Notes under the pieces: generated by a model
The model's input: the letters and a program-made list of their open reading frames with translations, nothing else
Told to the model about the DNA's origin: nothing
Database searches by the model: none
Part shown: piece by piece, positions 1 through 64,000 of the stretch
Layout: every line of letters starts with the position of its first letter
Position numbering within the stretch: the first letter of the stretch is position 1
Made by a program: the position numbers and the translations under genes
From: a virus
Virus record (IMG/VR): IMGVR_UViG_3300021959_010405
Location: 53,430 to 117,429 of that record
Direction: 5' to 3' (one strand)
Length of the DNA stretch: 64,000 nucleotides

Positions 1-262
1 GATCTTTACCTGCTGCCCATTTGTTGATAGCACTATATTTAATTTTATTAATGTTACCTTTCAAGTAATCTTCCCTATAGCTTGTAATTAAATCCTTATC
101 ACGTGTAATATATACGAGTTCAGTTAAATATTTAGCCTTAATAAAACTCTCACTGGATGCAGGGGGTTCTACATCATGAGAACGATTTACAATTGCACAG
201 CTTGTAACTAATACAAAAGGCAGTATAAATATCAATAGTTTTTTACTAAAATTCGTTAGCAT
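1..262 (-). CDS. Putative lipoprotein, C-terminus outside window
   Basis: The start codon is at 262 and the frame stays open to the window edge, so about 87 N-terminal residues are seen. Residues 1-22 look like a lipoprotein signal: K7-K8, a hydrophobic core, then the lipobox V-T-S-C with the lipidated Cys at 22. This ORF was read directly from the sequence. Its start overlaps the end of the gene behind it by 17 bases, which suggests co-transcription with the recombinase gene. An outer-spanin-like or superinfection-exclusion role is possible, but nothing in the visible part decides it. Confidence 0.6.
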   Translation of the reverse strand, partial: MLTNFSKKLLIFILPFVLVTSCAIVNRSHDVEPPASSESFIKAKYLTELVYITRDKDLITSYREDYLKGNINKIKYSAINKWAAGKD

Positions 263-455
263 ATAATTCCTTCTCATCATTTTCTTGATCTTTATCATCT
301 ATTAAAATTATTATCTCTTGATTTTTTTTAATTGTTTTAATTAATTTTTTAAATAATTTCTCTTGGGTTTTATTTAATAAAGTTATACCACCATTCGAAA
401 CGGCTTCCATCGTCTCAATTAAGTCGTCCTGCAAAAAATATTTTTTAAGCTTCAT
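246..455 (-). CDS. Hypothetical small protein
   Basis: A 69-residue, lysine-rich, probably cytoplasmic protein with no recognised domain. Residues 30-50 are strongly basic and predicted helical, and the C-terminus is acidic (D/E-rich). It overlaps the end of uvsX by 11 bases and the start of the lipoprotein gene by 17. It therefore belongs to the uvsX transcription unit and is probably translationally coupled. Function unknown. Confidence 0.55.
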   Translation of the reverse strand: MKLKKYFLQDDLIETMEAVSNGGITLLNKTQEKLFKKLIKTIKKNQEIIILIDDKDQENDEKELYANEF

Positions 456-1575
456 CCTTTACAACATCTCCGGTTTCGCTCTCTACAATCTCTTCAGGAA
501 CCTCTTCTTCTCCCTCCTCTAGATTACTGTACATCCATTCTGATTTAATTCTTTCTTCTAGTCTAGGTATAATAGTCTCTTCCCAGAGATCAACATCCTT
601 TCGAAAGTTTTTATAATATCCGATTTTTTTACCATCCTCTAACTGGTAAGTAGATCCAGTCTGTATCAAAACACCTAAACCTACAGCAATATCTAATAGA
701 CCATAAAATCTGTCTAGACCTTTTGAGAAGGATAGGTACATCTCTCCTTCGAGATATTGCTTTAAAAAACGATTTTTTCTTGTAAGAGCTCTAATAATAA
801 TACCAGAATATTTTTTCTGACTTACAGCAAGTTTACCATCACTGATCTTACCACCATCCTCCTTCATAGGTTTGCGAGCTAGCTGGACTGTTACAGATGG
901 CAGATATACAACCGATTTGCCTCCAGGCATATTTTTCTCAATTGATGGAAACATTGCAGATGGGTCATCGTATACATGGTTAGTAAGCAATACAGTTGTT
1001 TGTGTTGTAGCACCTAAATTAGTACATGTTTGAAGTAATGATTTAATTGCTCTAGCTTTAGTACCCATATCGACTGCGGTACTCTCTTTATTCATTCGAT
1101 TTAACTCAAGCTCGGATTGAAGATTCCCTAATGAATCTACTGCGATAATAAACTTACCTTCAAGCCCCTTTTCTTTAATAGCTTCGAATAATTTATAAAT
1201 AGCATTTCTTGTTTGTTCAATACTAGAACATGGTACATATTTTACATTTGAAATATCTAGACCAATCCTCTCAGCGGATTCCGGGTCGATCGCGTTCTCA
1301 GTATCAAATACGACTGGTATAAGACCTTCCTTTTGTGCATTAGCAAGAATCTTCATAACAAATAATGACTTACCAGTCATCGACTCACCCGCTAACATAG
1401 TCACTCGACCTTTGGGAATGCCTCCATTTACAGAACCAGAAATTATTGAATTTAATACATATGATCCTGTATCGATCCAGCCCTTTACCAGACTAAGGGA
1501 AGAGTTATCCAAGTAAGATGCGAAAGGGTTAATTTCGTCAATCTCATCTAATGCGCTTTTTATATCTTTATCCAT
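445..1575 (-). CDS. uvsX: UvsX, RecA-like strand-exchange recombinase
   Basis: A 376-residue homologue of T4 UvsX (391 aa), which forms filaments on single-stranded DNA and drives recombination-dependent replication. Walker A is G63-ESMTGKS-70, the Walker B strand F-I-I-A-V-D is at about 142-147, and T91/E92 follow the second core strand as in RecA. The C-terminus is a run of Glu and Asp, as in RecA-family proteins that tune DNA binding. UvsY and UvsW are encoded in the same early block. A promoter is visible at 1587-1614 with the -10 box 11 bases from the ATG, and a terminator at 1616-1643 insulates it from the gene behind. Confidence 0.95.
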   Translation of the reverse strand: MDKDIKSALDEIDEINPFASYLDNSSLSLVKGWIDTGSYVLNSIISGSVNGGIPKGRVTMLAGESMTGKSLFVMKILANAQKEGLIPVVFDTENAIDPESAERIGLDISNVKYVPCSSIEQTRNAIYKLFEAIKEKGLEGKFIIAVDSLGNLQSELELNRMNKESTAVDMGTKARAIKSLLQTCTNLGATTQTTVLLTNHVYDDPSAMFPSIEKNMPGGKSVVYLPSVTVQLARKPMKEDGGKISDGKLAVSQKKYSGIIIRALTRKNRFLKQYLEGEMYLSFSKGLDRFYGLLDIAVGLGVLIQTGSTYQLEDGKKIGYYKNFRKDVDLWEETIIPRLEERIKSEWMYSNLEEGEEEVPEEIVESETGDVVKDEA

Positions 1576-1586
1576 ATACTACAAAT

Positions 1587-1614
1587 AGTATAATATATAT
1601 TTTAAATTAGTCCA
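1587..1614 (-). promoter_or_regulatory. Early promoter of uvsX
   Basis: On the minus strand: -35 TGGACT (1614-1609), 16-bp spacer, -10 TATACT (1592-1587), then 11 bases to the ATG. It is placed just after the terminator of the preceding gene. Confidence 0.6.
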
Positions 1615-1615
1615 T

Positions 1616-1643
1616 AAAAAAAGCCCCCGTAGGGGGGCTTTTT
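1616..1643. terminator. Intrinsic terminator, strongest on minus strand
   Basis: Stem GCCCCC (1623-1628), four-base loop, GGGGGC (1633-1638). On the minus strand it is followed by seven T residues (complement of 1616-1622). On the plus strand five T residues follow. It ends the transcript of the gene at 1667-2050 and separates it from the uvsX promoter. Confidence 0.85.
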
Positions 1644-1666
1644 AATTATTTATTTTATATTATTTT

Positions 1667-2050
1667 TTATTCATCAAAAAGTTTGATCACCTTTTCACTA
1701 TTATCTGGTGTTACAATTTTTGATTCTGGAACTAGTCCGAAAGTTCTATTGTATTGCTGTAAGAGTCTTTCATCCAGCTCAATAGGTTTATTACTTACCG
1801 TAATATCACTTTTATTAAAAACCCACTCAGTACCTGTATCGCGCTGATCCGAACTTAGCAGCTCTGAAAACCATACTGGGAAAAGCTGTACTTGAATTTG
1901 ACCATCTTGAGTTGGTTGAAGGTGAACCGATGCAGGATTTCTCACTACGAGGGTTTTGGTATTTTCGCTAACTAGCTGGCCAATAATTGATCTTTGACCA
2001 TCAATAAAGGAAACTAAATCTTTTGCTTCGACTGGTGTTTTTTCACTCAT
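1667..2050 (-). CDS. Hypothetical protein, possibly Sm/SH3-like barrel
   Basis: 127 residues from the ATG at 2050. A TTG at 2086 would add 12 residues, but the ATG is preferred because a good early promoter (2059-2086) would place transcription start next to it. Short beta-rich stretches (residues 15-75) with alternating hydrophobics suggest a small barrel; this is inference and no named family is certain. It sits between the DNA polymerase and uvsX, and its promoter lies over the end of the polymerase gene. A terminator follows, so it is a one-gene unit. Confidence 0.7.
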   Translation of the reverse strand: MSEKTPVEAKDLVSFIDGQRSIIGQLVSENTKTLVVRNPASVHLQPTQDGQIQVQLFPVWFSELLSSDQRDTGTEWVFNKSDITVSNKPIELDERLLQQYNRTFGLVPESKIVTPDNSEKVIKLFDE

Positions 2051-2058
2051 ATATGTAT

Positions 2059-2086
2059 ATTTTATATTAACTTTTGTATTATTCAA
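2059..2086 (-). promoter_or_regulatory. Early promoter inside the end of gene 43
   Basis: On the minus strand: -35 TTGAAT (2086-2081) overlapping the polymerase stop codon, 16-bp spacer, -10 TAAAAT (2064-2059), then 8 bases to the ATG at 2050. Confidence 0.6.
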
Positions 2087-4692
2087 GAAAATAATTCAAA
2101 TAAATCACAACGAATCTGCTCGTTAGGCTTTCTTGCCACCCAATTTACGCGTTTGTAGAATCGCTCAACAACGCTAAAAACAATTTTGTTAAACATTTTT
2201 TCATAATCAACCTTAAATAGATCTTTCATCTGACTAGGAAGTTCATCCTTAAACCCGATAACTGAGACCCCATACTTATTTGCTGGCTGGACATACATCC
2301 AGCGAATTTTATCGCCCGTGTTTACCGGCTCATATTCGGTATCAATTGAAAGATCTTTAAGGATATTATTATAATAGTAACCCGCTTTTGCATGAACTGG
2401 CATGCCTTTACATGTTTGAAATCCATTGCATTTTCTTACATACTCATCAAACGATGATAATCCCACAACAAAGGATATATCTTCAACTGGTAGCGAAGTA
2501 AAAATATCATATGCTTCTTTAACGGCTTTATCCGTCTCAGCTTGAGACCTTTTCATTAACATCGTCTCAATAATATTTTTTACATAAGGCTTTACCGGAT
2601 CGGGCATTGTTGTTCTTACAACTTCAACTCCGGTATACTTAAACTTATTAACCTTTACATCCTCATCATCTAGAATATGCATTGCATATCGTTTTTTCTC
2701 TAAAAATAAGCTAACATCGCTTATTACTTCCCTTTTAAATACAAGTCTACAATCTTGAGAGTTGAAAGATTTAATAGCCCATTCTGTTATGTTTTTGTTT
2801 AGATAATCTGTTAGTTCCTCACTGTACTTATAAACGTCGCTAGATAAATTACCATTTTCATCTGCAAACTCTTTTATAATCCCACTATCTACTAGAGACT
2901 TAATCGATATATAACACGAATCAGTATCATTATATACAACCGGGTCATTATGTTTTAAATAATCATCTGATATATTGGTCTTTTCTTTAAGATAGTTTTT
3001 AGCTAAAACGTTGGATTGTTTAATAACAGCTTGACCCGAAAGTGTAATACTACTAGCGATGTCATCATCTCCAATAGGCGAATGTTTATTACCGAAATAC
3101 CCATATGCGCTATTAATAAGAACTTTAATTGTCAATTGCTTAGTATCGAGTCTATTAATTGTAAATTTAAGTTCTTGCTTCCTGTTTTCGCTATCAATAT
3201 CAGTTTTATCTTGTAAGCTAACTAATTCTAAAGTAGCTTTACGAAGATCGTCCTTAACCTCTACTCGCTTGTTGTAATAAAAGTCTACCATCTCTGGCAT
3301 AATACCTTTAGTTTTCTGAGAAAATAAAATACCTGCTTTCGATATCGCTAAACTTTCTTTCTTAACTAGTTGACCAAATTGAGCAGGGGTTAAATCAAAC
3401 GTTTCTCCGTTTACGTACCTTACTACCACTTTACTCGAGTCATGAGAGACGATCTTACCAACTTTAGTCTCCGGAGACATGTTAAGAGAAATCATTAGGT
3501 TGGGATATAGGGAGTTAGCATCAAATGATACCACATACTGCTGAAAACCCTCTAAAGGTTCGCCTACGAATGCACCTGGATTCTTACCAGAGTCTTCATG
3601 TCTAACAAACGTTGCAATCTTTTGATTCCGGTCACGTGCTCTAATAGTAGCCGCTCCATTGATAACAGCAACAGCGCCCATTGCAGCTTCGAACGTAGTC
3701 AATCCAACGTATGCTAACATTCGAATCAACTCCATATATCGCAATTCTTCATCTAGCCTTTGGAGCAGAAAAACGTCGTGTATGTTATATTCAACAAACG
3801 TTTGCCAGTCTTGCGCACATAAATCAGCAATGTGCATATTGCCGTATTCGATTTTTTTCTCCCCGATTTCAATTTGAGCAATATTATCTAATTTATATGA
3901 ATCACGATTTTTTAATTGAAATCTTTTGTATACATCAAGATAATCTAAACAAGAAATGCCATCAATAAACCATCTTACTGAATTTTTACCGAATGCTCCT
4001 CTAATAGCTCTATTATAAACATTTCCAGTAGGTGATAATCTGCGAACATGCTCCTCACCCATTACGTTATGAATTCGGTTTATAATGTAAGGTATATCGA
4101 AGCCAGCTGAGTTCCACCCAGATATAATATCCGGATAGTCTGCTTCTAGAAACGTTAGCATTTTGTCAATAAGCTCAATCTCCGTCTTACAGTTGTAATA
4201 TGTAAGTTCAGATGGATCAAACTTCGAGGAATCAAACTCCCCTACCCCCCATACGTGCTTATGCTTCTCGATAGTATCATAGATAGTTACTACGTTGATT
4301 GGGTGCACTGCCTCTTCAGGGTCTGGAAACTCATCCCGAGCTACAGCCTCAATATCAATAAACTGTACCTTGAGAGGCATCGATGAAAACTCGGGCAGCT
4401 CATTATCCTGCCAGTATTCATCAATTAAGAACTGCTGATATGTTGGAAGATTTTCAAATAATCTTCTTATACCGGTATCACGAATAAACCTTGTTCTTTC
4501 ATACTGATTATTGAATACCTTCTTACGTACTTTAGTTTTATATATAGAAACTTCGTCTCCATTTTTGTCCTCGATATATACGTACGGTCTATATGGCTGA
4601 GTATACGAGGTGCGATTTCCTTGAGCGTCCCATGTCCATACTTTAACTTCTTTAGTCCGCGGTATGTATGAAATATTTCTATATCCTATCAT
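2083..4692 (-). CDS. 43: Family B DNA polymerase (gp43)
   Basis: Replicative polymerase, 869 residues (T4 gp43 is 898). The 3'-5' exonuclease motifs are present: F-I-D-I-E-A at 111-116 (Exo I), a G-W-N-S-x-x-F-D block near 190-200 (Exo II) and Y-N-I-H-D near 303 (Exo III). The polymerase motifs follow in order: S-x-D-A-N-S-L-Y-P-N near 390 (motif A), K-V-L-I-N-S-A-Y-G near 519 (motif B) and Y-N-D-T-D-S near 586 (motif C). All catalytic carboxylates are in place, so proofreading and synthesis should both be active. Its ATG overlaps the stop of the glycosyltransferase gene behind it by 4 bases. Confidence 0.97.
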   Translation of the reverse strand: MIGYRNISYIPRTKEVKVWTWDAQGNRTSYTQPYRPYVYIEDKNGDEVSIYKTKVRKKVFNNQYERTRFIRDTGIRRLFENLPTYQQFLIDEYWQDNELPEFSSMPLKVQFIDIEAVARDEFPDPEEAVHPINVVTIYDTIEKHKHVWGVGEFDSSKFDPSELTYYNCKTEIELIDKMLTFLEADYPDIISGWNSAGFDIPYIINRIHNVMGEEHVRRLSPTGNVYNRAIRGAFGKNSVRWFIDGISCLDYLDVYKRFQLKNRDSYKLDNIAQIEIGEKKIEYGNMHIADLCAQDWQTFVEYNIHDVFLLQRLDEELRYMELIRMLAYVGLTTFEAAMGAVAVINGAATIRARDRNQKIATFVRHEDSGKNPGAFVGEPLEGFQQYVVSFDANSLYPNLMISLNMSPETKVGKIVSHDSSKVVVRYVNGETFDLTPAQFGQLVKKESLAISKAGILFSQKTKGIMPEMVDFYYNKRVEVKDDLRKATLELVSLQDKTDIDSENRKQELKFTINRLDTKQLTIKVLINSAYGYFGNKHSPIGDDDIASSITLSGQAVIKQSNVLAKNYLKEKTNISDDYLKHNDPVVYNDTDSCYISIKSLVDSGIIKEFADENGNLSSDVYKYSEELTDYLNKNITEWAIKSFNSQDCRLVFKREVISDVSLFLEKKRYAMHILDDEDVKVNKFKYTGVEVVRTTMPDPVKPYVKNIIETMLMKRSQAETDKAVKEAYDIFTSLPVEDISFVVGLSSFDEYVRKCNGFQTCKGMPVHAKAGYYYNNILKDLSIDTEYEPVNTGDKIRWMYVQPANKYGVSVIGFKDELPSQMKDLFKVDYEKMFNKIVFSVVERFYKRVNWVARKPNEQIRCDLFELFS

Positions 4693-5921
4693 CGATTAAA
4701 TTTCGATAACATTATACGACCTGGATCACCATAAGGCAAATTAAAAAGTTCTAAAAAGCAATCTAAATTTTCATCTCGTTCGAGAAATCTTTTTTCCGCT
4801 ACCTTATATCGACTAACAGCCTCTGATTTATATTTTCTACCATTAGATAGAGTCTGTTCAATTTTTTTGATCATGTCATCTCCATCACTAAACTTAATAG
4901 GTGCATCTTTATATGTGCACATATCTTGACATGCAATAGGTATACCGAGAGCACAAGCCTCGATATATTTTAGATCACTTTTCGCTCTATTAAAGTTATT
5001 ATCAACTAATGGGGCTACTGCCATTTGAATTTCAAGATCGTTTAATTTCTCAGGGTATAAATAAATTTGCTGCCATGGATGGAACTCTATCTCTCCAGAC
5101 TGTACGTATGGTCTAAGTGCAATAGGAAATGCTCCTACAAATACCCATTGAAATCTCTTACGTGTTTTAATTACAGCTTCTATAACGTGATTAAAATCAT
5201 CCCGTTGTTTATCTTTATTATCAACATCGAAATGTGCTCCTGAACCGGCATATAGTATTCGAGGTTTATTCTGATGCTTTTTATAAAGCTGAGTTACTCT
5301 TTTCTCATTAAAGAAATTGCCAATCCAAAACTTAGGTGGAAAGTTAGGTATAACTGTAACCTCCTCTTTACCTGTTTTTTCTCTATAATAATCACGCATA
5401 AACTCACATGTGCATGTAATTTCATCGCACAACTTCATTATTTCGAGAGAAGATTCTCTTATTTCGTCGCTTTCAAATGCAAACTTAAATTTATTATAAT
5501 CAGGAATATCCTCCCGAAATATAATATCATCAATTTCATAAACAATCCTACAGCCTACCCTGGGCTGTATTTCTTTCTTCAAAAATTTTACAAACTCTAA
5601 TTGATTTTTTGTAGCCTGGCGCTGTACTCGAATAACTTTTACATTTGTATAAAATTCAGGATTAGTAATCATTACTGATGAATTTTGTACTAATGCTTTA
5701 TTGTGTACATTTAATAAATGCTCAGGCCATAACATTCTCCATAAACCGCAACCACTATAGTCAGCTAAATAGTTAATACAGCGAGGTAAATCCGTGGGGT
5801 CTCCGGACTGCTTGGGAGGGGGCTTGGGTCGGGAGAAGTTTGATTCTCCAGATGGTAGATGTGGGGGACCATATGGAGACGAAAACGGAGATGAAAACGG
5901 GAGACCCTGATTGGTAATCAT
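4689..5921 (-). CDS. Glycosyltransferase, GT4-like
   Basis: 410 residues. The N-terminal 45 residues are rich in Pro, Ser and Gly and look disordered. A GT-B type fold follows: an acceptor-side half containing R-I-V-Y-E-I-D-D-I at about 123-131, and a donor-binding half with P-R-I-L-Y-A-G-S-G near 217 and the GT4-type stretch R-A-K-S-D-L-K-Y-I-E-A near 314. It probably transfers a sugar to a phage or host acceptor; donor and acceptor are unknown. It has a Shine-Dalgarno-like AAAGGAG upstream and sits between gp46 and gp43, so it is expressed early with replication genes. That position is odd for a glycosyltransferase and would suit modification of DNA or of a host component. Confidence 0.75.
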   Translation of the reverse strand: MITNQGLPFSSPFSSPYGPPHLPSGESNFSRPKPPPKQSGDPTDLPRCINYLADYSGCGLWRMLWPEHLLNVHNKALVQNSSVMITNPEFYTNVKVIRVQRQATKNQLEFVKFLKKEIQPRVGCRIVYEIDDIIFREDIPDYNKFKFAFESDEIRESSLEIMKLCDEITCTCEFMRDYYREKTGKEEVTVIPNFPPKFWIGNFFNEKRVTQLYKKHQNKPRILYAGSGAHFDVDNKDKQRDDFNHVIEAVIKTRKRFQWVFVGAFPIALRPYVQSGEIEFHPWQQIYLYPEKLNDLEIQMAVAPLVDNNFNRAKSDLKYIEACALGIPIACQDMCTYKDAPIKFSDGDDMIKKIEQTLSNGRKYKSEAVSRYKVAEKRFLERDENLDCFLELFNLPYGDPGRIMLSKFNR

Positions 5922-5944
5922 TGATATTATTTAAACTCCTTTAT

Positions 5945-7759
5945 CTAAACATCAACACTTTTAACACGTGTAGTTATACCATTTTCTTTTTGAAGATATA
6001 TTATTTCCGCATTATCAGTTATTGACTTAATAGCTTCCGGTCGATGTGTAATAACGAAAACACATTCATTATTAGACGAAACTCTATCGTTAAGAATATT
6101 ATTAACTAACTCTACACCCTTACTGTCTAAACTTGAGTCATATAGCTCATCAAAGAAACTAACATTGTATGCAACGTTCCCTTGCATGCGTCGCGCATCG
6201 GCGAAGGTAAACAAACATGCTAAATCTATATTTTTTCTTTCTCCGTCTGAAAAATTATAATAAGAACAAATTTTATTATTATCGTTTATAATTTCCTCTT
6301 CAAAATATTCGTTGAAGACACATATGCAGTTTGCGTCCATTTTTTTCAAATAGTATGCAAGTCTACTATTAAAAATCTGCAATATTTGTTTAACAATATA
6401 TGCTTTAACCCCTTCTTCGGATACTACAAATTTACTAATATCAATGATATTCATCATATCACGATTTTTTTCAACCTTTTGCGATATATCCTCTATCTCT
6501 TTCTTAACTTCATTAATTATAAAATCTATATTTGTTTCGGTTGATTTAAGGTTTGCAATATCTATTTCTAGACTCTCAATCCAACTCTCATGCTGTTTTA
6601 TATTTTGCTCAATATTATCCTTAGATGAAGCTTCTACATTAGCTACATTTAATTTTTGTTGAATCTTTATTAAGGATTCATTTAATTTATCCTTAACGGA
6701 TTGTAATTTACTAATTACCTTATTACAATCTTCAAGATCTTGTTTTCGAGTTTTTATTTTCTCGGCAATAATTTTCTTACCGTCAGATATGCAATCGCGA
6801 TCATGATCCTCAATCTGACGTAAACAAGTTGGGCATTTATTTTCAGTTGTACCAATATTCTTATAATCTTGTCCATCGCGTTTTATATCTGTTTTAATTT
6901 CAGCACAAATTTCAAGCTGATCTCTTATTTTACTTTCTACTCTTTCAATACCATCTACAACTTCATCTAATTTGCTTTTGATTGCAGTAGTATCAGCCTC
7001 TTTTATTTTATTTAATTTATTTTTTAAATCTTTAATAGTTTTTTTATTGTCTTTATATCTTTTATTGTAGTCGACTAATTTATCTTTTCTACTCTTAAGT
7101 ATATCCTCTCGTTGATCCTTATAATTGGTCTGGGATTTATTTTTTTCCTCTAATTTAGTTAGATCGATTTCATAGTCTCTTTTTATTTCATTATAATCAT
7201 TTCTAGCTAGCTTTAGCATTTCCCCGAATACCTCTAAGGAAAAAATATTTTCAATAAACTTACGCTTAGCAATAACCTTCTGACCCATAAACGGTATGGT
7301 ATTATTAGAGGTCATTACGACACAATTTTTAAATATCTCTCCCGACGCCTCTATTAGTTCTAATATATACTGTGTTGTATTAGCTATTGAGTCGCGAGTT
7401 ATATCTTCCCCATTTTTTATTAATATTAACTTCGAGGGGTTTAAAGATCTTTGTATTAAGTATTCGCTAGTCTCCTCAGGGGAGGTAATTTTAAATTTTA
7501 AAGATACGCTACATTTACCATTGGTAATATTATTTACAATAAGGTCTTTTTTATTTATATCTCGGATAGTTTTACCAAATATAGCAAAATAAAAAGCATC
7601 AGCTATAGTGCTTTTACCTACCCCATTTTTACGATCTATTTTATCCTTATTGTTACCCGTAATGACATGCATTCCAGGTTTAAATTCTATTTCGATCGGA
7701 TCTTCTCCAACAGAAAAAAAGTTTTGCAATTTAAGGGTTTTGAAAAATACGTGCTTCAT
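5945..7759 (-). CDS. 46: gp46, Rad50/SbcC-like recombination nuclease subunit
   Basis: 604 residues (T4 gp46 is 560), the SMC-type ATPase half of the gp46/gp47 complex that resects DNA ends for recombination and host DNA degradation. Walker A is in R43-K-N-G-V-G-K-S-T51. Long charged coiled-coil arms flank a zinc-hook C-P-T-C near 308. The ABC signature N-F-S-D-G-E-R-K is near 505 and Walker B S-F-F-D-E-L near 530. The start overlaps the stop of gene 47 by one base, so the two are translationally coupled and made in similar amounts. Confidence 0.95.
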   Translation of the reverse strand: MKHVFFKTLKLQNFFSVGEDPIEIEFKPGMHVITGNNKDKIDRKNGVGKSTIADAFYFAIFGKTIRDINKKDLIVNNITNGKCSVSLKFKITSPEETSEYLIQRSLNPSKLILIKNGEDITRDSIANTTQYILELIEASGEIFKNCVVMTSNNTIPFMGQKVIAKRKFIENIFSLEVFGEMLKLARNDYNEIKRDYEIDLTKLEEKNKSQTNYKDQREDILKSRKDKLVDYNKRYKDNKKTIKDLKNKLNKIKEADTTAIKSKLDEVVDGIERVESKIRDQLEICAEIKTDIKRDGQDYKNIGTTENKCPTCLRQIEDHDRDCISDGKKIIAEKIKTRKQDLEDCNKVISKLQSVKDKLNESLIKIQQKLNVANVEASSKDNIEQNIKQHESWIESLEIDIANLKSTETNIDFIINEVKKEIEDISQKVEKNRDMMNIIDISKFVVSEEGVKAYIVKQILQIFNSRLAYYLKKMDANCICVFNEYFEEEIINDNNKICSYYNFSDGERKNIDLACLFTFADARRMQGNVAYNVSFFDELYDSSLDSKGVELVNNILNDRVSSNNECVFVITHRPEAIKSITDNAEIIYLQKENGITTRVKSVDV

Positions 7760-8805
7760 TAGTGCGTAACTCTTTTATATAAGTCATTAACATATTGAAC
7801 AACTGGCTCATTATTATCTATATCCATTATGTTTATAAATTCGGTTATTGCTCTCTCCATATCAATTCCTGAAAAATCATGCTCACCCTCTTCATCAATC
7901 ATGGTATTGAAATTAATATCATGCTCTACTTCAATTTGTATGGGTTGTAAAGCTCTAAATTGTTTAAAAAGAAATTCCGAATGTTTGGTAGATATTCTCT
8001 TATCAATAATAAACTTTATTATATTGCCCTTTACAATCTTTTTTAGATCGGCTAGAGGTACTTTCTTTTCCGCAATCTCAGATAAAAATATTTTATAAAA
8101 TCGAGGCGATATATTATTTTCTATAAAATCAATGTTATTTGTATCTAAATCAACAAAATATATACCTTTTGTATCCCCAGCGTCACCAAAATCCATCTGA
8201 AACGGATTACCCACATAAATGATTTGACCTTTTTTTAGCTTTCTCTCAGATCTTAAATGAAAATGCCCTGTAAATGTTAGGGGTGATTTTTTAAGAATAT
8301 CGGAAGTCTTAATGCCATGGTCACAAATTTTAAATGAATTGAGCTTGAATGACTCAATCTCGAAATGACCAAATAAGATATCACTTTTAGGTATATCCTT
8401 CTCAGAGGTACCCCACGGTATAAAAGATATTTTTTTACCGCCATCCGTTGTTATGGTAGTAGTCTTATCTAGAACTGTAATATTATCTCTCCCGTCAAAA
8501 ATAGAAAGAGAATTTACTGAAGATGACTCTTTATAATAACAATCATGATTACCCGGAATAAATGTAATATTATAGTCCTTCAATTCATTAAGAACTTTAG
8601 CGGAGTGAGATATAGTATTGGTTGCGATTGAATCTCTATAATGGTAGAAATCTCCGCAAAAAACAATATCTTTTATACCTCGACTGTCCACAGTACTCTT
8701 AAACCACTTGACCCAATCAAGAGTTATCTTATGCCATATGGGACTATCTCTATGTACACCGATGTGTATATCACTAAAGATAGCAATGTTACTTGATTTA
8801 ATCAT
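7759..8805 (-). CDS. 47: gp47, Mre11/SbcD-like nuclease subunit
   Basis: 348 residues (T4 gp47 is 339), the metallophosphoesterase nuclease partner of gp46. Phosphoesterase motifs in order: S-D12-I-H14 (motif I), G51-D52 (II), G85-N-H-D88 (III), F-G-H-F near 146 (IV) and T-G-H-F-H near 186 (V). It overlaps the end of gene 55 by 4 bases (ATGA) and gene 46 by one base. The 55-47-46 order therefore forms one early unit starting from the promoter at 9263-9290. Confidence 0.95.
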   Translation of the reverse strand: MIKSSNIAIFSDIHIGVHRDSPIWHKITLDWVKWFKSTVDSRGIKDIVFCGDFYHYRDSIATNTISHSAKVLNELKDYNITFIPGNHDCYYKESSSVNSLSIFDGRDNITVLDKTTTITTDGGKKISFIPWGTSEKDIPKSDILFGHFEIESFKLNSFKICDHGIKTSDILKKSPLTFTGHFHLRSERKLKKGQIIYVGNPFQMDFGDAGDTKGIYFVDLDTNNIDFIENNISPRFYKIFLSEIAEKKVPLADLKKIVKGNIIKFIIDKRISTKHSEFLFKQFRALQPIQIEVEHDINFNTMIDEEGEHDFSGIDMERAITEFINIMDIDNNEPVVQYVNDLYKRVTH

Positions 8806-9251
8806 AAATCACTATCGTAAAAGTCACCTTCTTCTAGATTAGATATATTTTTTGTATAAACTTTACCGTCGCTGGAATCAATCATATGTCTTTCGTAAAC
8901 TTCTTCGCGATATTCGGTTTCTGCTTGATGCAATCTTTTTTCCTTTTTAATTCTATTAATAAACGATCTAAAAGCTATAGTAGTAAAATAGGAGAAGGGA
9001 TTATATTTTGATGTTACATCGAAATTTTTATTTTTTAAAGCTGCATACATCTTCACGATTGCATCACCTACCATCTCATCTCTATACGTATAATCTTTAA
9101 ATTTAGAATTGTAGCTTAAGCCTGTCGCTATTTTATTAATGCATTCTCCGAGATAATCTTCGAATTTATCGCTTTGATAGAAACGGGCTATTGCATCCTT
9201 AAACTCTTTAGGTTCTACATAATAATTGCTCTTATCTTTAGTCTTTGCCAT
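8802..9251 (-). CDS. 55: gp55-like late-transcription sigma factor
   Basis: 149 residues (T4 gp55 is 185). The sigma-region-2-like core runs through residues 45-100: a D-E-M-V-G-D-A-I-V-K-M helix, then a Y-N-P-F-S-Y-F-T-x-x-A-F-R-S-F-I-N-R-I-K-K segment that corresponds to the part of gp55 binding core polymerase and reading the TATAAATA box. The many TATAAATA-like boxes in front of structural genes here are its expected targets. Its own promoter (9263-9290) is of the early -35/-10 type, and GAAGG in the 11-base leader could serve as Shine-Dalgarno. Confidence 0.88.
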   Translation of the reverse strand: MAKTKDKSNYYVEPKEFKDAIARFYQSDKFEDYLGECINKIATGLSYNSKFKDYTYRDEMVGDAIVKMYAALKNKNFDVTSKYNPFSYFTTIAFRSFINRIKKEKRLHQAETEYREEVYERHMIDSSDGKVYTKNISNLEEGDFYDSDL

Positions 9252-9262
9252 AGCTAACCTTC

Positions 9263-9290
9263 ATTATAGTAGATTATTATAATAATTCAA
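9263..9290 (-). promoter_or_regulatory. Early promoter of gene 55-47-46
   Basis: On the minus strand: -35 TTGAAT (9290-9285), 16-bp spacer, -10 TATAAT (9268-9263), then an 11-base leader carrying GAAGG before the ATG. Confidence 0.7.
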
Positions 9291-9294
9291 CTCA

Positions 9295-10746
9295 CTAAGG
9301 TTCTTTTATTGTAGAAATATTGAATGGTATACTCTCCTTTCGATATATTTCTAACCTTTTGTTTAAATGTGATATTCCATAATGTAGTTGATCGGCTAGA
9401 TCAATAATAATTAATTTATTTTTACTGTGATGCTTTCTCAATCCTCTACCAATCGATTGTACTAGACGTATAAAAGCCTTGCCCCCGCTTGCAAAAACAA
9501 TCATATGTATATTTTTAATATTAATTCCTGTAGAAAATATAGATGACATTGCAATACAAATAACCCCGTTATTATTCTCCATACTCTTTTTAATTTTCTC
9601 TCTATCGTCAACCTCTACCGAGCCTTGAACAAAATGAACTTCTCTATCTGAAATATTATTAAGAGTATCTAAGAGTATCTCGCCATGAGCTATATGATTA
9701 ACTAGTATTAAAATATTATTTTTAAAATTACTACTTACTTGTTTTATTATTTTGTTACGATATTCACTCTCATATAAAAAATCTAATTCTGCCTTGTATC
9801 TTGCCGTCGATGTAAATTCATCATCCTTAAAATATGTTTTAGGTTTCTTTTTATACTCAATTTTAAGAATTTTAACCTCCGCTGAAGTTAAAAATCCTTC
9901 TTCGCGAAGTTCATTACTACCTTTCTCATAATATACTGGACCTGTCTTTCCGATTATTGACCACCTATCCATCTGCTCCTCTGGTAGGGTACCAGTAAAG
10001 CCATATTTATTATTAGTATATATCTTACTAATTAATTTACCTATTTTGTTCTTATGCTTTACTTTATGAGCTTCATCAATAACTACTAAATCTACATGTT
10101 CTATCCATGAATGATCGTCAAACTGACTTTGAACAATTTGATTACTCGCTATTACAACATTTACATTAGTATCTAATTTATATTGTGAGGTCCATCTGCA
10201 GAAAGTAAATGGTACATTATACTCTTCAAAATCGCTGTATGTCTGCTGTACTAGACCGCGGTCAGGTACTAATAACAAACACCTAAAATCTTTACCTCCC
10301 TTAGTTTTATTAATAATATTATGTATAAGAGTAGCTATTGTTAAGGTTTTACCTCCACCTGTCCCTAAAACACATACCCCCTTACCTCCTTTAAGAGCAT
10401 TTTTTAAAATTTCTTCTTGATAATACCTTAATTCTAGATTATTATCTAAAAAGATGAGTTCATCGCTAAAACCGCAATCTACAATCTCTCTAACTTCGCT
10501 TGTAAAGGAGATCTTACATGTAGGTGCAGATTCTTTTATTGTTTTTATAACATCAGATAAGAGACCTGGCTCGAACTTACCAGCAGGAGTTATAGAGTAT
10601 AATCTTCTGGGGGCAAACTTGGACTGATATGCGGCCGCCTTATTAGGCACACTAAATTTCTCTCTTATTTCGTTTAACAATACGGAATTATCTGTTTTTA
10701 TTAAACAGCGATTATGATTTATTGAGTAGTCAATCTCGACCTGCAT
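9295..10746 (-). CDS. uvsW: UvsW, recombination helicase
   Basis: 483 residues (T4 UvsW is 503), a superfamily 2 helicase that unwinds branched DNA and R-loops and shuts off origin-type replication. An N-terminal DNA-binding domain (1-95) is followed by a Q motif (R-Y-Y-Q110), Walker A G128-T-G-G-G-K-T134, D224-E-A-H227, F-T-G-T-L near 254 and the arginine-finger motif S-I-G-R-G-L-R near 435. It starts one base inside uvsY and is co-transcribed with it. T4 makes UvsW late; here the arrangement suggests an early transcript from the uvsY promoter. Confidence 0.93.
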   Translation of the reverse strand: MQVEIDYSINHNRCLIKTDNSVLLNEIREKFSVPNKAAAYQSKFAPRRLYSITPAGKFEPGLLSDVIKTIKESAPTCKISFTSEVREIVDCGFSDELIFLDNNLELRYYQEEILKNALKGGKGVCVLGTGGGKTLTIATLIHNIINKTKGGKDFRCLLLVPDRGLVQQTYSDFEEYNVPFTFCRWTSQYKLDTNVNVVIASNQIVQSQFDDHSWIEHVDLVVIDEAHKVKHKNKIGKLISKIYTNNKYGFTGTLPEEQMDRWSIIGKTGPVYYEKGSNELREEGFLTSAEVKILKIEYKKKPKTYFKDDEFTSTARYKAELDFLYESEYRNKIIKQVSSNFKNNILILVNHIAHGEILLDTLNNISDREVHFVQGSVEVDDREKIKKSMENNNGVICIAMSSIFSTGINIKNIHMIVFASGGKAFIRLVQSIGRGLRKHHSKNKLIIIDLADQLHYGISHLNKRLEIYRKESIPFNISTIKEP

Positions 10747-11141
10747 TATAACATCTCAAGCTTCATTAGCTCGACAATATTTTTTATATCCCAAACCATA
10801 GAGGTAAGATTTTTTTCAGTTTTTTCTAAAAACTCAATAATTAATTCTAACTCCTTACATTTATTAGTAAGTTCCGTCATTTCGCTACTACCTTTAGCCA
10901 TTTTAAGAGATTCTGGTATACTCAAGCGCGTTACAGATTTTTCTCTAAGTTTTTCAGCGATTTCTCTCTCACGCTGTTGCTTTTCTTTATATATTGAATT
11001 GAGCTCATGCTTATGCCTTATGAGTCTAGCAGTCCAGTAGTGTCTTCTTGCAGGAAGGCGGCGTTGAACCTCGCTCACGTTCATTTCATCTATAGAAAGC
11101 TCTAATTTAAGTTCCTCTATATATTTTTCAAGAAGATCCAT
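10746..11141 (-). CDS. uvsY: UvsY-like recombination mediator
   Basis: 131 residues (T4 UvsY is 137), predicted to load UvsX on gp32-coated single-stranded DNA. The sequence is almost wholly helical and highly charged. A Y-W-T-A-R-L-I-R-H-K segment (35-44) and an R-E-R-E-I-A-E-K-L-R helix (61-70) resemble the DNA-binding part of T4 UvsY. Similarity is modest, but the position directly before uvsW is the T4 order and supports the call. Its promoter (11148-11175) overlaps the start of the divergent plus-strand gene. Confidence 0.8.
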   Translation of the reverse strand: MDLLEKYIEELKLELSIDEMNVSEVQRRLPARRHYWTARLIRHKHELNSIYKEKQQREREIAEKLREKSVTRLSIPESLKMAKGSSEMTELTNKCKELELIIEFLEKTEKNLTSMVWDIKNIVELMKLEML

Positions 11142-11147
11142 CTTATT

Positions 11148-11175
11148 AATATAAATACTAATATGGAGAAATCCA
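11148..11175 (-). promoter_or_regulatory. Early promoter of uvsY-uvsW
   Basis: On the minus strand: -35 TGGATT (11175-11170), 16-bp spacer, -10 TATATT (11153-11148), then 6 bases to the ATG. It covers both the late box and the start codon of the divergent plus gene. Confidence 0.6.
11150..11157 (+). promoter_or_regulatory. Late promoter TATAAATA
   Basis: Perfect T4-type late box, 5 bases before the ATG at 11163. It overlaps the early -10 box of uvsY on the other strand. Confidence 0.75.
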
Positions 11176-11411
11176 ATCTTTATTTTAATACATTTATAAA
11201 AATACTATCTGAGGACTCAATCGCTGGAGATGGTGGCTCATTCGGTGAATTACAACCTACCGCTACTACATTTAGCGGAGATAATTATGCGCCAGGGGAT
11301 GCGCGTAATATATTCGGCGGATTACCTAATAAAATCCAAAGAAGAGCTGGAATTAGTACAAAAAAACGTAAAAAACGTAAAAAAACTAGAAAATCTCGTA
11401 AAAACCGTTGA
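11163..11411 (+). CDS. Small basic-tailed protein resembling the capsid N-arm
   Basis: 82 residues. Residues 1-17 form an amphipathic helix ending I-L-S-E, a likely gp21 cleavage site. After it, residues 18-50 echo the segment of this phage's major capsid protein that follows its own cleavage site: both have G-x-G-G-S-F-G and, about 20-25 residues on, Y-A-(P/S)-G-D-A-R. The last 16 residues are almost all Lys, Arg, Thr or Ser and would bind DNA. It is a late gene, predicted to be an internal head protein. No named family is recognised. Confidence 0.7.
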   Translation: MEKSNLYFNTFIKILSEDSIAGDGGSFGELQPTATTFSGDNYAPGDARNIFGGLPNKIQRRAGISTKKRKKRKKTRKSRKNR

Positions 11412-11480
11412 CTTATAAACCACGGGAATAAATAACTCTTGGCTGGGGTTGGGAGCCCTGAATAAAAACGGCCGATAAAA

Positions 11481-11903
11481 ATGATAAATTTAGGCCATTG
11501 GGTTACAGAATTAGAGATACCAGAAGATCCGTACGGATTTATATACGTTATAACAAATACCGATAATAATCATAAGTATATTGGTAAAAAGCAGTGTAAG
11601 ACCATCCTCAAACGCGCGCCTCTTAAGGGTAAGAAAAGAAAAAGACACGTCGAGAAAGATACTGACTGGAGAACATATACCGGATCGTGCAATAAGCTTA
11701 ATTCTGATATTGAATCGATCGGTAAAGATAAATTTATTTTCGAAATTATTAGATTCTGCAATAATAAATGGGAATTAGCTTATTTCGAGATGAAAGAGCA
11801 GCTAGAAAAAGACGTTCTCATAAGTGATCAGTACTATAACGGTATTATTAATGCTAGAATCGGTAAAATTCCCGACGAAACACGCCGTCTTCTTGAAGAA
11901 TAG
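11481..11903 (+). CDS. GIY-YIG family endonuclease-like protein
   Basis: 140 residues. The N-terminal core has Y18-G-F-I-Y-V-I at 18-24 and K-Y-I-G-K-K at 33-38, the two strands that define the GIY-YIG nuclease fold, then W-R-T-Y-T-G-S near 63. T4 Seg proteins share this fold, but this short form lacks an obvious DNA-binding C-terminal domain, as in many stand-alone phage GIY-YIG proteins. It could be a homing or repair-type nuclease. The catalytic Arg and Glu of the family cannot be placed with confidence. The 69-base gap before it has GATAAA just before the ATG but no clear promoter. Confidence 0.75.
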   Translation: MINLGHWVTELEIPEDPYGFIYVITNTDNNHKYIGKKQCKTILKRAPLKGKKRKRHVEKDTDWRTYTGSCNKLNSDIESIGKDKFIFEIIRFCNNKWELAYFEMKEQLEKDVLISDQYYNGIINARIGKIPDETRRLLEE

Positions 11904-11931
11904 TTGATATTCTCTCATATCAATATATTGT
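11904..11931 (+). promoter_or_regulatory. Possible early promoter
   Basis: -35 TTGATA (11904-11909), 16-bp spacer, -10 TATTGT (11926-11931), 10 bases before the ATG at 11942. The -10 match is weak. Confidence 0.35.
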
Positions 11932-11941
11932 TATATAGTAT

Positions 11942-12517
11942 ATGGGGGTAGATTTAAAATATTACAACATAGAGCTAATAGATATAACAGACATATTAGC
12001 GGATGTCGTTCTACCAGACTGGGTCGACTATATGCATGAATTCTCAGTAGATCTTAGTAAGAAATCTCATAAGCTTAAAATATTTTATCATTTTTTTATT
12101 AAAACAGTCTGCGATCTGCTCTTAGATGCAGATATCTCCACTAAAAAAGTACTATTTCTCAATCTTCGACAGGAGAGAATACCAAATACAATACTTCGTA
12201 ATAGAGCAGCTGCAGCTGGCTATAATGATAGTGAGTTTTACCTACTTGTTAAGGGACTTATAACAAAACTCGAACGTAATTTTCCTCTTAAATTTTACAT
12301 TAGTAGTTATTCTTATGATAAGTTCATGAAATTAATCGATTCTGGAGACGGTCACGCTGTTTATCACATCAATCTAATGCGTAGCAAGTTGGATACTATA
12401 GGTAAAAATAAATATCAATATAATTTAGTTGATAAATTTATAAAGAAATATGAATTAACGTGGCTAGACGAGAACTATTTTAATGGTTTTAAGACAAAAC
12501 TACTATCAATTCTATAA
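11942..12517 (+). CDS. Hypothetical protein
   Basis: 191 residues, no recognised domain. It looks like a soluble alpha/beta protein with no signal peptide or membrane segment; an L-R-Q-E-R-I-P-N-T-I-L-R-N-R stretch near 75-88 is the most polar conserved-looking part. It ends inside the late box that drives the next gene, so the two are closely packed. It may be expressed early from the weak promoter at 11904-11931. Function unknown. Confidence 0.65.
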   Translation: MGVDLKYYNIELIDITDILADVVLPDWVDYMHEFSVDLSKKSHKLKIFYHFFIKTVCDLLLDADISTKKVLFLNLRQERIPNTILRNRAAAAGYNDSEFYLLVKGLITKLERNFPLKFYISSYSYDKFMKLIDSGDGHAVYHINLMRSKLDTIGKNKYQYNLVDKFIKKYELTWLDENYFNGFKTKLLSIL

Positions 12518-12520
12518 ATA
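12513..12520 (+). promoter_or_regulatory. Late promoter TATAAATA
   Basis: Perfect late box overlapping the stop codon of the preceding gene, 10 bases before the ATG at 12531. Confidence 0.7.
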
Positions 12521-12530
12521 ATACTTATAT

Positions 12531-12944
12531 ATGAAGAAATTTGATCGTATAGCGCGTACCGCTATTGAGTATTTGACTGAGCAATCTCCAAATGAGGTTC
12601 TCGGCGCTGCAGCACCAGTTGATCCGAATTTAGCTGCAGATCCATCGATGGGAGCCGGGGAGATGGCGCCTCAAGAAGCGCCTCCGGTAGAGGAACCTGA
12701 GCAGGAGGTAGAGACTTTATCACCAGAGGCTGAGGTAGTGCTAGTTAAGTTTATACGTAAAGCACTTTTAATCGATTTATCCTTAGAAGATAAAGCTAAG
12801 TTAATTAATTTAATACCTACTGATAAAGATATCGATCAGACTAATGCTAAATCGATTTTGGAAGCCCTTCAATCAATAATTGGATCGTATTCCACTACAA
12901 AAACAACAGAAGAGGATAAGGATAAATTAAACATACCTGGATAA
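12531..12944 (+). CDS. Putative internal head protein
   Basis: 137 residues. Residues 1-17 form a basic amphipathic helix ending Y-L-T-E, which fits a capsid-targeting sequence cut by gp21. Residues 20-65 are rich in Ala, Pro and Glu and look disordered. Residues 66-115 are predicted helical with a repeated K-A-L-L-I/K-A-K-L-I pattern. The Pro/Glu-rich linker and late promoter fit a prohead core or packaged protein. It ends two bases before the next start, so both are translated together. No family recognised. Confidence 0.65.
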   Translation: MKKFDRIARTAIEYLTEQSPNEVLGAAAPVDPNLAADPSMGAGEMAPQEAPPVEEPEQEVETLSPEAEVVLVKFIRKALLIDLSLEDKAKLINLIPTDKDIDQTNAKSILEALQSIIGSYSTTKTTEEDKDKLNIPG

Positions 12945-12945
12945 T

Positions 12946-14001
12946 ATGAGTTGCTGGAAATCATTAAGTGAAATATATACTGAAATATATACTGAAAACG
13001 TAGTTGAAGGTAAAGAATTATTAAGTGCCCAAGATTTAATTTCAAAAATTAAAGAACTAGACAGTAATAACGCGTTGACACCAGAAGTAATTGAATATCT
13101 AAATCAATATCTAAGTACGGTTCCATATAAAATAAAAATTATTAATCATCTTAACCGCCATAACTTGAATAGCTCGACCTTTAGCGGTGGCCCGGATAGT
13201 AATGTAGAAAATATCATTATTAATATAATAGCTAGAAATAATGATCTCGAAAATTATTTAAATTATATTAATAATCCCGTCGATCTATCCAGTATAGGAA
13301 AATCCGGTAATTTAGTAGCAATAATGACCAAACAAACTGGGATGAGCATTAATACTGTTAAGAGTCTTATAAATATAATAGGGACTGAGAGTGGTCGAGG
13401 GATAGGTAAAGGTGAAGTCTTCTCAGCTGCTGTTTTTAACGACGTATCTCAAGGCGGAGCGGGTGAAGGCGATCTTAATTGGAATGGAAGATACTTAGAG
13501 GTGAAGGGAACCAGCGCGAGATTAGGGGGACGGGGCCGAGAATTTGATAATTTTCAAAATATTACACTAGGTAAAATAGCATATACGCTTAATACTCCGG
13601 GGACGGCAAATTCTATTAAAATTGTAGATATTATTGTAAATATTGCCAAAAACAAAAGTGGTAATATTGAGAAAGAGCAATTGCAAAATGCAATTAGAGA
13701 ATTTATAACGATGGCTTATGGGGTAAATATCGACAATATTATTAAATTAGAGTCTATTGATTTAAAAGATCCAAGAAAAGTTCGCAATATGTTAACTACT
13801 ATATATTTTACCAGTTATGCAATGCGGCACAATGTATCGGATTTTCTTTTTATAAGAACAGATGAAAGTTCGCGAAGCGGGTTTGGTAACTTTAGATTGT
13901 TTAACGCTTCAGAAATTAAAAAGCTAGTGGATGAAGATATGATATCATGCGGCGTTATTACTCTTAAGAACTTAGATCCATCACTCAATACTATTAAGTA
14001 A
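12946..14001 (+). CDS. PD-(D/E)XK-like nuclease, possibly packaged
   Basis: 351 residues. The N-terminus ends in V-V-E-G at 19-22, a possible gp21 site. A central nuclease-like core has G-E157, then G-D176-L and, nine residues later, E185-V-K187-G. The spacing and flanking strands fit the D...E-x-K metal site of restriction-type nucleases. A Gly/Arg-rich loop (194-198) follows directly and could contact DNA. No specificity domain is recognised. Encoded in a late run with nucleotidyltransferases. The nuclease call is inference from the motif alone. Confidence 0.6.
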   Translation: MSCWKSLSEIYTEIYTENVVEGKELLSAQDLISKIKELDSNNALTPEVIEYLNQYLSTVPYKIKIINHLNRHNLNSSTFSGGPDSNVENIIINIIARNNDLENYLNYINNPVDLSSIGKSGNLVAIMTKQTGMSINTVKSLINIIGTESGRGIGKGEVFSAAVFNDVSQGGAGEGDLNWNGRYLEVKGTSARLGGRGREFDNFQNITLGKIAYTLNTPGTANSIKIVDIIVNIAKNKSGNIEKEQLQNAIREFITMAYGVNIDNIIKLESIDLKDPRKVRNMLTTIYFTSYAMRHNVSDFLFIRTDESSRSGFGNFRLFNASEIKKLVDEDMISCGVITLKNLDPSLNTIK

Positions 14002-14020
14002 ATATTGCTGATTTATAAAT

Positions 14021-15298
14021 ATGAGAACATTTAAACAATACTATAAAAATAAAAAACAAAATCTCTATTTAGAATTTTTTGATGCTATAGATGGCGCAGT
14101 TAAGCACATTGATCATTTAGAGGAAAACATTCTTAACAAAGGTAAGCAAGGAGTACATGACGCACTAAATCAAATTGAAGCTTCGATAAAGTACTTCACA
14201 GAAGAATCTGATTATAAAATTAGTGTTAAGTTTGATGGAGCTCCAGCTATAGTTGCAGGGACTGATCCTAGTGGAAGATTCTTTGTAGCCAGTAAGTCCG
14301 CTTTTGCAAAAAATCCAAAAATAAACTATACTGTTGAAGATATTGAGCGAAATCACGGCCACGCTCCAGGTTTGGTAGATAAATTAGTAAAAGCTTTAAA
14401 ATATTTACCTTCTTTAAATATAAAAGGCATCTATCAAATGGATTTTATGTTTGATGATCAACTCAAGCAAATAGAAACCCCACAAACAATAGATGGTGTG
14501 CCCAATGAGAATACATTTATAACATTTACACCGAATACCATTAAGTATGCTGTATCTCCGGATAGTCCGTATGGAGATCAAATACAGAAAGCACAAATAG
14601 GGGTTGCAGTGCATATTGAATATGAGGTGCGTGATGGGATTCTTAAGGTTAAAAAATATACATCAAGTCCGGATGAGTTTTCATCTTCTAATACGGTATT
14701 TTTATTCAACGTTTTAGCGGGTAAGTCTAAACAAGGTGTGAGTAGGTTCACAAAAAGACTTTTAACCGATGTTAAACGTAAGAAAGAGCGTGTATTAAAA
14801 TTATCTAACAATATAAAGTTTAAAGAGCTCGAACCTTATAACGCGTTAATAAAGACGTATATTAATAGTGAAATTAGAAGCGGTAGATTCTTAGATAATA
14901 TTGCAATGTCTACTGATGAATTAGTAAGATATAATGCTGATAGATATCAAAAGCAAATTGATAAGCTTAAATCCGATGCTGGTAAGCAAAGAAAGAAAGA
15001 ACAAATGGATGCAGATATGGGTAAGCTTATGGAGCTTAGATCTTCCGTTAAGGGGGTATTGGAAATTACTAAAATTATAGCAATGTTAAAAAATAATCTC
15101 GTTAAAATATTTAATGAGATAACTCGCAACGATTTGCTTGGAAATTATCTCGATGAGGGAGGCGGTCAATGGCAAACAACCGCGCCAGAAGGTTTCGCTT
15201 TATCGAAGGTAGATGATGAAGGGGCTCAAATAACCAAAATGGTAGATCGTCAAGAATTTAGTGCAGCAAACTTTGGAACTGGAAAACCTGGATCATGA
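14021..15298 (+). CDS. Ligase-like nucleotidyltransferase, DUF6267-like
   Basis: 425 residues. The centre of interest is K70-F-D-G73, inside S-V-K-F-D-G-A-P-A-I-V. This matches motif I (K-x-D-G) of DNA/RNA ligases and capping enzymes, where the Lys takes AMP or GMP. A downstream S-K-S stretch near 91 resembles the loop after motif I in T4-like DUF6267 proteins. No complete OB-fold ligase domain is evident, so the substrate is unknown. The N-terminus ends L-Y-L-E at 15-18, a possible gp21 site. The last codons overlap the next gene by 4 bases, which couples the two nucleotidyltransferases. Confidence 0.65.
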   Translation: MRTFKQYYKNKKQNLYLEFFDAIDGAVKHIDHLEENILNKGKQGVHDALNQIEASIKYFTEESDYKISVKFDGAPAIVAGTDPSGRFFVASKSAFAKNPKINYTVEDIERNHGHAPGLVDKLVKALKYLPSLNIKGIYQMDFMFDDQLKQIETPQTIDGVPNENTFITFTPNTIKYAVSPDSPYGDQIQKAQIGVAVHIEYEVRDGILKVKKYTSSPDEFSSSNTVFLFNVLAGKSKQGVSRFTKRLLTDVKRKKERVLKLSNNIKFKELEPYNALIKTYINSEIRSGRFLDNIAMSTDELVRYNADRYQKQIDKLKSDAGKQRKKEQMDADMGKLMELRSSVKGVLEITKIIAMLKNNLVKIFNEITRNDLLGNYLDEGGGQWQTTAPEGFALSKVDDEGAQITKMVDRQEFSAANFGTGKPGS

Positions 15299-15894
15299 AT
15301 TTTACCCAATATGTAGAAAGTCAAAATAGTAACTCAGTAGCCTTACTACCGGGAGGGTTTAAGCCACCAACAAAGGGTCACTTTAGAGCATTTAAATATA
15401 TTCTCGAAGATGCTGATAAAGGTATTGTATTTATCGGTTCAGGTGACCGTGAGTTAGTAGAGAATGAGCCAGAAAAAGGAGTCATTACTCAAGCTCAATC
15501 AAAAGCTATCTGGGAGATCTATGCCAAGCATCTTGGTAAGCCAATTGAGGTTCGTACATCAGCAAATACCCCTGTTAGGGATGTATATAAATATGCAGAT
15601 GCAAATCCAGATTTACCAATTATTGTAGGTGCTGGTGGGCCGCGTGAAATCAAACCTGGGGTATTTGATAAGGGTGATATGAAGCGTTATGAATATTTCG
15701 TAAAGAACCCTGAGAAGTATCCTCTTGTTAGGGTTGTTCAGATTCCAAGTCAAGAAAAAGGTATGCGAGCTACTGTAATGAGAGAGCTACTTGCAAAGGA
15801 TTTAGATGCTGGTATTGAAGCATTTGCACCTCTTGGTGATGATGGTATAACAGAATCTGATAAAGATGCAATTAAGAGCATTTTAGGTGGCTAA
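15295..15894 (+). CDS. HIGH-superfamily nucleotidyltransferase (NMNAT/cytidylyltransferase-like)
   Basis: 199 residues. L18-P-G-G-F-K-P-P-T26-K-G-H29 is the (H/T)-x-G-H nucleotide-binding signature of NMN adenylyl- and cytidylyltransferases. The second family signature, normally (I/M)-S-(G/S)-T-x-x-R, appears here as M157-R-A-T-V-M-R163, with Arg in place of the first Ser. The N-terminus ends Q-Y-V-E at 5-8, a possible gp21 site, so the enzyme may be packaged. A second copy of the C-terminal 50 residues lies just downstream (15907-16071) and has the canonical signature. An NAD-related role is likely but unproven. Confidence 0.75.
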   Translation: MNFTQYVESQNSNSVALLPGGFKPPTKGHFRAFKYILEDADKGIVFIGSGDRELVENEPEKGVITQAQSKAIWEIYAKHLGKPIEVRTSANTPVRDVYKYADANPDLPIIVGAGGPREIKPGVFDKGDMKRYEYFVKNPEKYPLVRVVQIPSQEKGMRATVMRELLAKDLDAGIEAFAPLGDDGITESDKDAIKSILGG

Positions 15895-15906
15895 AAGGAA
15901 CTCTGA

Positions 15907-16071
15907 TATAATAATGTTGTTCAGATACCAAGTCAAGAAAAAGGTATGAGTGGTACTGAAATGCGAAAGCTTATTGCTGATGATTTAGACGAGGCTTTAA
16001 AATATTTCGTGCCAGAGGAGGTATCCACGGAGGGTCGTGAAATGATTAAACTAATTCTTCAAGGTAGTTAA
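15907..16071 (+). pseudogene. Orphan C-terminal copy of the nucleotidyltransferase
   Basis: An open frame from 15907 to TAA at 16069-16071 encodes about 54 residues that align with the end of the preceding protein from V148 onward. It begins V-V-Q-I-P-S-Q-E-K-G and carries M-S-G-T-E-M-R. The first 33 bases (15916-15948) match 15733-15765 at all but one position. After that the DNA diverges while the protein pattern (D-D-L-D-x-A, F-x-P, I-L-x-G) stays alike. It has no N-terminal half; an ATG at 15946 could give 41 residues. Its last 26 bases overlap the end of the minus-strand gene. It is either the remnant of a tandem paralogue or an exchangeable 3' end. Confidence 0.75.
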
Positions 16072-16306
16072 TAATACTCTTAAGTTTTTGGTCTTGCATA
16101 CTGTCTACTTTTGATTTATCTATATTATTTACCACACTTTTAAGAGTATCTACTAGCTCGTCAGTTGTAATTGTCTCATTATTGGTAATATTTACAGGTT
16201 GATTTTGATTTGATGTGATTATTGGATCTAAACCGGGGCCTAAACCGAGATTTTCTAAAACCTGATCAATAAAAACTCGAGTTGATTCTTTTTCCCAATT
16301 ATTCAT
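16046..16306 (-). CDS. Hypothetical small protein
   Basis: 86 residues on the strand opposite its neighbours. The middle (30-48) is rich in Asn and Thr and looks flexible, between two helical ends. A late box (minus strand 16322-16315) lies 8 bases before its ATG, which supports it as a real gene. It converges on the nucleotidyltransferase remnant and overlaps it by 26 bases. No family recognised. Confidence 0.6.
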   Translation of the reverse strand: MNNWEKESTRVFIDQVLENLGLGPGLDPIITSNQNQPVNITNNETITTDELVDTLKSVVNNIDKSKVDSMQDQKLKSIINYLEELV

Positions 16307-16314
16307 CTATATAT

Positions 16315-16322
16315 TATTTATA
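16315..16322 (-). promoter_or_regulatory. Late promoter TATAAATA
   Basis: Perfect late box on the minus strand, 8 bases before the ATG at 16306. Confidence 0.6.
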
Positions 16323-16349
16323 TAAACTCTCTAAAAGACTATCTATTAC

Positions 16350-16357
16350 CATAAATA
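16350..16357 (+). promoter_or_regulatory. Late promoter CATAAATA
   Basis: Late box 5 bases before the ATG at 16363. It decides that start against an upstream in-frame ATT/ATG extension. Confidence 0.7.
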
Positions 16358-16362
16358 TTTGT

Positions 16363-16683
16363 ATGTCTAACGAGAATAAAGATATAGTTGCTTTATATGA
16401 GAAAGCGATCGCAATAATCGGCGCAATGCCTCATGATATGGATCATTCACATGAAGTAGCTGATGATCATAACCCTATGGAGCGAGATGAGAGTGAGATT
16501 CATATGGCGCTATCCGAACTTAAGAAGTTAGCTGAATACTCTCAAAAACTTTATGATAAAGTAGAGCAACTCGACGGTTTAGAGGGATGGGTTGCATCTA
16601 AGATTACTAAAGCAAGCGATTATATATCATCTGCATATCACTGGATAGATTACGAGCATGAAGATCACAATCACGGGTGCTAA
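16363..16683 (+). CDS. Conserved phage hypothetical protein
   Basis: 106 residues from the ATG 5 bases after a late box; a longer frame from 16282 would read through that promoter. Residues 23-36 are rich in His, Asp and Glu (M-D-H-S-H, D-D-H-N-P). The C-terminal half carries a helical pattern W-V-A-S-K-I-T-K-A-x-D-Y-I-S-S-A that recurs in small proteins of many marine T4-like phages. The ends carry His-rich clusters that could bind metal. No function known; a virion role is suggested by late expression only. Confidence 0.75.
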   Translation: MSNENKDIVALYEKAIAIIGAMPHDMDHSHEVADDHNPMERDESEIHMALSELKKLAEYSQKLYDKVEQLDGLEGWVASKITKASDYISSAYHWIDYEHEDHNHGC

Positions 16684-16696
16684 TAATAAAAATTTA

Positions 16697-16704
16697 ACTA
16701 AATA
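16697..16704 (+). promoter_or_regulatory. Late promoter AACTAAATA
   Basis: Octamer ACTAAATA, 5 bases before the ATG at 16710. Confidence 0.6.
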
Positions 16705-16709
16705 TAGCT

Positions 16710-17027
16710 ATGGGACAATCATTTACTGACAACAACGGAACGACTTTTCATAATATTAACCAATGTAGATCATTTACGTTTACTGCAGCCGCGAGTATCG
16801 CTAAGTTTGCTAGCCAGCCATGCTCAGAAGTCGTAATCGTTAATACTTCTGGTTCTCTTTTATCTGCTTATGATAGTGGATATTCAGATCCTGAAAATGC
16901 TCTTGTTATACCCGACAATACTGTATTTACTATTAGAGGTCTTACTAATAGTGATCAGGTAAGCGCGGCTGGTTCTGGCCCTTTATCTTACAGAACCCAA
17001 TTTTTTAGTAATAATCCGCAGAGATAG
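16710..17027 (+). CDS. Hypothetical structural protein
   Basis: 105 residues, Ser/Thr/Asn-rich and mostly beta by pattern (V-V-I-V-N-T, N-T-V-F-T-I-R-G). This composition is typical of small phage virion or fibre-associated domains that sit on particle surfaces. It lies just before the tail-fibre block and has its own late promoter. No named family is recognised. Confidence 0.65.
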   Translation: MGQSFTDNNGTTFHNINQCRSFTFTAAASIAKFASQPCSEVVIVNTSGSLLSAYDSGYSDPENALVIPDNTVFTIRGLTNSDQVSAAGSGPLSYRTQFFSNNPQR

Positions 17028-17049
17028 CATTGTTAATATTATCTATATT

Positions 17050-17057
17050 ACTAAATA
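17050..17057 (+). promoter_or_regulatory. Late promoter ACTAAATA
   Basis: Late box 8 bases before the ATG at 17066. Confidence 0.55.
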
Positions 17058-17065
17058 GATAATAA

Positions 17066-20008
17066 ATGATAGTGTTTAGCGAAAAGGTGCAACCCACCTT
17101 TACTAGCTCTGATCATAACGTCATTATTGTTGAAGATTTCAATGAAATCTTCTTCGACGTTTTTGAATTAGAGATAAACGGGAATAAATTTGTAGCGGAG
17201 AAGGTATCTGATCATAACGGATCCCCTGTTGTAACTATCCCTATTGAAAATGACGGTAAAAAATATAATGTACCGTGTATTCTAGAGAGGGGGGATAAAT
17301 TCGAGCTTTATTACAATAAGGACGCTCAAAAAACATATAAGCCCGTTAAAACATCTCCTAAGACTAACGATATTAATATACTCGAATTAGTTGAAACCAA
17401 AATACAGGAAAAAGTTCCTTTATTTGAAGTACCGGACATCGAGAAAGCGGTAGATAATATAAAATCTATTAAAGAATCTGCTGCCAGTTACTTAGAGCGC
17501 ATGCGACTAGAGTATCTGGATGAGCAAAAGCGTGAGATAGATAAGTACGAGAAGAAAAAGAAGAGTGAAATTAAAAGACTTAACGACGATTACCGTCGAA
17601 GCATGGTTTCTGAATTTTACGCTATTACAGAAAACATAAAAGACCAAATTTCTGAACAAAATATTAAGGAAAGAGATCAATATAACGATTTTATTAATGA
17701 GTCTTTTAACCAGTACTGTCAGGAATTAGATCAAAAGGTAGGAAAAGATTATCAATCCGCGATTAACCTGTTTGAATCTAAGATTGAGACTCTGACTAAC
17801 GATATTTTTACCGAAAAAATTCAAAATATCTTCGAATCTAAGGTAAGTGATCTAGAAAAAGTACTATCTGGTAAAGAAGCTCTCTTCGAAAAAGAGTTCA
17901 CCGGTAAATTTGACGAATATTCTAAAAAAATATTAGAGAAAGTTGAGAATAAAACTAATTCTTTCAATGAGCATGTAGAAAATCTTGCTAAACGTTATGA
18001 AGATGCTATTCAGTCATTGCGAGAGTCTAATATTGAAACGAATGACTTAATTACTAAGAATACTAATAGAGCTTTAAGTAGAATAGGTAATGTAAAGACG
18101 GTTCTTACTAATAAAATAGACGAAGATTTATCTAAATTACAAGAATCTAATAAAGAGGTAGAAAGGGACTTAAGAGCTAAATTATCCAATCACAAAAGCT
18201 ATATTAAAAAATATTTTGGGGATAAAGTTTCTATATTAGAAACTAAATTTACTGATATTAGTGAAGATTATAGAGATAATGTAATTGATTTAATACATAA
18301 GAGCGAGGAGAAGCTACTTAATGAAATTTCTAAGATAGATAGAGAACTCCCAACAGTATTTTTAAAGGAAGCTAAAGATAGCTCCGGAAATAATTCAGAG
18401 GTCTCGCTTGAAGATATACGTAAAGAGTTAGAGAATAATATATCTAATAAATTTAGTAGAGAAATAGTAAGTCTTAAGAGACTTATTGAAATGTCGAGCG
18501 GTGGAGGATCTGTAGCGCAACAATTTGCGAATGGCGGAGTAATCAATGGTGACTTAGTCATTACCGGATCGATCTCGGCGTCCTCATTTCTCGGAATTTC
18601 CGGTACTAGTGGTACCGGAGGTGGTACATTATCAGCAGATAGTATAATATTTAATACTCAAGCAGGTATTACGCCCGGTGTAGGAGAGTTAACATGGAAT
18701 GCAGATGAGGAATCTCTAGATTATGGAGTTAATAGTGATGTTACTCTTCAGATAGGTCAAGAGCAGTTAATTCACGTTAAAGCAGAGGAGGATATTAAGA
18801 ACGGTCAAGCGGTTTATGCTTCCGGTGCTAGTGGTACTGGCTCTGGTAATATAAAGGTTAGACTCTTTAGAGCTAATGCAGGAGGTACTGACGAACTTTA
18901 TTTTATCGGTATAGCTACTCAAGACATAGCTACAAACGAATTCGGATTTGTTACTACTTTTGGTAAAGTGCGTGGTGTACAGGTAGCTGATACAAGAGCT
19001 AGCGATGACCCTCAAGCATTAAGTGCCAATAATGAGGGTTGGAATATAGGCACAATTCTGTATGTGTCTCCTGCAGAGGCAGGCAAGTTTACACAAACCA
19101 AACCAGTAGCTCCTGATAAGGATATACCGGTAGTAATGATTCTTTCTGAGAATGGTAATCAGCGTACATTCTTTACCAGATATGAGCACGGGTATCACCT
19201 AAGCGAGATTCATGACGTATTATATAATGAGCCTATTAGCGATGGTGATTTACTAACCTGGAATAATACAATAAGTGCGTGGGAGAATCAGCCCTCTAAC
19301 TCGTCAGAAACAGATCCGGTATTTTCGTCATGGGCTCAAACTAATAGCGCTAACTACGATGTTGCATATGAGACCGTATCATCAGGCGGTGAAATTGGAG
19401 GAGATTTAACGGTTGTAGGTGATGTTAGCGCATATAACGTAACGGGTGAAAATATAACTTCTATTGAAAATAAAATAGAATCGATATATTCTTATCTAAT
19501 TCAAAATTTTGAACATACCTATACTGCAACCTCAACAACAATAGAAAATTTCGTTTCTAGCGAGTGGACTGCATCGTTAAATTTACAGCCGGGCGATATT
19601 TTATTACTATCGGGAGCAAATATAGCGTATATACTAGGAGAATCAGACGGTTCCGGTGTTGATAATTACTATCCGGTAAATTTAAAACCAAATTTTATTT
19701 TCTTTAAAGCGGGAATTGAAGATTATAGTACCCTAGATACTTTTCCCTTATCATCAACAAAGAGCTCTAAATATGTAGTTCAGGTAGAGGATAATGAAAC
19801 TGCTGATGTTTTTTATTGCGAGTTAAATGTGGTTTCTAATGGTACAATTGCAACTGTAACTGAATTTGGAGCGAACTATACAACTAATGAACCTTTTGTT
19901 GAGTTTGGCGCTGAGGTTGACAGCCAGGCAGTAGCATTAACCGCAACCGGTATTGATAAAGATATGAGCAATTTTATTTTTAAGGGTAATAGAATAAATT
20001 TATTTTAA
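17066..20008 (+). CDS. Large tail-fibre/structural protein with coiled-coil shaft
   Basis: 980 residues in three parts. Residues 1-100 are a beta-rich head that may attach to the virion. Residues 110-480 are a long charged coiled coil (Lys/Glu/Asp/Ile heptads). From 480 on there is a Gly/Ser/Thr-rich fibre region containing G-D-L-V-I-T-G-S-I and a domain G-E-L-T-W-N-A-D-E...L-Q-I-G-Q-E that is common in fibres of marine phages. Near 755 it carries E-T-D-P-V-F-S-S-W-A-Q, repeated in the third fibre gene. It is likely a proximal fibre part; its exact place on the tail is unknown. Confidence 0.8.
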   Translation: MIVFSEKVQPTFTSSDHNVIIVEDFNEIFFDVFELEINGNKFVAEKVSDHNGSPVVTIPIENDGKKYNVPCILERGDKFELYYNKDAQKTYKPVKTSPKTNDINILELVETKIQEKVPLFEVPDIEKAVDNIKSIKESAASYLERMRLEYLDEQKREIDKYEKKKKSEIKRLNDDYRRSMVSEFYAITENIKDQISEQNIKERDQYNDFINESFNQYCQELDQKVGKDYQSAINLFESKIETLTNDIFTEKIQNIFESKVSDLEKVLSGKEALFEKEFTGKFDEYSKKILEKVENKTNSFNEHVENLAKRYEDAIQSLRESNIETNDLITKNTNRALSRIGNVKTVLTNKIDEDLSKLQESNKEVERDLRAKLSNHKSYIKKYFGDKVSILETKFTDISEDYRDNVIDLIHKSEEKLLNEISKIDRELPTVFLKEAKDSSGNNSEVSLEDIRKELENNISNKFSREIVSLKRLIEMSSGGGSVAQQFANGGVINGDLVITGSISASSFLGISGTSGTGGGTLSADSIIFNTQAGITPGVGELTWNADEESLDYGVNSDVTLQIGQEQLIHVKAEEDIKNGQAVYASGASGTGSGNIKVRLFRANAGGTDELYFIGIATQDIATNEFGFVTTFGKVRGVQVADTRASDDPQALSANNEGWNIGTILYVSPAEAGKFTQTKPVAPDKDIPVVMILSENGNQRTFFTRYEHGYHLSEIHDVLYNEPISDGDLLTWNNTISAWENQPSNSSETDPVFSSWAQTNSANYDVAYETVSSGGEIGGDLTVVGDVSAYNVTGENITSIENKIESIYSYLIQNFEHTYTATSTTIENFVSSEWTASLNLQPGDILLLSGANIAYILGESDGSGVDNYYPVNLKPNFIFFKAGIEDYSTLDTFPLSSTKSSKYVVQVEDNETADVFYCELNVVSNGTIATVTEFGANYTTNEPFVEFGAEVDSQAVALTATGIDKDMSNFIFKGNRINLF

Positions 20009-20036
20009 GCTTTTATAGACAAAACCAGCTTAATTT

Positions 20037-20044
20037 AATAAATA
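20037..20044 (+). promoter_or_regulatory. Late promoter AATAAATA
   Basis: Late box 6 bases before the ATG at 20051. Confidence 0.6.
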
Positions 20045-20050
20045 ATTTAT

Positions 20051-21751
20051 ATGGCCTTAAATAGAGACTTTAGAATAAAAGATTCACTTAATGTGGGAGT
20101 TAGTGCCCTTTTTAGAGGAGGATCATCACAATATGACCCGACTAAGGTCACCATAGATACGTATGGTTTAATTCTTTCAGGAGGTCGAGACCTTGCAGAA
20201 CTATTTGATACATCTCTAGGAGATATACCGAAATATGATTCGGTTTATACAACAACAAATACTAATAGTGCTAACTGGGATAGTACTTATACTACTGTTA
20301 GTAATAATAGTGCTAACTGGGATAATACTCTTGGAGAATCGGCTTATACAACAACAAATGCTAATAGCGCTAACTGGAATACAGCCTATACGGCGATTAA
20401 TGCAAAAGAATCCAAGTGGGATTCCAGCTATACAACAACAAACACAAACAGTGCTAACTGGAATACAGCCTATACGACGGTAAATGCAAAAGAGTCTAAA
20501 TGGGATTCTAGCTATACTACAACGAATGAAAACAGCGCTAACTGGGATACAGCTTATACTGCGATTAACACGAAAGAATCTAAATGGGATTCCAGTTATA
20601 CAACAACAAACTCTAATAGCGCCAATTGGAATACAGCTTATACTACTGTTAATACAAAAGAATCAAACTGGGATACAGCTTATAATGCGATTAATGCAAA
20701 AGAATCTAAATGGGATTCCAGCTACACAACAACGAATGCTAATAGTGCCAACTGGGATAATACTTATACTACTGTTAGCAATAACAGCGCTAGCTGGGAT
20801 AATACTCTTGGAGAATCAGTTTATACCTCCTATAATAGTGCTTCTGCAGCTATAGTAGACTCTGTTGCAGAGGGAAATGCTCAAGGAAAAGTCGCTGTAA
20901 CAAGTCTAGACGGGACAGTTACACAAGTTGATGTAAACAATTTACAAACGGACGATTCCCCAACATTCGCGGGAGTCCGCGGAGGTAATATTAATGTAGG
21001 TATTACGGATGACAATACTATAGACACCACTAGTGGTGATTTAACTATCAATTCATCGGGAGGAACTACTACAATAGACGATGAGCTCGTCGTCGCTGGC
21101 AATACTACAGTTCAGGGTAGTTTAAGTGTTACAGGAGATTTTACATACATCGATACGACCGTATCAGTTACTTCTGCTTTAGAAATCACTAATGCTGGTA
21201 CAGGTCCTGCACTAGTAGTCAATCAAACAGGGGCACAGCCTGTTGTTGATTTTCAAGATGATGGGGAAACTACACTATATGTAGAAGATGGAGGAAATGT
21301 TGGTATAGGAACTTCCGATCCCTCGACGAAGTTAACCGTTGCAGGAACAGTATCCGCTCAAGGCGATACAACGATCGATGGTTCAGTAACGATAAATTCT
21401 GACATTAGCCAATACTCTGCCCCGGGTGGTACGGAGTATATCAATAATCAAGTATTTACAGATAACCTTTTACTTGCATCACCTACTACAGTAAATACAT
21501 TTAGTAAGAGCGGTGTTAAGTCTATTAAGTATATCGTTTCTATGTACAATGTTGGATCTAGAACAGCTTTCGAAATAATTGCAACATATAACGGAACTGA
21601 TGCTTTCGGATCAGTATATGGTCAGGTAGATGCACAAGGAACTTCCTTACTGAGCGACGTTGATATATCCTCAACCGGTAGTACAATAGATTTAGAATTT
21701 ACAGTTACCGCTGATTGTTCTGTTGCTATTCATGGAATAGCGCATTACTAA
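20051..21751 (+). CDS. Tail-fibre protein with tandem NSANW/KESKWD repeats
   Basis: 566 residues. Residues 1-60 resemble the start of the next fibre protein (a short R-I-K-D-S-L-N-V-G-V pattern against N-I-K-N-G-L-S-V-G-A). Residues 62-270 are a run of 13-residue half-units alternating Y-T-T-T-N-x-N-S-A-N-W and Y-T-x-x-N-x-K-E-S-K-W-D, likely a trimeric shaft. Distal beta domains include G-D-L-T-I-N-S-S-G-G-T-T-T-I and N-V-G-I-G-T-S-D-P-S-T-K-L-T-V, the usual fibre motif. The protein is complete and the repeats are in frame throughout. Confidence 0.85.
   Translation: MALNRDFRIKDSLNVGVSALFRGGSSQYDPTKVTIDTYGLILSGGRDLAELFDTSLGDIPKYDSVYTTTNTNSANWDSTYTTVSNNSANWDNTLGESAYTTTNANSANWNTAYTAINAKESKWDSSYTTTNTNSANWNTAYTTVNAKESKWDSSYTTTNENSANWDTAYTAINTKESKWDSSYTTTNSNSANWNTAYTTVNTKESNWDTAYNAINAKESKWDSSYTTTNANSANWDNTYTTVSNNSASWDNTLGESVYTSYNSASAAIVDSVAEGNAQGKVAVTSLDGTVTQVDVNNLQTDDSPTFAGVRGGNINVGITDDNTIDTTSGDLTINSSGGTTTIDDELVVAGNTTVQGSLSVTGDFTYIDTTVSVTSALEITNAGTGPALVVNQTGAQPVVDFQDDGETTLYVEDGGNVGIGTSDPSTKLTVAGTVSAQGDTTIDGSVTINSDISQYSAPGGTEYINNQVFTDNLLLASPTTVNTFSKSGVKSIKYIVSMYNVGSRTAFEIIATYNGTDAFGSVYGQVDAQGTSLLSDVDISSTGSTIDLEFTVTADCSVAIHGIAHY
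20235..20830 (+). repeat. In-frame tandem repeat in fibre gene
   Basis: About 39-base half-units with codons for Y-T-T-T-N...N-S-A-N-W and Y-T...K-E-S-K-W-D recur through this stretch. Copies differ mostly at silent or Asn/Thr positions. Unit loss or gain would change shaft length without a frameshift. Confidence 0.8.
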
Positions 21752-21794
21752 AATATATACACGTACGATAGGGGGAATGTGAACCCGATCAAAT

Positions 21795-23348
21795 ATGGAA
21801 AAATTTAATATTAAAAATGGGTTGTCTGTAGGGGCAGATAAACTAGATATAATAGATGCAACTGGTAGTCTTAGCGCTACTTCCATAACTCTTAGCGGTA
21901 CAGCAGTTACATCAACAGCTACCGAACTTAATTATTTAAATGGTGTTACTGGTATTACACTAGGTAGTGCTAATGAAATATTACTTGTGGGTGGAGATGG
22001 TTCTAGTATTACTAGTGATAGCACTCTAGCAGTGGATTCTGCTAGTAACTTCATTGGCATTAACCAAACCTCTCCAGAAGTTACCTTACACATGACAGGT
22101 GAAGGCGCTCAAACAGCGCAGATTCGTATGGAGCAGTACAATGACAGTGCTGACGCTCCAGATGTAAGAACAAGAAGATACAGAGGCACGATCGACGAGC
22201 CTGCTGCTGTACAATCAGGTGATTATCTATTTAGAAGTAACCACGAATACTGGAATGGTACATCACTACTTGTAGGTGGTGCCTTTGCTTTTGATAATAC
22301 AAATAATGCTGCTAGAACACAGTTTTCGGTTGCTGTTGATACTGACGGCACAGGTGCAAATCCACAAGGCAATAATGGGCAGTTTAAGATCGATGGTAAT
22401 GACAGTGGCGCTATTACATTCAACAACGCATACAAGTTTCCAACCACAGATGGAAGCGCTAACCAAATACTACAAACAAATGGTGCAGGAGCTTTAAGTT
22501 TTACAGGTTCTCCAACGTTTACGGGACTAACAGTTGATACAAACACACTCTATGTTGATGCAGCAAATAACAGAATTGGTATTGGCACAACGAGCCCAGC
22601 GTATCAAGTTGAAATAGAAAACACTGGCGCAAACGCACTAATAGTATTAGATAGAACTGACGGTGCAGCTTGTTTCATCGAAGGTGGTGCTACTGCTTCA
22701 GTGATTGGTTCTGTTGGTGCCAACGATGTTGAAATAGCCTACAATAGTTTTCCAGTGGTTACAATCGGTGCAAATGGTGCTATCACAGTTAATCCAGATG
22801 GAGATGGATTTACATTTCCAACCACAGATGGAAGCGCTAACCAAATACTACAAACAGACGGAGCCGGTAATTTGTCTTTTGTCGATGAAACAGATCCAGT
22901 ATTTTCATCATGGGCTCAGAGTGTAAGCTCTAATTATGATTCGACATATACAACGGTTCAAACCAATAGTGCGAGATGGTCTATTGTAAGTAGAGAATAT
23001 CAGGTATTTGACGCAAGTTTAGCTGCTAACGAAAAAGAATTATTGTTCGTCGCGACCAAGCCTGGAACAATTCACTGGGTCGGAGCCGTGGTAGACGATC
23101 CGGGCACCGAGGATGTTGAAATTTCTATTCTCAGTGATGGTGCGGGGATTTCTGGGAGTAACATTACTTTGTCAAATGCTTCGTCTTATGCTGATTACGG
23201 CTATGGCGTGACTGAATACAATTCATCCTTCTCCGCCGGTACCGTGATCGAAGTTGAGATCGTTGATCCCGGCGAAGGGGAGGGTAGCGGAGCAGTCGCA
23301 GCGCAAGGTCCACTATATATCGAAGTAGTATTAAGTTACGATGATTAA
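21795..23348 (+). CDS. Tail-fibre protein with swapped-looking tip
   Basis: 517 residues. It opens with N-I-K-N-G-L-S-V-G-A, then has typical fibre motifs: T-A-T-E-L-N-Y-L-N-G-V near 44, two copies of F-P-T-T-D-G-S-A-N-Q-I-L-Q-T (about 215 and 341), N-R-I-G-I-G-T-T-S-P near 257 and E-T-D-P-V-F-S-S-W-A-Q near 365. From about residue 412 (base 23,030) the DNA is visibly richer in G and C than the rest of the gene. The C-terminal domain (about 412-517) has a different style and is probably the receptor-binding tip. The end overlaps the glycosyltransferase start by 8 bases. Confidence 0.85.
   Translation: MEKFNIKNGLSVGADKLDIIDATGSLSATSITLSGTAVTSTATELNYLNGVTGITLGSANEILLVGGDGSSITSDSTLAVDSASNFIGINQTSPEVTLHMTGEGAQTAQIRMEQYNDSADAPDVRTRRYRGTIDEPAAVQSGDYLFRSNHEYWNGTSLLVGGAFAFDNTNNAARTQFSVAVDTDGTGANPQGNNGQFKIDGNDSGAITFNNAYKFPTTDGSANQILQTNGAGALSFTGSPTFTGLTVDTNTLYVDAANNRIGIGTTSPAYQVEIENTGANALIVLDRTDGAACFIEGGATASVIGSVGANDVEIAYNSFPVVTIGANGAITVNPDGDGFTFPTTDGSANQILQTDGAGNLSFVDETDPVFSSWAQSVSSNYDSTYTTVQTNSARWSIVSREYQVFDASLAANEKELLFVATKPGTIHWVGAVVDDPGTEDVEISILSDGAGISGSNITLSNASSYADYGYGVTEYNSSFSAGTVIEVEIVDPGEGEGSGAVAAQGPLYIEVVLSYDD
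22437..22478 (+). repeat. 42-base direct repeat, copy 1
   Basis: Identical over 42 bases to 22815-22856, encoding F-P-T-T-D-G-S-A-N-Q-I-L-Q-T. The copies are 378 bases (126 codons) apart, so recombination between them would delete or duplicate an exact number of codons. Confidence 0.9.
22815..22856 (+). repeat. 42-base direct repeat, copy 2
   Basis: Second copy of the repeat at 22437-22478, in the same reading frame of the fibre gene. Confidence 0.9.
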
Positions 23349-24267
23349 ACGAACCCGCTTAAAAACTACTGGAGCTTCTGATCTGGTTAATAGGGGTTTG
23401 TATTCACGCGTAGACTATTCTTCTAAACGAGTTACTCGGAACCAGAAAGATTTTAGATCATTCGGGACTCCAATGGTGATCGAAGCCATTGTTACGGTTT
23501 GCACTGAAGCGTTAATACACGAGTTACGTGAATGGTTGCCAACCGCGCGAGTATGCTATCCTAGCATTCCTTTATATGTCGCAACAGATGTTTCGGAAAG
23601 CCGCGTAATGGAATATGCACGGGAAGTCAATGTTGAGAATGTTCAGGTTGTTCCCCTAGATTTGAACCACGCAGTTGGTCGTGTGGGTAATGTAAATGTT
23701 TGGGCAAAACATTGGATTCTCGAAGCAATATGGTGCAAACTCGATGCTCTTCGGCGGGTGGTCGAAATGCATCCTGGCGGTGTGCTTCTCGCGGATTGCG
23801 ATATCACATTTATTCAATCCCCGTATCGAAAAGAGTATTGGGCCGATGTGGTGTTAAGCCCCAATTATCATGGGGATCTGCAACTTACTACCAGGGACTT
23901 GGACGGCAAGACACGAATCCCTCTTTACGTTCGAGACTCGCTTTTTAATGCGGGTATGCTCGCAACTCGGTCGATAGAATTTTGTGAATGGTGGATCGAG
24001 CAATACGAAGCTGGTGGTCCAGGAACATTTGTCGAACAAACAGCACTTGAACAAGTACCTCGTTTATTTAATGTGGATTACTTTGGGCCTGAAGAGAACT
24101 TTGGTAAATGGCGTTTTGCTGCCCCACCTCCCAACACAAATAGTGTTCACATGCACGTCCATGAGAGGTCGCGAAAACCTGAAGTTACTATGTTGAAAAT
24201 CTCAGCGCAATCCTCAGCGGCTTCTGCGCGTAAATTTCTTCTAGAGAACCCCACTCGCCGAAAATAA
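23341..24267 (+). CDS. Nucleotide-diphospho-sugar glycosyltransferase-like
   Basis: 308 residues. A GT-A type core is suggested by L-L-A-D152-C-D154-I-T-F, a D-x-D metal site, followed by F-N-A-G-M-L-A-T-R near 202 and E-Q-T-A-L-E-Q near 231. That order is seen in nucleotide-sugar transferases that use Mn2+. It starts 8 bases inside the fibre gene and is followed without a gap by a sulfotransferase. The DNA is clearly less AT-rich than the surroundings (30 of 60 G+C in bases 23701-23760, against 17 of 60 in 37321-37380), which points to recent acquisition together with the fibre tip. Confidence 0.7.
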   Translation: MIKRTRLKTTGASDLVNRGLYSRVDYSSKRVTRNQKDFRSFGTPMVIEAIVTVCTEALIHELREWLPTARVCYPSIPLYVATDVSESRVMEYAREVNVENVQVVPLDLNHAVGRVGNVNVWAKHWILEAIWCKLDALRRVVEMHPGGVLLADCDITFIQSPYRKEYWADVVLSPNYHGDLQLTTRDLDGKTRIPLYVRDSLFNAGMLATRSIEFCEWWIEQYEAGGPGTFVEQTALEQVPRLFNVDYFGPEENFGKWRFAAPPPNTNSVHMHVHERSRKPEVTMLKISAQSSAASARKFLLENPTRRK

Positions 24268-24900
24268 ATGATCTCATTGAATAACACATTTGTTTTTGTC
24301 CATGTTAATAAAACTGGAGGTACTTCGATAACGGAAGCCCTTTCAGATTACGAGGACGTTCTACACCCGGACTACGACCACTTATGTGCTAAGCTGACGA
24401 AGCGGTTAATAGGAGCTGATTTATGGGAAGAAATGTACTCTTTCGCTTTCTTTCGAAACCCTTTTGATCGGATGGTTTCAAGCTATTTTTATAGGAGACA
24501 AATACTCGAAGATACGAGATGTTCTCGGCCAGCCAAGGATAAGTCGTTTCGCGATTGGATGTTGGAGGATGTGGCCAGTTTTCACTATTGCACCCATGGT
24601 CACGAATGGAATAACCAACTGGCCATGGTAGAAGAAGGGGATGGAAATGTGATTGTAGATGACATTTTCTTTTTTGAAGATGGATTGCAAAAAGGTCTTG
24701 ATACCGCTTGCAATAAAATTGGAATACCAGTCCCAGAGCTAATACATAGTAATAAGACTGAGAAAGCGCATTGGAGTAGCTATTACGACGAAGAAACGTG
24801 CGAGATAGTTGCCGAACGATTTTCACGCGATCTTCTCTGGGCGGAACAGGTTCGTCCGGGAATATGGCCTTCCCCTTTAGATTTAGATATAGCTGAATAA
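24268..24900 (+). CDS. Sulfotransferase family protein
   Basis: 210 residues. F10-V-H-V-N-K-T-G-G-T-S20 is the 5'-phosphosulfate-binding loop of PAPS-dependent sulfotransferases, with K15 as the conserved Lys. F-F-R63-N-P-F-D-R-M-V-S-S-Y is the 3'-phosphate-binding motif. Both motifs are complete, so an active enzyme moving sulfate from PAPS to a hydroxyl, most likely on a carbohydrate, is expected. It shares the higher-GC composition of the gene before it, which abuts it exactly. The target could be the fibre, host glycan or capsular sugar. Confidence 0.85.
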   Translation: MISLNNTFVFVHVNKTGGTSITEALSDYEDVLHPDYDHLCAKLTKRLIGADLWEEMYSFAFFRNPFDRMVSSYFYRRQILEDTRCSRPAKDKSFRDWMLEDVASFHYCTHGHEWNNQLAMVEEGDGNVIVDDIFFFEDGLQKGLDTACNKIGIPVPELIHSNKTEKAHWSSYYDEETCEIVAERFSRDLLWAEQVRPGIWPSPLDLDIAE

Positions 24901-24905
24901 TTTTT

Positions 24906-24929
24906 TCCTTATAATCTTAAAGGATTTTT
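24906..24929 (+). terminator. Possible weak terminator
   Basis: TCCTT (24906-24910) pairs with AAGGA (24920-24924) around a 9-base loop, followed by five T. The stem is short and AT-rich. Confidence 0.3.
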
Positions 24930-24978
24930 ATATAATAAATATTTGATCGTTAAGGATTATACTTTATTAAAACATAAG

Positions 24979-24986
24979 ACTAAATA
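24979..24986 (+). promoter_or_regulatory. Late promoter ACTAAATA
   Basis: Late box 5 bases before the ATG at 24992. Confidence 0.6.
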
Positions 24987-24991
24987 TATAT

Positions 24992-25777
24992 ATGTATTCA
25001 GATGATATAGACGAGGATATCAATAGCTATCTAGATCTTTATAATACTCCGCCATCCAATCCCCCCGGGGGGAGCATTGGTGAATATCGGGCTCTTATTG
25101 AATATAAAATTAAGCAGCTATTAAAGCAAAAACTTGATAGAATACAAGACTCTAGTGAGGATTTCCAGAAATATCAAAACTTAAAGCACGAGTTAAAAAA
25201 AGGTCGTGAGGTGGAAATGGAACACACAAAAAGTAAATTAGAGGCTGAAAAAATTGCACTCGATCATTTAAAAGAAGACCCGAATTACTATACAAAACTC
25301 GAGAAAATACACGAGGAACAAGCAGTTTTTCAGAATTCCTTTAACTTTAATAGTATATATAATCTAGCAAGTTTACTAGAGAGAGAAGAGCTCGGATTGA
25401 TTGAGCCGATAAAAATTGAAGGAATTGACGCAAAAATGTCTGCCCTTATTGATTCAGGAAATGGGGCATATAACGTACTTCATGGTATAGATATTGAGGA
25501 TAATGGTAATGAAGTAAGATTTACTACAGTAGATGGTGTAAAGGTAGTAAAAGATAAAGTAGACGAAATAACCATTCACGTAGGTGCAGGCTATGATGAG
25601 CATAGACCAGTAGTGGAGTTCACTATTGAAATCGGTAATAAGGTATATCCCGATGTAAGATTTAGTATCGGTGATAGAACAGAAAATCAGCACCCAGTAT
25701 TAGTAGGTGCTGATTTCTTGAGTCAAATCGATGCTTTGATCGATGTAAATAAAACTAAGTCTAATAAGCTCACCTAA
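24992..25777 (+). CDS. Retropepsin-like aspartyl protease (RimB/PF05618-like) with helical arm
   Basis: 261 residues. Residues 30-115 are a charged coiled coil. From 145 on the pattern follows retropepsin-like proteins of the PF05618 group: A-K-M-S-A-L-I-D154-S-G156, then L-H-G near 163, V-R-F near 174, H-R-P-V-V-E-F-T-I-E-I-G-N-K-V near 205, and P-V-L-V-G-A-D-F-L near 235. D154-S-G matches the catalytic D-(T/S)-G. One such domain would have to dimerise. Late promoter and coiled coil suggest a virion or assembly role. It converges on folE with an 8-base overlap. Substrate unknown. Confidence 0.65.
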   Translation: MYSDDIDEDINSYLDLYNTPPSNPPGGSIGEYRALIEYKIKQLLKQKLDRIQDSSEDFQKYQNLKHELKKGREVEMEHTKSKLEAEKIALDHLKEDPNYYTKLEKIHEEQAVFQNSFNFNSIYNLASLLEREELGLIEPIKIEGIDAKMSALIDSGNGAYNVLHGIDIEDNGNEVRFTTVDGVKVVKDKVDEITIHVGAGYDEHRPVVEFTIEIGNKVYPDVRFSIGDRTENQHPVLVGADFLSQIDALIDVNKTKSNKLT

Positions 25778-26408
25778 GATCTTTCTTAGCGAATTCAACA
25801 AATTTATAAAACTCTGATCGACTTGAGTCTGCATTATCTAAAAATGCACCAGTCATTCTCGCTGTTCGCATTGTTGAATCGTGTTTAATACCTCTATTAG
25901 AGCAGCATGTATGATTTGCTTCAATCACAACCGCAACTCCTTTATTGCCTTCGCATATTGTATCGATATATGAGCTAATTTGCGAAGTTAAATTTTCCTG
26001 CACTTGAGGTCTTCTAGAGAACCAATCTACAACGCGATTAAGTTTACTAAGACCGATAACCTTACCGTCTCTACTCGGAATGTACGCGACATGTGCTACT
26101 CCTGTAAATAATGCATGGTGATGGCTACACATACTATTTACTTTAATATTGTTCTGGCATACAATTCCATCATACTTATCAACATTATCGAACGCAGTAA
26201 TACTAGGTGAATCCGAATAACATCCGCTAGCGAAATCATTTACAAAAGCCTTTGCAACCCTCATAGGGGTATCAGCTGAATTAGGATCATTTCTCCAGTC
26301 AAATCCCAGCGCATCCATATATGCTTCATATGCCTTAGATGCATTCATAATAATTTCTTGTTTCTCTTCTTCTGTTCGAGGTTTATTGTGATTTGCGTAT
26401 TTTAACAT
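25770..26408 (-). CDS. folE: GTP cyclohydrolase I, FolE
   Basis: 212 residues, the normal length. It converts GTP to 7,8-dihydroneopterin triphosphate, the first step towards both tetrahydrofolate and 7-deazaguanines. The zinc site and core are present: M93-C94-S-H-H-H98 and, near 165, H-T-C-C. The signature V-I-G-L-S-K-L-N-R-V-V-D-W-F-S-R-R-P-Q-V-Q-E (about 116-137) is intact but not run in full here. QueD, QueF and a DpdA-like enzyme elsewhere in the window point to preQ0/preQ1 synthesis. Early promoter at 26415-26442. Confidence 0.95.
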   Translation of the reverse strand: MLKYANHNKPRTEEEKQEIIMNASKAYEAYMDALGFDWRNDPNSADTPMRVAKAFVNDFASGCYSDSPSITAFDNVDKYDGIVCQNNIKVNSMCSHHHALFTGVAHVAYIPSRDGKVIGLSKLNRVVDWFSRRPQVQENLTSQISSYIDTICEGNKGVAVVIEANHTCCSNRGIKHDSTMRTARMTGAFLDNADSSRSEFYKFVEFAKKDLR

Positions 26409-26414
26409 ATAATA

Positions 26415-26442
26415 AATATAGTATATTTTTTACGAAAGTCAA
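26415..26442 (-). promoter_or_regulatory. Early promoter of folE
   Basis: On the minus strand: -35 TTGACT (26442-26437), 16-bp spacer, -10 TATATT (26420-26415), then 6 bases to the ATG. The expected start of transcription is the A of the ATG. Confidence 0.7.
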
Positions 26443-26448
26443 TAAATA
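26441..26448 (+). promoter_or_regulatory. Late promoter AATAAATA
   Basis: Late box 5 bases before the GTG at 26454. It touches the -35 box of the divergent folE promoter. Confidence 0.6.
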
Positions 26449-26453
26449 AAGAT

Positions 26454-27386
26454 GTGAAAAAGTTTAATCAAATATTAAGTTTATACGTCGAGGATAATAT
26501 AGATCTAGTAAAGGTCAGGCTTAAAGTTGATCCGAAGGATAAAAATATTGTTGATTATAAAGACTTTGACGGATACGAAGGGTATATTTTAAAGGAGGGT
26601 GCTTATTATAATGTATTTTTCTTACAAGAAAATCTACCAGTTTTACAAGTTCCCTTTTCTATTATAAGTGTGACGGATATAGAAGATACAAACAAGTTTG
26701 ATACCGTTAAGATGGCCGCTCTTAAACTACTCGATAAAAAAGGGTGTTTAACTGATAGTAAAATTAGAAAGATAGGGATGTGTAATGAGGTTGAATTCTT
26801 TGAACAATACTTAAGAGAAGAAGGCGTTACAGATTCAGAGATAAAAGATTTATATAAAAATAATTTATTCGAAAATGTATTGACGGAGAAGGTAAACTGG
26901 GGTAAGTTGGCTGGTTTAGCAGCTGCAGGAGTGTTCGCTCCTGGTTATGCTGCGGATGTATTAGCTGGGAAAGCTAAAGAAAAGCTCGGAAATGTATTTG
27001 ATCCAAGACAAGATATATTCAGCGATGATAAACATAAAGGTTCAAGCACTAATACCGCCTCCTCTACAAGCGACAGTACCGCATCGATGCAATTTTTACC
27101 AGCCAGGTATAAAAGTCTGCAACCTGATCGAAAGTCATCTGTACTAGTGAATGACCTAGATAAAATAGGCGATGAGTTACAGAGTAAGGGAATACAGAAT
27201 GACCTTGTACTTAAAATCGACAGTAATATTAAGGATAGTATGTTTGGATCATCAGTTAAAATGGTCAAAATAGAGGACTTAATAAATGTTTTAGACAGTC
27301 ACGAACTAGTAGAAGAAATACTAAAGCCATATCAACGCGGTAATACTGGTCAAGTTAAACAATTTTTATTACAAAAGTTTCCTTAA
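26454..27386 (+). CDS. Putative packaged internal protein
   Basis: 310 residues from a GTG; the nearby ATG at 26452 is out of frame and stops at once. Residues 1-13 (M-K-K-F-N...L-Y-V-E) look like a capsid-targeting helix ending at a gp21 site. A hydrophobic Ala/Gly-rich segment (about 146-170) could insert in membrane, followed by a Ser/Thr-rich linker (195-220) and a charged C-terminal domain. Late promoter 5 bases upstream. The membrane-like segment and targeting peptide would fit a protein ejected with DNA. No family recognised. Confidence 0.6.
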   Translation: MKKFNQILSLYVEDNIDLVKVRLKVDPKDKNIVDYKDFDGYEGYILKEGAYYNVFFLQENLPVLQVPFSIISVTDIEDTNKFDTVKMAALKLLDKKGCLTDSKIRKIGMCNEVEFFEQYLREEGVTDSEIKDLYKNNLFENVLTEKVNWGKLAGLAAAGVFAPGYAADVLAGKAKEKLGNVFDPRQDIFSDDKHKGSSTNTASSTSDSTASMQFLPARYKSLQPDRKSSVLVNDLDKIGDELQSKGIQNDLVLKIDSNIKDSMFGSSVKMVKIEDLINVLDSHELVEEILKPYQRGNTGQVKQFLLQKFP

Positions 27387-27390
27387 TTAA

Positions 27391-27418
27391 TTGATTTATT
27401 TAAAATATATATTATACT
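27391..27418 (+). promoter_or_regulatory. Early promoter of queD
   Basis: -35 TTGATT (27391-27396), 16-bp spacer, -10 TATACT (27413-27418), then 6 bases to the ATG at 27425. Confidence 0.7.
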
Positions 27419-27424
27419 CATTAT

Positions 27425-28054
27425 ATGAGTATGTATCAATCAACTAAAGTAATCGAATTAGGGTCTTGCGCATTTAGGCAATGGAAAGCAGAACACTCTC
27501 ACTGCAAGTATATTCACGGGTATCAACTTAAAGCTAAAATCTGGTTTGGTGGTAAGGAACTAGATGATAAAAACTGGATGGTAGATTTTGGAGGTCTAAA
27601 AGAGCTCAAAAAGAAACTACAAGATCAGTTCGATCATACTACTGTAGTTGCAGCAGACGATCCTAAACTTGATGTATTCAAAGAGTTAGATAAACAAGGC
27701 ATTATACAGCTAAGAGTAATGCCTGATGGTGTAGGTATAGAGAGAACTGCCGAATATGTCTGGAAGACTGCTAATGATCACGTTAAAGAGCTTACTGATG
27801 GTCGTTGTTGGTGTGTTAAAGTTGAGGTATTCGAGCATGAAGAGAACTCAGCAACTTATTCAGGAACATCGGAGAAAGCTAAAGAGGTAATTGATAGTCA
27901 GGATGCTGATATTATATCTAAATTAGGTTCTGTATCTGAGGAGGTAAAAGCAACATTTTCAGATAACCTAGAAACTAAAAATGTACAAGGGGGAAGGCCT
28001 GCACCGGTAGGAAACGCCGGTAACAAATCTTTAAAGGAAATATTTGAAACATAA
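27425..28054 (+). CDS. queD: QueD-like 6-carboxy/pyruvoyl-tetrahydropterin synthase
   Basis: 209 residues. It resembles the phage-type branch of the PTPS/QueD family, which turns dihydroneopterin triphosphate into the carboxy-tetrahydropterin on the way to 7-deazaguanine. C27-x-x-x-H31-G-Y33 corresponds to the catalytic C-x-x-x-H-G-H, V53-D-F-G-G-L-K and F-D-H near 70 are also present. Two usual zinc histidines are changed (F17 and Y33 by alignment), which I recall from marine phage relatives too. Residues 150-209 are an extra acidic tail. The early promoter matches that of folE. Confidence 0.85.
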   Translation: MSMYQSTKVIELGSCAFRQWKAEHSHCKYIHGYQLKAKIWFGGKELDDKNWMVDFGGLKELKKKLQDQFDHTTVVAADDPKLDVFKELDKQGIIQLRVMPDGVGIERTAEYVWKTANDHVKELTDGRCWCVKVEVFEHEENSATYSGTSEKAKEVIDSQDADIISKLGSVSEEVKATFSDNLETKNVQGGRPAPVGNAGNKSLKEIFET

Positions 28055-28780
28055 TTAACTGTCTAGTTTATCACAAATAAATGACAGTAGAGGGTGTCTA
28101 ACAATTTCTGCACTGGTGAAAGTAAAGGTATGAATTCCCATATCTTTACTTTCTTCGTCATCAAAAATATCGTAAACTTCCTTATACCCGGATTTACCTC
28201 CAATATCGCTTTGTTTACAATCTCCTAAAAGGATATACTTAGAGCCTAATCCAAATCTTGTCAGTACCGTTATAAGTTCACTTTTAGTCATATTTTGACA
28301 TTCATCTACAATAACAATACTATTTTTAAATGTTAGACCTCTTACTAAATTAACTGGAACACAATTAATAATTCCGGTAGTCATTATGTGTTTAGCATCG
28401 CCGGGAGATAATATTTCATTCAATTTATCAAGTAGAGGCATAGACCATGGGTGAAATTTTTCATTTATATCACCGGGTAAGTGTCCAAGCTTGCTGCTAG
28501 CAGACTCAACAACGCTTCTTATATATACTATTTCTTCTACTAAATTTTTTCTTAGAGAAAGAAGAGCTGCTAATACTGCAATGTAGGTCTTGGCACTCCC
28601 TGCAGGCCCATTTACTATAGATAGATTATTATCTCTATTTAAGACACATTCTAAGAATTCTTTATGAAGACCTGTGAGCTCAAACTCATTAATAATGTCG
28701 TAGTTAGTGTTCCAACGTCGTTCCATGCTAGTTGTTACTTCGCTTGAAAGACCCGATACAGGGCGTTGTTTCTTTGCCAT
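28055..28780 (-). CDS. phoH: PhoH-like P-loop ATPase
   Basis: 241 residues. G58-P-A-G-S-A-K-T65 is the Walker A motif, I-V-D-E-C-Q-N near 155 the Walker B, and L-L-G-D-C-K-Q near 190 the sensor region typical of PhoH. This family is common in marine phages; its role is debated (RNA helicase/ribonuclease-linked ATPase). It converges on queD with no gap. Its ATG lies 7 bases from a late box on the minus strand, so it may be made late. Confidence 0.92.
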   Translation of the reverse strand: MAKKQRPVSGLSSEVTTSMERRWNTNYDIINEFELTGLHKEFLECVLNRDNNLSIVNGPAGSAKTYIAVLAALLSLRKNLVEEIVYIRSVVESASSKLGHLPGDINEKFHPWSMPLLDKLNEILSPGDAKHIMTTGIINCVPVNLVRGLTFKNSIVIVDECQNMTKSELITVLTRFGLGSKYILLGDCKQSDIGGKSGYKEVYDIFDDEESKDMGIHTFTFTSAEIVRHPLLSFICDKLDS

Positions 28781-28787
28781 ACACTAT

Positions 28788-28795
28788 TATTTATT
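28788..28795 (-). promoter_or_regulatory. Late promoter AATAAATA of phoH
   Basis: Late box on the minus strand, 7 bases before the ATG at 28780. Confidence 0.5.
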
Positions 28796-28859
28796 CAAAA
28801 ATATGTGGGAAAAAAATTTAAAAAAACGTTGTAATTTTGTGCATAAAATGACTATAGTG

Positions 28860-28887
28860 TTGACTTGAACTAATAGCACCATAAATA
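28860..28887 (+). promoter_or_regulatory. Combined early/late promoter
   Basis: TTGACT (28860-28865) stands 16 bp before TAAATA (28882-28887), which is also the core of a CATAAATA late box (28880-28887). The ATG follows 9 bases on. The gene may be transcribed in both phases. Confidence 0.45.
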
Positions 28888-28896
28888 TACATCATT

Positions 28897-29604
28897 ATGA
28901 GGATAGCAGTATCTGGAACAGCAAATACAGGAAAAACGACATTTATAAAAGATTTCTTAAAGAAATGGGATAATTATTCTACCCCCGAAAAAACCTATCG
29001 CGACGTTTTGAAGGAAAAAAAATTAAATCATAGCGATAAGACCAATAAAGAGACACAGAAGTGTATTTTAGATTTTTTAGTTAATCAGCAAAAGGAATAC
29101 ACTAAAGACGACAACATTATATATGATAGATGCCCATGGGATAACTTAGTTTATTCTATGTGGGCGCTGGAGCAAGAAGATAGCGATATTGACGAGAAAT
29201 TTATTGATGAATGTATCCCTATCGTTAGAGATTCTATGAAGGATTTAGATATTATATTTTTTACCCCTTTAACAAAAGCGTCTCCTATAAAGATTGAAGA
29301 CGATGGAGTTCGTCAAGCTGATGAAAGGTATATACAGAATATAGATAGTGTATTTAAGGAATTCTATCGCCGTTATATGCATCAAAGTTTCGAGCCCTTT
29401 TTTCCACAAGGTGATGTACCAGCAATCATTGAGCTTTTCGGTGCTCCTCAGGAAAGAATATATATGGCAAGTCTTTATGTAGACGTCGACGGTGATGCTA
29501 TCGAGGGTGATATGGAATCTCTTCTTGGAGAAGAAAGTCTTAAGAGTCTACTCGGTGAGCAAAAAGAAGAATTGTTTAAATCTACAGGAATTATTACGCA
29601 GTAA
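28897..29604 (+). CDS. P-loop nucleotide/nucleoside kinase-like (NadR/AAA_28 type)
   Basis: 235 residues. G7-T-A-N-T-G-K-T-T15 is the Walker A loop; Y-D-R-C-P-W-D-N-L near 76-84 is the kinase lid/substrate region seen in NadR-type ribosylnicotinamide kinases and other AAA_28 proteins. The C-terminal 45 residues are acidic with repeated L-L-G-E units (about 208-220). A second, shorter relative lies at 61332-61901. Substrate is not certain: nicotinamide riboside or a nucleotide are the main options. Confidence 0.75.
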   Translation: MRIAVSGTANTGKTTFIKDFLKKWDNYSTPEKTYRDVLKEKKLNHSDKTNKETQKCILDFLVNQQKEYTKDDNIIYDRCPWDNLVYSMWALEQEDSDIDEKFIDECIPIVRDSMKDLDIIFFTPLTKASPIKIEDDGVRQADERYIQNIDSVFKEFYRRYMHQSFEPFFPQGDVPAIIELFGAPQERIYMASLYVDVDGDAIEGDMESLLGEESLKSLLGEQKEELFKSTGIITQ

Positions 29605-30454
29605 GATCTGTACCTAAAATACCAAAAATATCATCTTGGGATATTAGTTCCAGCATTATCTGTATCGGGTATGTAATACCATTGTAGTGCATAAATGTAG
29701 ATGGCTCTGGTCGTGGTTGTTGAGGTGTTGCAAGAGACCCATCACCTATACAAATATTGCCATCTGTGCTCACTCTAAGACCTACTCTAGCAGTTTTACA
29801 GATATTAAAATAACCATCTATTGTAGATGTAATACTTGTTTTACCTGTTAATGATTCTGCTGGTATATGTTTTATATCACTGACAATCATAGATCTTTGA
29901 GGGCTATCTAATTGCGCTATGTCTGTAGATATTGCACAACCATAAGGATCTCCTAGGTATATACCATTATTTTCAAAATATTTTCCTGGATTTCTTACAG
30001 AAAAGCAAGCAGCAGCATGCACTCTATATGTACCTGGCGGTAGTAAGATACCTTCATCGCTAAAAATATTTAATCTATTATCTGTATAATATTTCTCCAG
30101 TGTATTGACCGCAAGGTGATTTACTGGCAATACTTTATTAACCTCATTTATTATTACAAAATCTTGATTTAAGTCAGGGGAGTTTTTATAGTATACAACA
30201 ATAGCTTCTTTAAATTTAGACCCAGCTTGTATATTGTCTTGCTGCTCAACAAAATCGCTATACACATTGTTTATACCTTGCTCTGTTTGATCTACTAATG
30301 ATCCAAACTGTGTATTGTAGTTTTTAAATTTAATATTATCAATCGCGATTGATTTAAGGCCTGTATCTGTATCTATAATAATACTATTATCCCCACTTGG
30401 TGTTGTATTAGATGGCAGATTATCCAGATTTACAGATATTGGTTTTTTATTCAT
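29594..30454 (-). CDS. Virion/fibre-associated protein, paralogue group
   Basis: 286 residues. The first 45 residues (N-L-x-x-L-P-S...S-G-D-N-S-I-I-I-D-T-D-T-G) match the N-termini of the proteins at 30455-32233 and, more weakly, 33127-35328, so they are probably a shared attachment domain. The rest has L-L-P-P-G-T-Y-R-V-H-A-A near 140 and a C-terminal I-Q-I-M-L-E-L-I-S, motifs also shared with both neighbours. It overlaps the kinase gene by 11 bases, end to end. Likely a host-recognition or decoration protein. Confidence 0.65.
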   Translation of the reverse strand: MNKKPISVNLDNLPSNTTPSGDNSIIIDTDTGLKSIAIDNIKFKNYNTQFGSLVDQTEQGINNVYSDFVEQQDNIQAGSKFKEAIVVYYKNSPDLNQDFVIINEVNKVLPVNHLAVNTLEKYYTDNRLNIFSDEGILLPPGTYRVHAAACFSVRNPGKYFENNGIYLGDPYGCAISTDIAQLDSPQRSMIVSDIKHIPAESLTGKTSITSTIDGYFNICKTARVGLRVSTDGNICIGDGSLATPQQPRPEPSTFMHYNGITYPIQIMLELISQDDIFGILGTDLTA

Positions 30455-32233
30455 TTATATTATTTCTACATTATAGAGGTAAATTCCACTCTCAGCTAAT
30501 GTGTCTCCAGTTACATGATCTATAGCGCTAATAAAAACAGTTTCAGCACCAGAAATATTATTTACATCAAATTCTATCTCAGTCCTCCCATTTGAAAGAG
30601 CTACCTCAACATATACAAACCCATCGCTACTAGAATCTATAGTAGATAAAATGCTTGGGCCCCGAATTGCTGTAATTACCCCAGTATCTATCTCTCCAAT
30701 CTTTATATAGGCAAGAGCTTCTGTAGCATTTTCGCTTGTAAGTGTTATTGAAGCTGAATCTCCATTGGTTATAGAGCTTCGACTTACTGATAATTTATAA
30801 TCTGGTTTTTTGGCATTAGTATTGTTTGTACCTACATTAATAGTAGATGAGCTATTCCCACCTTCTGGACATCCAGTGTCAGCTGGGTCAGTATTGTATA
30901 TAATATCAGCAATAACACTATTTTTATCTACTCTTACAACTGTATCAAATTTATCACTTACATTACTAGTAGATGTTGATGGTAGTAATCCCCACCACCC
31001 AGCTGCTAATTCATTTAGATTTTGATCTCTTACATCATAACTAGCATTATTACTTTCTACTTCAGTTATTTCTCCAGTTTTTTTAGGTATTTGAGTTCTA
31101 TATTTTATAGTATCTCCCTTTTTCACTAATCCTTTATGTGCACTCGGATCTGTAATAAAACCTCTATATTCACCAGTAACTTTACCTTGAAATCTACTAT
31201 AAGGCAAACTATTAATAGTCATTTCTAAGTCAGTTGGTTTTACAATTGTGTTATTGCTAATATACTGAAGCCATCCTGCATTATAAATTAATGGTGCCTT
31301 AGGCGGTATAATAAATCTTTGTGACCTACCTACATCAGCTGATGCCTCAGTAGCATTGAGAGAATCAGTATCAGAAATTTTCTCCAATATTATTTGCGCC
31401 GGTCTAAATGCGTTTTTATTAAACTTATCTGATATGCTTGTAAATGTAGACAGTTCGTTTGTATATGTAGAATTAATAATTCCTGGAAATAACGTTCCCT
31501 GAACATTTAAATTTAAACTGAATTCAGTCTTTTGGTTAACATAAAAATATCCATTTAAATTTAGTGTAATGCTCTTACCTACCCCACCATATGTATAACC
31601 TTCACTCCCTATTAATATATCTCTTATAGGTGGTGTCAACTTTTTTAGAGATAAATACGATCTAATGGGCTCATATGAACATGACCCATCAGCTAGTTTT
31701 TGATTTGGTGTTACACTGACACAAGATTTGACTCTATATGTACCTCTTGGTACTGAAAATGTTCCCTCTCCAATAGTTATAGAAGCTGAATCACACTCTG
31801 CTATAGAGTCACTCTCTAGATCTATTGCCGTTTGAAGCTCATTAACTGCTGTATCAGTAAGTAGTACATGGTTTTCAGGCCCACTATACCCCTCACTAGC
31901 TATTATAGCCTCAACAAAATCACTACTATCATCATCTCCTACAGATGACACAGTAGTTGTATTAAATGTATGTATTATTTTTTGAGCTATGTTTAATTCT
32001 TCTGCAGTTGCAGATAAGAATTGTAAATTTGAGGTACTATAAGATAATAAATCTAAAAACTCTGTATAGTTGCTCTCAATTTGAGGTAAGAAATTAATTT
32101 GATCGGAAGTCACGTAAATATTATCAAAGTCGATTAATTTTATTCCAGCAGCTGGCTCTTGTATAATAATTTTATCTCCAGAGATAAACTTATCAGCTCT
32201 AGGTAGATTTTTAATGTTGTTAGAGATCGCCAT
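30455..32233 (-). CDS. Fibre-type virion protein with Ig-like C-terminus
   Basis: 592 residues. N-terminal domain N-L-P-R-A-D-K-F-I-S-G-D-K-I-I-I (residues 8-23) as in the gene after it. A middle part has F-S-V-P-R-G-T-Y-R-V-K and I-I-L-E-K-I-S-D, matching its neighbours. Residues 495-592 look like an immunoglobulin-type beta domain (L-S-V-S-R-S-S-I-T-N-G-D-S-A-S-I-T-L). It ends one base before the next ATG. Surface-exposed fibre or decoration role inferred from layout. Confidence 0.65.
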   Translation of the reverse strand: MAISNNIKNLPRADKFISGDKIIIQEPAAGIKLIDFDNIYVTSDQINFLPQIESNYTEFLDLLSYSTSNLQFLSATAEELNIAQKIIHTFNTTTVSSVGDDDSSDFVEAIIASEGYSGPENHVLLTDTAVNELQTAIDLESDSIAECDSASITIGEGTFSVPRGTYRVKSCVSVTPNQKLADGSCSYEPIRSYLSLKKLTPPIRDILIGSEGYTYGGVGKSITLNLNGYFYVNQKTEFSLNLNVQGTLFPGIINSTYTNELSTFTSISDKFNKNAFRPAQIILEKISDTDSLNATEASADVGRSQRFIIPPKAPLIYNAGWLQYISNNTIVKPTDLEMTINSLPYSRFQGKVTGEYRGFITDPSAHKGLVKKGDTIKYRTQIPKKTGEITEVESNNASYDVRDQNLNELAAGWWGLLPSTSTSNVSDKFDTVVRVDKNSVIADIIYNTDPADTGCPEGGNSSSTINVGTNNTNAKKPDYKLSVSRSSITNGDSASITLTSENATEALAYIKIGEIDTGVITAIRGPSILSTIDSSSDGFVYVEVALSNGRTEIEFDVNNISGAETVFISAIDHVTGDTLAESGIYLYNVEII

Positions 32234-32242
32234 TATTTGTGT

Positions 32243-33130
32243 TTATTTTGTGTAACTATTATAATCCCATGGCTCTTCTACCATATAAGATTTAAAATTT
32301 TTACCATATTCAGATATATTATCTATATAATCAGATTGAGGATATTTATCATGAAATTCAATAAGTACGCTACCTTCCAATTTAAAAAATGTATCGAAAT
32401 TTATACCAATACCACCATATATGCCATATGGCACACTATTCTCAGTAACAATACCATACCATCCATCTTTTAAGGGTAGTAAATCATTAACAAATACATT
32501 ATTTATATTGTAATAATTACTTACAGTATTGGATGATATATTCTCACCAAACCCACCTGGTTCTGTATAAAAATTTCTGGTGCTATTATCTATAGATACT
32601 GGGGTAAATGCTTGTGCATCTAATTTTTTTGCAAAGACATAACTGCCTAATCTGAGGTTACCTGAATCTTCATTTGTATATGCTTGAATATCTCCACTTG
32701 ACATAGACCAAGAGGTAAATCCATCTGTAGATGGTGTTCTATTAGGGGTATCTATACTATATGTCTGTAAGAAATCTGGAATAGATCTTGTTTGGCATGT
32801 TGAATTCCATGGAGAATATATTTGATATTTTCTACATGTTGCTGCTAATAGGTATAATCTAATTTTTTTGAAAGCATCACTGTTAGAAATTCTCGATAAA
32901 CCTTCATACTCATCTACAATATAATCTATAACATCTAGAGGGTTATTAGGAAAACTTAATTTCAGGTCTCTAATAAAATCAGAAACCCCATCTTGATCAT
33001 AATTTGTATTAGATTGGAGATTACTCCAATCCCAACCATCAACATAGAATAGGAACCCAGAAAAATTAAATTTTTTATTTAAATTTAATAATGGTATTGA
33101 ACTGTTAGATATGTAATTTTGTTGGCTCAT
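32243..33130 (-). CDS. Hypothetical protein of the adhesin locus
   Basis: 295 residues, rich in Asn, Ser, Tyr and Asp, with no signal peptide and no recognised domain. It starts 4 bases inside the end of the glycine-rich fibre gene (ATGA), so it is coupled to it. In T4-like phages a gene directly after a fibre gene is often an adhesin or fibre chaperone; either would fit, but there is no motif to choose. Confidence 0.6.
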   Translation of the reverse strand: MSQQNYISNSSIPLLNLNKKFNFSGFLFYVDGWDWSNLQSNTNYDQDGVSDFIRDLKLSFPNNPLDVIDYIVDEYEGLSRISNSDAFKKIRLYLLAATCRKYQIYSPWNSTCQTRSIPDFLQTYSIDTPNRTPSTDGFTSWSMSSGDIQAYTNEDSGNLRLGSYVFAKKLDAQAFTPVSIDNSTRNFYTEPGGFGENISSNTVSNYYNINNVFVNDLLPLKDGWYGIVTENSVPYGIYGGIGINFDTFFKLEGSVLIEFHDKYPQSDYIDNISEYGKNFKSYMVEEPWDYNSYTK

Positions 33131-35328
33131 TCATCGTCTTTAAGTTTTCGTGCATTGTTTGGGAAGGATCTAATTTTACCTTTATCTGCTCCCCATATAA
33201 TTCTTGCTGCTCCTTGACCCCCATTTACCCCTACTACACGACTTCTCGATCCCATAAACTCTCCCTTGGCCCCTCCCCCTCCACCATACTCACCACCGAT
33301 GTCTGTTACAGACTGACCTTGATTCTCTTTTGACCCAGCACCGCCTCTTTGGCCATTTTTACTGCTAGTCTCAATACCACGTTGCCCATTATCCCCTTCA
33401 CCATAGAGCCCTACACCACCACCGCCGCCGCCGGCACCGCCATCGAACCTACCACCTTCACCACCGCCACCGCCGCCGCCGGCGCCGGCACCGCCAGGAT
33501 TTCCTGCATAATCACCCCCATTGCCGCCATTTCCGGAGTATCCTCCAGCTCCACCGCCACCACCACCACCAGTAGCTTTCTTTTGAACGCCACCAACACC
33601 GCCAAGACCACCATTGCCACCACCTACATTCTTTATTGATTTGTCTGTGCTGCCAGAATTAGCTCCATTTCGTCGAGCAGTATTTACAGTACCCGCACGA
33701 CCCCCAGCTGCTTTAAGTAGGGGTATATACTTACCTTTTCGTCTTACCTCTATTATTGTATCTCCACCATTTGTTCCTGCATTCTGCTGTCTCTTAGCAT
33801 TAGATTGTCTAGCAATGCCTCCATCACCAACAGTAACTCTTATTGTTTCTCCAGCCTCTACATTGACAAAATTTCTCCATCTCAAATCCCCACCATTACC
33901 TGCGTTCGGTCTCGCATCATTGGTAGCAGCCCCTCCGCCGCCCCCACCTATAGCGACCATAGATATTTCTGTAACACCTTTAGGCACTGTCCAATTATAA
34001 GTTGTAGTATTTGTAAATTCTTTTGCGCCTATTAATACTGGTAGTATTTGTATAGTATCCTCAACACTAGGATATCTAATAAGTTTAATTCGTAGTGTAT
34101 TCCTAGTTTTGTTAGGCAATGTTTTAATTGTAATACTAGCTTTATTGTCGTTTACTATAAAGTCTCCTACTAAGGACTTCACATCTATATCTTTTGTTGT
34201 AACTCCCGATATAATGTAAGGTACACGTGTACCATTTGATAAATCCTCTGTTTCTAAATTAGCTATAAACGAGTTTCCTTCTCTCACTACATCACGATCG
34301 AAAGATAAGCTATATGTGCTAGCAGCTAGCGCATCTACTCTATCTGTAATATCTGGTGGAGGTGTTTCAACTATAGGAGCAAGCGATACTGACTCGAGTG
34401 TGTCGAGTTCTGGTGAAGCAATATTAAAAAGGAATGGATCATCAGATATTTTCTCAAATAATATTTGAACCGGGTTTGTGTATGTAGGGGGCAGATCATT
34501 AACATTGCCAGGAGATGGGTACCCCGCAACATAAATTCCAGCTGTGTGTGCTCTTAAATCAACATAAGATGGGTTACAAATAGATACAAACCCATACATA
34601 TAACAAGTATGTGATGGTAAATTTGTAAATATTTGCTGTTCCTCTGGAACCCATGCAATTGCTGGTAAGCACCAACTGTCTGGAGGTGAGGTGTTTGTAA
34701 TCGCTAGCCCATGATCAATTGCTGGTGTGCTTGCAAGTAAGGTTTGTTGAGGATCAGTAAACTTAAACAGCTCTAATGATATAGCTGCTTTATCACCATT
34801 CCCATATAGATTTCCATTTGCATCAACACCGCCGGGTGGCCCTATTAGAGTAAAAGTAGCATTACATTCAACTCTATATATTCCTGGCGATAATAATAAT
34901 TTATTACCATCTAGTGCATTATAATCACCAGCATTAGGCGATATAGGCAAAGAACTAACACTACTTGCTAAGCTATTAATAGTGTTGACATGTAATGAAC
35001 ATAAAGGCAAAACTGTAGTCGCGATTCCTTCTATGCCTATTTGATCCGACTGGCTATTACTATGGACACTGTAAAATGCTGTCAAGAATTCCGGAGCTAC
35101 AAAATTATTAAATTTATCTTGAGTTTGTTGTTGAATTCCTGCAGATAATATCGGTAATGAGTCAGTCGCATTATCAATAGAATCACTAAAATCGAAATTG
35201 TCTTTATCGAAAATAATGCTTCCAAAGTCTGAAACAGTAGTTCCCTTATCGGTCTCAACTATAACCTGATCAGCTGGTTGTATTAGAGATTTCTTTTCAG
35301 ATAAAGTTTTACGTAAATTATCGGCCAT
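33127..35328 (-). CDS. Fibre protein with glycine-rich adhesin domain
   Basis: 733 residues. The N-terminus is a divergent copy of the domain shared with the two downstream proteins. A middle region has L-S-P-G-I-Y-R-V-E-C-N and I-L-F-E-K-I-S-D. An Ig-like stretch (about 345-430) precedes the tip: N-W-T-V-P-K-G-V-T-E-I near 447, then over 200 residues dominated by Gly runs separated by N-G-G-N-G-G and G-A-G-G-G. Such Gly-rich tips form polyglycine-helix bundles in adhesins of T-even phages (gp38 type). Probable receptor-binding protein. Late box 10 bases upstream. Confidence 0.8.
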   Translation of the reverse strand: MADNLRKTLSEKKSLIQPADQVIVETDKGTTVSDFGSIIFDKDNFDFSDSIDNATDSLPILSAGIQQQTQDKFNNFVAPEFLTAFYSVHSNSQSDQIGIEGIATTVLPLCSLHVNTINSLASSVSSLPISPNAGDYNALDGNKLLLSPGIYRVECNATFTLIGPPGGVDANGNLYGNGDKAAISLELFKFTDPQQTLLASTPAIDHGLAITNTSPPDSWCLPAIAWVPEEQQIFTNLPSHTCYMYGFVSICNPSYVDLRAHTAGIYVAGYPSPGNVNDLPPTYTNPVQILFEKISDDPFLFNIASPELDTLESVSLAPIVETPPPDITDRVDALAASTYSLSFDRDVVREGNSFIANLETEDLSNGTRVPYIISGVTTKDIDVKSLVGDFIVNDNKASITIKTLPNKTRNTLRIKLIRYPSVEDTIQILPVLIGAKEFTNTTTYNWTVPKGVTEISMVAIGGGGGGAATNDARPNAGNGGDLRWRNFVNVEAGETIRVTVGDGGIARQSNAKRQQNAGTNGGDTIIEVRRKGKYIPLLKAAGGRAGTVNTARRNGANSGSTDKSIKNVGGGNGGLGGVGGVQKKATGGGGGGGAGGYSGNGGNGGDYAGNPGGAGAGGGGGGGEGGRFDGGAGGGGGGVGLYGEGDNGQRGIETSSKNGQRGGAGSKENQGQSVTDIGGEYGGGGGAKGEFMGSRSRVVGVNGGQGAARIIWGADKGKIRSFPNNARKLKDDE

Positions 35329-35338
35329 TAGCTACTTA

Positions 35339-35346
35339 TATTTATT
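35339..35346 (-). promoter_or_regulatory. Late promoter AATAAATA of adhesin locus
   Basis: Late box on the minus strand, 10 bases before the ATG at 35328. It probably drives all four minus-strand adhesin genes. Confidence 0.55.
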
Positions 35347-35354
35347 ATGAATAG

Positions 35355-35382
35355 TTGAAAAACAACAAGTATACTATATAAT
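35355..35382 (+). promoter_or_regulatory. Early promoter of glycan locus
   Basis: -35 TTGAAA (35355-35360), 16-bp spacer, -10 TATAAT (35377-35382), then 6 bases to the ATG at 35389. Confidence 0.7.
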
Positions 35383-35388
35383 TACTTT

Positions 35389-36210
35389 ATGAATAATAAC
35401 TTCGGAGTAGCGTTTATCACATGCGATAGGGAGGATTTCCTTCATAGGTCGATGAATTCATTTATGTTAGGAATTTCTAAACATAAAAATAATAATGTAG
35501 TTGTAGTTAATGACGGTAAACCGCTCAAAAAAAGTATATCATATGGTGATTTGATACAAAACGAAAAAAATCTTGGGGTTGGTAAAAGTAAAAATTTAGC
35601 GTTAAAAGAATTGATGGGTAGAGGGTTTGATCATATTTTTATTATTGAGGATGATATTATACAAAAAGACAATAGTGTAAATGTATTTGACAAATACATA
35701 GAATACTCCCAAACAACCGGTATTCAGCACTTTATGTATGGTTACCATGGGCCTGCAAACAAAGGTGGAGTTTCTAAAGGATCGCCACTACCTAGATCCG
35801 TTATTGATTATGGAGATGGTATTAAAGTACTTCTCAACCTACATTGTGTTGGTGCATTTTGCTATTATAGTCGGTTGGTTTTGGAAGAAGTAGGGCTTTT
35901 TGATGAGGGTTATAATAATGCATTTGAGCATGTGGATCACTCATATATGATAGCAAAGGCTGGAATGATTCCAGGCTACTGGTGGTGGCCTGATATTGCA
36001 GATAGCTATGAATATCTCGATGAAATTGAGTGTAGTGAGGAGTCTTCATCGATTCGACCGCGAGCTGACTGGCAGGAAAATATAATGAAAGGTGCAGAAA
36101 TATTTTATAAAAAGCATGGATATAAACCAGCTTGGGATGATTATGTTCCAGATAAAAGTGAATATCAAATCAAGAAAATTTTGAAGGAAATCCATAAGAA
36201 ATATACTTGA
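35389..36210 (+). CDS. Family 2-like glycosyltransferase
   Basis: 273 residues with a GT-A fold pattern: F-I-T-C-D-R at 9-14, a V-V-V-V-N-D-G-K strand near 38, E-K-N-L-G-V-G-K-S-K-N near 59 and the metal-binding I-I-E-D-D-I near 83-88. G-L-F-D-E-G near 170 matches the acceptor-side motif of the family. First gene of the glycan locus and directly behind an early promoter, so the products are probably made before virion assembly. Confidence 0.8.
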   Translation: MNNNFGVAFITCDREDFLHRSMNSFMLGISKHKNNNVVVVNDGKPLKKSISYGDLIQNEKNLGVGKSKNLALKELMGRGFDHIFIIEDDIIQKDNSVNVFDKYIEYSQTTGIQHFMYGYHGPANKGGVSKGSPLPRSVIDYGDGIKVLLNLHCVGAFCYYSRLVLEEVGLFDEGYNNAFEHVDHSYMIAKAGMIPGYWWWPDIADSYEYLDEIECSEESSSIRPRADWQENIMKGAEIFYKKHGYKPAWDDYVPDKSEYQIKKILKEIHKKYT

Positions 36211-36226
36211 TATGTAAAATATTGCT

Positions 36227-36234
36227 GGTAAATA
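36227..36234 (+). promoter_or_regulatory. Possible late promoter GGTAAATA
   Basis: Late-like box 8 bases before the ATG at 36243 (2 before the alternative ATG at 36237). Confidence 0.4.
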
Positions 36235-36242
36235 ATATGTAT

Positions 36243-36659
36243 ATGAACGAAGACCTAAAGTGGAGTTGGCGCCCAATCGAGCAAAATGCGCTTAAAAAGA
36301 CTATTTCTGCTATAATAGAATCGGCTGATAATAAGTCAAAATTACAGCTAGATAATGTTGATCCAGAGTTGGTGGATGCTATTACATCCTTACTTGTGAG
36401 TTCCTATCGATGGGGCGCTGAAGAAGCTTCTAGTATCGATATCGATACAATAATCGATGAAAATAGAGACAGATTGCAACCCTCAGACGAAGAAGTTGAT
36501 AAAATGGTTCAAGACGCAGTCAAGCCTCTACTTGAAGAAATTGCAGAGCTTAAACAGCAGAAAACTAAAGATGCTCAATCAATTGGAGGTCTAAGAGGGC
36601 AGCTCACGAAACTAAAAGCAAAGCTTGAGACTCTTGAGTCTGGTGAAAGCGCTGACTAG
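36243..36659 (+). CDS. Hypothetical coiled-coil protein
   Basis: 138 residues from the ATG at 36243; an in-frame ATG at 36237 is an alternative, and a TTG at 36207 would overlap the preceding gene. The N-terminal region contains S-A-I-I-E-S (about 20-26), a possible gp21 site though far from the start. Residues 75-130 are an acidic-basic coiled coil (K-P-L-L-E-E-I-A-E-L-K-Q-Q). A small helical virion or core protein is plausible. It interrupts the glycan genes. Confidence 0.6.
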   Translation: MNEDLKWSWRPIEQNALKKTISAIIESADNKSKLQLDNVDPELVDAITSLLVSSYRWGAEEASSIDIDTIIDENRDRLQPSDEEVDKMVQDAVKPLLEEIAELKQQKTKDAQSIGGLRGQLTKLKAKLETLESGESAD

Positions 36660-36671
36660 CAATTCTAATAG

Positions 36672-37517
36672 ATGGTTACAGTTGTCATCACCCATTATAA
36701 TAGAGTACATCTTCTAGAGAGGGCTTTATATTCTTTTAAACACAACAAATCCGCAGAATTTAATGTAATTATAGTTGATGACTGTAGTAACGATCTAGAG
36801 ATTAAAAAATTAATATCTTTAAAGAAAAAGTATAATCAATATTTTAATATTGATATTATCTTAATAGATAAAAAGGATAAGTGGTATGATAATCCATGTA
36901 TACCATTTAATATAGGTATACGAGAAGCCAGAGGAGATATTGTAATAATCCAGTCTGCAGAGTGTATTCATCTCGGCAATGTTATTGATCATGCAAATAA
37001 AAACTTAACAGCTAATAATTATTTTTCTTACAGTTGTTATTCTGTTGATAAAGAACAAACTAAATCTTTATTGACTGATAAAGATTACAGTCCTCATGAA
37101 TTGCTTGATTTAATTAATCCTCCAAATAATGCCGCAGTTACTCATTGCGAGGAAAAGGGATGGTATAATCACCCTGTTTATAGACCATTAGGGTATCATT
37201 GGTGTAATGCCTACAATCGTGACGATCTATTAAAAATAAAAATGTTTGATGAGAGGTATTCTAAGGGGGTTGCGTATGATGATGATGAATTAAGTTTTAG
37301 ATCTAAAAGAGATCTCAAGCTCAATATTATTGAATCTCCCATTGTACTGCATCAATGGCATGGATTAGAAAATTATTATAAACAAACAAATCAAGTTGAA
37401 AATCAGATAAAACAAGATTATAATAGGAGCATGTTCGAGAGAGTCACTCAATCTGATTATAATAATGATAGTGTTCGAAATGATCTTTCTTTAACCGTAG
37501 ATTATATAAAGAAATGA
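36672..37517 (+). CDS. Family 2 glycosyltransferase
   Basis: 281 residues. V-T-V-V-I-T-H-Y-N-R at 2-11 and I-I-V-D-D-C-S-N-D at 33-41 are the classic GT2 nucleotide-sugar-binding strands; the D-x-D-like position is taken by Q-S-A-E near 96 and G-V-A-Y-D-D-D-E-L near 199 supplies the E-D-x-E-like acceptor motif. H-Q-W-H-G near 226 is also typical. It overlaps the epimerase gene by 4 bases, in operon with it. Confidence 0.85.
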   Translation: MVTVVITHYNRVHLLERALYSFKHNKSAEFNVIIVDDCSNDLEIKKLISLKKKYNQYFNIDIILIDKKDKWYDNPCIPFNIGIREARGDIVIIQSAECIHLGNVIDHANKNLTANNYFSYSCYSVDKEQTKSLLTDKDYSPHELLDLINPPNNAAVTHCEEKGWYNHPVYRPLGYHWCNAYNRDDLLKIKMFDERYSKGVAYDDDELSFRSKRDLKLNIIESPIVLHQWHGLENYYKQTNQVENQIKQDYNRSMFERVTQSDYNNDSVRNDLSLTVDYIKK

Positions 37518-38572
37518 AAACGGTAGTTACAGTTACAGGTATCCGACCGGATTTTATTAGAATGAGTAAGATCTTTAAAGAGTTGGATAATAGATTTAAT
37601 CATATTTTAATACACACCGGCCAGCATTATGATAAGCTTCTATCAGGTGTATTTTTTAATGAATTGCAAATTAGATGCCCGGATTATAATTTAGGTATTG
37701 GTTCTCCCGGATCAACTCACTATGAGCAATCTTCACATTTATCTATTAAATTAATCGAACAGTTAAAGGCAATAGGCTATTCTAATATAGATTGTGTAAT
37801 ATATTTAGGTGATTCAAATTCTGTTACCTCTGCAATGGCAGTAAAGAAGGAGGGTCTTAAAGTAGCGCATATTGAAGCTGGAATGAGATCTGGCGATAAA
37901 AGAATGCTTGAAGAAATTAATAGAATTGTCTGCGATCACTGCAGTGATTTCCTATTTACATATCATGATAACTACAACGACAAGCTCTCTAGAGAAAATA
38001 TAACCAGTGGTGTATTTAATTACGGTAATACTATTGTAGAGGTCATTCGCGAAAATTTTGACAATAATGATTTAAATTCCAAGAGTAGAGATTATATTGG
38101 TCTCGATATTCACCGCCCAGAAAATTTTAAATATAAAGATAGATTAATTAATATATTAAATTTTGCTAATAGTTTTGATCTCCCGGTTAAACTATTAAAT
38201 TTCTCACGAACTATAAAACATATCAATGATTTTAATATTGATTGGAGTGAGTATCAAAATATTGAAGTCGTCGACTTAATGTCTTATAAAGAGTTCCTAC
38301 AGTTTCAGTGGGACTCATATTGTATGGTAAGTGACTCTGGCACAGCGCAAGAAGAGCCAGCACTATTAAACACCCCGGTGATTGTTCCGAGAGACTATAC
38401 CGAGCGCCCAGAGTCAGTATATAATGGCTGTTCTATTATGGTTAATGCAAATAAAGAAATTGATCTGAAAGAGTCTTTGGATTTTATTGAATCTTTCAAC
38501 CCTAATATAGAATGGCTAGGTAGTGGCAATACAAGTAAATCTATAGCAAATAAATTAGAAGAGTTATTATGA
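37514..38572 (+). CDS. UDP-GlcNAc 2-epimerase-like (WecB/WbjD type)
   Basis: 352 residues, the usual length for non-hydrolysing UDP-N-acetylglucosamine 2-epimerases. Motifs: G-I-R-P-D at 9-13, H34-T-G-Q-H-Y-D40, G-D-S-N-S near 97, H-I-E-A-G-M-R-S-G-D near 116 and E-E-I-N-R near 131, D-I-H-R-P-E-N near 197, and S-D-S-G-T-A-Q-E-E near 273. It interconverts UDP-GlcNAc and UDP-ManNAc or, in the WbjD branch, makes the C2 epimer of a 2-acetamido-6-deoxyhexose. The neighbouring reductase and epimerase make the second option attractive. Confidence 0.88.
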   Translation: MKTVVTVTGIRPDFIRMSKIFKELDNRFNHILIHTGQHYDKLLSGVFFNELQIRCPDYNLGIGSPGSTHYEQSSHLSIKLIEQLKAIGYSNIDCVIYLGDSNSVTSAMAVKKEGLKVAHIEAGMRSGDKRMLEEINRIVCDHCSDFLFTYHDNYNDKLSRENITSGVFNYGNTIVEVIRENFDNNDLNSKSRDYIGLDIHRPENFKYKDRLINILNFANSFDLPVKLLNFSRTIKHINDFNIDWSEYQNIEVVDLMSYKEFLQFQWDSYCMVSDSGTAQEEPALLNTPVIVPRDYTERPESVYNGCSIMVNANKEIDLKESLDFIESFNPNIEWLGSGNTSKSIANKLEELL

Positions 38573-39357
38573 AAAAGAAGATTATTGGTTTCGGTCAACT
38601 TCGAAATGAAAGTGAAAATGGTAATTTAGAGAACTGGTTTCGTTGTATGGAGCCATGCGAACACATTTATATATTTGATCAGGCAAGTACAGATAATAGT
38701 AAAGAGATCTACGAAAAATATAAAGATAAAACTACTGTAATATATAGCCCAACAAATAGATTTGAGGAAGAGTTAATATGTAAATCGGAGCTTTATAAGT
38801 TACTGTTGAAGGAACATCCGGATGTGGATTGGGTATTGTGGTTAGATGGTGATTTGCTTTTAGATGGTAGATTATTACTAGACGATAATTTACAAAAGCT
38901 TTGTAACAAACTGGATGACGCTGGAGTTGATCTCCCACGTTTTGGCCATTATAATTTATGGCGCTCAGATAAGTGGTATCGTAAAGATAATTCATATCAT
39001 AATCTACACGGTCATTGGTTCCCCTTATGGGGTAAGCCTACTAGATTATGGTTTGATGAAAGGCCAGGATTACATCACGGGCAAGTACCGCAAGGAACTC
39101 AAAGCGCAGCTCTCGTCGATGTTAGTGTTATCCATTTTGGATTTAAAAATGAGAAAAAGATTGTTGGTAAATATCTGCATTATAAAAGTCTAGGCCAATC
39201 TGGCTGGGATTTAGATAGATTAATTGATGAAGAAACGTTGGATGTTGATGAAGTACCTAGTGAAATATACCCAGAGTGGTTTAATATTGAGGATACTGAA
39301 AAACCTACTGAAAAAGAGCCATTGCTAAGTCTTTATAAAAATAAATTAAATGAATAA
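38569..39357 (+). CDS. Glycosyltransferase, GT2/GT92-like
   Basis: 262 residues. I-Y-I-F-D-Q-A-S-T-D-N-S (about 33-44) and W-V-L-W-L-D-G-D (about 87-94) are the donor-binding and D-x-D motifs of enzymes related to family 2; W-F-R-C near 24 and the long His-rich acceptor part (H-N-L-H-G-H-W-F-P-L) fit the branch that includes GT92-like proteins. ATGA overlaps join it to both neighbours. Confidence 0.8.
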   Translation: MKKKIIGFGQLRNESENGNLENWFRCMEPCEHIYIFDQASTDNSKEIYEKYKDKTTVIYSPTNRFEEELICKSELYKLLLKEHPDVDWVLWLDGDLLLDGRLLLDDNLQKLCNKLDDAGVDLPRFGHYNLWRSDKWYRKDNSYHNLHGHWFPLWGKPTRLWFDERPGLHHGQVPQGTQSAALVDVSVIHFGFKNEKKIVGKYLHYKSLGQSGWDLDRLIDEETLDVDEVPSEIYPEWFNIEDTEKPTEKEPLLSLYKNKLNE

Positions 39358-40099
39358 AGAAGTGGAAGTAATTGCAATGGTATATAAAAGTACCAAGTTT
39401 GCAGAATTCATAATTGATCAGCTCAAACAATATTGTAAAAGTGATACAATTGATTGCTCGTTTACTATTGTATGTAATGATGCAACTGATCGCGTTATTA
39501 AATTTATCGAGAAATCAGGTGTTAATTATAAAATCTATAAAGATAGTAAACCTGAGGATTATTATTTAAATAGAGTTTATAGGGCTTGGAATTATGGCGG
39601 GTTTACTTGCAATAAAGAAAATTTAATTTTTGTCAATAGTGATATGGCATTTAGCGATGGTTGGATAGAAAATCTTTTTAAGCATCATGACGGTATAAAT
39701 ATACCTTGTAGTAGATTAGTTGAGAGCGGTAAATTACCAGTTGGCTCCGGCATACCAAATAATGGGTGGGCAAGAGCATTTAATTTCGGTAATCATCCTG
39801 ATAATTTTAATAGATCCGGATGGCAAGAAAGCTCAAAAATTTCAAAAATAGATAACATTGGAGATAAAGGTTTATATATGCCCTGCCTTTTAAATACTGC
39901 GAAATTTAAAGAAACAGGTGGATATCCAGAAGGTAATTTATATGAAGGCGGTGTTGGTAAACACAATACAGGGTTTATAAAATCCGGAGATGATTATTAT
40001 TTTCATGATATTTTAGAAAATGAATATAATATGAAACATATTACGGTTTTTGATTCTTTAGTTTATCATATGCAAGAAGGGGAAAAAGATGAGTTATGA
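39350..40099 (+). CDS. Glycosyltransferase, GT2-like
   Basis: 249 residues. V-I-A-M-V-Y-K-S at 7-14, F-T-I-V-C-N-D-A-T-D at 38-47 and I-F-V-N-S-D-M-A at about 93-100 give the GT-A core with N-S-D-M as its metal site. W-N-Y-G-G-F near 78 is the region that reads the sugar donor. It overlaps the preceding gene by 8 bases and the methyltransferase by 4, so it is translated as part of the operon. Confidence 0.78.
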   Translation: MNKEVEVIAMVYKSTKFAEFIIDQLKQYCKSDTIDCSFTIVCNDATDRVIKFIEKSGVNYKIYKDSKPEDYYLNRVYRAWNYGGFTCNKENLIFVNSDMAFSDGWIENLFKHHDGINIPCSRLVESGKLPVGSGIPNNGWARAFNFGNHPDNFNRSGWQESSKISKIDNIGDKGLYMPCLLNTAKFKETGGYPEGNLYEGGVGKHNTGFIKSGDDYYFHDILENEYNMKHITVFDSLVYHMQEGEKDEL

Positions 40100-40626
40100 G
40101 ACACGAGAAATTTATTGAATATATCGCAGCGGGTAAAAGACCAAAATCATATTTAGAGCTTGGTCTGTATCGTGGCAAGACAATTAATAACGTATCAAAA
40201 TATATAGATAATAAAGAAAATGTTGTAGGGGTTGACATATCCCGAGATATAATTATCGATGGTGTTTTTTATAATATGTCAACAGATAATTTTTTTATTC
40301 AAAATGAAAAGAGTTTTGATATGATTTTTATTGATGCGGATCATAGCTACGAAAGCGTTAAAAAAGACTTTAACAACTCGCTAAAAATTTTAAATAGAGG
40401 AGGTATAATAATTTTACATGATACCGATCCGGAGAGCGACAGCCTATTCAGTAAAGGTTATTGTGGTGATGCATATAAAATTGTAAATGAACTAGAGTTA
40501 GACAAAAATCTTAATGTAATTACATTACCAATTCAAGAGGCTGGACTATCTATTGTAACTAGAAAAAACGAAACGCGCACAAAATTGAGAAATCAAGATC
40601 TACCCGGAGGGTGTAGCTTCATGTAG
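40096..40626 (+). CDS. SAM-dependent methyltransferase (class I)
   Basis: 176 residues. L-E-L-G-L-Y-R-G-K-T at 20-29 is the SAM-binding motif I, V-V-G-V-D-I near 43-48 motif II and F-I-D-A-D-H-S-Y-E near 77 the following strand. R-G-G-I-I-I-L-H-D near 101 matches the Methyltransf_24 group. In a glycan locus it may methylate a sugar or the end of a chain. The last 26 residues (E-T-R-T-K-L-R...) look like an unstructured tail, perhaps read into formerly non-coding DNA. Confidence 0.82.
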   Translation: MRHEKFIEYIAAGKRPKSYLELGLYRGKTINNVSKYIDNKENVVGVDISRDIIIDGVFYNMSTDNFFIQNEKSFDMIFIDADHSYESVKKDFNNSLKILNRGGIIILHDTDPESDSLFSKGYCGDAYKIVNELELDKNLNVITLPIQEAGLSIVTRKNETRTKLRNQDLPGGCSFM

Positions 40627-40699
40627 ATCTGGAGGATGGTATACAAACTAAAGAATTTCTTAAAAATTATACAAACACAATAAACGGAGGTTATTAAAA
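40626..40699 (+). other. Short gap with coding-like remnant
   Basis: A frame from 40617 to a TAA at 40695 reads D-L-E-D-G-I-Q-T-K-E-F-L-K-N-Y without a start codon, so a gene may have been lost here. CGGAGG at 40685-40690 is a good Shine-Dalgarno for the gene at 40700. Confidence 0.35.
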
Positions 40700-41644
40700 A
40701 TGGAAGGCTGGCTAATACACGACCACATGACTTGTATACCTAATACAAGAACTTTATGGCATGACCTAGTTGAATGGTTACCGGGATTACAAAATAAATG
40801 CAATAATAGCGAATTAGGGGAATTACCTGACCATGTTGACTCGCTCTTAAAACATAATAGAGAACCGGAATATATTATAAGAAACGCTTCCTACTGGCCG
40901 CCGTACTATTTTAAAGATAGTAAAATAATATCAATACTTCAAGATTTTAGAAATGAGCCAACACTGAAGCAATGGCAGCTTGACGTTTGTAAAAATAGTG
41001 ATAAAGTTGTAGCAGTTTCTAATTTTGTAAAAGAGAGGTTCAAAAATGATATTGATGAAGATACTATAGAGGTACTACCAATAGGTACAGATTTTAATTT
41101 TTTTAAACCTCAAGAAGTAGATAATGATTTCAACATACTACCTAATTCAATTCTATGGGTAGGGGATTGTAATGATACTCCTAAAGGTTTTGATATATTA
41201 AAAAATATAATAAAACATACAGACTATAATTTTTGTATAGTATTAAAGTCTAATATTAAATTCGAACATAAGCGTATTAAATGCTTAAATCGAGTATCTC
41301 ATAAAGAGTTACTGAACATAATGAATAACTGTAAAGCAGTTTTATGCACTAGTAGGGAGGAAACTTTACACCTATCTTCAATAGAAGCTGCAGCATGTGA
41401 TCTACCCGTTATAACGTCAAATGTAGGTATACACTACAACACTGATTCGGGGATATGGGGCGAAAATGTTAATAGTTTAGATTATAGAGATTATATAGAT
41501 TCTATAAATACTGTGTACAATAATTATAATTATTATACTCCAAGAGAATATTTTGGTAGTCGATATAGCACCGCTGCATTAAAGAAAAGATGGGTTGGAA
41601 TGGTTAGTGAGATAGTTGATAGTCTTAGTACTAGTTGTAAATAA
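40700..41644 (+). CDS. Group 1 (GT4) glycosyltransferase
   Basis: 314 residues. V-A-V-S-N-F-V-K-E-R-F at about 102-112 ends the acceptor half. The donor half has I-L-W-V-G-D-C-N-D-T-P-K-G-F-D near 150-164 and the GT4 nucleotide-sugar motif S-R-E-E-T-L-H-L-S-S-I-E-A near 214-226, with E-A-A-A-C-D-L-P-V-I-T after it. It has a clear Shine-Dalgarno and no promoter of its own, consistent with translation from a longer glycan-locus message. Confidence 0.85.
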   Translation: MEGWLIHDHMTCIPNTRTLWHDLVEWLPGLQNKCNNSELGELPDHVDSLLKHNREPEYIIRNASYWPPYYFKDSKIISILQDFRNEPTLKQWQLDVCKNSDKVVAVSNFVKERFKNDIDEDTIEVLPIGTDFNFFKPQEVDNDFNILPNSILWVGDCNDTPKGFDILKNIIKHTDYNFCIVLKSNIKFEHKRIKCLNRVSHKELLNIMNNCKAVLCTSREETLHLSSIEAAACDLPVITSNVGIHYNTDSGIWGENVNSLDYRDYIDSINTVYNNYNYYTPREYFGSRYSTAALKKRWVGMVSEIVDSLSTSCK

Positions 41645-41648
41645 TAAT

Positions 41649-42593
41649 ATGAAAATTTTAATTGCCGGCGGGGCTGGTTATATAGGCGGGGCGTTCGTTG
41701 ATAAATATTTAGACGATCAAGATTATGATATAACAGTTGCAGATAATCTTATATATGAAGATAGATATCTCAAAGATGTAAAATTTATTAATATAGATGT
41801 TAGAGATACTAATAAGCTTGACGAAATAATTCATGATTTTGATGCTGTTATACTTTTAGCTGCTCTCGTTGGAGACCCTGCATGCGCTGTTGATGCTCAA
41901 CTATCGTATGATATTAATGTAGCGCCAGTTAAGTGGGTATCGGATAATTATAAGGGTAAGATTATTTTCATGTCGACCTGCTCTGTGTATGGTAAAAATG
42001 ATAGTTTAATTGACGAAACTGCAGATCCAAACCCATTATCAATATATGCTGAAACAAAACTCGAAGCAGAAGAATATCTAATTAATGCTCGCCCGGATAG
42101 CCTTATTTTTAGGTTAGGTACACTGTATGGTTTAGGAGATACACATAGTAGACTGCGGTTAGATCTTGTTGTCAATGTGTTGACACTTAAAGCAGCACTC
42201 GGTGAGACTTTAAGCGTTTTTGGAGGAGAGCAGTGGAGACCTCTACTACATGTAAGGGATGTAGCTAATGGTATTAATTATGGTATTAAAAATAATCTAA
42301 CGGGGATTTTTAATCTATCAGAGAAAAATTATACCATTACCGACATAGCGAAAACGGTATCAAATATAGTCCCGGGATCTGAAATCAATTATAGCGATAT
42401 CCCGTTTGAGGATATGAGAGATTATAAAGTTTCTAATGAAAAAATTATTAAAACAGGGTGGAAGCCAGAACTCTCGCTAGAAGATGGTATATCAGAACTA
42501 TATGATATATTTAAAGATAAAAGAGTTAAATGTCTAGATGATGACATTTACCACAATGGTAATTACATAAAAAAGATATATGGAAAAAAATAA
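41649..42593 (+). CDS. NAD-dependent sugar epimerase/dehydratase
   Basis: 314 residues from the ATG at 41649; an upstream start at 41616 would overlap the preceding gene and precede the Rossmann motif by 17 residues. G7-G-A-G-Y-I-G13 binds NAD, S-T-C-S-V-Y-G near 107 supplies the catalytic Ser/Thr and Y-A-E-T-K near 130 the Tyr/Lys pair. This is the short-chain extended family that includes RmlB, GalE and WbjB. With RmlC-, RmlD- and RmlA-like genes in the window it could be the dehydratase or an epimerase of a deoxysugar pathway. Confidence 0.85.
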   Translation: MKILIAGGAGYIGGAFVDKYLDDQDYDITVADNLIYEDRYLKDVKFINIDVRDTNKLDEIIHDFDAVILLAALVGDPACAVDAQLSYDINVAPVKWVSDNYKGKIIFMSTCSVYGKNDSLIDETADPNPLSIYAETKLEAEEYLINARPDSLIFRLGTLYGLGDTHSRLRLDLVVNVLTLKAALGETLSVFGGEQWRPLLHVRDVANGINYGIKNNLTGIFNLSEKNYTITDIAKTVSNIVPGSEINYSDIPFEDMRDYKVSNEKIIKTGWKPELSLEDGISELYDIFKDKRVKCLDDDIYHNGNYIKKIYGKK

Positions 42594-43017
42594 TAATTCT
42601 GCAGAAATTATAAAAGGGGGTAAAGCAGTTGATGATCGAGGGTCAGTGTCATTTGTTAATGATTTTAATTTCGATAATGTTAAACGCTTCTACCAAGTCT
42701 CTAATCATAGGAGAGGCTTTATAAGAGCATGGCACGGGCATGAAAAGGAAGGTAAATATGTTTATGTAGCAAAAGGTGCAGCACTAATTGGATTTGTAGA
42801 TTTTAAGAACAAAGATGCAAATCCAGATAAGGTGGTATTATCAGATACTAATCCGCAGATATTGTATATACCGCCTGGATTTGCGAATGGTTTTAAGAGT
42901 TTAGAAGAAGACACAATTATACAATTTTATTCTACTTCCACCTTGGAGGAATCATTAGGGGATGATATTAGATTTGATTATGATAAATGGAATATTTGGG
43001 AGGAAGATTTTAGATGA
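42580..43017 (+). CDS. RmlC/WxcM-like cupin sugar isomerase
   Basis: 145 residues. A single cupin domain with R46-G-F-I-R-A-W-H-G-H (about 44-55), Y-V-Y-V-A-K-G-A near 62 and I-L-Y-I-P-P-G-F-A-N-G-F near 88 follows dTDP-sugar 3,5-epimerases and WxcM/FdtA ketoisomerases. It overlaps the epimerase gene by 14 bases and RmlD by 4. It would act on a 4-keto-6-deoxy sugar nucleotide. Confidence 0.8.
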   Translation: MEKNNNSAEIIKGGKAVDDRGSVSFVNDFNFDNVKRFYQVSNHRRGFIRAWHGHEKEGKYVYVAKGAALIGFVDFKNKDANPDKVVLSDTNPQILYIPPGFANGFKSLEEDTIIQFYSTSTLEESLGDDIRFDYDKWNIWEEDFR

Positions 43018-43841
43018 AAAATATATTATTATTAGGCAATAAAGGAATGTTGGGTAGATATTTTCAAAAATATATGCAAACAAAAAGCGAATTTAATGTT
43101 TTATCGCTTTCTAGAGATGAGTTGGATGCTGAAACTGCTACAGTTGATAATATCAGGCGTATAATTAATGAGAACAATATTGAGGTCATTATTAATTGTG
43201 TAGGTATGATTAAGCCTCAAATTGCGAAGTATAGCATGTCGTCTGCAATAAAGGTAAATTCACTTTTCCCATATTTGCTAAGCGAGGCAGTTGAAGGTAG
43301 CGATACTAAGGTAGTTCATATTACTACCGATTGTGTTTATAGTGGCGATTTAGCTCAAACCTTGTCTTATAATGAAGACAGTATACACGATGTTGAAGAT
43401 GATTATGGATTGACTAAATTTCTCGGCGAGCCAGATAATGTAATGGTCTTGAGAACATCTATAATTGGTGAAGAAGTAGGTCAGCAGAGATCTTTAATTG
43501 AGTGGCTAAAGAGTAATAAAGGCGGTGAGGTTAATGGATTTTTGGATCATCACTGGAATGGTGTTACATGTTTACAGCTTGCTAAAATCGTTTGCAATTT
43601 GATCGATAAAAATGATATGTGGATTGGTAAGAGACATGTTCATTCGAATACAGTCAATAAGTTCGAACTTCTAAACATCATTAATGATGCGTTTTCTCTC
43701 GACTTGAAGGTTAATAAAGTCGATAGCGGCAATTATTGTAATAGAAGCCTTTCGACCAAATATTCAAACATTAATAATCTCAATCTTGTAGACCAGTTGC
43801 AAGAATTGGCAGAGTTTAATGAGTATCTTTACAAAGAATAG
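43014..43841 (+). CDS. RmlD-like sugar-nucleotide reductase
   Basis: 275 residues. L-L-G-N-K-G-M-L-G-R (6-15) is the G-x-x-G-x-x-G nucleotide site; I-N-C-V-G-M-I near 59 and H-I-T-T-D-C-V-Y-S-G near 97 are the typical RmlD strands, and Y-G-L-T-K near 126 the catalytic Tyr/Lys. The RmlD/WbjC group reduces the 4-keto group of dTDP- or UDP-linked deoxysugars. It closes the glycan operon; 46 bases on, an early promoter starts the next unit. Confidence 0.85.
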   Translation: MKNILLLGNKGMLGRYFQKYMQTKSEFNVLSLSRDELDAETATVDNIRRIINENNIEVIINCVGMIKPQIAKYSMSSAIKVNSLFPYLLSEAVEGSDTKVVHITTDCVYSGDLAQTLSYNEDSIHDVEDDYGLTKFLGEPDNVMVLRTSIIGEEVGQQRSLIEWLKSNKGGEVNGFLDHHWNGVTCLQLAKIVCNLIDKNDMWIGKRHVHSNTVNKFELLNIINDAFSLDLKVNKVDSGNYCNRSLSTKYSNINNLNLVDQLQELAEFNEYLYKE

Positions 43842-43852
43842 CCCTACTCTAG

Positions 43853-43880
43853 TTGAATACTCTACTGATTGATATATAAT
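43853..43880 (+). promoter_or_regulatory. Early promoter of the DUF366-like unit
   Basis: -35 TTGAAT (43853-43858), 16-bp spacer, -10 TATAAT (43875-43880), then 7 bases to the ATG at 43888. Confidence 0.75.
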
Positions 43881-43887
43881 AGAGTAT
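43857..43887 (+). repeat. Inverted repeat ending at a start codon
   Basis: ATACTCTA (43857-43864) is complementary to TAGAGTAT (43880-43887), 15 bases apart, ending directly before the ATG. It brackets the -10 box, so a DNA-level role (operator) is more likely than RNA structure. Confidence 0.5.
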
Positions 43888-44478
43888 ATGATTCTCAAGG
43901 ATATAAAACACTACGATGGCTCTTTAATTCATAAAAGATTCGCATATAACTTTTTTAGAAACCATACACTACCAATAGGCAATATTGTTGCATTTAGAGG
44001 AAGCATGGATGTATCAATCGACAATATGATTGATCAAGAGGATGTAATACAGAACGATACAATCATTAGTGATGATTCTATTAACTTCTGCTGGGAGATT
44101 CCTAATATGTGCCCCATGGGCGCTGTAGCATATCAGCGATTGCTTAATACTCAGATAGCGAACCTACTATCAACAAAGTATATACAAAAGCCGATTGAAG
44201 TTGATGGTGATGATCTAATGGTTGTAGATGAGTTTTTAGGTAGCGATAATAATAAAAGAGATAAAGGTAAGTGTAGTGTATCCATTACATACTCGAGTGA
44301 TAACGTTGCAATAGGTCATACTGGTATTAATGTTAGTGCTGGTAGAAAGGCCCCGCCATTCGCATATTCTACTAATTTATCAGACGATCAATGCGAAGAG
44401 TTTATGAATGATGTTATCTCAATGTTTTATGCTATAAATGATGATATGTTTATAGCGACCTCTAAGATAAGTGTATAA
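43888..44478 (+). CDS. DUF366-like protein
   Basis: 196 residues. The order Y-D-G-S-L-I, I-V-A-F-R-G-S (about 33-39), M-I-D-Q-E-D-V (47-53), I-N-F-C-W-E near 66 and Q-R-L-L near 83 follows the DUF366 pattern known from bacteria and archaea. No catalytic mechanism is established for the family, and the call is from memory of the pattern. First gene of an early unit; its stop overlaps the next ATG by one base. Confidence 0.55.
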   Translation: MILKDIKHYDGSLIHKRFAYNFFRNHTLPIGNIVAFRGSMDVSIDNMIDQEDVIQNDTIISDDSINFCWEIPNMCPMGAVAYQRLLNTQIANLLSTKYIQKPIEVDGDDLMVVDEFLGSDNNKRDKGKCSVSITYSSDNVAIGHTGINVSAGRKAPPFAYSTNLSDDQCEEFMNDVISMFYAINDDMFIATSKISV

Positions 44479-44660
44479 TGTTTAGTAAATTGATTTGTAG
44501 AATCGTGGGTCACAGGTTTTATCACCCCGTAGTTATAGGGTTTAAAACATATTGGACCGTTCCAGCCGATTATTGCACTAGATGTGGGTACGGTAAGCGT
44601 GAATCAAATGTAGAAGATACTATTAGTACATATCCTAATAAATTTATTGATAGAAGCTAA
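44478..44660 (+). CDS. Small zinc-ribbon-like protein (DUF1660-like)
   Basis: 60 residues. C8-R-I-V-G-H-R at 8-14 and C-T-R-C-G-Y at about 34-39 resemble the short phage proteins of the DUF1660 group, in which a Cys, a His and a C-x-x-C pair bind zinc. One-base overlaps with the genes on both sides show translational coupling. Function unknown. Confidence 0.6.
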   Translation: MFSKLICRIVGHRFYHPVVIGFKTYWTVPADYCTRCGYGKRESNVEDTISTYPNKFIDRS

Positions 44661-45031
44661 TGAATATTTTTACATTAATTAATTCTCTCTTCTTTTCTAA
44701 GAAGCATATTGATCTTAATTCTGATGATGAGAGTCAGTTTAATGCATATATGATTAATAGATGGATATCTATGTATTCAATTGATATGGTCAATATTATT
44801 AATAATACATCTAATAGATATGCACATGTTTTCGATACTAAACAAGATCAATATAATTGGTTTTATAATTTGTTTCCTAGAGTTAGATTTAAAAAAATTA
44901 GTTATATCAAAAAGAACAAAAAGGAATCTAATACAAAAGATAAAACCGAAGATCTAACTTCTTTGATTGCGAAGAATCATGAGATAAGTGAGAGAGAAGT
45001 TCGAATGTATCACGATCTCTTTGGCAGTTGA
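44660..45031 (+). CDS. 62: gp62-like clamp-loader subunit
   Basis: 123 residues, shorter than T4 gp62 (187) but near the short form of marine T4-like phages. F27-N-A-Y-M-I-N-R-W-I-S-M-Y-S at 27-40 and the following Y-N-W-F-Y-N-L-F-P-R-V-R-F-K-K-I near 64-79 match the central part of gp62, and E-I-S-E-R-E-V-R-M-Y at the end fits its terminal helix. It would join gp44 in loading the sliding clamp; gp44 and gp45 are not in this window. Confidence 0.6.
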   Translation: MNIFTLINSLFFSKKHIDLNSDDESQFNAYMINRWISMYSIDMVNIINNTSNRYAHVFDTKQDQYNWFYNLFPRVRFKKISYIKKNKKESNTKDKTEDLTSLIAKNHEISEREVRMYHDLFGS

Positions 45032-45064
45032 CTTATACGTAAAAATTAATAATTATAATAACAT

Positions 45065-45478
45065 ATGCAAGCAAATATTGATTCTCTCCACCCTGAACGC
45101 GGACTTATTCAACTATCATCTGACGCGTCAGTAGATATTGATGTCGATGATTACAAGCTGACTAGACTCCATGGTGATGTTTTACTATGTGAATTTATCG
45201 ACGTTTCAGAAGATGGTGATAGTATTTTAAGAAATGGTATCTTTGTACCGATACACTCTCAAACAAAGGCATGGAGAAAGGCCCGCGTCGTTCTAGCAGG
45301 TACAGAAGCTAAATGGACAAAAGAGGGTGAGATTGTTATGTTCCCTCACAACTATGGAGTTGAGATTTCTAAAATTGAAGTTGGGGATTATGGTAAAGTT
45401 AAACAAGGAGTTTTCTTGAATGAATCACGTATTTTCGGTGCATGCGAACCAGTAGCAAATGAAGATAACGAGAAGTAA
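45065..45478 (+). CDS. GroES-like co-chaperonin (gp31-type)
   Basis: 137 residues. After a 30-residue lead, the GroES fold can be followed: L-H-G-D-V-L-L-C-E-F near 35-44, a loop with N-G-I-F-V-P near 58-63 (mobile-loop region that contacts GroEL), A-R-V-V-L-A-G near 74-80, E-I-V-M-F-P near 88-93 and the end strand V-F-L-N-E-S-R-I-F-G. Phage co-chaperonins of this kind help GroEL fold the large capsid protein. It is encoded beside the gp62-like gene and starts after a 33-base gap. Confidence 0.7.
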   Translation: MQANIDSLHPERGLIQLSSDASVDIDVDDYKLTRLHGDVLLCEFIDVSEDGDSILRNGIFVPIHSQTKAWRKARVVLAGTEAKWTKEGEIVMFPHNYGVEISKIEVGDYGKVKQGVFLNESRIFGACEPVANEDNEK

Positions 45479-45836
45479 TTTACAATCTATTTTACTAGAC
45501 AATGTAGCGGAGATTAGGTTTCGTCGTCGTACGAGCGATCCAACAAGAGCGCCATATAGAACGATGTTATGTACTAATAGTAACTCTTTACTTTATAGTA
45601 CTAATGGTAGAACAACACTAAACTTTAGCCCACCTTCGAAATCCTTAAAATATAATCCTCTATCTAAAAATATTGTTGTTACATGGGATATTTTAATGCA
45701 AGATTTTAGAGCTGTATCTATGGATGATTGCGAGCTATTGCAGGAATATCCGGCTGATGATGAGTTTTGGAAAGTCTTTAATGAAAAATTTTACGTGATG
45801 TCTCCAGAGCAAAAACTACTTTATATGAACGCATGA
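45459..45836 (+). CDS. WYL_2/SH3-like barrel protein
   Basis: 125 residues. V-A-E-I-R-F-R-R-R-T, then V-V-T-W-D-I-L-M-Q-D-F-R-A-V-S-M-D near 72-88 follow the small Sm-like SH3 barrel proteins (PF10902, formerly DUF2693) common in T4-like phages. It starts 20 bases inside the co-chaperonin gene and overlaps the next by 4. Function unknown; the family may bind nucleic acid. Confidence 0.55.
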   Translation: MKITRSNLQSILLDNVAEIRFRRRTSDPTRAPYRTMLCTNSNSLLYSTNGRTTLNFSPPSKSLKYNPLSKNIVVTWDILMQDFRAVSMDDCELLQEYPADDEFWKVFNEKFYVMSPEQKLLYMNA

Positions 45837-46177
45837 TAAATACAGAGAAATTAGAAAAATCTATATCCCACCTTTTACAAAGAAGTGTTCAATTTAAGGT
45901 TGGTGATAAAATTCTCCGGAAGGGTAAGCTTATAATTTTTAAAGTAAAGGATTTTTATATAACCTTCACTATTATAAATGATAAAGGGGAGACCAAATAT
46001 TATGATTTACCATACCCGTTTTCTGTAAATGTTACAGATACAGGCGCGGAGCTAGATTATACTCTTGATAGTTTATCGAATGGCAATAAAATGTTGCTCT
46101 ATAGATTAAAAGTTCTTAACCGAGTTAAAAAGAATAAATTATATGACAATATTCTCAGCATATCAGAAGTTGTTTAA
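45833..46177 (+). CDS. Hypothetical protein
   Basis: 114 residues, beta-rich with V-G-D-K-I-L-R-K-G-K-L-I-I-F near 23-36 and an F-Y-I-T-F-T-I-I strand. It is the last gene of the unit that begins at 43888 and overlaps the preceding gene by 4 bases. A small barrel like its neighbour is possible. No family recognised. Confidence 0.6.
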   Translation: MINTEKLEKSISHLLQRSVQFKVGDKILRKGKLIIFKVKDFYITFTIINDKGETKYYDLPYPFSVNVTDTGAELDYTLDSLSNGNKMLLYRLKVLNRVKKNKLYDNILSISEVV

Positions 46178-46323
46178 TTTTAAAATTTAAGCCGAGGGAA
46201 TAGCATTGGCATATCATACTACTCATTTAGAGTAGCGTCTTAGATGTGTTGGAGATTTAAATACCTCTCCCCCCTTTTAATAAAACTATTGATTTACTAG
46301 AATAATATACTACAATATATATT
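46178..46323 (+). other. Intergenic region with two small hairpins
   Basis: 146 bases. Hairpin 1: CTACTC/GAGTAG at 46219-46235 with a 5-base loop. Hairpin 2: GGAGA/TCTCC at 46251-46270, followed by CCCC and TTTT, perhaps a weak terminator. It does not fit a tRNA. The helicase promoter lies at 46289-46316. Confidence 0.4.
46289..46316 (+). promoter_or_regulatory. Early promoter of the helicase gene
   Basis: -35 TTGATT (46289-46294), 16-bp spacer, -10 TACAAT (46311-46316), then 7 bases to the ATG at 46324. Confidence 0.65.
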
Positions 46324-47913
46324 ATGTCTCTTATTTCTAAGTTTCCGAGCGGTTTTCAACCTCGCCCGGGTCAAATTAAATTGGTTAATGATATTGAGAA
46401 AGCGTTTGAAGATTACGATTTTGTGATATGTAGCGCGCCAACAGGTACAGGCAAATCGTTCCTCGCGAAGACCTTAGCGAATGCTAGCAAGGAACCAGCC
46501 CCGGATTTTGTAGATGATGTTGTTACGTATAGAGCATTTTCACAAACTCATGAAGAGGAGTACGATCATCAAGGGGCCTCGGTGTTGACCATAACAAAAG
46601 CGCTACAAACTCAATATAAATTCCTATTTGAAGATGCAGAAGAGCTTAAAGGTAAGAACAATTATGTATGTGAGGTAGACCCTAATGTAGATGTTGAAAT
46701 CGGGCCATGCGTTTATTTACCTAAAATAAAAAAAGATTGTTGGAAAAAAAATATATGCCCATATTACAACCAACGTAATGAATCTTTAGTTAGTAAGTTT
46801 TCAGTTTATAACTATAGTATGTTTCTAGCGCTCCCTCATGAGCTTAAAAAGAAAGAGTATTTAATTTGCGATGAGGCGAGTGAGCTTGAGGATCAAATTG
46901 TTAAGCATTTTTCTCTTAATTTTACTAGCAAGACTTTAAGATACATGGATGTAGATAGTAAGATGCCGAACATAACAAACTATAATAAATTCTATAGTTG
47001 GCTTGTAACGTTGGATTCGGAAATCTCTGATAAGGTTACTGAGCTTCTACAAAAGATTAACTCGAAGGATAAATCTGAAAAAGATGTAACGCGGTATAAA
47101 GCAATTACCCGGTTTAATGATAAACTCAAACTTATTATTAACTCATGGGAGGACTGTGAGTATGTACTAGATAAGAGGGATGATTTAGTAACGATTGTAC
47201 CTCTTCATATATCTTCTCTTACCTCGGAGATTTTTAGATATGGTAAGAAAATATTATTAATGTCGGCAACGATTATTGATCCGAAAAAATTCGCAACGTC
47301 GTTAGGAATTGAAAGGTTTAAATATATTGAAACCCCATCTCCATTTGATGCATCAAAATCACCGATATATGTATCAAATAAATATAAGTTAAATTATCAA
47401 AATATAAAAACTAATTTACCTAAAGTATGTGATATTATTCAAGAAATTTGCGATCACCATAAGGATGAAAAAGGAGCAATACATACCCATACTAGTTATA
47501 TCACCTCATTTTTAAAGGAAAACTTACAAGGCGATAGATTTCTGTACCGATTTGAAGATATCAATAATGAAAAACTAATCGAGGATCATATTAAATCAAG
47601 AAAAATACCTACAGTTTTAGTAAGCCCCTCTATAACTCACGGTGTAGATTTAAAACATACTCTGGCTAGATTTCAAATAATTGTTAAATTACCATATATG
47701 CCTCTAGGAGATAAAAGGATTAAACAATTATTCGATATTGACTCAGACTGGTACACTAATAAAATGATTAGTTCCTTAGTGCAGGCAGCTGGGAGAGGGG
47801 TAAGAAGTGTCGATGATTGGTGTGTTACCTATATACTCGACGGAAATACGACTAATATTCTTAAGAGATCGAAAAACAAATTACCTAAATTCTTTCTAGA
47901 ACGACTACAATAG
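46324..47913 (+). CDS. XPD/DinG-like superfamily 2 helicase
   Basis: 529 residues. S-A-P-T-G-T-G-K-S (37-45) is Walker A and I-C-D-E-A-S near 182 the D-E-A-x motif. Between them four Cys (C116, C129, C139, C145) lie where XPD and DinG helicases bind an iron-sulfur cluster. L-M-S-A-T-I near 313 and a C-terminal Q-A-A-G-R-G-V-R near 486 complete motifs III and VI. It probably unwinds DNA 5' to 3' in repair or replication. Distinct from UvsW and from a gp41-type replicative helicase. Early promoter directly upstream. Confidence 0.85.
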   Translation: MSLISKFPSGFQPRPGQIKLVNDIEKAFEDYDFVICSAPTGTGKSFLAKTLANASKEPAPDFVDDVVTYRAFSQTHEEEYDHQGASVLTITKALQTQYKFLFEDAEELKGKNNYVCEVDPNVDVEIGPCVYLPKIKKDCWKKNICPYYNQRNESLVSKFSVYNYSMFLALPHELKKKEYLICDEASELEDQIVKHFSLNFTSKTLRYMDVDSKMPNITNYNKFYSWLVTLDSEISDKVTELLQKINSKDKSEKDVTRYKAITRFNDKLKLIINSWEDCEYVLDKRDDLVTIVPLHISSLTSEIFRYGKKILLMSATIIDPKKFATSLGIERFKYIETPSPFDASKSPIYVSNKYKLNYQNIKTNLPKVCDIIQEICDHHKDEKGAIHTHTSYITSFLKENLQGDRFLYRFEDINNEKLIEDHIKSRKIPTVLVSPSITHGVDLKHTLARFQIIVKLPYMPLGDKRIKQLFDIDSDWYTNKMISSLVQAAGRGVRSVDDWCVTYILDGNTTNILKRSKNKLPKFFLERLQ

Positions 47914-47920
47914 ATAAATA
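47913..47920 (+). promoter_or_regulatory. Late promoter GATAAATA
   Basis: Late box overlapping the helicase stop codon, 6 bases before the GTG at 47927. It starts the neck-head block. Confidence 0.65.
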
Positions 47921-47926
47921 AAGATA

Positions 47927-49087
47927 GTGGAAAGTCGAGCTTTTAGTTGGGAAGTTAAGGATATCATTACGCAGTTTATTGCGGCGTTTGATGATGTTGT
48001 TATAGGTAGATATAATCGCGATAGAGAAGAGCAAGATAAAGTAGAGGTAGGGTATATCTATCAACCAAAGCGACGCGTCATTCATGATCTGCAGAATAGA
48101 GCTCAAAATTTAAAGCTCCCCATGGGAGCGATTGTTATAAACAGTATAAGCCGAAACTCAGAAAGAGCGTTCAATAAAGTAGAAGGATTTACATACCCGG
48201 GAGTGAGAGATCCATACAAGCCTGGTCCAAACTCTGTTAAAATACCTCCCGTTGTTCCAATAGATATATCTGTTACGCTATCATTGATAGCTTCATATCA
48301 AACAGATATGGATCAAATTATAAGTAATTTTGCTGCTTATGCTAATCCATATATAATGATTACATGGAAGGTACCGACTGAGTTTGGGTTGCCTGATATA
48401 ATGCCTATCAACACAAAAGTGGAATGGGATGGTAATATTGCTCTCGACTATCCGGTTGATGTAACCCACTCAGAGAGATCTGTTATAACAGCAGACGCTA
48501 ATTTTACAATTCAGGGATGGTTATTTAAAGATTCAAATTTAGACCCTGTAAAGAATATATTTTTTATAGATGCAAACTTTCATAATAATAAAATATTATC
48601 AGCTGGAAATTTTATAGGGTATGATGATTATGCGGCATTGTCTGGATATGACTATAATTATAGCGAGGGTGAAATATCTATAACAGACGTTGATGTTGCG
48701 AGTGTTTCTGGTTCACCTACACTCACTAATATATTTTACTCTGTATCTGGTAAGGATAGCTTCCCAATATTAAATCAAGGCTATACTATTAACGACCCAG
48801 GTACTATAATTGTTTATGGTAAAAGATTTAATGAAACTACAAATGTGCTGCTGAGCAGCTCTGGATCGACTGTTTACGGATCGCTAACATCTTTGACTAG
48901 CTTTGATTATTTTCCTGATGCTTCAGGCGCTATCCTACCAGATAGTTCGTATAGAGTAATAACAGATAATGTAATGGAGATATATTTACCTGCGCTAAGC
49001 TCAGGAACATTTGATATTTTAGTAACAACACCGGCAGGGTGGGATACATCTTATAGCGCTATGTCTGGTAATTTCACAAAACAATAA
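47927..49087 (+). CDS. 15: gp15-like tail terminator with Ig-like C-terminus
   Basis: 386 residues from a GTG placed 6 bases after a late box. The order resembles T4 gp15 (272 aa), the tail-sheath terminator: a lead R-V-I-H-D-L near 49, then V-P-I-D-I-S-V-T-L-S-L-I near 108, T-D-M-D-Q-I-I-S-N-F-A-A-Y-A-N-P near 124 and T-A-D-A-N-F-T-I-Q-G-W-L-F near 188-200, matching the corresponding gp15 segments. Residues 260-386 are an added IPT/Ig-like domain (G-T-I-I-V-Y-G-K-R-F). The assignment is by pattern and position before the portal. Confidence 0.6.
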   Translation: MESRAFSWEVKDIITQFIAAFDDVVIGRYNRDREEQDKVEVGYIYQPKRRVIHDLQNRAQNLKLPMGAIVINSISRNSERAFNKVEGFTYPGVRDPYKPGPNSVKIPPVVPIDISVTLSLIASYQTDMDQIISNFAAYANPYIMITWKVPTEFGLPDIMPINTKVEWDGNIALDYPVDVTHSERSVITADANFTIQGWLFKDSNLDPVKNIFFIDANFHNNKILSAGNFIGYDDYAALSGYDYNYSEGEISITDVDVASVSGSPTLTNIFYSVSGKDSFPILNQGYTINDPGTIIVYGKRFNETTNVLLSSSGSTVYGSLTSLTSFDYFPDASGAILPDSSYRVITDNVMEIYLPALSSGTFDILVTTPAGWDTSYSAMSGNFTKQ

Positions 49088-49093
49088 TAAATA
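49086..49093 (+). promoter_or_regulatory. Late promoter AATAAATA
   Basis: Late box 9 bases before the ATG at 49103. Confidence 0.5.
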
Positions 49094-49102
49094 TATAGTA
49101 TA

Positions 49103-50920
49103 ATGGCAAAAGATTTTAAAGGAGCGGGAAAAGACTCTACATTTGGACGTAATTTAATGAATTATGTTGCGCAAAAATTACCATACTCTGGGTTTAGTGC
49201 TATTGATGCAGGGCAAGAAAATAATCCTAAATATAAATATTTCGAGAATCAAGGATCGCGCCGCTCCGAAGTTTTAGCTAAACATTCTGTATCTCAATCA
49301 AATAGCTTTAATAATGAAGCTGTGGGGGTTATTGACGGTAACAATAGCTTCGGGGACATGATGTATGCTAACGTGCAGAAAGATAAAGGCGCGCGTATAC
49401 AGGACTACAGAGTGATGGCTGCATTTGCAGAGGTTTCAGACGCTCTGGATGAAATTTGCGATGAGATAATAAATGTTGATGATAAAGGGGATGCATGTAA
49501 AATTATCATCGATAATAGATTAGAAGAGGATCTCTCAATGGAGATAAAAAATAACCTTTTAGATGAATTTAAAAAGTATATAGGTTTTTTTGACATTCAA
49601 GATAAGGGGTGGTCCTATTTTAGAGATCTATTAATCGAAGGGGAAATATATTTTGAGCATATAATGCATTCAAAATACCCTGATAAGGGAGTTCTTGGGA
49701 TTGTTAGGGTCCCGACTGAATTAGTAGACCCTATTTATTCAAATATACAAAATTTATTAATTAAAGGCTACTTGTATAGAAAGCCTAAAATTGACCCAGA
49801 TAAATTAATAAAAGGCGAAGAGGTTGACTTTATACCTCTGGAGCAAAATCAGGTAGTCTATATAGATAGCGGTACATGGAATGAAAATAAAAGTATAAAA
49901 CTACCGTTTATTGAAAATGCAAGACGGTCGTATAGACAATTATCATTAGTTGAGGACGCTATTTTAATTTATCGTTTAGTTAGAGCTCCTGAAAGACTGG
50001 TTTTCAACGTAGATGTGGGTAACATGTCACCTCCGAAGGCAGAGCAATACTTGAGAAAATTAATGTCTCAATATTGGTCCACTAAGACATTTGATTCAAA
50101 TCAAAACGATATTGTCAATAAATTTAATCCCCAGTCAATGCTCGATGCATTCTGGTTTGCGAAAAGAACTAATTCAGATGGTACTACTGTAAATCAACTT
50201 GAAGGGGGTGCAAACTTGGGCGAGTTGGCTGATTTAATGTATTTTGTTAAGAAGCTATACAAGGCTCTCAAAGTGCCTACTAACAGACTTGAAGCAGAAT
50301 CTACTCTCACAGATCCGGGCACTATGCTTAGAGAAGAGCTTAAATTTGCGAAGTTTATAGTAAGATTACAGCAACATTTCGCCGGTGGTTTAAAAAGAGG
50401 ATTTATAACTCATCTAAAGATGACGGAATTATGGAAAGATTTAGATATGAAAGAATCCGATATTCATATCGAATTTAATCCTCCATCAAATTTTTACGAG
50501 CTTAGAGAGGCTCAAAAGCTTGGAATAAAGGCTGAAAATTACACCAACCTCTCTCAATCCGAAATGATATCTCCAACATATTGTCAAAAGAAATATCTCG
50601 GGTGGGAGGATAGAGATATACTTGCAAATAGACAGTATATGCGAGTAGATAAAGAGTTTAACTGGGAGCTAGCCCAAATCGAGGCAATGGGACCTAACTG
50701 GAAAGATCAAATAGAAGCCCAGGCAGCCTCCATGGAAGGTGGTGCTGAAATGGGTGGCGATATGGGAGGAGATATGGGTGGTGATCTAGGCGGTGCAGGA
50801 GTTCCTCCAGATTTTGGAGGAGGGCCAGCAGCAGTAGATATAGGTGGTGAAGATGTAGGTGAACCGGTAGGGGCAGAAGTTCCAGATACAGACGTAGCTT
50901 CGGAAGCACCTATAGAGTAA
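49103..50920 (+). CDS. 20: gp20 portal vertex protein
   Basis: 605 residues (T4 gp20 is 524). It forms the dodecameric ring at the head vertex where DNA enters and the tail joins. The portal core is evident in I-Y-F-E-H-I near 183, E-D-A-I-L-I-Y-R-L-V-R-A-P-E-R near 291 and a D-P-G-T-M-L-R-E-E-L-K-F near 410. The last 70 residues are a Gly/Met/Pro/Asp-rich tail (repeated G-G-D-M) not found in T4, probably flexible. It follows gp15 by 15 bases and has its own late box. Confidence 0.93.
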   Translation: MAKDFKGAGKDSTFGRNLMNYVAQKLPYSGFSAIDAGQENNPKYKYFENQGSRRSEVLAKHSVSQSNSFNNEAVGVIDGNNSFGDMMYANVQKDKGARIQDYRVMAAFAEVSDALDEICDEIINVDDKGDACKIIIDNRLEEDLSMEIKNNLLDEFKKYIGFFDIQDKGWSYFRDLLIEGEIYFEHIMHSKYPDKGVLGIVRVPTELVDPIYSNIQNLLIKGYLYRKPKIDPDKLIKGEEVDFIPLEQNQVVYIDSGTWNENKSIKLPFIENARRSYRQLSLVEDAILIYRLVRAPERLVFNVDVGNMSPPKAEQYLRKLMSQYWSTKTFDSNQNDIVNKFNPQSMLDAFWFAKRTNSDGTTVNQLEGGANLGELADLMYFVKKLYKALKVPTNRLEAESTLTDPGTMLREELKFAKFIVRLQQHFAGGLKRGFITHLKMTELWKDLDMKESDIHIEFNPPSNFYELREAQKLGIKAENYTNLSQSEMISPTYCQKKYLGWEDRDILANRQYMRVDKEFNWELAQIEAMGPNWKDQIEAQAASMEGGAEMGGDMGGDMGGDLGGAGVPPDFGGGPAAVDIGGEDVGEPVGAEVPDTDVASEAPIE

Positions 50921-50935
50921 TATTTACCGCGCAGC

Positions 50936-50943
50936 CATAAATA
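50936..50943 (+). promoter_or_regulatory. Late promoter CATAAATA
   Basis: Late box 5 bases before the ATG at 50949. Confidence 0.65.
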
Positions 50944-50948
50944 TAAAT

Positions 50949-52124
50949 ATGGCATGTAACATAACCCCTGTATCTGCGTTCCAGACAACTAATCTTAATA
51001 GTAAGATTAATACATACAGCCGTCTGGCTGATAGGATTGTGAGAGCACTCGGTGCTCCCTTAATTAAAATCGAGCTACATCAAGACCAGCTATTCGAAAA
51101 TATATCTATAGCTGTTGAAATGTACACTAAATTCGCGGGGTATACAGCTGAATATTTAGCTTTTGATTCAAATCTATATGAAAAAAATGTAGGTCTCCGG
51201 TTAGATCATTTGTTTACATTATCTAATCCCGATCTTACTTTAGAGCAGAAAGCAGCTCATCAAATTCAAGCTCCTGAATCCGGCTACTATATAGAGCAGA
51301 GAGATACAATGTATGTATCAACATCCTCTATCGATAGTAGTAATTTTTCTTCTTTATCGTCACTTAGCGGTGTATTTACTGATGGTATTTTTACTAATCA
51401 GATTTTAGATCAATCAACATATAATACACTACTCACTACATTCTCTAGTAATCAAAGTACAAGCGCAATACCTGTATCTTCTTACTTTATTGAAACTTTT
51501 CAAAATGTTAAGACGAGATCCGGTGAAGAGCTAACACAGGATGATACCTTAAAGCAAAATAATATGTTTGATTATGATATATTAGATTATAGAAAAGTTA
51601 TGGCTGTTAGTGAGTTCGAGGAAGGGTCTACAACTGGAATTAATACATTGTTCACCATTGAGCAGACTTTAGCGCAGCAAACATATTTTTCTTATGCGAT
51701 GGGCAATTACGGTTTTGATTTAGTCTCTTGGTATACACTTAAAGAATGGTTAGAGATGAGAGAGAAACTCTTAGCTCTAAGACGCTCATATACATTTGAC
51801 GAGAGGACTCAAATATTGCAAATGTATCCTGAACCAGACGATACTAGATTTTATGGCGTTATTTCCTGCTATGTTGAAAGACCAATAAGAGACGTTATAA
51901 AGGAGCAATGGGTATATCAATATGCTTTAGCTCTATGCAAGATAACTCTAGGTCAGGTAAGAGGTAAATATGGCAACCTAACACTATTTGGGGGTCAAAC
52001 GTTTAATTCTACCGATATACTTACAGAAGGTACTAATGAAAAAGAAAAGTTAGAAAGTAAATTATACGAAGGTGCTTCTCCAGGAATGGGTGACGCGGAC
52101 CCTCCAATGTTTCTCATAGGGTAG
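50949..52124 (+). CDS. 13: gp13-like neck protein
   Basis: 391 residues (T4 gp13 is 309). The ends match T4 gp13 well: L-G-A-P-L-I-K-I-E-L near 35-44 with D-Q-L-F after it, and at the C-terminus W-V-Y-Q-Y-A-L-A-L-C-K near 321, L-F-G-G-Q near 346 and P-P-M-F-L-I-G at the very end (T4 ends P-P-F-G-I-L-V-G). The middle carries an insertion rich in Ser and Thr (about 115-180). gp13 closes the packaged head and joins it to the tail. In T4 it is not beside gene 20; the neighbourhood here is rearranged. Confidence 0.85.
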   Translation: MACNITPVSAFQTTNLNSKINTYSRLADRIVRALGAPLIKIELHQDQLFENISIAVEMYTKFAGYTAEYLAFDSNLYEKNVGLRLDHLFTLSNPDLTLEQKAAHQIQAPESGYYIEQRDTMYVSTSSIDSSNFSSLSSLSGVFTDGIFTNQILDQSTYNTLLTTFSSNQSTSAIPVSSYFIETFQNVKTRSGEELTQDDTLKQNNMFDYDILDYRKVMAVSEFEEGSTTGINTLFTIEQTLAQQTYFSYAMGNYGFDLVSWYTLKEWLEMREKLLALRRSYTFDERTQILQMYPEPDDTRFYGVISCYVERPIRDVIKEQWVYQYALALCKITLGQVRGKYGNLTLFGGQTFNSTDILTEGTNEKEKLESKLYEGASPGMGDADPPMFLIG

Positions 52125-52169
52125 TGTAATGAGAGAAAATGAAGATCGCTGGTAATAGGCATAGCGTAG

Positions 52170-52177
52170 AGTAAATA
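52170..52177 (+). promoter_or_regulatory. Late promoter AGTAAATA
   Basis: Late-like box 11 bases before the ATG at 52189. Confidence 0.45.
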
Positions 52178-52188
52178 CAGGATACCTA

Positions 52189-52806
52189 ATGCTATCCAAA
52201 TTTATAAATAAAAAAGTGCGCCAAATTACCAACAATATAGCTGATAGAGTATATATTGAAACTTTTTTACAAGATGCTTCATTAACTAATAAATTAAAAT
52301 TGTATGCTATAAATAAATGTAGAACTAAAAATCCTGCAAAAATATCTACTGTGAAAAAGAGAAAAAAACCATCCAGACCATATAAACAGGGAGTATTTAA
52401 ACCAAAAAATCCTCTCAAATTTGATGGGTCTGCAGCAGTCTATCGATCATCTTACGAGCTAAAATTTTTTAGATGGTGTGATGAAAACGTAAATGTTCTT
52501 AAATGGGGTAGCGAGAATGTTGTAATACCATACGTTAATCCTAATACCAATAAATTATCTAAATATTTTGTAGATAGCTTTATTGTTTTAAAGGAAGGCT
52601 CAAAACATAATAAATATTTAATCGAAATAAAGCCCTTTAAACAAACTAGACCACCGAATCCGAGTAGGTATAGAAATAAGGATAATTTATTATACGAACA
52701 AACTATGTGGAATCAAAATCAAGCTAAGTGGGATGCAGCAAACAAATGGGCTAAAAAACATAGTGCCGAATTTATTATATTAACAGAAAAGGAATTAAAC
52801 ATATAA
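52189..52806 (+). CDS. 4: gp4-like head-completion nuclease-fold protein
   Basis: 205 residues (T4 gp4, also called gp50, is about 150). After a basic N-terminal arm (1-70), Y85-R-S-S-Y-E90-L-K-F starts a TnsA/PD-(D/E)XK-like core, with Y-F-V-D-S-F-I near 121 and L-I-E-I-K-P near 143, which gives the E...D...E-x-K set. Q-T-R-P-P-N-P and N-Q-A-K-W-D-A-A-N-K-W near 178 are T4 gp4 signatures. It finishes filled heads, perhaps by trimming DNA or binding its end. Confidence 0.85.
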   Translation: MLSKFINKKVRQITNNIADRVYIETFLQDASLTNKLKLYAINKCRTKNPAKISTVKKRKKPSRPYKQGVFKPKNPLKFDGSAAVYRSSYELKFFRWCDENVNVLKWGSENVVIPYVNPNTNKLSKYFVDSFIVLKEGSKHNKYLIEIKPFKQTRPPNPSRYRNKDNLLYEQTMWNQNQAKWDAANKWAKKHSAEFIILTEKELNI

Positions 52807-52842
52807 TTTTTATCGTTTTTATAAGATAATTTAATTAATCTG

Positions 52843-52850
52843 TATAAATA
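52843..52850 (+). promoter_or_regulatory. Late promoter TATAAATA
   Basis: Perfect late box 5 bases before the ATG at 52856. Confidence 0.75.
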
Positions 52851-52855
52851 TTAAT

Positions 52856-53533
52856 ATGGGATTCCGATTAATTACTGATGAGGCAGCGGCTACATTAGAC
52901 GAGTTCGAATATATATTCGAAGAAAAAGACCGTAATGAACCTAGATCGCTCTATATTCAAGGGCCATATATGCTAGCAGAAGCTGTTAATCGTAATAAGA
53001 GGAAATATCCTATCCACGAGATGAGAAAAGAAGTGGATAGATATACAAATGATATGATCAATAAGCAGAGAGCTATGGGAGAGCTTAATCACCCCACCTC
53101 TGCGGACGTTGATTTAGAACGCGCATGCCATTTAGTAGAATATTTAAAAGAGGAGAAAGAGGGGGACAGATATGTATTTACTGGTAGATCAAAAGTACTT
53201 ACTACCCCTTGTGGTAAAATTGTTCACTCATTAGTTAATGATGGAGTGTCTGTTGGAATGTCTTCAAGAGCTTTAGGTCAATTATCAGAGAAGAATTCCT
53301 TTAACGAAGTTAGCAACATGAGATTGGTCGCTATTGATTGTGTCGCAGATCCGTCATTTAGTGAAGCATTCGTAAATGGTATATTAGAATCTAAAGAATG
53401 GGTATTGAAGGATGATGGTCATTTCGAAGAAAACTACGAAGAGTTTGAAAAATCTTTACATAATCTACCAAAAGGCTGTAAAAAAGATTTTATTACAGAA
53501 CAAATTATCAATTTTATTAAAAATATTAGGTAG
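52856..53533 (+). CDS. 21: gp21 prohead protease
   Basis: 225 residues (T4 gp21 is 212). Serine protease of the phage prohead family: G-E-L-N-H79-P near 75-80 gives the catalytic His, G-V-S-V-G-M-S136-S137-R the Ser, and D-C-V-A-D-P-S-F near 161 a supporting Asp region. It sits inside the prohead, cuts scaffold and head proteins after Glu in (L/I)-x-E contexts, and then itself. In this phage many late proteins end their first 8-21 residues with such a site, so it probably has an unusually large substrate set. Confidence 0.92.
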   Translation: MGFRLITDEAAATLDEFEYIFEEKDRNEPRSLYIQGPYMLAEAVNRNKRKYPIHEMRKEVDRYTNDMINKQRAMGELNHPTSADVDLERACHLVEYLKEEKEGDRYVFTGRSKVLTTPCGKIVHSLVNDGVSVGMSSRALGQLSEKNSFNEVSNMRLVAIDCVADPSFSEAFVNGILESKEWVLKDDGHFEENYEEFEKSLHNLPKGCKKDFITEQIINFIKNIR

Positions 53534-53537
53534 TTTG

Positions 53538-53545
53538 TATAAATA
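53538..53545 (+). promoter_or_regulatory. Late promoter TATAAATA
   Basis: Perfect late box 10 bases before the ATG at 53556, just after the gp21 stop. Confidence 0.65.
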
Positions 53546-53555
53546 TATATTACAA

Positions 53556-53708
53556 ATGAGCACTCCCGAGCGCAAATATATAAAAAATTTTATAACTGCT
53601 CTTCTGCATGAAGAGTACAACACTGCTAATATAAATCTTCAAAAAGCTATAAACGAAAAGCTTAAAGCAAGAATTAATAATGCAAATAACCAGAAACTTT
53701 TTAACTAA
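53556..53708 (+). CDS. Small prohead-core-like protein
   Basis: 50 residues from the ATG at 53556; a longer frame starting inside gp21 (53412) is unlikely since it would cross a late promoter. K7-Y-I-K-N-F-I-T-A-L-L-H-E19 is an amphipathic helix ending in L-H-E, a probable gp21 site, and the rest is basic and helical. The place between protease and scaffold is that of T4 prohead-core genes 67/68. Its stop overlaps the scaffold ATG by one base. Confidence 0.65.
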   Translation: MSTPERKYIKNFITALLHEEYNTANINLQKAINEKLKARINNANNQKLFN

Positions 53709-54604
53709 TGAGTGAAGAAACAACACAACAGAAGGGCGATATTGGTAAAGTCTTAAAAGAAGCCACAGACGGTCTTCTTGATGATGATTCTCTTTCCGCA
53801 ATCGAAGAGGCCTTTAATCGCGAAGTCGAAGAAAGAGCTTCTTTAAGGGAAAGCGCTGCTCTAGAAATGCAAGATCAAGAATATTCTGAAAAGCTTATTC
53901 ATGTTCTTGAGGCTATTGACAAAGACAAAACAAATAAACTTTATAGAGTTCTTGAAGCAGTAGATAAAAGCAATGCACGCAAGCTTGTTAACGTCACTAA
54001 AAAGTATAAAAAAGCTTTAGGACAGGATGCGACCATGTTTAAAGAGTCTATGATCAAGCATATCAGCGACTATTTAGATTTATATCTTGAAGAAACCGTT
54101 CCACAAGAAGCGATTAACGAAGCAGTTAAGAATAAAAAGGCAATGTCCGTTCTTTCCGCATTACGTGGTCAGCTTTCAGTTGGATCTTCTCTATTAGATG
54201 AATCTGTAAGAACTGCAGTTCTTGACGGTAAGACCCAGATTGATACACTTAATGAATCTCTTAAAGAAAAAGATGATCAGGTAAAGGTTCTTAACGAGCA
54301 ATTAAGAGCAACTGCAGCTAATCTTTTACTTGAGAAGAAAAGTGCTGGTCTTCCTGCAAAGAAAAAAGAATATTTACAAAAAGTTCTTGCTAACAAGACT
54401 CCAGAATTTATTAACGAAAATTTTGATTATACTCTTAAACTCTTTGAGAAGAGGGAGAATGATCAGTTAGATATTCTTCGCGAAGAAGCGATGGATACCC
54501 GAGTTGTAAAGGAAGAGCCAAAGCCACGGATTATACGCGAGAAGGTTGAAAAGCCTGCGCAGCAAGTTAATCCTTATATCGAACAGCTTAAAAAATATAA
54601 CTAA
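53708..54604 (+). CDS. 22: gp22 scaffold protein
   Basis: 298 residues (T4 gp22 is 269). Nearly all helical, Lys/Glu-rich with several (L/I)-x-E positions (V-L-E, L-L-D-E, L-Y-L-E) that gp21 would cut to clear the head. A long coiled-coil stretch N-E-S-L-K-E-K-D-D-Q-V-K-V near 180-195 and a basic C-terminal tail are typical of scaffolds. Its position directly between the protease and the capsid gene is the T4 order. Confidence 0.88.
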   Translation: MSEETTQQKGDIGKVLKEATDGLLDDDSLSAIEEAFNREVEERASLRESAALEMQDQEYSEKLIHVLEAIDKDKTNKLYRVLEAVDKSNARKLVNVTKKYKKALGQDATMFKESMIKHISDYLDLYLEETVPQEAINEAVKNKKAMSVLSALRGQLSVGSSLLDESVRTAVLDGKTQIDTLNESLKEKDDQVKVLNEQLRATAANLLLEKKSAGLPAKKKEYLQKVLANKTPEFINENFDYTLKLFEKRENDQLDILREEAMDTRVVKEEPKPRIIREKVEKPAQQVNPYIEQLKKYN

Positions 54605-54624
54605 TTTTTAACCCTTTAATGTAG

Positions 54625-54639
54625 AGGCTCGTGAAGCCT
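54625..54639 (+). repeat. Hairpin in capsid-gene leader
   Basis: AGGCT (54625-54629) pairs with AGCCT (54635-54639) with a 5-base loop, 34 bases before the gp23 ATG. No T run follows. It may be an RNA-processing or stability element of the capsid message. Confidence 0.35.
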
Positions 54640-54672
54640 GAATTAGTCAAAAAATAGGAAAGAATATACATT

Positions 54673-56169
54673 ATGAAAAATCCGAATATTGATGGAAATA
54701 CAGCTAAAAGACTTCTTGAGAAGTGGGCACCAGTTTTGGACTACTCCTCTAAGAACATAGCTCCAATTGAAGATGAGCGTACCCGCGTTAATACCGCGAT
54801 TATGCTTGAGAACCAAGAGGACTGGTGTCAGGACCCTGAAGGTGGTCTCCTTATGGAGAGCTCCTACGGCGGAAATGGTGGTTCTTTTGGATCTGGATCC
54901 TCTGTGGGTGGAGTTTACTCCCCTCCTGGAACTGTTACTAGCAACGACGGATATGCGTCCGGAGATGCTCGTCTTCCAAAAATCCTTATTCCGATGATTC
55001 GTCGTACTTTCCCTGAATTGATAAGTAATGAGATCGTTGGAGTTCAGCCAATGAGTGGTCCTGTTGGACTTGCTTTCGCTTTGCGTTACAAGTACAACAC
55101 GGAAGGTCTCGGTACTGGCGGTGTTGACGGTGGGGCTACTGGTCCTGGCGGAACACACAACACGTACCTTGGATCGCCACCTAATGATGAATTAGGTTAC
55201 CAGCATCTCGATACCCGCTTTACTGGTACTTCTTCCAGTCAGCTCTCTGGCGATGGAGATTATTTTAACTTCGCAGCTCAGGATCAAGGTGTAGCCGAGA
55301 TCCTTAAGAACTGGGAAATTAATAACAACATCCCTCAGGTTGACATTTCTTTTGAGAAGACCGCTGTTGAGGCAGGTACGAGACGTTTAGGTGCTCGTTG
55401 GTCTGTTGAGCTTGAGCAAGACCTTAAGAACATGAATGGTATCGACGTTGATGCTGAAATCACGAACGCTATGGCGTACGAGATCCAGGCAGAAATCGAT
55501 CGTGAAATGATTGTTCGTATGATCCAGACAGCACTCAACGCCGGATACGGCGCTGGTTTCTCTGTTTGGTCACCTGCATCTGCAGATGGTCGCTGGCTCG
55601 TTGAGCGCAACAGAGACTTCTACCAGAGACTTATTATCGAAGCTAACCGTATTGCTGTCCGCAACCGTCGTGGCGCTGCAAACTTTATTGTTTGTACTCC
55701 TCGTGTTGCAGCTATTCTCGAAATGCTTCCGGAATTCCAGTGGGTTCCGGTTCAAGGCAACGTGAATACACAGCCTGTCGGTATCGCTAAGGTTGGTAAT
55801 CTCGGTGGTCGTTTCAACGTTTATCGTGACACTCGTACGGAAGTCCAAAACTCTGGCGTATATGGATCGCAAGGTTACTCTGATGGTAGTCTTGGTGGTT
55901 CAACTTATACTCGCACTGATGGTGTTGAGTACGCCCTCCTTGGTTACAAGGGGCCTGAGTTCTACGACACTGGTATTATATACTGCCCGTACATTCCTGT
56001 CATGGTACAGCGTACGATTGGTCCTCAGGACTTCGCTCCTCGTGTTGGTCTTCTCACCCGTTACGGCGTGGTTGACAACATCTTTGGTGCGAATCTCTAT
56101 TACCACATCATTATTGTTCAGGGACTGGGTGCGGCGTTTACGCCGGCTTCACAGTCTGTTTACTTCTAA
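54673..56169 (+). CDS. 23: gp23 major capsid protein
   Basis: 498 residues (T4 gp23 is 521). The first 62 residues end L-L-M-E62, the gp21 cleavage point (T4 cuts after residue 65), so the mature protein starts at S63-S-Y-G-G. From there the T4-like track follows: G-G-S-F-G near 70, G-D-A-R near 98, R-R-T-F-P-E-L-I near 113, G-V-Q-P-M-S-G-P near 125 and A-L-R-Y near 137. Codon use is richer in C-ending codons than its neighbours, as expected for a highly expressed gene. AGGAAAG upstream can act as Shine-Dalgarno; no late box stands directly before it, so it may depend on transcripts from further upstream. Confidence 0.96.
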   Translation: MKNPNIDGNTAKRLLEKWAPVLDYSSKNIAPIEDERTRVNTAIMLENQEDWCQDPEGGLLMESSYGGNGGSFGSGSSVGGVYSPPGTVTSNDGYASGDARLPKILIPMIRRTFPELISNEIVGVQPMSGPVGLAFALRYKYNTEGLGTGGVDGGATGPGGTHNTYLGSPPNDELGYQHLDTRFTGTSSSQLSGDGDYFNFAAQDQGVAEILKNWEINNNIPQVDISFEKTAVEAGTRRLGARWSVELEQDLKNMNGIDVDAEITNAMAYEIQAEIDREMIVRMIQTALNAGYGAGFSVWSPASADGRWLVERNRDFYQRLIIEANRIAVRNRRGAANFIVCTPRVAAILEMLPEFQWVPVQGNVNTQPVGIAKVGNLGGRFNVYRDTRTEVQNSGVYGSQGYSDGSLGGSTYTRTDGVEYALLGYKGPEFYDTGIIYCPYIPVMVQRTIGPQDFAPRVGLLTRYGVVDNIFGANLYYHIIIVQGLGAAFTPASQSVYF

Positions 56170-56196
56170 TTTAGAGGTACAGAATCCCTTTAAGAG

Positions 56197-56225
56197 CCTC
56201 GGAGAGAAATCTCCGAGGTTTCTTT
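56197..56225. terminator. Terminator after the capsid gene
   Basis: Perfect 9-bp stem CCTCGGAGA/TCTCCGAGG (56197-56205, 56210-56218) with a GAAA tetraloop, followed by T-rich TTTCTTT on the plus strand. It closes the head block against the convergent repeat genes. Confidence 0.85.
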
Positions 56226-56895
56226 ATGTAAATATTCTGCCTCTTACTCCCGGTAACATTCCTTTAAGTTCTTCCGCAGTATATTTTTTACTTATCGGGG
56301 TATTAGTTAGATCTAAATCACCACCTACTTGTAGATTATCTGGCAGTGATGTTATTTGCGTATTACGTAAATCTAAACTACTGCCTACTTCTAGATTATC
56401 TGGTAGTGAGGCTATTGGTGCGCTAGATAAATATAAACCACCACCTACTTTAAGATTATCTGGGAGTGATGTTATTTGCGTATTACGTAAATCTAAAAAA
56501 CCGCTTACTTTAAGATTATTTGATAGTGATGTTATTGGTGTGTTAGATAGATCTAAATAACCGTTTACTTCTAGATTATCTGGTAATGATGTTATTTGTG
56601 TATTAGGTAAATCTAAACTACCACCTACTTGTAGATTATCTGGTAGTGAGGCTATTGGTGTGCTAGATAAATATAAACCGCGACCCACTTTAAGATTATT
56701 TGGTAGTGATGTTATTGGTGTATTAGTTAGAATTAAATCACCTCGCGACCCATTATCGATATAATCTTGTATCTTTTTATACGCCAATCTCTCTAAATGA
56801 GCTTGCTTATCCTCTCTAGAGTACTTTGGTTTATGATTAGTCAAATCGATAGATTCTCTAAGGATTTGTTTGTATGCTTCAAATATAGGGTCCAT
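56224..56895 (-). CDS. Leucine-rich-repeat protein, copy 3 (7 units)
   Basis: 223 residues. Residues 1-14 (M-D-P-I-F-E-A-Y-K-Q-I-L-R-E) look like a capsid-targeting peptide with a gp21 site at L-R-E. Residues 15-55 are a conserved helical cap. Seven 20-residue units follow, each of the form I-T-S-L-P-D-N-L-x-V-G-G-x-L-x-L. This short LRR type is close to that of IpaH/YopM-like bacterial effectors. A C-terminal cap starts S-K-K-Y-T-A-E-E-L-K. Two sister genes lie behind. No enzyme domain is attached. Confidence 0.8.
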   Translation of the reverse strand: MDPIFEAYKQILRESIDLTNHKPKYSREDKQAHLERLAYKKIQDYIDNGSRGDLILTNTPITSLPNNLKVGRGLYLSSTPIASLPDNLQVGGSLDLPNTQITSLPDNLEVNGYLDLSNTPITSLSNNLKVSGFLDLRNTQITSLPDNLKVGGGLYLSSAPIASLPDNLEVGSSLDLRNTQITSLPDNLQVGGDLDLTNTPISKKYTAEELKGMLPGVRGRIFT

Positions 56896-56909
56896 TTAAT
56901 TTTTAGGAT

Positions 56910-56917
56910 TATTTATG
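56910..56917 (-). promoter_or_regulatory. Late promoter CATAAATA between repeat genes
   Basis: Late box on the minus strand, overlapping the stop codon of the upstream repeat gene and 14 bases before the ATG at 56895. The same arrangement recurs upstream of 57527 (25 bases before that ATG). Confidence 0.45.
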
Positions 56918-57527
56918 TATATATTTTGCCTTCTACTCCTGGGAGCATTCTTTTAAGTTCTTCCGCAGTATATTTTTTACTTATTGGGGTATTACGTAAA
57001 TATAAATGACCACCTACTTCTAGATTATCTGGTAGGGATGTTATTTGGGTATTACGTAAATATAAACCACCACCTACTTCTAGATTATCTGGTAGGGATG
57101 TTATTTTAGTACCACCTAAATTTAAATCACCACCTACTTCTAGATTATCTGGCAGTGATGCTATTTGTGTATTATCTAAATATAAATCACCACCTACTTC
57201 TAGATTATCTGGCAGTGATGTTATTTGCGTATTACCTAAATATAAACCACCACCTACTTTAAGATTATCTGGTAGGGATGTTATTTGTGTATTACGTAAA
57301 TTTAAACCACCACCTACTTCTAGATTATCTGGTAGGGATGTTATTTGCGTATAAGATAAATCTAAATTGCCTTGAGATCCACTATCGATATAATCTTGTA
57401 CCTTTTTATACGCCAATCTCGCTAAATGAGCTTGTTTATCCTCTTTAGTGTATTTTGGTTTATGATTAGTCAAATCGATAGTCTGTTCACTTAGGATTTG
57501 TTTGTATGCTTCGAATATAGGGTCCAT
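56913..57527 (-). CDS. Leucine-rich-repeat protein, copy 2 (6 units)
   Basis: 204 residues. Same plan as its neighbours: targeting-like N-terminus ending I-L-S-E14, helical cap with H-K-P-K-Y-T-K-E-D near 21-29, six 20-residue LRR units and the S-K-K-Y-T-A-E-E-L-K end cap. It is one unit shorter than copy 3. Units within this gene are very alike at DNA level (60-base period), so gain or loss of units by recombination is expected. Confidence 0.8.
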   Translation of the reverse strand: MDPIFEAYKQILSEQTIDLTNHKPKYTKEDKQAHLARLAYKKVQDYIDSGSQGNLDLSYTQITSLPDNLEVGGGLNLRNTQITSLPDNLKVGGGLYLGNTQITSLPDNLEVGGDLYLDNTQIASLPDNLEVGGDLNLGGTKITSLPDNLEVGGGLYLRNTQITSLPDNLEVGGHLYLRNTPISKKYTAEELKRMLPGVEGKIYT

Positions 57528-57555
57528 ATGTTTTATTAAATCATATATTGATTAT

Positions 57556-58167
57556 TTATGTATATATTTTGCCTTCTACCCCTGGGAGCATTCTTTTAAG
57601 TTTTTTCGCAGTATATTTTTTACTTATTGGTGTTTTCTCTAAATTTAAATATTCACCTACTTTTAAATTATCTGGTAGGGATGTTATTTGCGTATTATGT
57701 AAATCTAAAATACCGTCTACTTTAAGATTATCTGGCAGTGATGTTATTTGCGTATTACCTAAATATAAACCACCACCTACTTCTAGATTATCTGGTAGGG
57801 ATGTTATTTGCGTATAAGATAAATATAAATCACCACCTACTTCTAGATTATCTGGTAGGGATGTTATTTTAGTACCACCTAAATTTAAATATCCACCTAC
57901 TTTAAGATTATCTGGTAGGGATGTTATTTGCGTATTATGTAAATCTAAAATACCGTCTACTTTAAGATTATCTGGTAGGGATGTTATTTGTGTATTAGCT
58001 AGTTCTAAATTGCCTTGAGATCCACTATCGATATAATCTTGTACCTTTTTATACGCTAATTTATTTAAATGAGCTTGCTTATCCTCTTTAGTGTATTTTG
58101 GTTTATGGTTAGTTAAATCGATAGATTCTCTAAGAATTTGTTTGTATACTTCAAATATAGGGTCCAT
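57556..58167 (-). CDS. Leucine-rich-repeat protein, copy 1 (6 units)
   Basis: 203 residues, first of the three in transcription order. N-terminus ends I-L-R-E14. Six LRR units; the first and fifth carry the same K-V-D-G-I-L-D-L-H variant, which suggests unit duplication. The end cap reads T-A-K-K-L-K instead of T-A-E-E-L-K. Its start is 17 bases after the stop of the WCT-motif gene, so both are probably transcribed from the late box at 59033-59040. Confidence 0.8.
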   Translation of the reverse strand: MDPIFEVYKQILRESIDLTNHKPKYTKEDKQAHLNKLAYKKVQDYIDSGSQGNLELANTQITSLPDNLKVDGILDLHNTQITSLPDNLKVGGYLNLGGTKITSLPDNLEVGGDLYLSYTQITSLPDNLEVGGGLYLGNTQITSLPDNLKVDGILDLHNTQITSLPDNLKVGEYLNLEKTPISKKYTAKKLKRMLPGVEGKIYT

Positions 58168-58184
58168 TTAATTTTCATGAAAGA

Positions 58185-59027
58185 TTAATTAATACCAACT
58201 ATTTTCATCCACGTATCTAACATATCACGACCCATCTGACTATCAGTACCGTCATATGCGTCATATGTATAAAAATTACCTTCACTGTCTTTTCTTGTTA
58301 TTATCTTTTCCCCGACTTTGTCAATTCTGGATGAATCGTTAATCGGAATTCTTGCCAGCGCAACCACATAATGCTTCTCATCAAACCCACTACGCTTAAG
58401 CTGATTTTTTAAACTATCGCTCTTTATCAATGTATAATAGAAATCAACATTATTATTGTAGTAATAATCATCCCAATGTGTTGAAGTACTATACGTAGTA
58501 CACCATGCAGAATCTTTTTTACCACCTTTGCATTCTCTAAAAGCAAAACCTCCCTGTTCTACAGGGGTAAGGCCTAGCTTTCTAGAAGCTTCATGTGTAT
58601 AAGGTATAACTATACGTATATCGTCATTGTCAACAATAACGTCAAAATCACCAGACAATTCGCTTTTCGATGCAGTCGTTTCAGTTTTATTAAGCTCATT
58701 AACAATATTATACAGATCCTTAAAACTTTTGTAAGATTGAATATTTGACTTTTGATCTTTTATCAATCCTTTACGAACAAAAGCGTCAAATTCTTCTATT
58801 GTATTGCGGAGATTATCGATATCTTGTTCTTCTCCTCTGACATATACTCGAGCTAACCACCCAGTATATTTTTTTTGTTCGGTTGGGTCAATACCTACAA
58901 TAGTATCAAACTCTTGTTTATCTAACTTTCCTTGCTGTAGAAGTTGTTTAGCTTCTCTCCTACTCTCAGTAATAACGTTATAAAATAAATTTAGTATATT
59001 AACAGAATCTTCATTAAGAACTTCCAT
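58185..59027 (-). CDS. WCT-motif phage protein, possibly packaged
   Basis: 280 residues. The N-terminus ends N-V-I-T-E21, a likely gp21 site. Residues 50-115 are helical. The C-terminal domain has I-P-Y-T-H-E-A-S-R-K-L-G near 144-155, then D-S-A-W-C-T-T near 174-180 and Y-Y-Y-N-N-N-V-D-F-Y near 190. I recall the pattern H/W-E-A-S...W-C-T from many marine and enteric phage proteins of unknown role. A late box 5 bases upstream gives a leaderless-type start. Confidence 0.65.
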   Translation of the reverse strand: MEVLNEDSVNILNLFYNVITESRREAKQLLQQGKLDKQEFDTIVGIDPTEQKKYTGWLARVYVRGEEQDIDNLRNTIEEFDAFVRKGLIKDQKSNIQSYKSFKDLYNIVNELNKTETTASKSELSGDFDVIVDNDDIRIVIPYTHEASRKLGLTPVEQGGFAFRECKGGKKDSAWCTTYSTSTHWDDYYYNNNVDFYYTLIKSDSLKNQLKRSGFDEKHYVVALARIPINDSSRIDKVGEKIITRKDSEGNFYTYDAYDGTDSQMGRDMLDTWMKIVGIN

Positions 59028-59028
59028 G

Positions 59029-59817
59029 TTAATATTTAGTCAATTTTATTTTTTTATTAATAAAATTTATAGTATTGATCATACTCTCAGGAGTGCCCAT
59101 ATCTGACCAGAAACCATCATATACCATGTAGCCAACATTATCGAGTTTGGCGTAATATCTATTAATATCAGTAATTTCAAGCTCGCCTCTATCAGAGGGT
59201 AGTATATCCTCTACTATATTATATACATCTGGAGTATAATAGTACATTCCAGTTACAGCGTAATTAGAGATATAATTAACCGGTTTTTCAACAATATCTA
59301 ATATCTTATAAGAAGGAGTATCGAATTCTGCAACTCCGAATCGGTTCCAATCATCTGTATACTTTAGGAATAGACCACATTTAGTTTTATTATTAAACCG
59401 GCACCGCGAAATAAATTCTGAAACTTCGCCCGTTCCAATTCGATTACTCATTGGCTCGAAATAATTATCGCCCAATATTGCAACAAAGTCCTCTTGTTTA
59501 GTATAATCTTTGCAGAGCTTTAAAGCACTGGCTATTCCTGGAGGTCTATGAGGATCATTCATCTCTTGAATCTTGTATGTAAATTCAAGTCCTCTTGAAT
59601 AACCATCTCCTAAATAGTCTACAATAATACCACAATGATCTTGTGATGTTATAATTAGAATTTCTGTTATACCTATATCAGTTAGTGTCCGTATAGGATA
59701 TTCTATCATTGGGAAAGCTCCCTCGCAAGTATAAACAGGTAGTAGATGCTTATTATTGGTGTGAGAGGCCGGTAGCATGCGTGTACCGAAACCTCCAGCT
59801 AAAATTATACCTTTCAT
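59029..59817 (-). CDS. rmlA: Glucose-1-phosphate thymidylyltransferase-like (RmlA)
   Basis: 262 residues. L6-A-G-G-F-G-T-R-M is the nucleotide-binding loop and K23-H-L-L-P-V the activator Lys region of sugar-1-phosphate nucleotidylyltransferases; I-L-G-D-N-Y-F near 114 holds the metal-binding Asp, E-K-P near 175 and W-S-D-M-G-T near 238 complete the set. It would make the dTDP- or UDP-sugar used by the epimerase, RmlC- and RmlD-like enzymes some 16 kb away. Lone position far from the glycan operon is unusual. Confidence 0.88.
   Translation of the reverse strand: MKGIILAGGFGTRMLPASHTNNKHLLPVYTCEGAFPMIEYPIRTLTDIGITEILIITSQDHCGIIVDYLGDGYSRGLEFTYKIQEMNDPHRPPGIASALKLCKDYTKQEDFVAILGDNYFEPMSNRIGTGEVSEFISRCRFNNKTKCGLFLKYTDDWNRFGVAEFDTPSYKILDIVEKPVNYISNYAVTGMYYYTPDVYNIVEDILPSDRGELEITDINRYYAKLDNVGYMVYDGFWSDMGTPESMINTINFINKKIKLTKY
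59033..59040 (-). promoter_or_regulatory. Late promoter ACTAAATA
   Basis: Late box on the minus strand, 5 bases before the ATG at 59027, inside the end of the RmlA gene. Confidence 0.55.
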
Positions 59818-59830
59818 TTTTGTTTTTATT

Positions 59831-59838
59831 GATAAATA
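59831..59838 (+). promoter_or_regulatory. Late promoter GATAAATA
   Basis: Late box 5 bases before the ATG at 59844. It decides that start over a longer frame that reads back through RmlA. Confidence 0.65.
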
Positions 59839-59843
59839 TTATT

Positions 59844-60377
59844 ATGCATTGGTTTACAGCAGATACTCATTTTTTAGACACCGATATGAAGCGTCACAAT
59901 AGACCTTTTAGATCTCCAGAAGAAGGTTTTGTTAATATAATTAACAATATTAATTCTAGAGTTAAAAAAGATGATATATTATGGCATCTCGGTGATGTGT
60001 ATTTATCAGATTATCATGATGATGCAAGAAGGTACCTATCTAAGATAAAGTGTAAGAATATGGTTCTTGTAAAAGGTAATCATGACGAAGACGAAAATAG
60101 ACTCCGAACATTGAAACCTTTTTTTCGGAAAGTTCTAGATGAGTGGGAAGGAAAAATAGAGGGTATAGATATCTATATGAATCATATACCCTCTAAATGC
60201 CCTAAAAGTAAATTTTGTCTAACTGGTCATGTACATGATGCGTGGAAAGTAAGAAAAAATCTAATTAACGTCGGCGTCGATGTACACCATTATAAACCAG
60301 TTTCGATTGAAGATATTATTATCTACAAAGAAAAAATGAATAATGGAACATTCGATAAAGAGTCATTTATTGACTAG
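59844..60377 (+). CDS. Metallophosphoesterase
   Basis: 177 residues. T5-A-D-T-H-F (motif I), L-G-D-V-Y near 49 (II), K-G-N-H-D near 75 (III), M-N-H-I-P near 115 (IV) and T-G-H-V-H near 127 (V) make a complete two-metal site. The short form resembles the YfcE/MPE_2 group of phosphodiesterases found in phages. Substrate unknown. The start was moved to the ATG 5 bases after a late box. Confidence 0.85.
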   Translation: MHWFTADTHFLDTDMKRHNRPFRSPEEGFVNIINNINSRVKKDDILWHLGDVYLSDYHDDARRYLSKIKCKNMVLVKGNHDEDENRLRTLKPFFRKVLDEWEGKIEGIDIYMNHIPSKCPKSKFCLTGHVHDAWKVRKNLINVGVDVHHYKPVSIEDIIIYKEKMNNGTFDKESFID

Positions 60378-60380
60378 TAA

Positions 60381-61328
60381 TTACTGTTTCGGGGTCTTAG
60401 CATGCGGAACCGTAGCAGATGATAAGGTAGGATGAAGCAACGTTACATCTGATGCTCTCTCCGGGTTAATGTCAATACCCCCACGTCGAGCATATAAACA
60501 TCTTACACACAACTCTTCCGGTTCTAGAACATCCCAAATTCTCTTATAAATTGTTTCGCAAATCTCTTCATGAAAATGACACTCATCTCGGAAAGATACA
60601 ATGTATTTTAGCATACTGATTGGATCAATAGTCTTGCTACTATGTTTCATATAAATATAAACATCGCCCCAATCTGGTTGAGAGGTAACCCTGCAATTAG
60701 ATTTAAGTAGAGCACTATGATATCTGATCTCTGAAGCTTCGCTATCGATAACTTCAAGTAGATCTGGAGTTTCATTATATACATCAAATTCAATCTCTGA
60801 TGTATTATAATCATCTTCTAACGTCGAGTATGAAAGTTTCTGTACTTCTTCATAAGTAGAATTAATTTCATGCTCCCACTCATAGATACCAGGAAACGTA
60901 CATTTAAGCACCTCATAGTTAAACGCAACTTTGATATTAACTTCAGCTTCGAGTAATTCAGAAAGATCTTTTTTAGCTTTTGATTCAATCGAATTAACGA
61001 CCTCAATAGGGTCTTTTCCAAGCTTAGTCATATTAAACGAATTAAAATATAACTTAATAGACTTAGACTCTACAATATATTTACTATTACAAGGATATAC
61101 AATTTTTGCAATACCCGTTACCGGGAGACCATTATCTGTTAAAGCAGATACTTCATATGCATTCCATGTATCGTTACCTACGAAAGGTAAGTTATCATCG
61201 TCTAAATCTAGATGCTCTCTATTTGATTTCCGAGGTTCTCTAACAAGGAGACTTGGATCATACAGAGACTTGTACTGAGAGGACTGACCTAGATGTTTAC
61301 TGATTCGCGAATTATCGAGTTTACTCAT
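60381..61328 (-). CDS. queF: QueF, preQ0 reductase (bimodular)
   Basis: 315 residues, close to E. coli-type QueF (282). It reduces the nitrile 7-cyano-7-deazaguanine (preQ0) to preQ1 with NADPH. L13-G-Q-S-S-Q-Y and Y23-D-P-S-L-L start the protein; V86-E-S-K-S-I-K-L-Y is the NADPH/family signature; L-L-K-S-N-C212-R-V-T-S-Q-P-D219-W holds the catalytic Cys and Asp. F-H-E-E near 252 supports substrate binding. It is last in a minus-strand operon behind DpdA, a formyltransferase and a kinase, and separated from the kinase gene by 3 bases. Confidence 0.93.
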   Translation of the reverse strand: MSKLDNSRISKHLGQSSQYKSLYDPSLLVREPRKSNREHLDLDDDNLPFVGNDTWNAYEVSALTDNGLPVTGIAKIVYPCNSKYIVESKSIKLYFNSFNMTKLGKDPIEVVNSIESKAKKDLSELLEAEVNIKVAFNYEVLKCTFPGIYEWEHEINSTYEEVQKLSYSTLEDDYNTSEIEFDVYNETPDLLEVIDSEASEIRYHSALLKSNCRVTSQPDWGDVYIYMKHSSKTIDPISMLKYIVSFRDECHFHEEICETIYKRIWDVLEPEELCVRCLYARRGGIDINPERASDVTLLHPTLSSATVPHAKTPKQ

Positions 61329-61331
61329 ATA

Positions 61332-61901
61332 TTAATAATTATAGGCTATATTTTTTTTTATTCCAGTATTAATTATACTATCTTTTAATATTTCCATTCT
61401 TTCTTCTACAGACCCTTTCAGCTCAACAATATTTTCACATAAGGGTTTATATTTATCAAATAACTTAATAATATCGTCTCGGAATTCCTTGTTAATACTA
61501 CGTTCACCATCATCGACAAGAGGTATATCTGGGCATGTATAATAAATTGTATCAATCTTAGGCATTAACTCTCCGAACATTTTTCTCGCATAATCTAGCA
61601 CCCACTCATCCACTTTTTTGTTATTGAATAGATACTCTGTATACACAACACCGTCAAGAATACATCTATCCATTATAACATGCCCCTCTCTACAGGTTAA
61701 ATAATTTTCTAAGTGTTGGTTAATAATGCATAGCTGCGTTATATTATTGCCTTCCTCATTAATACTAACACCAAATTTTCTTTTAACTAATCTAGTAACT
61801 TCCGGTATAAACTCACACTTGGAAAAAAGATGATTACGTTTGCAATTCTCGAGAAGGGTAGTTTTTCCAGTACTTTGCGCTCCACTAAATGAAATAATCA
61901 T
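61332..61901 (-). CDS. P-loop kinase, NadR/AAA_28-like
   Basis: 189 residues. G7-A-Q-S-T-G-K-T-T is Walker A; M-D-R-C-I near 79 is the Asp-Arg motif of AAA_28 kinases. It is related in plan to the protein at 28897-29604 but lacks its acidic tail. Being in the DpdA-QueF operon, it may phosphorylate a nucleoside or pterin-like substrate of that pathway; an NAD-linked role is the other option. It lies 2 bases from the formyltransferase gene. Confidence 0.75.
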   Translation of the reverse strand: MIISFSGAQSTGKTTLLENCKRNHLFSKCEFIPEVTRLVKRKFGVSINEEGNNITQLCIINQHLENYLTCREGHVIMDRCILDGVVYTEYLFNNKKVDEWVLDYARKMFGELMPKIDTIYYTCPDIPLVDDGERSINKEFRDDIIKLFDKYKPLCENIVELKGSVEERMEILKDSIINTGIKKNIAYNY

Positions 61902-61903
61902 AT

Positions 61904-62482
61904 TTATATAATAATGTTGTTCCTAATAAAATCTACCCAAAGACCGAGAGAGTTTCTTCTAATGCTATCATTTAAACTATCAAAATCTTTATATAGATCT
62001 TTGCCATAGCCATCAGCAAGTGGGAAACGTTTCTCACTAATAATTTCACCCTCATCAATTTCTGGTATTACCTTATGGATTACGCATCCAGCATAATCAT
62101 ACATATGATAATTTTCCCAGACTCTCTCGACAGGATCTTTGCCTTTAAGGTCTTTATATAAACTTATAATACCAGGATGCCCATTATATATAGTATATTG
62201 TTCACAAATATCAGCTGGAATTATTTTTAACCAACCGTTAAGGGTTATTAGAGTATCATCATGCCTTTCAATAATACGTTTATATGTACTACTCGTTATA
62301 TTATCATCAACTGCAATCAACGACTTAGTCTCGCTCTGTCTGTAAAACTCAAGCAAATTTTTATTAATGTTATTAAATTTGTTGTTAGTAACAACAATGT
62401 CAGGAAAATAATCAATTTTACGAGAAATATCTAGAATTTCTGACCCTGTTTGGCTAAAGAATGCTACCCACTTCTTTATCAT
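61904..62482 (-). CDS. Formyltransferase-like protein (PurN/Fmt fold)
   Basis: 192 residues. The catalytic triad of folate-dependent formyltransferases can be placed: N100-G-H102-P-G and, 41 residues on, D143 in P-E-I-D-E-G-E-I, with L-N-G-W-L-K-I-I-P near 81 before it. GAR transformylase (PurN) has about the same length. Enzymes of this fold also formylate amino sugars, which would fit the glycan genes, but the operon partners here are DpdA and QueF. It shares one base with the DpdA stop. Confidence 0.8.
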   Translation of the reverse strand: MIKKWVAFFSQTGSEILDISRKIDYFPDIVVTNNKFNNINKNLLEFYRQSETKSLIAVDDNITSSTYKRIIERHDDTLITLNGWLKIIPADICEQYTIYNGHPGIISLYKDLKGKDPVERVWENYHMYDYAGCVIHKVIPEIDEGEIISEKRFPLADGYGKDLYKDFDSLNDSIRRNSLGLWVDFIRNNIII

Positions 62483-63291
62483 TATTTGTGTCCGTTTAAA
62501 ATATTATCGAATTGTTCTATATTATAGTAAATATGTTCCTTTTGATCTTCATCAAAATCTTCCTTATCTATAATATTTTCATTATCCGCTAAATGTATTT
62601 CATTTAGTAGCCCATTATCTCCGTAATATTTCATTTGTTTAATTCCAGCAATTACTGGATTGCTAGTATCAACCGATCTTATATTATAAATATTATTTGC
62701 ACCATAATGTTTAAATTCTTTAGCAAGAGAGCATCCTAGAAGATGGTGTGGTTTTTTCCAGTTCCAATAACCGTCAAGAATAAGCTGGTCTATTAGTCTC
62801 ACTCTACCTTCAGATCGTCTCTCGTCAGGAGAGTCTCCAAGCCCGGTAACTTCAAAATATTTCATATCAAAAGAGATAGCAATATAATCAGCATATTCAG
62901 CCATAAATTTATAGCAATCAACAATTTCCTGATAGGTAAATCCTTGAACTGTTCCCATTCTCATTCCAGGTGCATTTTTATATTCATTTACCCAGCTAAT
63001 AAACCCGTTAATAGTTTCAGCGCTATCTTCGAGAACATCCGGAACTATATAATATGTTGGCATTAATTTATCAACCCACTTAATATATTCCTTTGGGTCG
63101 AATGCAGTTTTTAGTTCAAAAATACTATTATCTAAAATTACCTCTCTATTATTAGCAAGAGTTCTCGTAAAAAAATCGTAATATTTTTTATAGTTCTCAA
63201 AGTGATGAACAAGAGCATAATCATAATCTGTCCTTTTTTGAACGTCGTCCATTAAAGCAATCGGAGCTTCATGCGCTTTTAATATCTTCAT
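62482..63291 (-). CDS. dpdA: DpdA-like 7-deazaguanine DNA transglycosylase
   Basis: 269 residues, in the size range of short phage DpdA proteins (tRNA-guanine transglycosylase superfamily). The TIM-barrel landmarks appear in order: L-D54-N-S (base-recognition Asp region), I-V-P-D85, G-T-V-Q116-G, H183-L-L-G, and R-S-V-D208-T-S, where D208 would be the nucleophile. No zinc C-x-C-x-x-C site of tRNA enzymes is seen. It would swap guanine in DNA for preQ1 or a related base made by FolE, QueD and QueF. First gene of its operon, with an early promoter 7 bases upstream. Confidence 0.75.
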   Translation of the reverse strand: MKILKAHEAPIALMDDVQKRTDYDYALVHHFENYKKYYDFFTRTLANNREVILDNSIFELKTAFDPKEYIKWVDKLMPTYYIVPDVLEDSAETINGFISWVNEYKNAPGMRMGTVQGFTYQEIVDCYKFMAEYADYIAISFDMKYFEVTGLGDSPDERRSEGRVRLIDQLILDGYWNWKKPHHLLGCSLAKEFKHYGANNIYNIRSVDTSNPVIAGIKQMKYYGDNGLLNEIHLADNENIIDKEDFDEDQKEHIYYNIEQFDNILNGHK

Positions 63292-63298
63292 ATTAATA

Positions 63299-63326
63299 AG
63301 TATATACTTGATTCTTGATAAATCAA
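63299..63326 (-). promoter_or_regulatory. Early promoter of the dpdA-queF operon
   Basis: On the minus strand: -35 TTGATT (63326-63321), 16-bp spacer, -10 TATACT (63304-63299), then 7 bases to the ATG at 63291. Confidence 0.7.
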
Positions 63327-63334
63327 CATAAATA
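63327..63334 (+). promoter_or_regulatory. Late promoter CATAAATA
   Basis: Late box 6 bases before the ATG at 63341. It abuts the early -35 box of the divergent dpdA operon. Confidence 0.65.
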
Positions 63335-63340
63335 TACTAT

Positions 63341-63997
63341 ATGGTTGATTATAAAAATAATAAATCAGACTCGACTGGAGAGATTATAGAAAATAGTAGT
63401 TTTCTATGCTATCCAGAAAAGTTAAAAGAATATAAGACAAATCAATCAAGCACAGCATCTATAGGATCTACACCTTCAAAAACTTTAGAGGCTGCAGATA
63501 CTATAAAGGGGAGTTCTGCCAAAGTAGTATCTAATATTACTGCTACAGCGTTTGGAGCTCAAACTGTAGAACAATGTGTTATTGATTTGCAGCCAATATG
63601 TAATAAGATGCTAGGCGCAATTAAGAATATTAGAGGTGATGCTGATGATACTAGAGAATTTATATTATCTCAAGAAAACTGTAATTACGTTGGAGGAGAT
63701 ATTCAAAATCAGGTACATAATCTTATAACATACAAGAGAAATAAGCTCACTGCTCAAGAATTATATGATACTGAGAAAAATAGTGACGAGTTTATAGACA
63801 GCGCATTAGTAGAAATACCTAATGCAATTAACGGTATAGCAGGAAAAAACGATGCATCTATAGCGCACAATAACAATATAAATACCTTAGATAATACCCT
63901 ATATTATAATCTACCACCTGCTATAGACCCTAGCACGCTAACTCAGACTGAAATAGATGCATTTAATTCTACTGGTAATGGGTGGGTTTTAGAATAA
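63341..63997 (+). CDS. Hypothetical structural protein
   Basis: 218 residues, complete: the stop codon ends three bases before the window edge. It is rich in Asn, Asp, Ser and Thr with no signal peptide; residues 68-130 are helical with K-M-L-G-A-I-K-N-I-R. The composition and late promoter fit a virion component, perhaps a fibre base or tail part. No family recognised. Confidence 0.6.
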   Translation: MVDYKNNKSDSTGEIIENSSFLCYPEKLKEYKTNQSSTASIGSTPSKTLEAADTIKGSSAKVVSNITATAFGAQTVEQCVIDLQPICNKMLGAIKNIRGDADDTREFILSQENCNYVGGDIQNQVHNLITYKRNKLTAQELYDTEKNSDEFIDSALVEIPNAINGIAGKNDASIAHNNNINTLDNTLYYNLPPAIDPSTLTQTEIDAFNSTGNGWVLE

Positions 63998-64000
63998 AAA

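Follow-up and report, generated by a model that had tools for sequence, protein, structure and literature searches.

Early and late promoters placed against start codons predict leaderless or near-leaderless transcription units in a T4-type phage and its relatives

In phage T4, the textbook example, late transcription is followed by translation led by Shine-Dalgarno sites. Thermus phage P23-45, in which the middle and late genes are leaderless, resembles the system proposed here in having entire temporal classes of leaderless mRNAs, phage and host being unrelated. The −10 box of sigma-70 promoters spans −12 to −7. The T4 late octamer spans −13 to −6, as deduced from position numbering (PMC2988020). 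In bacteria, "TA-led" leaderless genes are recognized by a TA-rich −10 signal some 10 bp before the start together with the lack of a Shine-Dalgarno site, which is the accepted in silico criterion (Zheng et al. 2011, PMC3160421). One paper remarks in passing that phage transcripts are "often leaderless" (PMC5312081). Our search of the accessible, incomplete literature turned up neither leaderless early or late genes in a T4-type phage nor a T4-type clade that does without Shine-Dalgarno use. The locus presented here is like T4 in that the same late octamer, TATAAATA, precedes virion genes and a gp55 homologue is encoded (PMC2988020). It differs from TA-led genes, which are a host property with sigma-70-type signals, in that the genes are those of a phage and a phage-encoded late sigma factor is included (PMC3160421).

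The window, the whole stretch of 64,000 nucleotides that was analyzed, comprises bases 53,430–117,429 of a 117,429-base IMG/VR virus record, the remainder of which was analyzed too. T4 core homologues are present (gp43, gp46/47, gp55, uvsX/Y/W, gp13, gp20, gp21 and gp23); a BLASTP search with Mosig gp45 gave no match, and a gp45 homologue may still be present. Megablast of the window against phage records returned no match, and there was no match to any Rfam family.

Eleven early promoters, with the distance from −10 box to ATG, are listed here together with the gp55 gene.

1587..1614, minus strand: early promoter TGGACT-N16-TATACT, 11 nt to ATG 1575, uvsX
2059..2086, minus strand: early promoter TTGAAT-N16-TAAAAT, 8 nt to ATG 2050, first gene of the DNA polymerase operon
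8802..9251, minus strand: gp55 late sigma factor, presumed to read the late boxes (PHROG 234, E 4e-29)
9263..9290, minus strand: early promoter TTGAAT-N16-TATAAT, 11 nt to ATG 9251, gp55
11148..11175, minus strand: early promoter TGGATT-N16-TATATT, 6 nt to ATG 11141, uvsY
26415..26442, minus strand: early promoter TTGACT-N16-TATATT, 6 nt to ATG 26408, folE
27391..27418, plus strand: early promoter TTGATT-N16-TATACT, 6 nt to ATG 27425, queD
35355..35382, plus strand: early promoter TTGAAA-N16-TATAAT, 6 nt to ATG 35389, glycosyltransferase
43853..43880, plus strand: early promoter TTGAAT-N16-TATAAT, 7 nt to ATG 43888, DUF366
46289..46316, plus strand: early promoter TTGATT-N16-TACAAT, 7 nt to ATG 46324, DNA helicase
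61338..61365, minus strand: early promoter TGGAAT-N16-TATAAT, 9 nt to ATG 61328, QueF-type reductase
63299..63326, minus strand: early promoter TTGATT-N16-TATACT, 7 nt to ATG 63291

Ten of these sites had been named in the preliminary description, and all ten are present. Its statement that seven of them lie at 6–7 nt is correct (6 nt at uvsY, folE, queD and 35389, 7 nt at 43888, 46324 and 63291), with the other three at 8 nt (2050), 11 nt (uvsX) and 11 nt (gp55); it had missed the extra site at 61338..61365, the late-box placement and the absence of Shine-Dalgarno sites. The combination of a TTGA-type −35 and a TATAAT-type −10 element with a strongly preferred 16-bp spacer, here and in the clade of relatives, is that of sigma-70 promoters. 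The same hexamers occur at 31 sites with N16, an absolute count that is partly circular because the pattern was taken from the ten sites named earlier, versus 9–19 sites with every other spacer (12–21), a contrast that this circularity does not touch, any more than it touches the relatives. An ORF-starting ATG follows 4–11 nt downstream at 13 of the 31 N16 sites versus 0–2 sites for other spacers, and a scan of the clade, present genome included, gave 24 N16 sites with a near ATG and 0–4 for other spacers. The early claim of a real 16-bp spacer is thereby borne out; the accompanying proposal of a dedicated early sigma factor or activator is not, as the boxes resemble those of ordinary sigma-70 promoters spaced by 16 bp, for which no phage factor need be invoked.

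Since the window is 65% AT, the pattern might be a chance product of AT richness. In 300 dinucleotide shuffles the number of N16 sites had a mean of 11.4 and a maximum of 20, and in the shuffle check set beforehand 9 N16 sites with ATG at 6–7 nt were observed versus a mean of 0.45 and a maximum of 4. These shuffles, together with the spacer controls and the motif permutations given below, contradict a chance origin, and the pattern is missing from many T4-type contigs that are similar in G+C but lie outside the clade; we reject this explanation, its remaining probability being negligible.

Several early sites have counterparts in relatives or merit separate mention. Orthologs of the gene at 2050 are likewise preceded by TTGA and an AT-rich −10 region, and the helicase orthologs in L027 and L029 by TTGA-N16-TATAAT at 6–7 nt. 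The gp55 protein shares 42% identity with Mosig gp55. Part of the uvsY promoter falls within the divergent ORF beginning at 11163. A strong terminator-like hairpin with a T run (GCCCCCGTAGGGGGGCTTTTT), at about 1618–1644, is located immediately upstream of the promoter of uvsX. The gene at 62482–63291 had been named dpdA; it has no Pfam match and matches only PHROGs of unknown function. FolE, QueD, the DUF366 protein and the QueF-type reductase (25770–28054, 43888–44478, 60381–61328) form a scattered 7-deazaguanine-type set behind early promoters; the product of 60381–61328 is a GTP cyclohydrolase according to PHROGs but QueF according to Pfam.

Listing of the 50 bases before every predicted gene revealed that, as with the early boxes, late genes carry a T4-type box (TATAAATA or CTAAATA) close to the ATG.

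11150..11157, plus strand: late box TATAAATA, 5 nt to ATG 11163
12513..12520, plus strand: late box TATAAATA, 10 nt to ATG 12531
16315..16322, minus strand: late box TATAAATA, 8 nt to ATG 16306
16350..16357, plus strand: late box CATAAATA, 5 nt to ATG 16363
16697..16704, plus strand: late box ACTAAATA, 5 nt to ATG 16710
17050..17057, plus strand: late box ACTAAATA, 8 nt to ATG 17066, 980-aa protein, partly tail-protein-like
20037..20044, plus strand: late box AATAAATA, 6 nt to ATG 20051
24979..24986, plus strand: late box ACTAAATA, 5 nt to ATG 24992
28788..28795, minus strand: late box AATAAATA, 7 nt to ATG 28780, phoH
28880..28887, plus strand: late box CATAAATA, 9 nt to ATG 28897
35339..35346, minus strand: late box AATAAATA, 10 nt to ATG 35328, 733-aa tail-related protein
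49086..49093, plus strand: late box AATAAATA, 9 nt to ATG 49103, gp20 portal
50936..50943, plus strand: late box CATAAATA, 5 nt to ATG 50949, gp13
52843..52850, plus strand: late box TATAAATA, 5 nt to ATG 52856, gp21 protease
59033..59040, minus strand: late box ACTAAATA, 5 nt to ATG 59027
59831..59838, plus strand: late box GATAAATA, 5 nt to ATG 59844 (CTAAATA at 5 nt in relative L029)
63327..63334, plus strand: late box CATAAATA, 6 nt to ATG 63341

Boxes thus precede gp13, gp20, gp21 and large virion-region proteins in a phage that encodes a gp55 homologue, as is the case for T4-type late promoters, whereas the genes behind the early promoters serve replication and metabolism; the gp21 ortholog in L029 has AATAAATA at 5 nt. 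The arrangement [AC]TAAATA-N5-ATG occurs 21 times versus a mean of 3.0 and a maximum of 9 in 300 shuffles, and among 15 permutations of TAAATA only the real motif exceeds 6 occurrences at the 5-nt distance, the next highest permutation counts, at other distances, being overlapping registers of the same late box. The distance peak is tied to ATG and not to GTG or TTG. With the late peak at 5 nt and the early peak at 6 nt, the T4 and sigma-70 registers each place +1 on the A of the ATG. No other internal argument is as strong as this agreement of two separate peaks, one per promoter class, with the distance that +1 = A calls for. At the listed sites the −10-type box sets the predicted +1 at the start codon or up to about 5 nt from it. 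In the intergenic space of 49 bp before 63341, the late box and the divergent early promoter 63299..63326 lie together. Three tandem genes at 56224–58167 on the minus strand, encoding proteins of 203–223 aa, all begin with ATGGACCCTATA, and two of them share the upstream sequence AGAAGGCAAAATATATACATAAATAATC; by their sequences they look like recent paralogues.

The TAAATA and TATAAT motifs could alternatively be read as a translation signal, AT-rich unstructured or Kozak-like RNA rather than promoters. AT-rich starts are common in bacteria not using Shine-Dalgarno sites, and clade starts without a promoter match are AT-rich before the ATG too. An RNA signal is at odds, however, with the −35 element that accompanies the early box at a constant spacing of 16 bp, with the identity of the late box to the gp55 octamer, with the split of the two classes by gene function and with the lack of any peak from permuted AT motifs, and we consider it highly improbable.

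Promoter placement is accompanied by a lack of Shine-Dalgarno sites. A match of at least 4 letters precedes none of the 32 late-box genes, 2 of the 13 early genes and 9 of the 57 remaining ones, versus an upstream background of 18%; a second gene caller found Shine-Dalgarno sites at 6% of starts versus 20% in coding background. The starts behind these promoters combine an AUG codon with no enrichment of Shine-Dalgarno sites. Such a site is found at 54% of starts in T4-type contigs that do not belong to the clade, and T4 itself, with 75%, differs from the present genome, where no enrichment is seen. Clade starts without a promoter match show no G peak before the ATG and are AT-rich; outside the clade, such starts have 38% G near −10 and an 11-fold enrichment of AGGA. 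A few genes, for example gp23, have no box and do have an SD-like AGGA.

The start codons themselves come from a simple ORF caller that takes the first ATG, and true starts might lie further in, behind a normal leader. Across codons 2–11 of 24 ortholog pairs there are 122, 59 and 44 substitutions at codon positions 3, 1 and 2, respectively; coding constraint is thus seen from codon 2, orthologs align from residue 1, and upstream mismatches are fewest about 6–12 nt before the ATG, which is the box position. These codon-position substitutions rule out wrong start codons, to which we attach scarcely any probability: judged by the ortholog alignments, the called start codons are genuine and the box is a conserved upstream island.

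A promoter abuts 45 of 102 genes, counts that are lower bounds because the record may be a fragment, and 35 of the 57 remaining genes begin no more than 30 nt from the preceding stop, which suggests translational coupling. Eight of 11 divergent gene pairs have at most 60 bp between their start codons. The ATG of minus-strand uvsY (11141) is separated by 21 nt from that of the plus-strand ORF at 11163, which places each promoter next to or within the gene opposite, and L022 has the same arrangement. T4 late genes are transcribed from several promoters, and with many units of the present genome located within same-strand gene runs, the boxes could be promoters while most mRNA originates from farther upstream, leadered read-through being translated and the abutting promoters being minor. 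Against this stand the heads of divergent pairs (21–60 bp between starts), which have no near upstream gene on the same strand; moreover, a read-through leader would be without a Shine-Dalgarno site, as none precedes these genes. Read-through as the main source of mRNA is therefore unlikely.

Close relatives as judged by polymerase and portal (73–77% identity) show the same box placement. In the clade, defined as 24 viral contigs with gp23 identity of at least 52% and supported at 100/99 in the gp23 tree, 85 of 137 late boxes lie 4–9 nt from the ATG, 50 of the 137 at exactly 5 nt and about 40% of these near-start boxes at more than 9 nt, boxes being too scarce for classification in some short contigs. 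Among 56 contigs whose gp23 identity is 30–37%, only 18 of 279 late boxes lie 4–9 nt from the ATG, most being at 16–40 nt. T4, Syn9, KVP40, phiM12, C48C1 and most of Mosig are leadered. The T4 late box lies mostly 16–40 nt before the ATG as compared to mostly 5–9 nt here, and within the 50 kb of T4 that were scanned no box stands 4–8 nt from an ATG that opens an ORF. Group B (L017–L021 and L024; about 40% polymerase identity) is without Shine-Dalgarno enrichment and has few late boxes near the ATG; box placement is present there only in weak form.

The T4-type isolate HTVC008M, which infects Pelagibacter (L035, L145, 1-99900), carries 11 late boxes at a distance of exactly 5 nt from the ATG, but its remaining late boxes are at 8–38 nt, no early promoters abut the ATG, and 59% of its genes without an abutting box have Shine-Dalgarno sites. 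Its late-box consensus looks like TATAAATAGTNNNATG. As HTVC008M branches far from the clade in the gp23 tree, beside leadered Mosig, its box placement is apparently an independent gain.

Taken together, both temporal classes very probably comprise leaderless or near-leaderless (0–5 nt) transcription units, as predicted from sequence. The preliminary description had proposed leaderless mRNAs, a prediction that is well supported by promoter position, conservation in relatives, the lack of Shine-Dalgarno sites and the contrast with other T4-type phages; by confining it to early genes it was too narrow, since late gp55-type promoters and the whole clade are included. In the proposed mechanism, host RNA polymerase with its housekeeping sigma factor would read the TTGA-N16-TATAAT early promoters, and the phage late sigma factor gp55 would later read the TATAAATA boxes, each box being placed such that +1 would be the A of the ATG or 1–5 nt before it. 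The first gene of each unit would then probably be translated by recognition of a 5′-terminal AUG on leaderless or near-leaderless mRNA, and most downstream genes, with starts abutting or overlapping the previous stop, probably by termination–reinitiation coupling. Leaders of several nucleotides are likely at some genes, because about 40% of clade late boxes lie more than 9 nt and 3 of the 10 early sites 8–11 nt from the ATG; where boxes lie at 8–11 nt (uvsX, gp55, gp20), the predicted leader is a few nucleotides long. The sequences show where the boxes lie, that they are conserved and their placement confined to a clade, that Shine-Dalgarno sites are not enriched and that the start codons are genuine; we infer the exact 5′ ends, the mode of translation and a host that tolerates or favors Shine-Dalgarno-independent initiation.

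The wider proposition, that a widespread uncultured clade has abandoned Shine-Dalgarno-led translation, with every unit starting at its first AUG and downstream genes coupled, stands slightly better than even. If true, its hosts or phage-modified ribosomes initiate mainly without Shine-Dalgarno pairing, and SAR11 phage HTVC008M acquired part of this state independently. With the same late box and late sigma factor, and the box moved onto the start codon, the leader would be dispensable, and the series from leadered through mixed (HTVC008M) to leaderless would be a natural one for the study of translation initiation evolution. The isolate HTVC008M makes a direct test possible. The pattern may also serve as a host clue for uncultured phages and improve start-codon calls in their genomes.

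Other host clues were sought. Scans of this genome and of a set of clade contigs gave no tRNA, and clade gp23 gave only distant matches (32–38% identity) among bacterial genomes. A Bacteroidota-type promoter, TTG-N17-23-TAnnTTTG, was rejected, as only 4 of 105 clade sites have an ORF-starting ATG within 30 nt and no distance peak is seen. A phage-encoded ribosomal protein S21 was likewise discarded as an explanation: this record has none, and HTVC008M and Mosig each have one. PhoH and queuosine-pathway genes are common with far-T4 phages, which is only a lead.

Rhodothermus phage RM378 (L143, 1-49900), with which far-T4 phages group by gp23, found no support as a close relative and forms a very long branch outside the clade in the gp23 tree; a TTATTTAA motif is repeated roughly 5–25 nt before many of its start codons and may be its own late promoter. 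Contig L142 (1-20969), binned as Rickettsiales, has seven late-like boxes 5–8 nt from the ATG; its gp23 is 70–75% identical to that of jumbo phages, and the related Serratia phage BF is mostly leadered. Finally, in L010/L011 small genes with their ATG at window-relative −17083, −16643 and −2507 share a near-identical upstream module, an A-tract followed by CNCC(C/T)AAA...CTAAATAATATT-ATGAATAA, as if a predicted leaderless promoter–start cassette had been copied.

Follow-up and report, generated by a model that had tools for sequence, protein, structure and literature searches.

The window analysed here, a stretch of viral DNA of 64,000 nt, contains a small gene (11163..11411, + strand) that lies between a uvsY-like gene (10746..11141, - strand; phrog_231, E = 8e-8) and a SegE-like GIY-YIG gene (11481..11903, + strand; PF19835, E = 4e-30), which by synteny are its conserved upstream and downstream neighbours. 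The gene starts with ATG and encodes a protein of 82 aa, MEKSNLYFNTFIKILSE17/DSIAGDGGSFGELQPTATTFSGDNYAPGDARNIFGGLPNKIQRRAGISTKKRKKRKKTRKSRKNR (slashes mark predicted or candidate protease sites), in which a helical leader ending in L-S-E17 is followed by a stretch that copies the N-terminus of the mature major capsid protein (MCP) and then by a Lys/Arg tail.

The leader (residues 1-17, MEKSNLYFNTFIKILSE; 11163..11213, + strand) ends in L-x-E, and a helix spanning residues 4-20 was the only structure predicted by AF2 for the protein (mean pLDDT 61). Leu15 and Glu17 are invariant in 12 relatives, which supports, as a motif, the cleavage at E17 predicted in an earlier sequence-only reading. Leaders that end in the prohead-protease motif (L/I-x-E) are characteristic of T4-type internal head proteins; leader and L-x-E together resemble a T4 capsid-targeting sequence (CTS) with its gp21 site, and cleavage is predicted. 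The arm mimic that follows (residues 18-48, DSIAGDGGSFGELQPTATTFSGDNYAPGDAR; 11214..11306, + strand) is the counterpart of the T4 gp23* N-fist. It reads G22-D-G-G-S-F-G28 and then Y42-A-P-G-D-A-R48, and SGDNYAPGDAR is invariant in 12 relatives. Residues 49-64 (NIFGGLPNKIQRRAGI; 11307..11354, + strand) are a remnant of the MCP N-arm segment LPKILIPMIRRTF, of which relatives hold clearer forms. The tail (residues 65-82 and the stop codon; 11355..11411, + strand) has no predicted fold, and 13 of the 16 final residues are Lys or Arg, in agreement with the 16-residue basic tail described earlier.

The protein matched no PHROGs family up to E = 1, and no convincing match, the IP and Alt families included, was obtained among 50,697 phage records. 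At 82 aa, with a fold predicted by AF2 only in the leader helix, it has no HK97-fold body of the kind that defines the gp23/phrog_138 family.

A T4-type late promoter octamer, TATAAATA (11150..11157, + strand), is followed by CTAAT and then by the ATG of the small gene. The promoter (TATAAATACTNNT) abuts the start codon, and is exact or slightly altered in many relatives. The octamer is found within 30 nt upstream of 10 of the 62 window genes, compared with 0.35 expected, and lies 5-14 nt before, or overlaps, the start codon in 10 window genes, including those at 11163 and 52856. The latter encodes a gp21-like prohead protease (52856..53533, + strand; phrog_207, E = 1.7e-51), a candidate for the processing enzyme, and its gap between octamer and ATG is also 5 nt. 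The T4 +1 would be expected at or next to the start codon, and the small gene is therefore possibly transcribed as a leaderless mRNA; given the same +1 position, several late mRNAs of the window would be leaderless. Late expression, as for a T4-type internal head protein, is read here from the promoter sequence alone.

The window also contains a portal gene, and a gene in the scaffold position between the protease and the MCP. Short amphipathic leaders ending in L/V/I-x-E (e.g., MDPIFEAYKQILSE/Q) were observed in further window proteins, encoded at 12531-12944, 14021-15298, 26454-27386, 56224-58167 and 58185-59027, so an entire complement of CTS-bearing internal proteins may be packaged by the phage. 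The region at 56224-58167 (- strand) comprises three tandem, closely similar leucine-rich-repeat (LRR) genes directly downstream of the MCP gene and on the opposite strand.

Correspondence with the major capsid protein

The MCP of the window is gp23-like, a homologue of T4 gp23 (54673..56169, + strand; phrog_138, E = 2.1e-83), and the copied arm corresponds to its residues 63-100 (54859-54972, + strand). Around E62 it reads ...LLME62/SSYGGNGGSFG...NDGYASGDARLPKILIPMIRRTF, the sequence following L-M-E62 being SSYGGNGGSFGSGSSVGGVYSPPGTVTSNDGYASGDARLPKILIPMIRRTF; in the alignment with the small protein, a 7-residue insertion separates the GGSFG and GDAR motifs. A single-sequence search of the phage's own 117-kb record returned one other match to the small protein, the MCP N-terminus (E = 0.02, 54% identity), which the family profile recovered at E = 1.6e-6; an arm profile matched the small gene at E = 6.9e-17. 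The local score against the MCP was 70, compared with 31.9 +/- 5.0 (maximum 55) for 400 segment shuffles, and the MCP ranked best of 205 window frames by local score with the small protein segment. Chance similarity was rejected on the basis of the E-values, the shuffle scores and the unique genome match; the claim that the small protein copies the capsid N-arm around its cleavage site holds letter for letter, well above shuffles. In its mature N-terminal arm, the small protein is homologous to the gp23/phrog_138 family.

The small protein keeps the common form SGDNYAPGDAR, from which the MCP of the same window has drifted away (SNDGYASGDAR). The similarity extends beyond GDAR (KIQRR in the small protein, MIRR in the MCP), and the copied segment reaches into the MCP sequence LPK(I/V)LIPMIRRTFPEL, given also as LPK(I/V)L...MIRR(T)F. 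In proteins encoded at the same slot in relatives, the counterpart of this sequence is usually interrupted by, or lies ahead of, Lys/Arg: one (G089) reads RIPKVLGAKQIKKKSKKKGKRKTIIPIQRRTF, i.e., PK(V/I)L-[basic insert]-IPIQRRTF, and the N-arm takes the forms IYRRNFPETITG in G100 and TPMIRRTL in L063. Homology that runs through the N-arm with its basic insert suggests that the module probably arose from the 5' part of an MCP gene in which basic residues lay within the N-arm or behind it. At matched identical residues in 10 pairs, 86 codons were identical compared with about 99 expected; codon identity is at chance, which favours selection acting on the protein over a recent exchange of DNA. On these grounds, neither a recent duplication nor recent gene conversion is favoured.

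Related genes in uncultured and cultured phages

Searches of viral contigs found such a gene at about 50 loci in related uncultured phages. Its slot has a fixed order, in which gp46, gp47, sigma55, uvsW and uvsY lie on one strand, while the other carries the module gene, followed at nearly all loci by a GIY-YIG gene; the GIY-YIG neighbours in the cultured phages examined were not adjacent to uvsY. Two MCP-positive genomes, G101 and G092, had appeared to lack the mimic, the profile having matched only the MCP, but this was overturned by divergent ORFs in the slot that contain leader, arm and basic part. As judged from its sequence, the slot gene is under purifying selection, with dN/dS of about 0.03-0.2 between close pairs. 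Whatever the architecture, the module lies directly C-terminal to an [LIVFM]-x-E site. The compact form, comprised of leader, module and tail, is 70-85 aa in length, and most slot proteins carry no cargo.

The cargo-fused relatives differ in the placement of the cargo: about 100 residues lie ahead of the module in L068-L070 (182 aa), a cargo region is C-terminal to it in L063-L067 (365 aa), and in L223/L324-L357 (about 200 aa) the cargo follows the module and the site preceding the arm tends to be weaker. At 34 loci (L324-L357), the arm is followed by a basic linker, a second L-x-E and a domain with ADP-ribosyltransferase-like motifs, and the second L-x-E marks the precise junction of basic part and enzyme-like domain (KKKLNE/S, LKE/S, LNE/D). 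The ADP-ribosyltransferase-like character of this cargo is putative and unproven, coming from motifs and sub-threshold Pfam matches, and AF2 returned a pLDDT of 45 (132 aa, 17 close sequences). In L351 this domain type occurs twice (Pfam Exotox-A_cataly, E = 0.0065, below the cut-off), and a DUF5661-similar stretch precedes the module in L063-L067 (E = 3.8e-5, just below the cut-off).

Twelve records were searched with a profile of the MCP arms from 11 cultured T4-like phages. Second arm copies were found in ACG-2014d, Syn19 and P-HM2, and ACG-2014f and P-SSM2 encode phrog_3286-type relatives with a basic insert; the profile found no second copy in T4, CC2, phiM9, LIMEstone1, Melnitz-3, S-CAM4 or BUCT-ZZ01. 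The absence from the first five of these implies that T4-type heads do not depend on the mimic. In the cyanophages, the mimic gene lies just before gp61, a locus other than the uvsY/GIY-YIG slot; the ACG-2014d protein has relatives in 288 phage records, and the arm was checked in 13 genomes. The cyanophage arms share little sequence with that of the window, yet they often match their own MCP. The ACG-2014d mimic reads SPTMSAGTGGFSG..ATGPVAGFDPVL and its MCP APTMAAGTGGFSG..ATGPVAGFDPVL, TNVGPINTQTT..GFDPIL is present in both proteins of P-HM2, and AGTGGF-G and TTGYTG dialects occur among the matched pairs. The protein records for the matched pairs of ACG-2014d and P-HM2 are AIX16281.1 and ADO99949.1, respectively.

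Cyanophage proteins of phrog_696 (T4-GC 426) and phrog_4187 resemble the slot proteins in having an N-terminal MCP-arm copy, a basic stretch, a further domain and a fixed slot, but differ in lying upstream of gp61 and in having no long leader, only 2-7 residues preceding the arm. The phrog_3286 proteins (64 aa; 61 aa in ACG-2014f) likewise have a basic insert in the N-arm (DPPVDL-KKKKKK-VLSTFRRSLPNQ, compared with DPVLISLIRRSMPNL in the MCP), although the arm part ahead of DP is much diverged. About 50 slot loci, 34 enzyme-fused loci and 13 cyanophages share a layout in which the arm copy lies at the (mature) N-terminus, or close to it, and a basic stretch comes next.

The arms of mimic and MCP co-vary. 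Among 15 same-record pairs from the window's lineage (two of which were found by synteny only), own-pair similarity was 0.368 compared with 0.255 +/- 0.022 for shuffled pairings (p = 5e-6); the effect persisted when the four genomes most alike were left out (p = 0.008) and in a partial Mantel test with the MCP body as the control variable (r = 0.32, p = 0.026). Own-pair similarity also exceeded that of shuffled pairings for 13 cultured cyanophage pairs (p = 2e-4). Part of this co-variation is shared ancestry, not all of which is removed by the permutations. For the mimics of the window, G016, G099 and G113, other arms are closer than that of the own MCP (rank 12, 39, 69 and 54 of 92, respectively), and the mimics of ACG-2014g, P-SSM7, S-P4 and Syn19 are unmatched to their own MCP. 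The co-variation that the sequence-only reading had put forward as a check is present in both sets of pairs but fails in several genomes, and the independent divergence named as evidence against it occurs in part.

Probable docking by arm mimicry and competing explanations

Arm-mimic proteins are a real and conserved class in T4-like phages, apparently one that was undescribed before; no description of arm mimicry was found in the literature searched, in which subscription journals were thinly covered. T4 internal proteins and Alt have only a CTS of about 10 aa in common. The mimic is like T4 IPI, IPII, IPIII and gpAlt in its leader helix running to L-x-E, its late gene, its small basic product or enzyme-like cargo and its presumed packaging in the prohead core, but unlike them it has an arm copy, none having been found in T4. 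It is like the T4 gp23* N-fist and N-arm in that the copied segment starts immediately behind the protease site and continues as far as the RR motif, but a Lys/Arg stretch or another domain takes the place of the HK97-fold body. As a packaged head protein it would be akin to the T4 internal proteins, but a code for docking on the shell could be something new in kind.

On balance, the small protein probably belongs inside the head and attaches to the shell by mimicking the mature N-terminal arm of the MCP, with the basic part serving DNA or cargo. It would be made late, from the promoter seen in the sequence, and the helical leader would bring it into the assembling prohead core. A gp21-like protease would then cut after L-S-E17, as it would the MCP after L-M-E62, as motif and homology suggest. 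The freed N-terminus, a copy of the MCP N-fist and N-arm, would occupy arm-binding grooves between capsid subunits, these being either empty sites around the pentons or portal or a minority of the ordinary sites. The mimic arm would probably become ordered at expansion, along with the MCP arms, and the basic part would stay inside, neutralising or holding DNA; in the fused relatives it would link the cargo domain to the shell. Selection to fit one groove would keep both arms alike: the co-variation is observed, the groove binding putative.

In T4, the N-fist (gp23* residues 66-91, followed by the N-arm) contacts four subunits; it is disordered in the prohead and moves to the outer surface at expansion, and it is disordered in the five gp23* subunits that face the portal (PMC9958956, PMC7136217). 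As the T4 arm ends on the outer surface, the inner capsid wall, where the mimic's sites had first been placed, is a doubtful location (PMC7136217). The regular N-fist sites may all be filled by the MCP itself, which counts against docking, as do the genomes whose mimic is unmatched to the own MCP and the lack of a second arm copy in T4 and four other phages.

The CTS-like leader, and the second L-x-E that fused relatives keep between basic part and enzyme-like domain, would also suit an arm that is a packaging signal only. The arm-like segment would co-assemble with the MCP before the prohead expands, and the protease would then free the payload, a basic peptide or an enzyme, for later ejection like that of the T4 IPs and Alt, with no lasting docking. 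In T4, the CTS alone is enough for packaging (PMC7697877). However, if so short a sequence suffices, an arm copy of 30-45 residues is superfluous; moreover, most slot proteins have no cargo, and the cyanophage mimics retain the arm without a long leader. This explanation is unlikely.

Less probable still is that the mimic is specific to arm sites that stand empty for want of an MCP neighbour (at the pentons or portal), where it would stabilise or mark the vertices, the basic tail being secondary. T4 N-fists are formed by gp23 only, not gp24, and the five that face the portal are disordered. Cyanomyoviruses have no g24, and an analogue has been proposed (PMC2984593). No sequence feature points to vertices, however, and the strongly basic tail would be left unexplained.

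An L-x-E site followed by similar residues in both proteins had also suggested a competitive substrate or timer for the gp21-like prohead protease. Such a decoy fits poorly and is very improbable, as conservation runs 30-45 residues beyond the site through LPK...RR and the cyanophage mimics, with so few residues before the arm, have no propeptide. Equally hard to credit is a relic of an old partial MCP-gene duplication, kept by occasional gene conversion and with no arm-based function: the homology does span the 5' part of an MCP-like gene, but the low dN/dS, the chance-level codon identity and the recurrence of the design at a different locus in cyanophages all argue against it.

Docking by arm mimicry can be extended, tentatively and at somewhat less than even confidence, to a general code, in which the MCP arm is a modular docking tag and non-capsid proteins with co-evolving copies plug into head grooves, anchoring basic DNA-binding peptides or enzyme-like cargo, at different loci in two phage groups. 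If correct, docking would show how internal proteins of T4-like heads attach to the shell itself, and would provide a peptide tag of natural origin, matched to the genome, with which proteins could be loaded into phage heads. What the N-fist groove accepts could be tested directly on the natural pair of arm and mimic present in each genome. It would also give a function to a conserved, unexplained cyanophage protein now labelled 'major head protein'.

That label is carried by phrog_696 proteins of 180-300 aa in PHROGs and RefSeq (e.g., NC_048015 157602-158300; NC_048102 121124-121678), and is apparently a mis-annotation propagated from the N-terminal arm copy alone. Although virion proteomics exist for some cyanophages, and virion data for S-SM1, Syn9, S-PM2 and S-SCSM1, the family of the cyanophage mimics, T4-GC 426, carries the annotation 'hypothetical', which weighs against docking.

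Follow-up and report, generated by a model that had tools for sequence, protein, structure and literature searches.

A marine phage cassette joins QueF and a probable preQ1 formyltransferase to a putative DpdA3 transglycosylase with a replaceable kinase partner

Why are the genes for a formyltransferase and a P-loop kinase packed between a dpdA-type gene and queF in a marine phage, and do the two enzymes serve the same step of DNA base modification? The locus lies at the right end of the window, by which we mean the whole stretch of 64,000 nucleotides analysed here (bases 53430–117429 of a record of 117,429 bases). As the best explanation of the locus as a whole, to which we assign a probability of roughly 0.5, we propose a pathway that swaps DNA guanine for 7-(formylamino)methyl-7-deazaguanine, with the kinase serving an exchange at the level of the DNA precursors.

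The open reading frames define a cassette of four genes, all on the minus strand. These encode a putative DpdA3-type DNA/deoxynucleotide guanine transglycosylase (62482..63291, 269 aa), a PurN-fold, DpdN-like formyltransferase with preQ1 or dPreQ1 as its probable substrate (61904..62482, 192 aa), an AAA_28 P-loop kinase of the nucleoside/nucleotide kinase fold (61332..61901, 189 aa) and QueF, the nitrile reductase that converts preQ0 to preQ1 (60381..61328). The dpdA and formyltransferase genes overlap by 1 base, while gaps of 2 and 3 bases separate the formyltransferase from the kinase and the kinase from queF, respectively. The positions and tight packing agree exactly with those given in the initial annotation, whose labels for the formyltransferase, the kinase and QueF are also borne out by Pfam; its 'dpdA' was the weakest label. 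The same annotation proposed a search for this gene group in other phages, and the order DpdA3–formyltransferase–kinase–QueF was indeed found again in 174 loci (a count that is not de-duplicated), so the arrangement is not a product of chance. It also occurs in the Flavobacterium phage vB_FspM_immuto_2-6A (NC_055915), where dpdA, a small ORF, the formyltransferase, the kinase and queF follow one another, with folE, queD and queE nearby, and where the proteins are 38–45% identical to those of the window. Two further enzymes are encoded near DpdA3 in the immuto locus (L001), a phosphoribosyltransferase (8893–9288) and a MazG/PRA-PH-like nucleotide pyrophosphohydrolase (10332–10856); both are kept in the immuto-type clade, and neither was seen beside the window's cassette. 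The polymerase of immuto belongs to family A, whereas that of the window's phage is T4-like.

The DpdA3 protein of the window shares 43% identity with the immuto protein annotated as 'DNA guanine transglycosylase' and 41% with gp056 of Campylobacter phage CP220, and it displays the conserved motifs LDN, PD, VQG, HLLG and DTSNP. The window's protein had no match to the Pfam TGT family, and a DpdA3 profile search of the PDB revealed no TGT structure. Single members of the DpdA3 family gave weak matches (0.08 to Pfam TGT and 0.003 to PADLOC DpdA), and pairwise hhalign comparison with E. coli Tgt was likewise weak (E 0.008, probability 5%), with the VQG and LLGC motifs in register. Taken as sequence comparisons, these findings moderately support the assignment of DpdA3 as a transglycosylase, with the immuto annotation bearing most of the weight.

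The supply of the modified base is represented by several genes of the record. QueF matched both of its Pfam domains, QueF_N (PF14819, 9e-33, 113.4 bits against 25.6) and QueF (PF14489, 9e-21, 74.3 against 27.3), and contains the SNCRVTSQPDWGDV motif with a catalytic-type Cys. Against TIGR03138 it scored 248.9 bits (6.6e-74), under the equivalog cut-off of 293.45; the phage protein is divergent, yet co-linear over residues 9–296. FolE, the GTP cyclohydrolase I of the first step of preQ0 synthesis, is encoded at 25770..26408 on the minus strand (PF01227, 8e-48), and QueD, the 6-carboxy-tetrahydropterin synthase, at 27425..28054 on the plus strand (PF01242, 2e-19; PHROG 2389, QueD-like, 1e-39). 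QueC lies just left of the window, at bases 51764–52399 of the record. Neither QueE nor any other radical-SAM protein was found in the whole record, despite its FolE, QueD, QueC and QueF genes; QueE may be supplied by the host, or the record may be incomplete. A DUF366 protein (PF04017, E 1e-23; 43888–44478, plus strand) is also encoded in the window of this phage, which has 7-deazaguanine genes, and a literature search on DUF366 returned nothing relevant.

The formyltransferase is a single domain of 192 residues that matched Formyl_trans_N (PF00551, 1.7e-8). Its predicted model (pLDDT 95.6) adopts a PurN/ArnA-like fold, and its best matches in the PDB were GAR transformylases (4s1n, E 1.3e-11). 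The residues N100, H102 and D143, which had been described as in place, are invariant in an alignment of 27 relatives, and we take them to be the catalytic Asn-His-Asp of the PurN family. As judged from this alignment and from the predicted model, fold and triad are of the 10-formyl-tetrahydrofolate type. PurN proper, the GAR formyltransferase, was rejected as its identity, with 38.7 bits lying far under the cut-off of 150.1 of the PurN NCBIfam equivalog. As a speculation from sequence, the invariant E15, which lies in what is the GAR-phosphate loop of PurN, may serve to grip the guanine edge of a 7-deazaguanine.

Two scans of IMG/VR identified 361 and 510 stretches encoding relatives of the formyltransferase; among annotated phages, full-length relatives were found only in the Flavobacterium immuto phages. 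Of the 98 loci that had enough sequence downstream and were counted as distinct (below 90% identity), 97 have QueF adjacent to the formyltransferase and 87 have DpdA3 adjacent to it, while cassettes of the CP220 type, which are without QueF, are also without the formyltransferase. Because of this nearly constant presence of QueF, the reading that fits best by a wide margin is formylation of preQ1 or dPreQ1, and we consider it highly probable that the predicted activity of the PurN-fold enzyme is formyl transfer onto the preQ1 (or dPreQ1) amine. The proposal of such a transfer in the initial annotation is consequently strengthened by genomic context, fold and triad; its novelty did not hold. 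Cui and colleagues, writing in NAR in 2023, reportedly described fdPreQ1, that is, 7-(formylamino)methyl-7-deazaguanine, and are said to have named a predicted formyltransferase DpdN. Formylation of the preQ1 amine is thus very likely and, by that account, essentially known already; that work is not known to give the kinase a role. DpdN resembles the present enzyme in its predicted reaction and in its genomic link to QueF and DpdA, a likeness drawn from its reported description. In a number of openly available papers that cite the work of Cui and colleagues or treat neighbouring subjects, no details on the formyl base or on DpdN were found. For the window's own phage, we infer that the guanines of its DNA are most likely replaced by this formylated look-alike base.

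The kinase matched AAA_28 (PF13521, 3.1e-13; 50.7 bits against a cut-off of 27) and PHROG 2107, 'thymidylate kinase' (2e-26). Across 42 aligned rows, G7, GK12-13, T15, D78-R79, D131-G132 and R134 are invariant, comprising the P-loop, DR and DDGxR motifs. Structural comparison by Foldseek ranked dTMP kinase first, whereas VIA-align placed NadR ribosylnicotinamide kinase at the top (Z 18.2, rmsd 2.9, 173 residues), with dCK/dGK and dTMP kinase at Z of about 16–17. By its modelled fold, which matches both dTMP kinase and NadR/dCK, the protein is a P-loop nucleoside/nucleotide kinase; the name 'dTMP kinase' was rejected, as PHROG and fold likeness were its only backing. The likeness to AAA_28 and NadR could also point to a nucleoside kinase that does something else, a consideration that weighs against the pathway proposed below. 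A further AAA_28-type kinase, 25% identical to that of the cassette, is encoded at 28897–29604 on the plus strand, adjoining phoH and queD; CP220 and marine relatives likewise have a second copy, so two kinases may be needed.

The distribution of the kinase revealed which of its neighbours it accompanies. Of 124 distinct DpdA3 loci with enough flanking sequence, 117 have the kinase, 112 QueF and 84 the formyltransferase; conversely, DpdA3 was close by in 118 of 128 distinct kinase loci. In CP220 and several contigs, the cassette consists of DpdA3 and the kinase only, with neither QueF nor the formyltransferase; in CP220 itself, DpdA3 (gp056) is followed by a kinase of the same family (gp057, 36% identity). 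Eight of the nine records that appeared to have the kinase without DpdA3 have DpdA3 about 6–7 kb off, and the DpdA3-alone records that were checked contain the kinase elsewhere. Two kinase loci without DpdA3 (L188 and L234) look like other contexts, one of them adjoining a DUF3310-like protein. A tree of 95 DpdA3 proteins shows several gains or losses of the formyltransferase and of QueF, but just one clade that lacks the kinase. A P-loop ORF lies within 2 kb of DpdA3 in 308 of 318 loci; within 1.5 kb of other DpdA types (the 9g type and Vibrio 6E35.1a) none was found in seven loci, a small control set of which several members come from one lineage. Taken together, we hold with considerable confidence that the kinase is a partner of DpdA3. 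Since it follows DpdA3 even where the formyltransferase and QueF are lacking, the kinase probably takes no part in the formylation step, and a supporting role in formylation was rejected on these co-occurrences. The earlier treatment of formyltransferase and kinase as one pair is not borne out by these data: the formyltransferase tracks QueF and the kinase tracks DpdA3.

In all 10 loci of the kinase-less DpdA3 clade, a DUF3310 protein sits in the kinase slot. DUF3310 is also part of T7 gp1.7, which phosphorylates dGMP and dTMP (PMC12846349, PMC7693777). Two points weaken this evidence: at about 92 aa, the protein of the displaced clade is short and has no counterpart of the N-terminal region of T7 gp1.7, and the clade counts as one event. 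More divergent DpdA3-like proteins, with 21–24% identity to that of the window, adjoin yet other kinases. In Aeromonas phage Ahp1, the DpdA3-like gene lies beside DNMK, a deoxynucleotide monophosphate kinase of the T4 gp1 type (1.7e-17), and in Chryseobacterium phage MA9V-3 it is adjoined by an AAA_18 P-loop protein. In Bacillus phage BSTP10, an annotated thymidylate kinase lies beside the DpdA3-like gene, between FolE and the DNA polymerase. In Bacillus and Weizmannia phages, where the neighbours are P-loop proteins, the order is folE, small ORFs, kinase, DpdA3 and DNA polymerase, with the last three genes overlapping. This near-obligate yet replaceable kinase beside DpdA3 is the surprising part of the analysis.

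In the proposed pathway, FolE, QueD, QueE (from the host or from unsequenced DNA) and QueC would yield preQ0, which QueF would reduce to preQ1, and the PurN-fold enzyme would formylate the aminomethyl nitrogen with 10-formyl-tetrahydrofolate as the donor. DpdA3 would trade guanine for the modified base while the deoxynucleotide (or deoxynucleoside) is still free; the kinase, serving the base exchange and not formylation, would lift the exchanged product toward the dNTP for the phage polymerase, every G being replaced at synthesis. In the phage Z-genome and T4 hmC pathways, the unusual nucleotide is made by a dedicated phage enzyme and raised to the dNTP by kinases, with full replacement. The proposed route is similar in that a kinase would act on the odd nucleotide before incorporation; it differs in base and chemistry, in the transglycosylase swap and in that no dGTP-removing enzyme was found in the record. 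That DpdA3 and its near-obligate kinase make a modified dNTP before replication, resulting in full replacement by 7-deazaguanine bases, is a suggestion we make tentatively, at a little under even odds. Such an exchange would explain why 100% of dG is replaced by dADG in CP220, which has DpdA3 and the kinase (PMC8306585); without such a kinase, replacement is 27% in 9g (PMC6884629) and 15% in the near-identical 6E351A (PMC12028318). That DpdA3 is paired with nucleotide kinases that can stand in for one another also fits the idea, raised when no DpdA was recognised in these phages, that Campylobacter phages might make modified dGTP (Hutinet 2019), by way of exchange, phosphorylation and incorporation. 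Action of DpdA3 on nucleotides, if real, would be an activity new to the tRNA-guanine-transglycosylase fold, would provide an enzymatic route to 7-deaza-dGTP analogues for labelling and for restriction-resistant DNA, and would overturn the view of all phage 7-deazaguanine insertion as post-replicative; total guanine replacement becomes testable with two proteins and dGMP.

Counting against the precursor route, the work of Cui and colleagues reportedly holds insertion to be post-replicative in all cases, DpdA3 included. DpdA3 might, accordingly, act on finished DNA like other DpdA enzymes, with the kinase recycling the freed guanine from GMP through GDP to GTP and on to FolE once a phosphoribosyltransferase has made GMP. 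This alternative has the published view of DpdA enzymes behind it, full replacement would set much guanine free, and in immuto and related phages a phosphoribosyltransferase gene is indeed flanked by those for QueE and FolE. We nonetheless regard it as unlikely, as host guanylate kinase already does this job, only one clade has the phosphoribosyltransferase whereas the kinase is nearly universal, and among the kinases that take its place are deoxynucleotide types (DUF3310/T7 gp1.7 and DNMK) and not GMP kinases. A general dNMP kinase of the phage, boosting dNTP supply and co-inherited with the cassette by accident, is less likely still: the PHROG name and the second AAA_28 kinases in the window and its relatives would suit such an enzyme, but adjacency to DpdA3 is kept in distant phages, in split cassettes and despite unrelated replacement kinases, and the kinase is missing at other DpdA types. 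Least of all do we favour a formyltransferase that works outside base modification and has a different amine as its substrate (GAR, tRNA or an amino sugar from the sugar-nucleotide genes present in the window), which its PurN/ArnA-like fold would permit but which is at odds with its adjacency to QueF and DpdA3, with its low PurN score and with its absence from the QueF-less cassettes of the CP220 type.

For replacement at the precursor level, as we propose, a dGTP-removing hydrolase would be expected, though none (PRA-PH, MazG, HD or DUF1599) was found in the phage's own record. Among 29 records, PRA-PH was detected in 10, all of the immuto-type clade, HD above the cut-off in 2 and MazG in 0. 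A dGTP-cleansing hydrolase was therefore ruled out as a universal partner of DpdA3; just some of the clades have such a gene close to the cassette.

Several further genes were observed in or near related cassettes. DUF1599, a domain associated with nucleotide modification, is encoded between the formyltransferase and the kinase in three loci (L017, 1167–2403; L045, 6530–7766; L358, 5516–5848), and in the first two of these the slot also contains an ornithine cyclodeaminase-like gene, possibly for a further tailoring step. In CP220 (L002, 6868–7899), a fusion of an HD phosphohydrolase with a P-loop domain lies directly upstream of DpdA3 and is a candidate dGTP/dGMP-processing enzyme; the window's cassette differs from that of CP220 in this gene as well as in QueF and the formyltransferase. 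Elsewhere in the window, downstream of the major capsid gene, three paralogous repeat proteins are encoded in a row (56224–58167, minus strand), with units like DNLEVGGDLYLDNTQITSLP.
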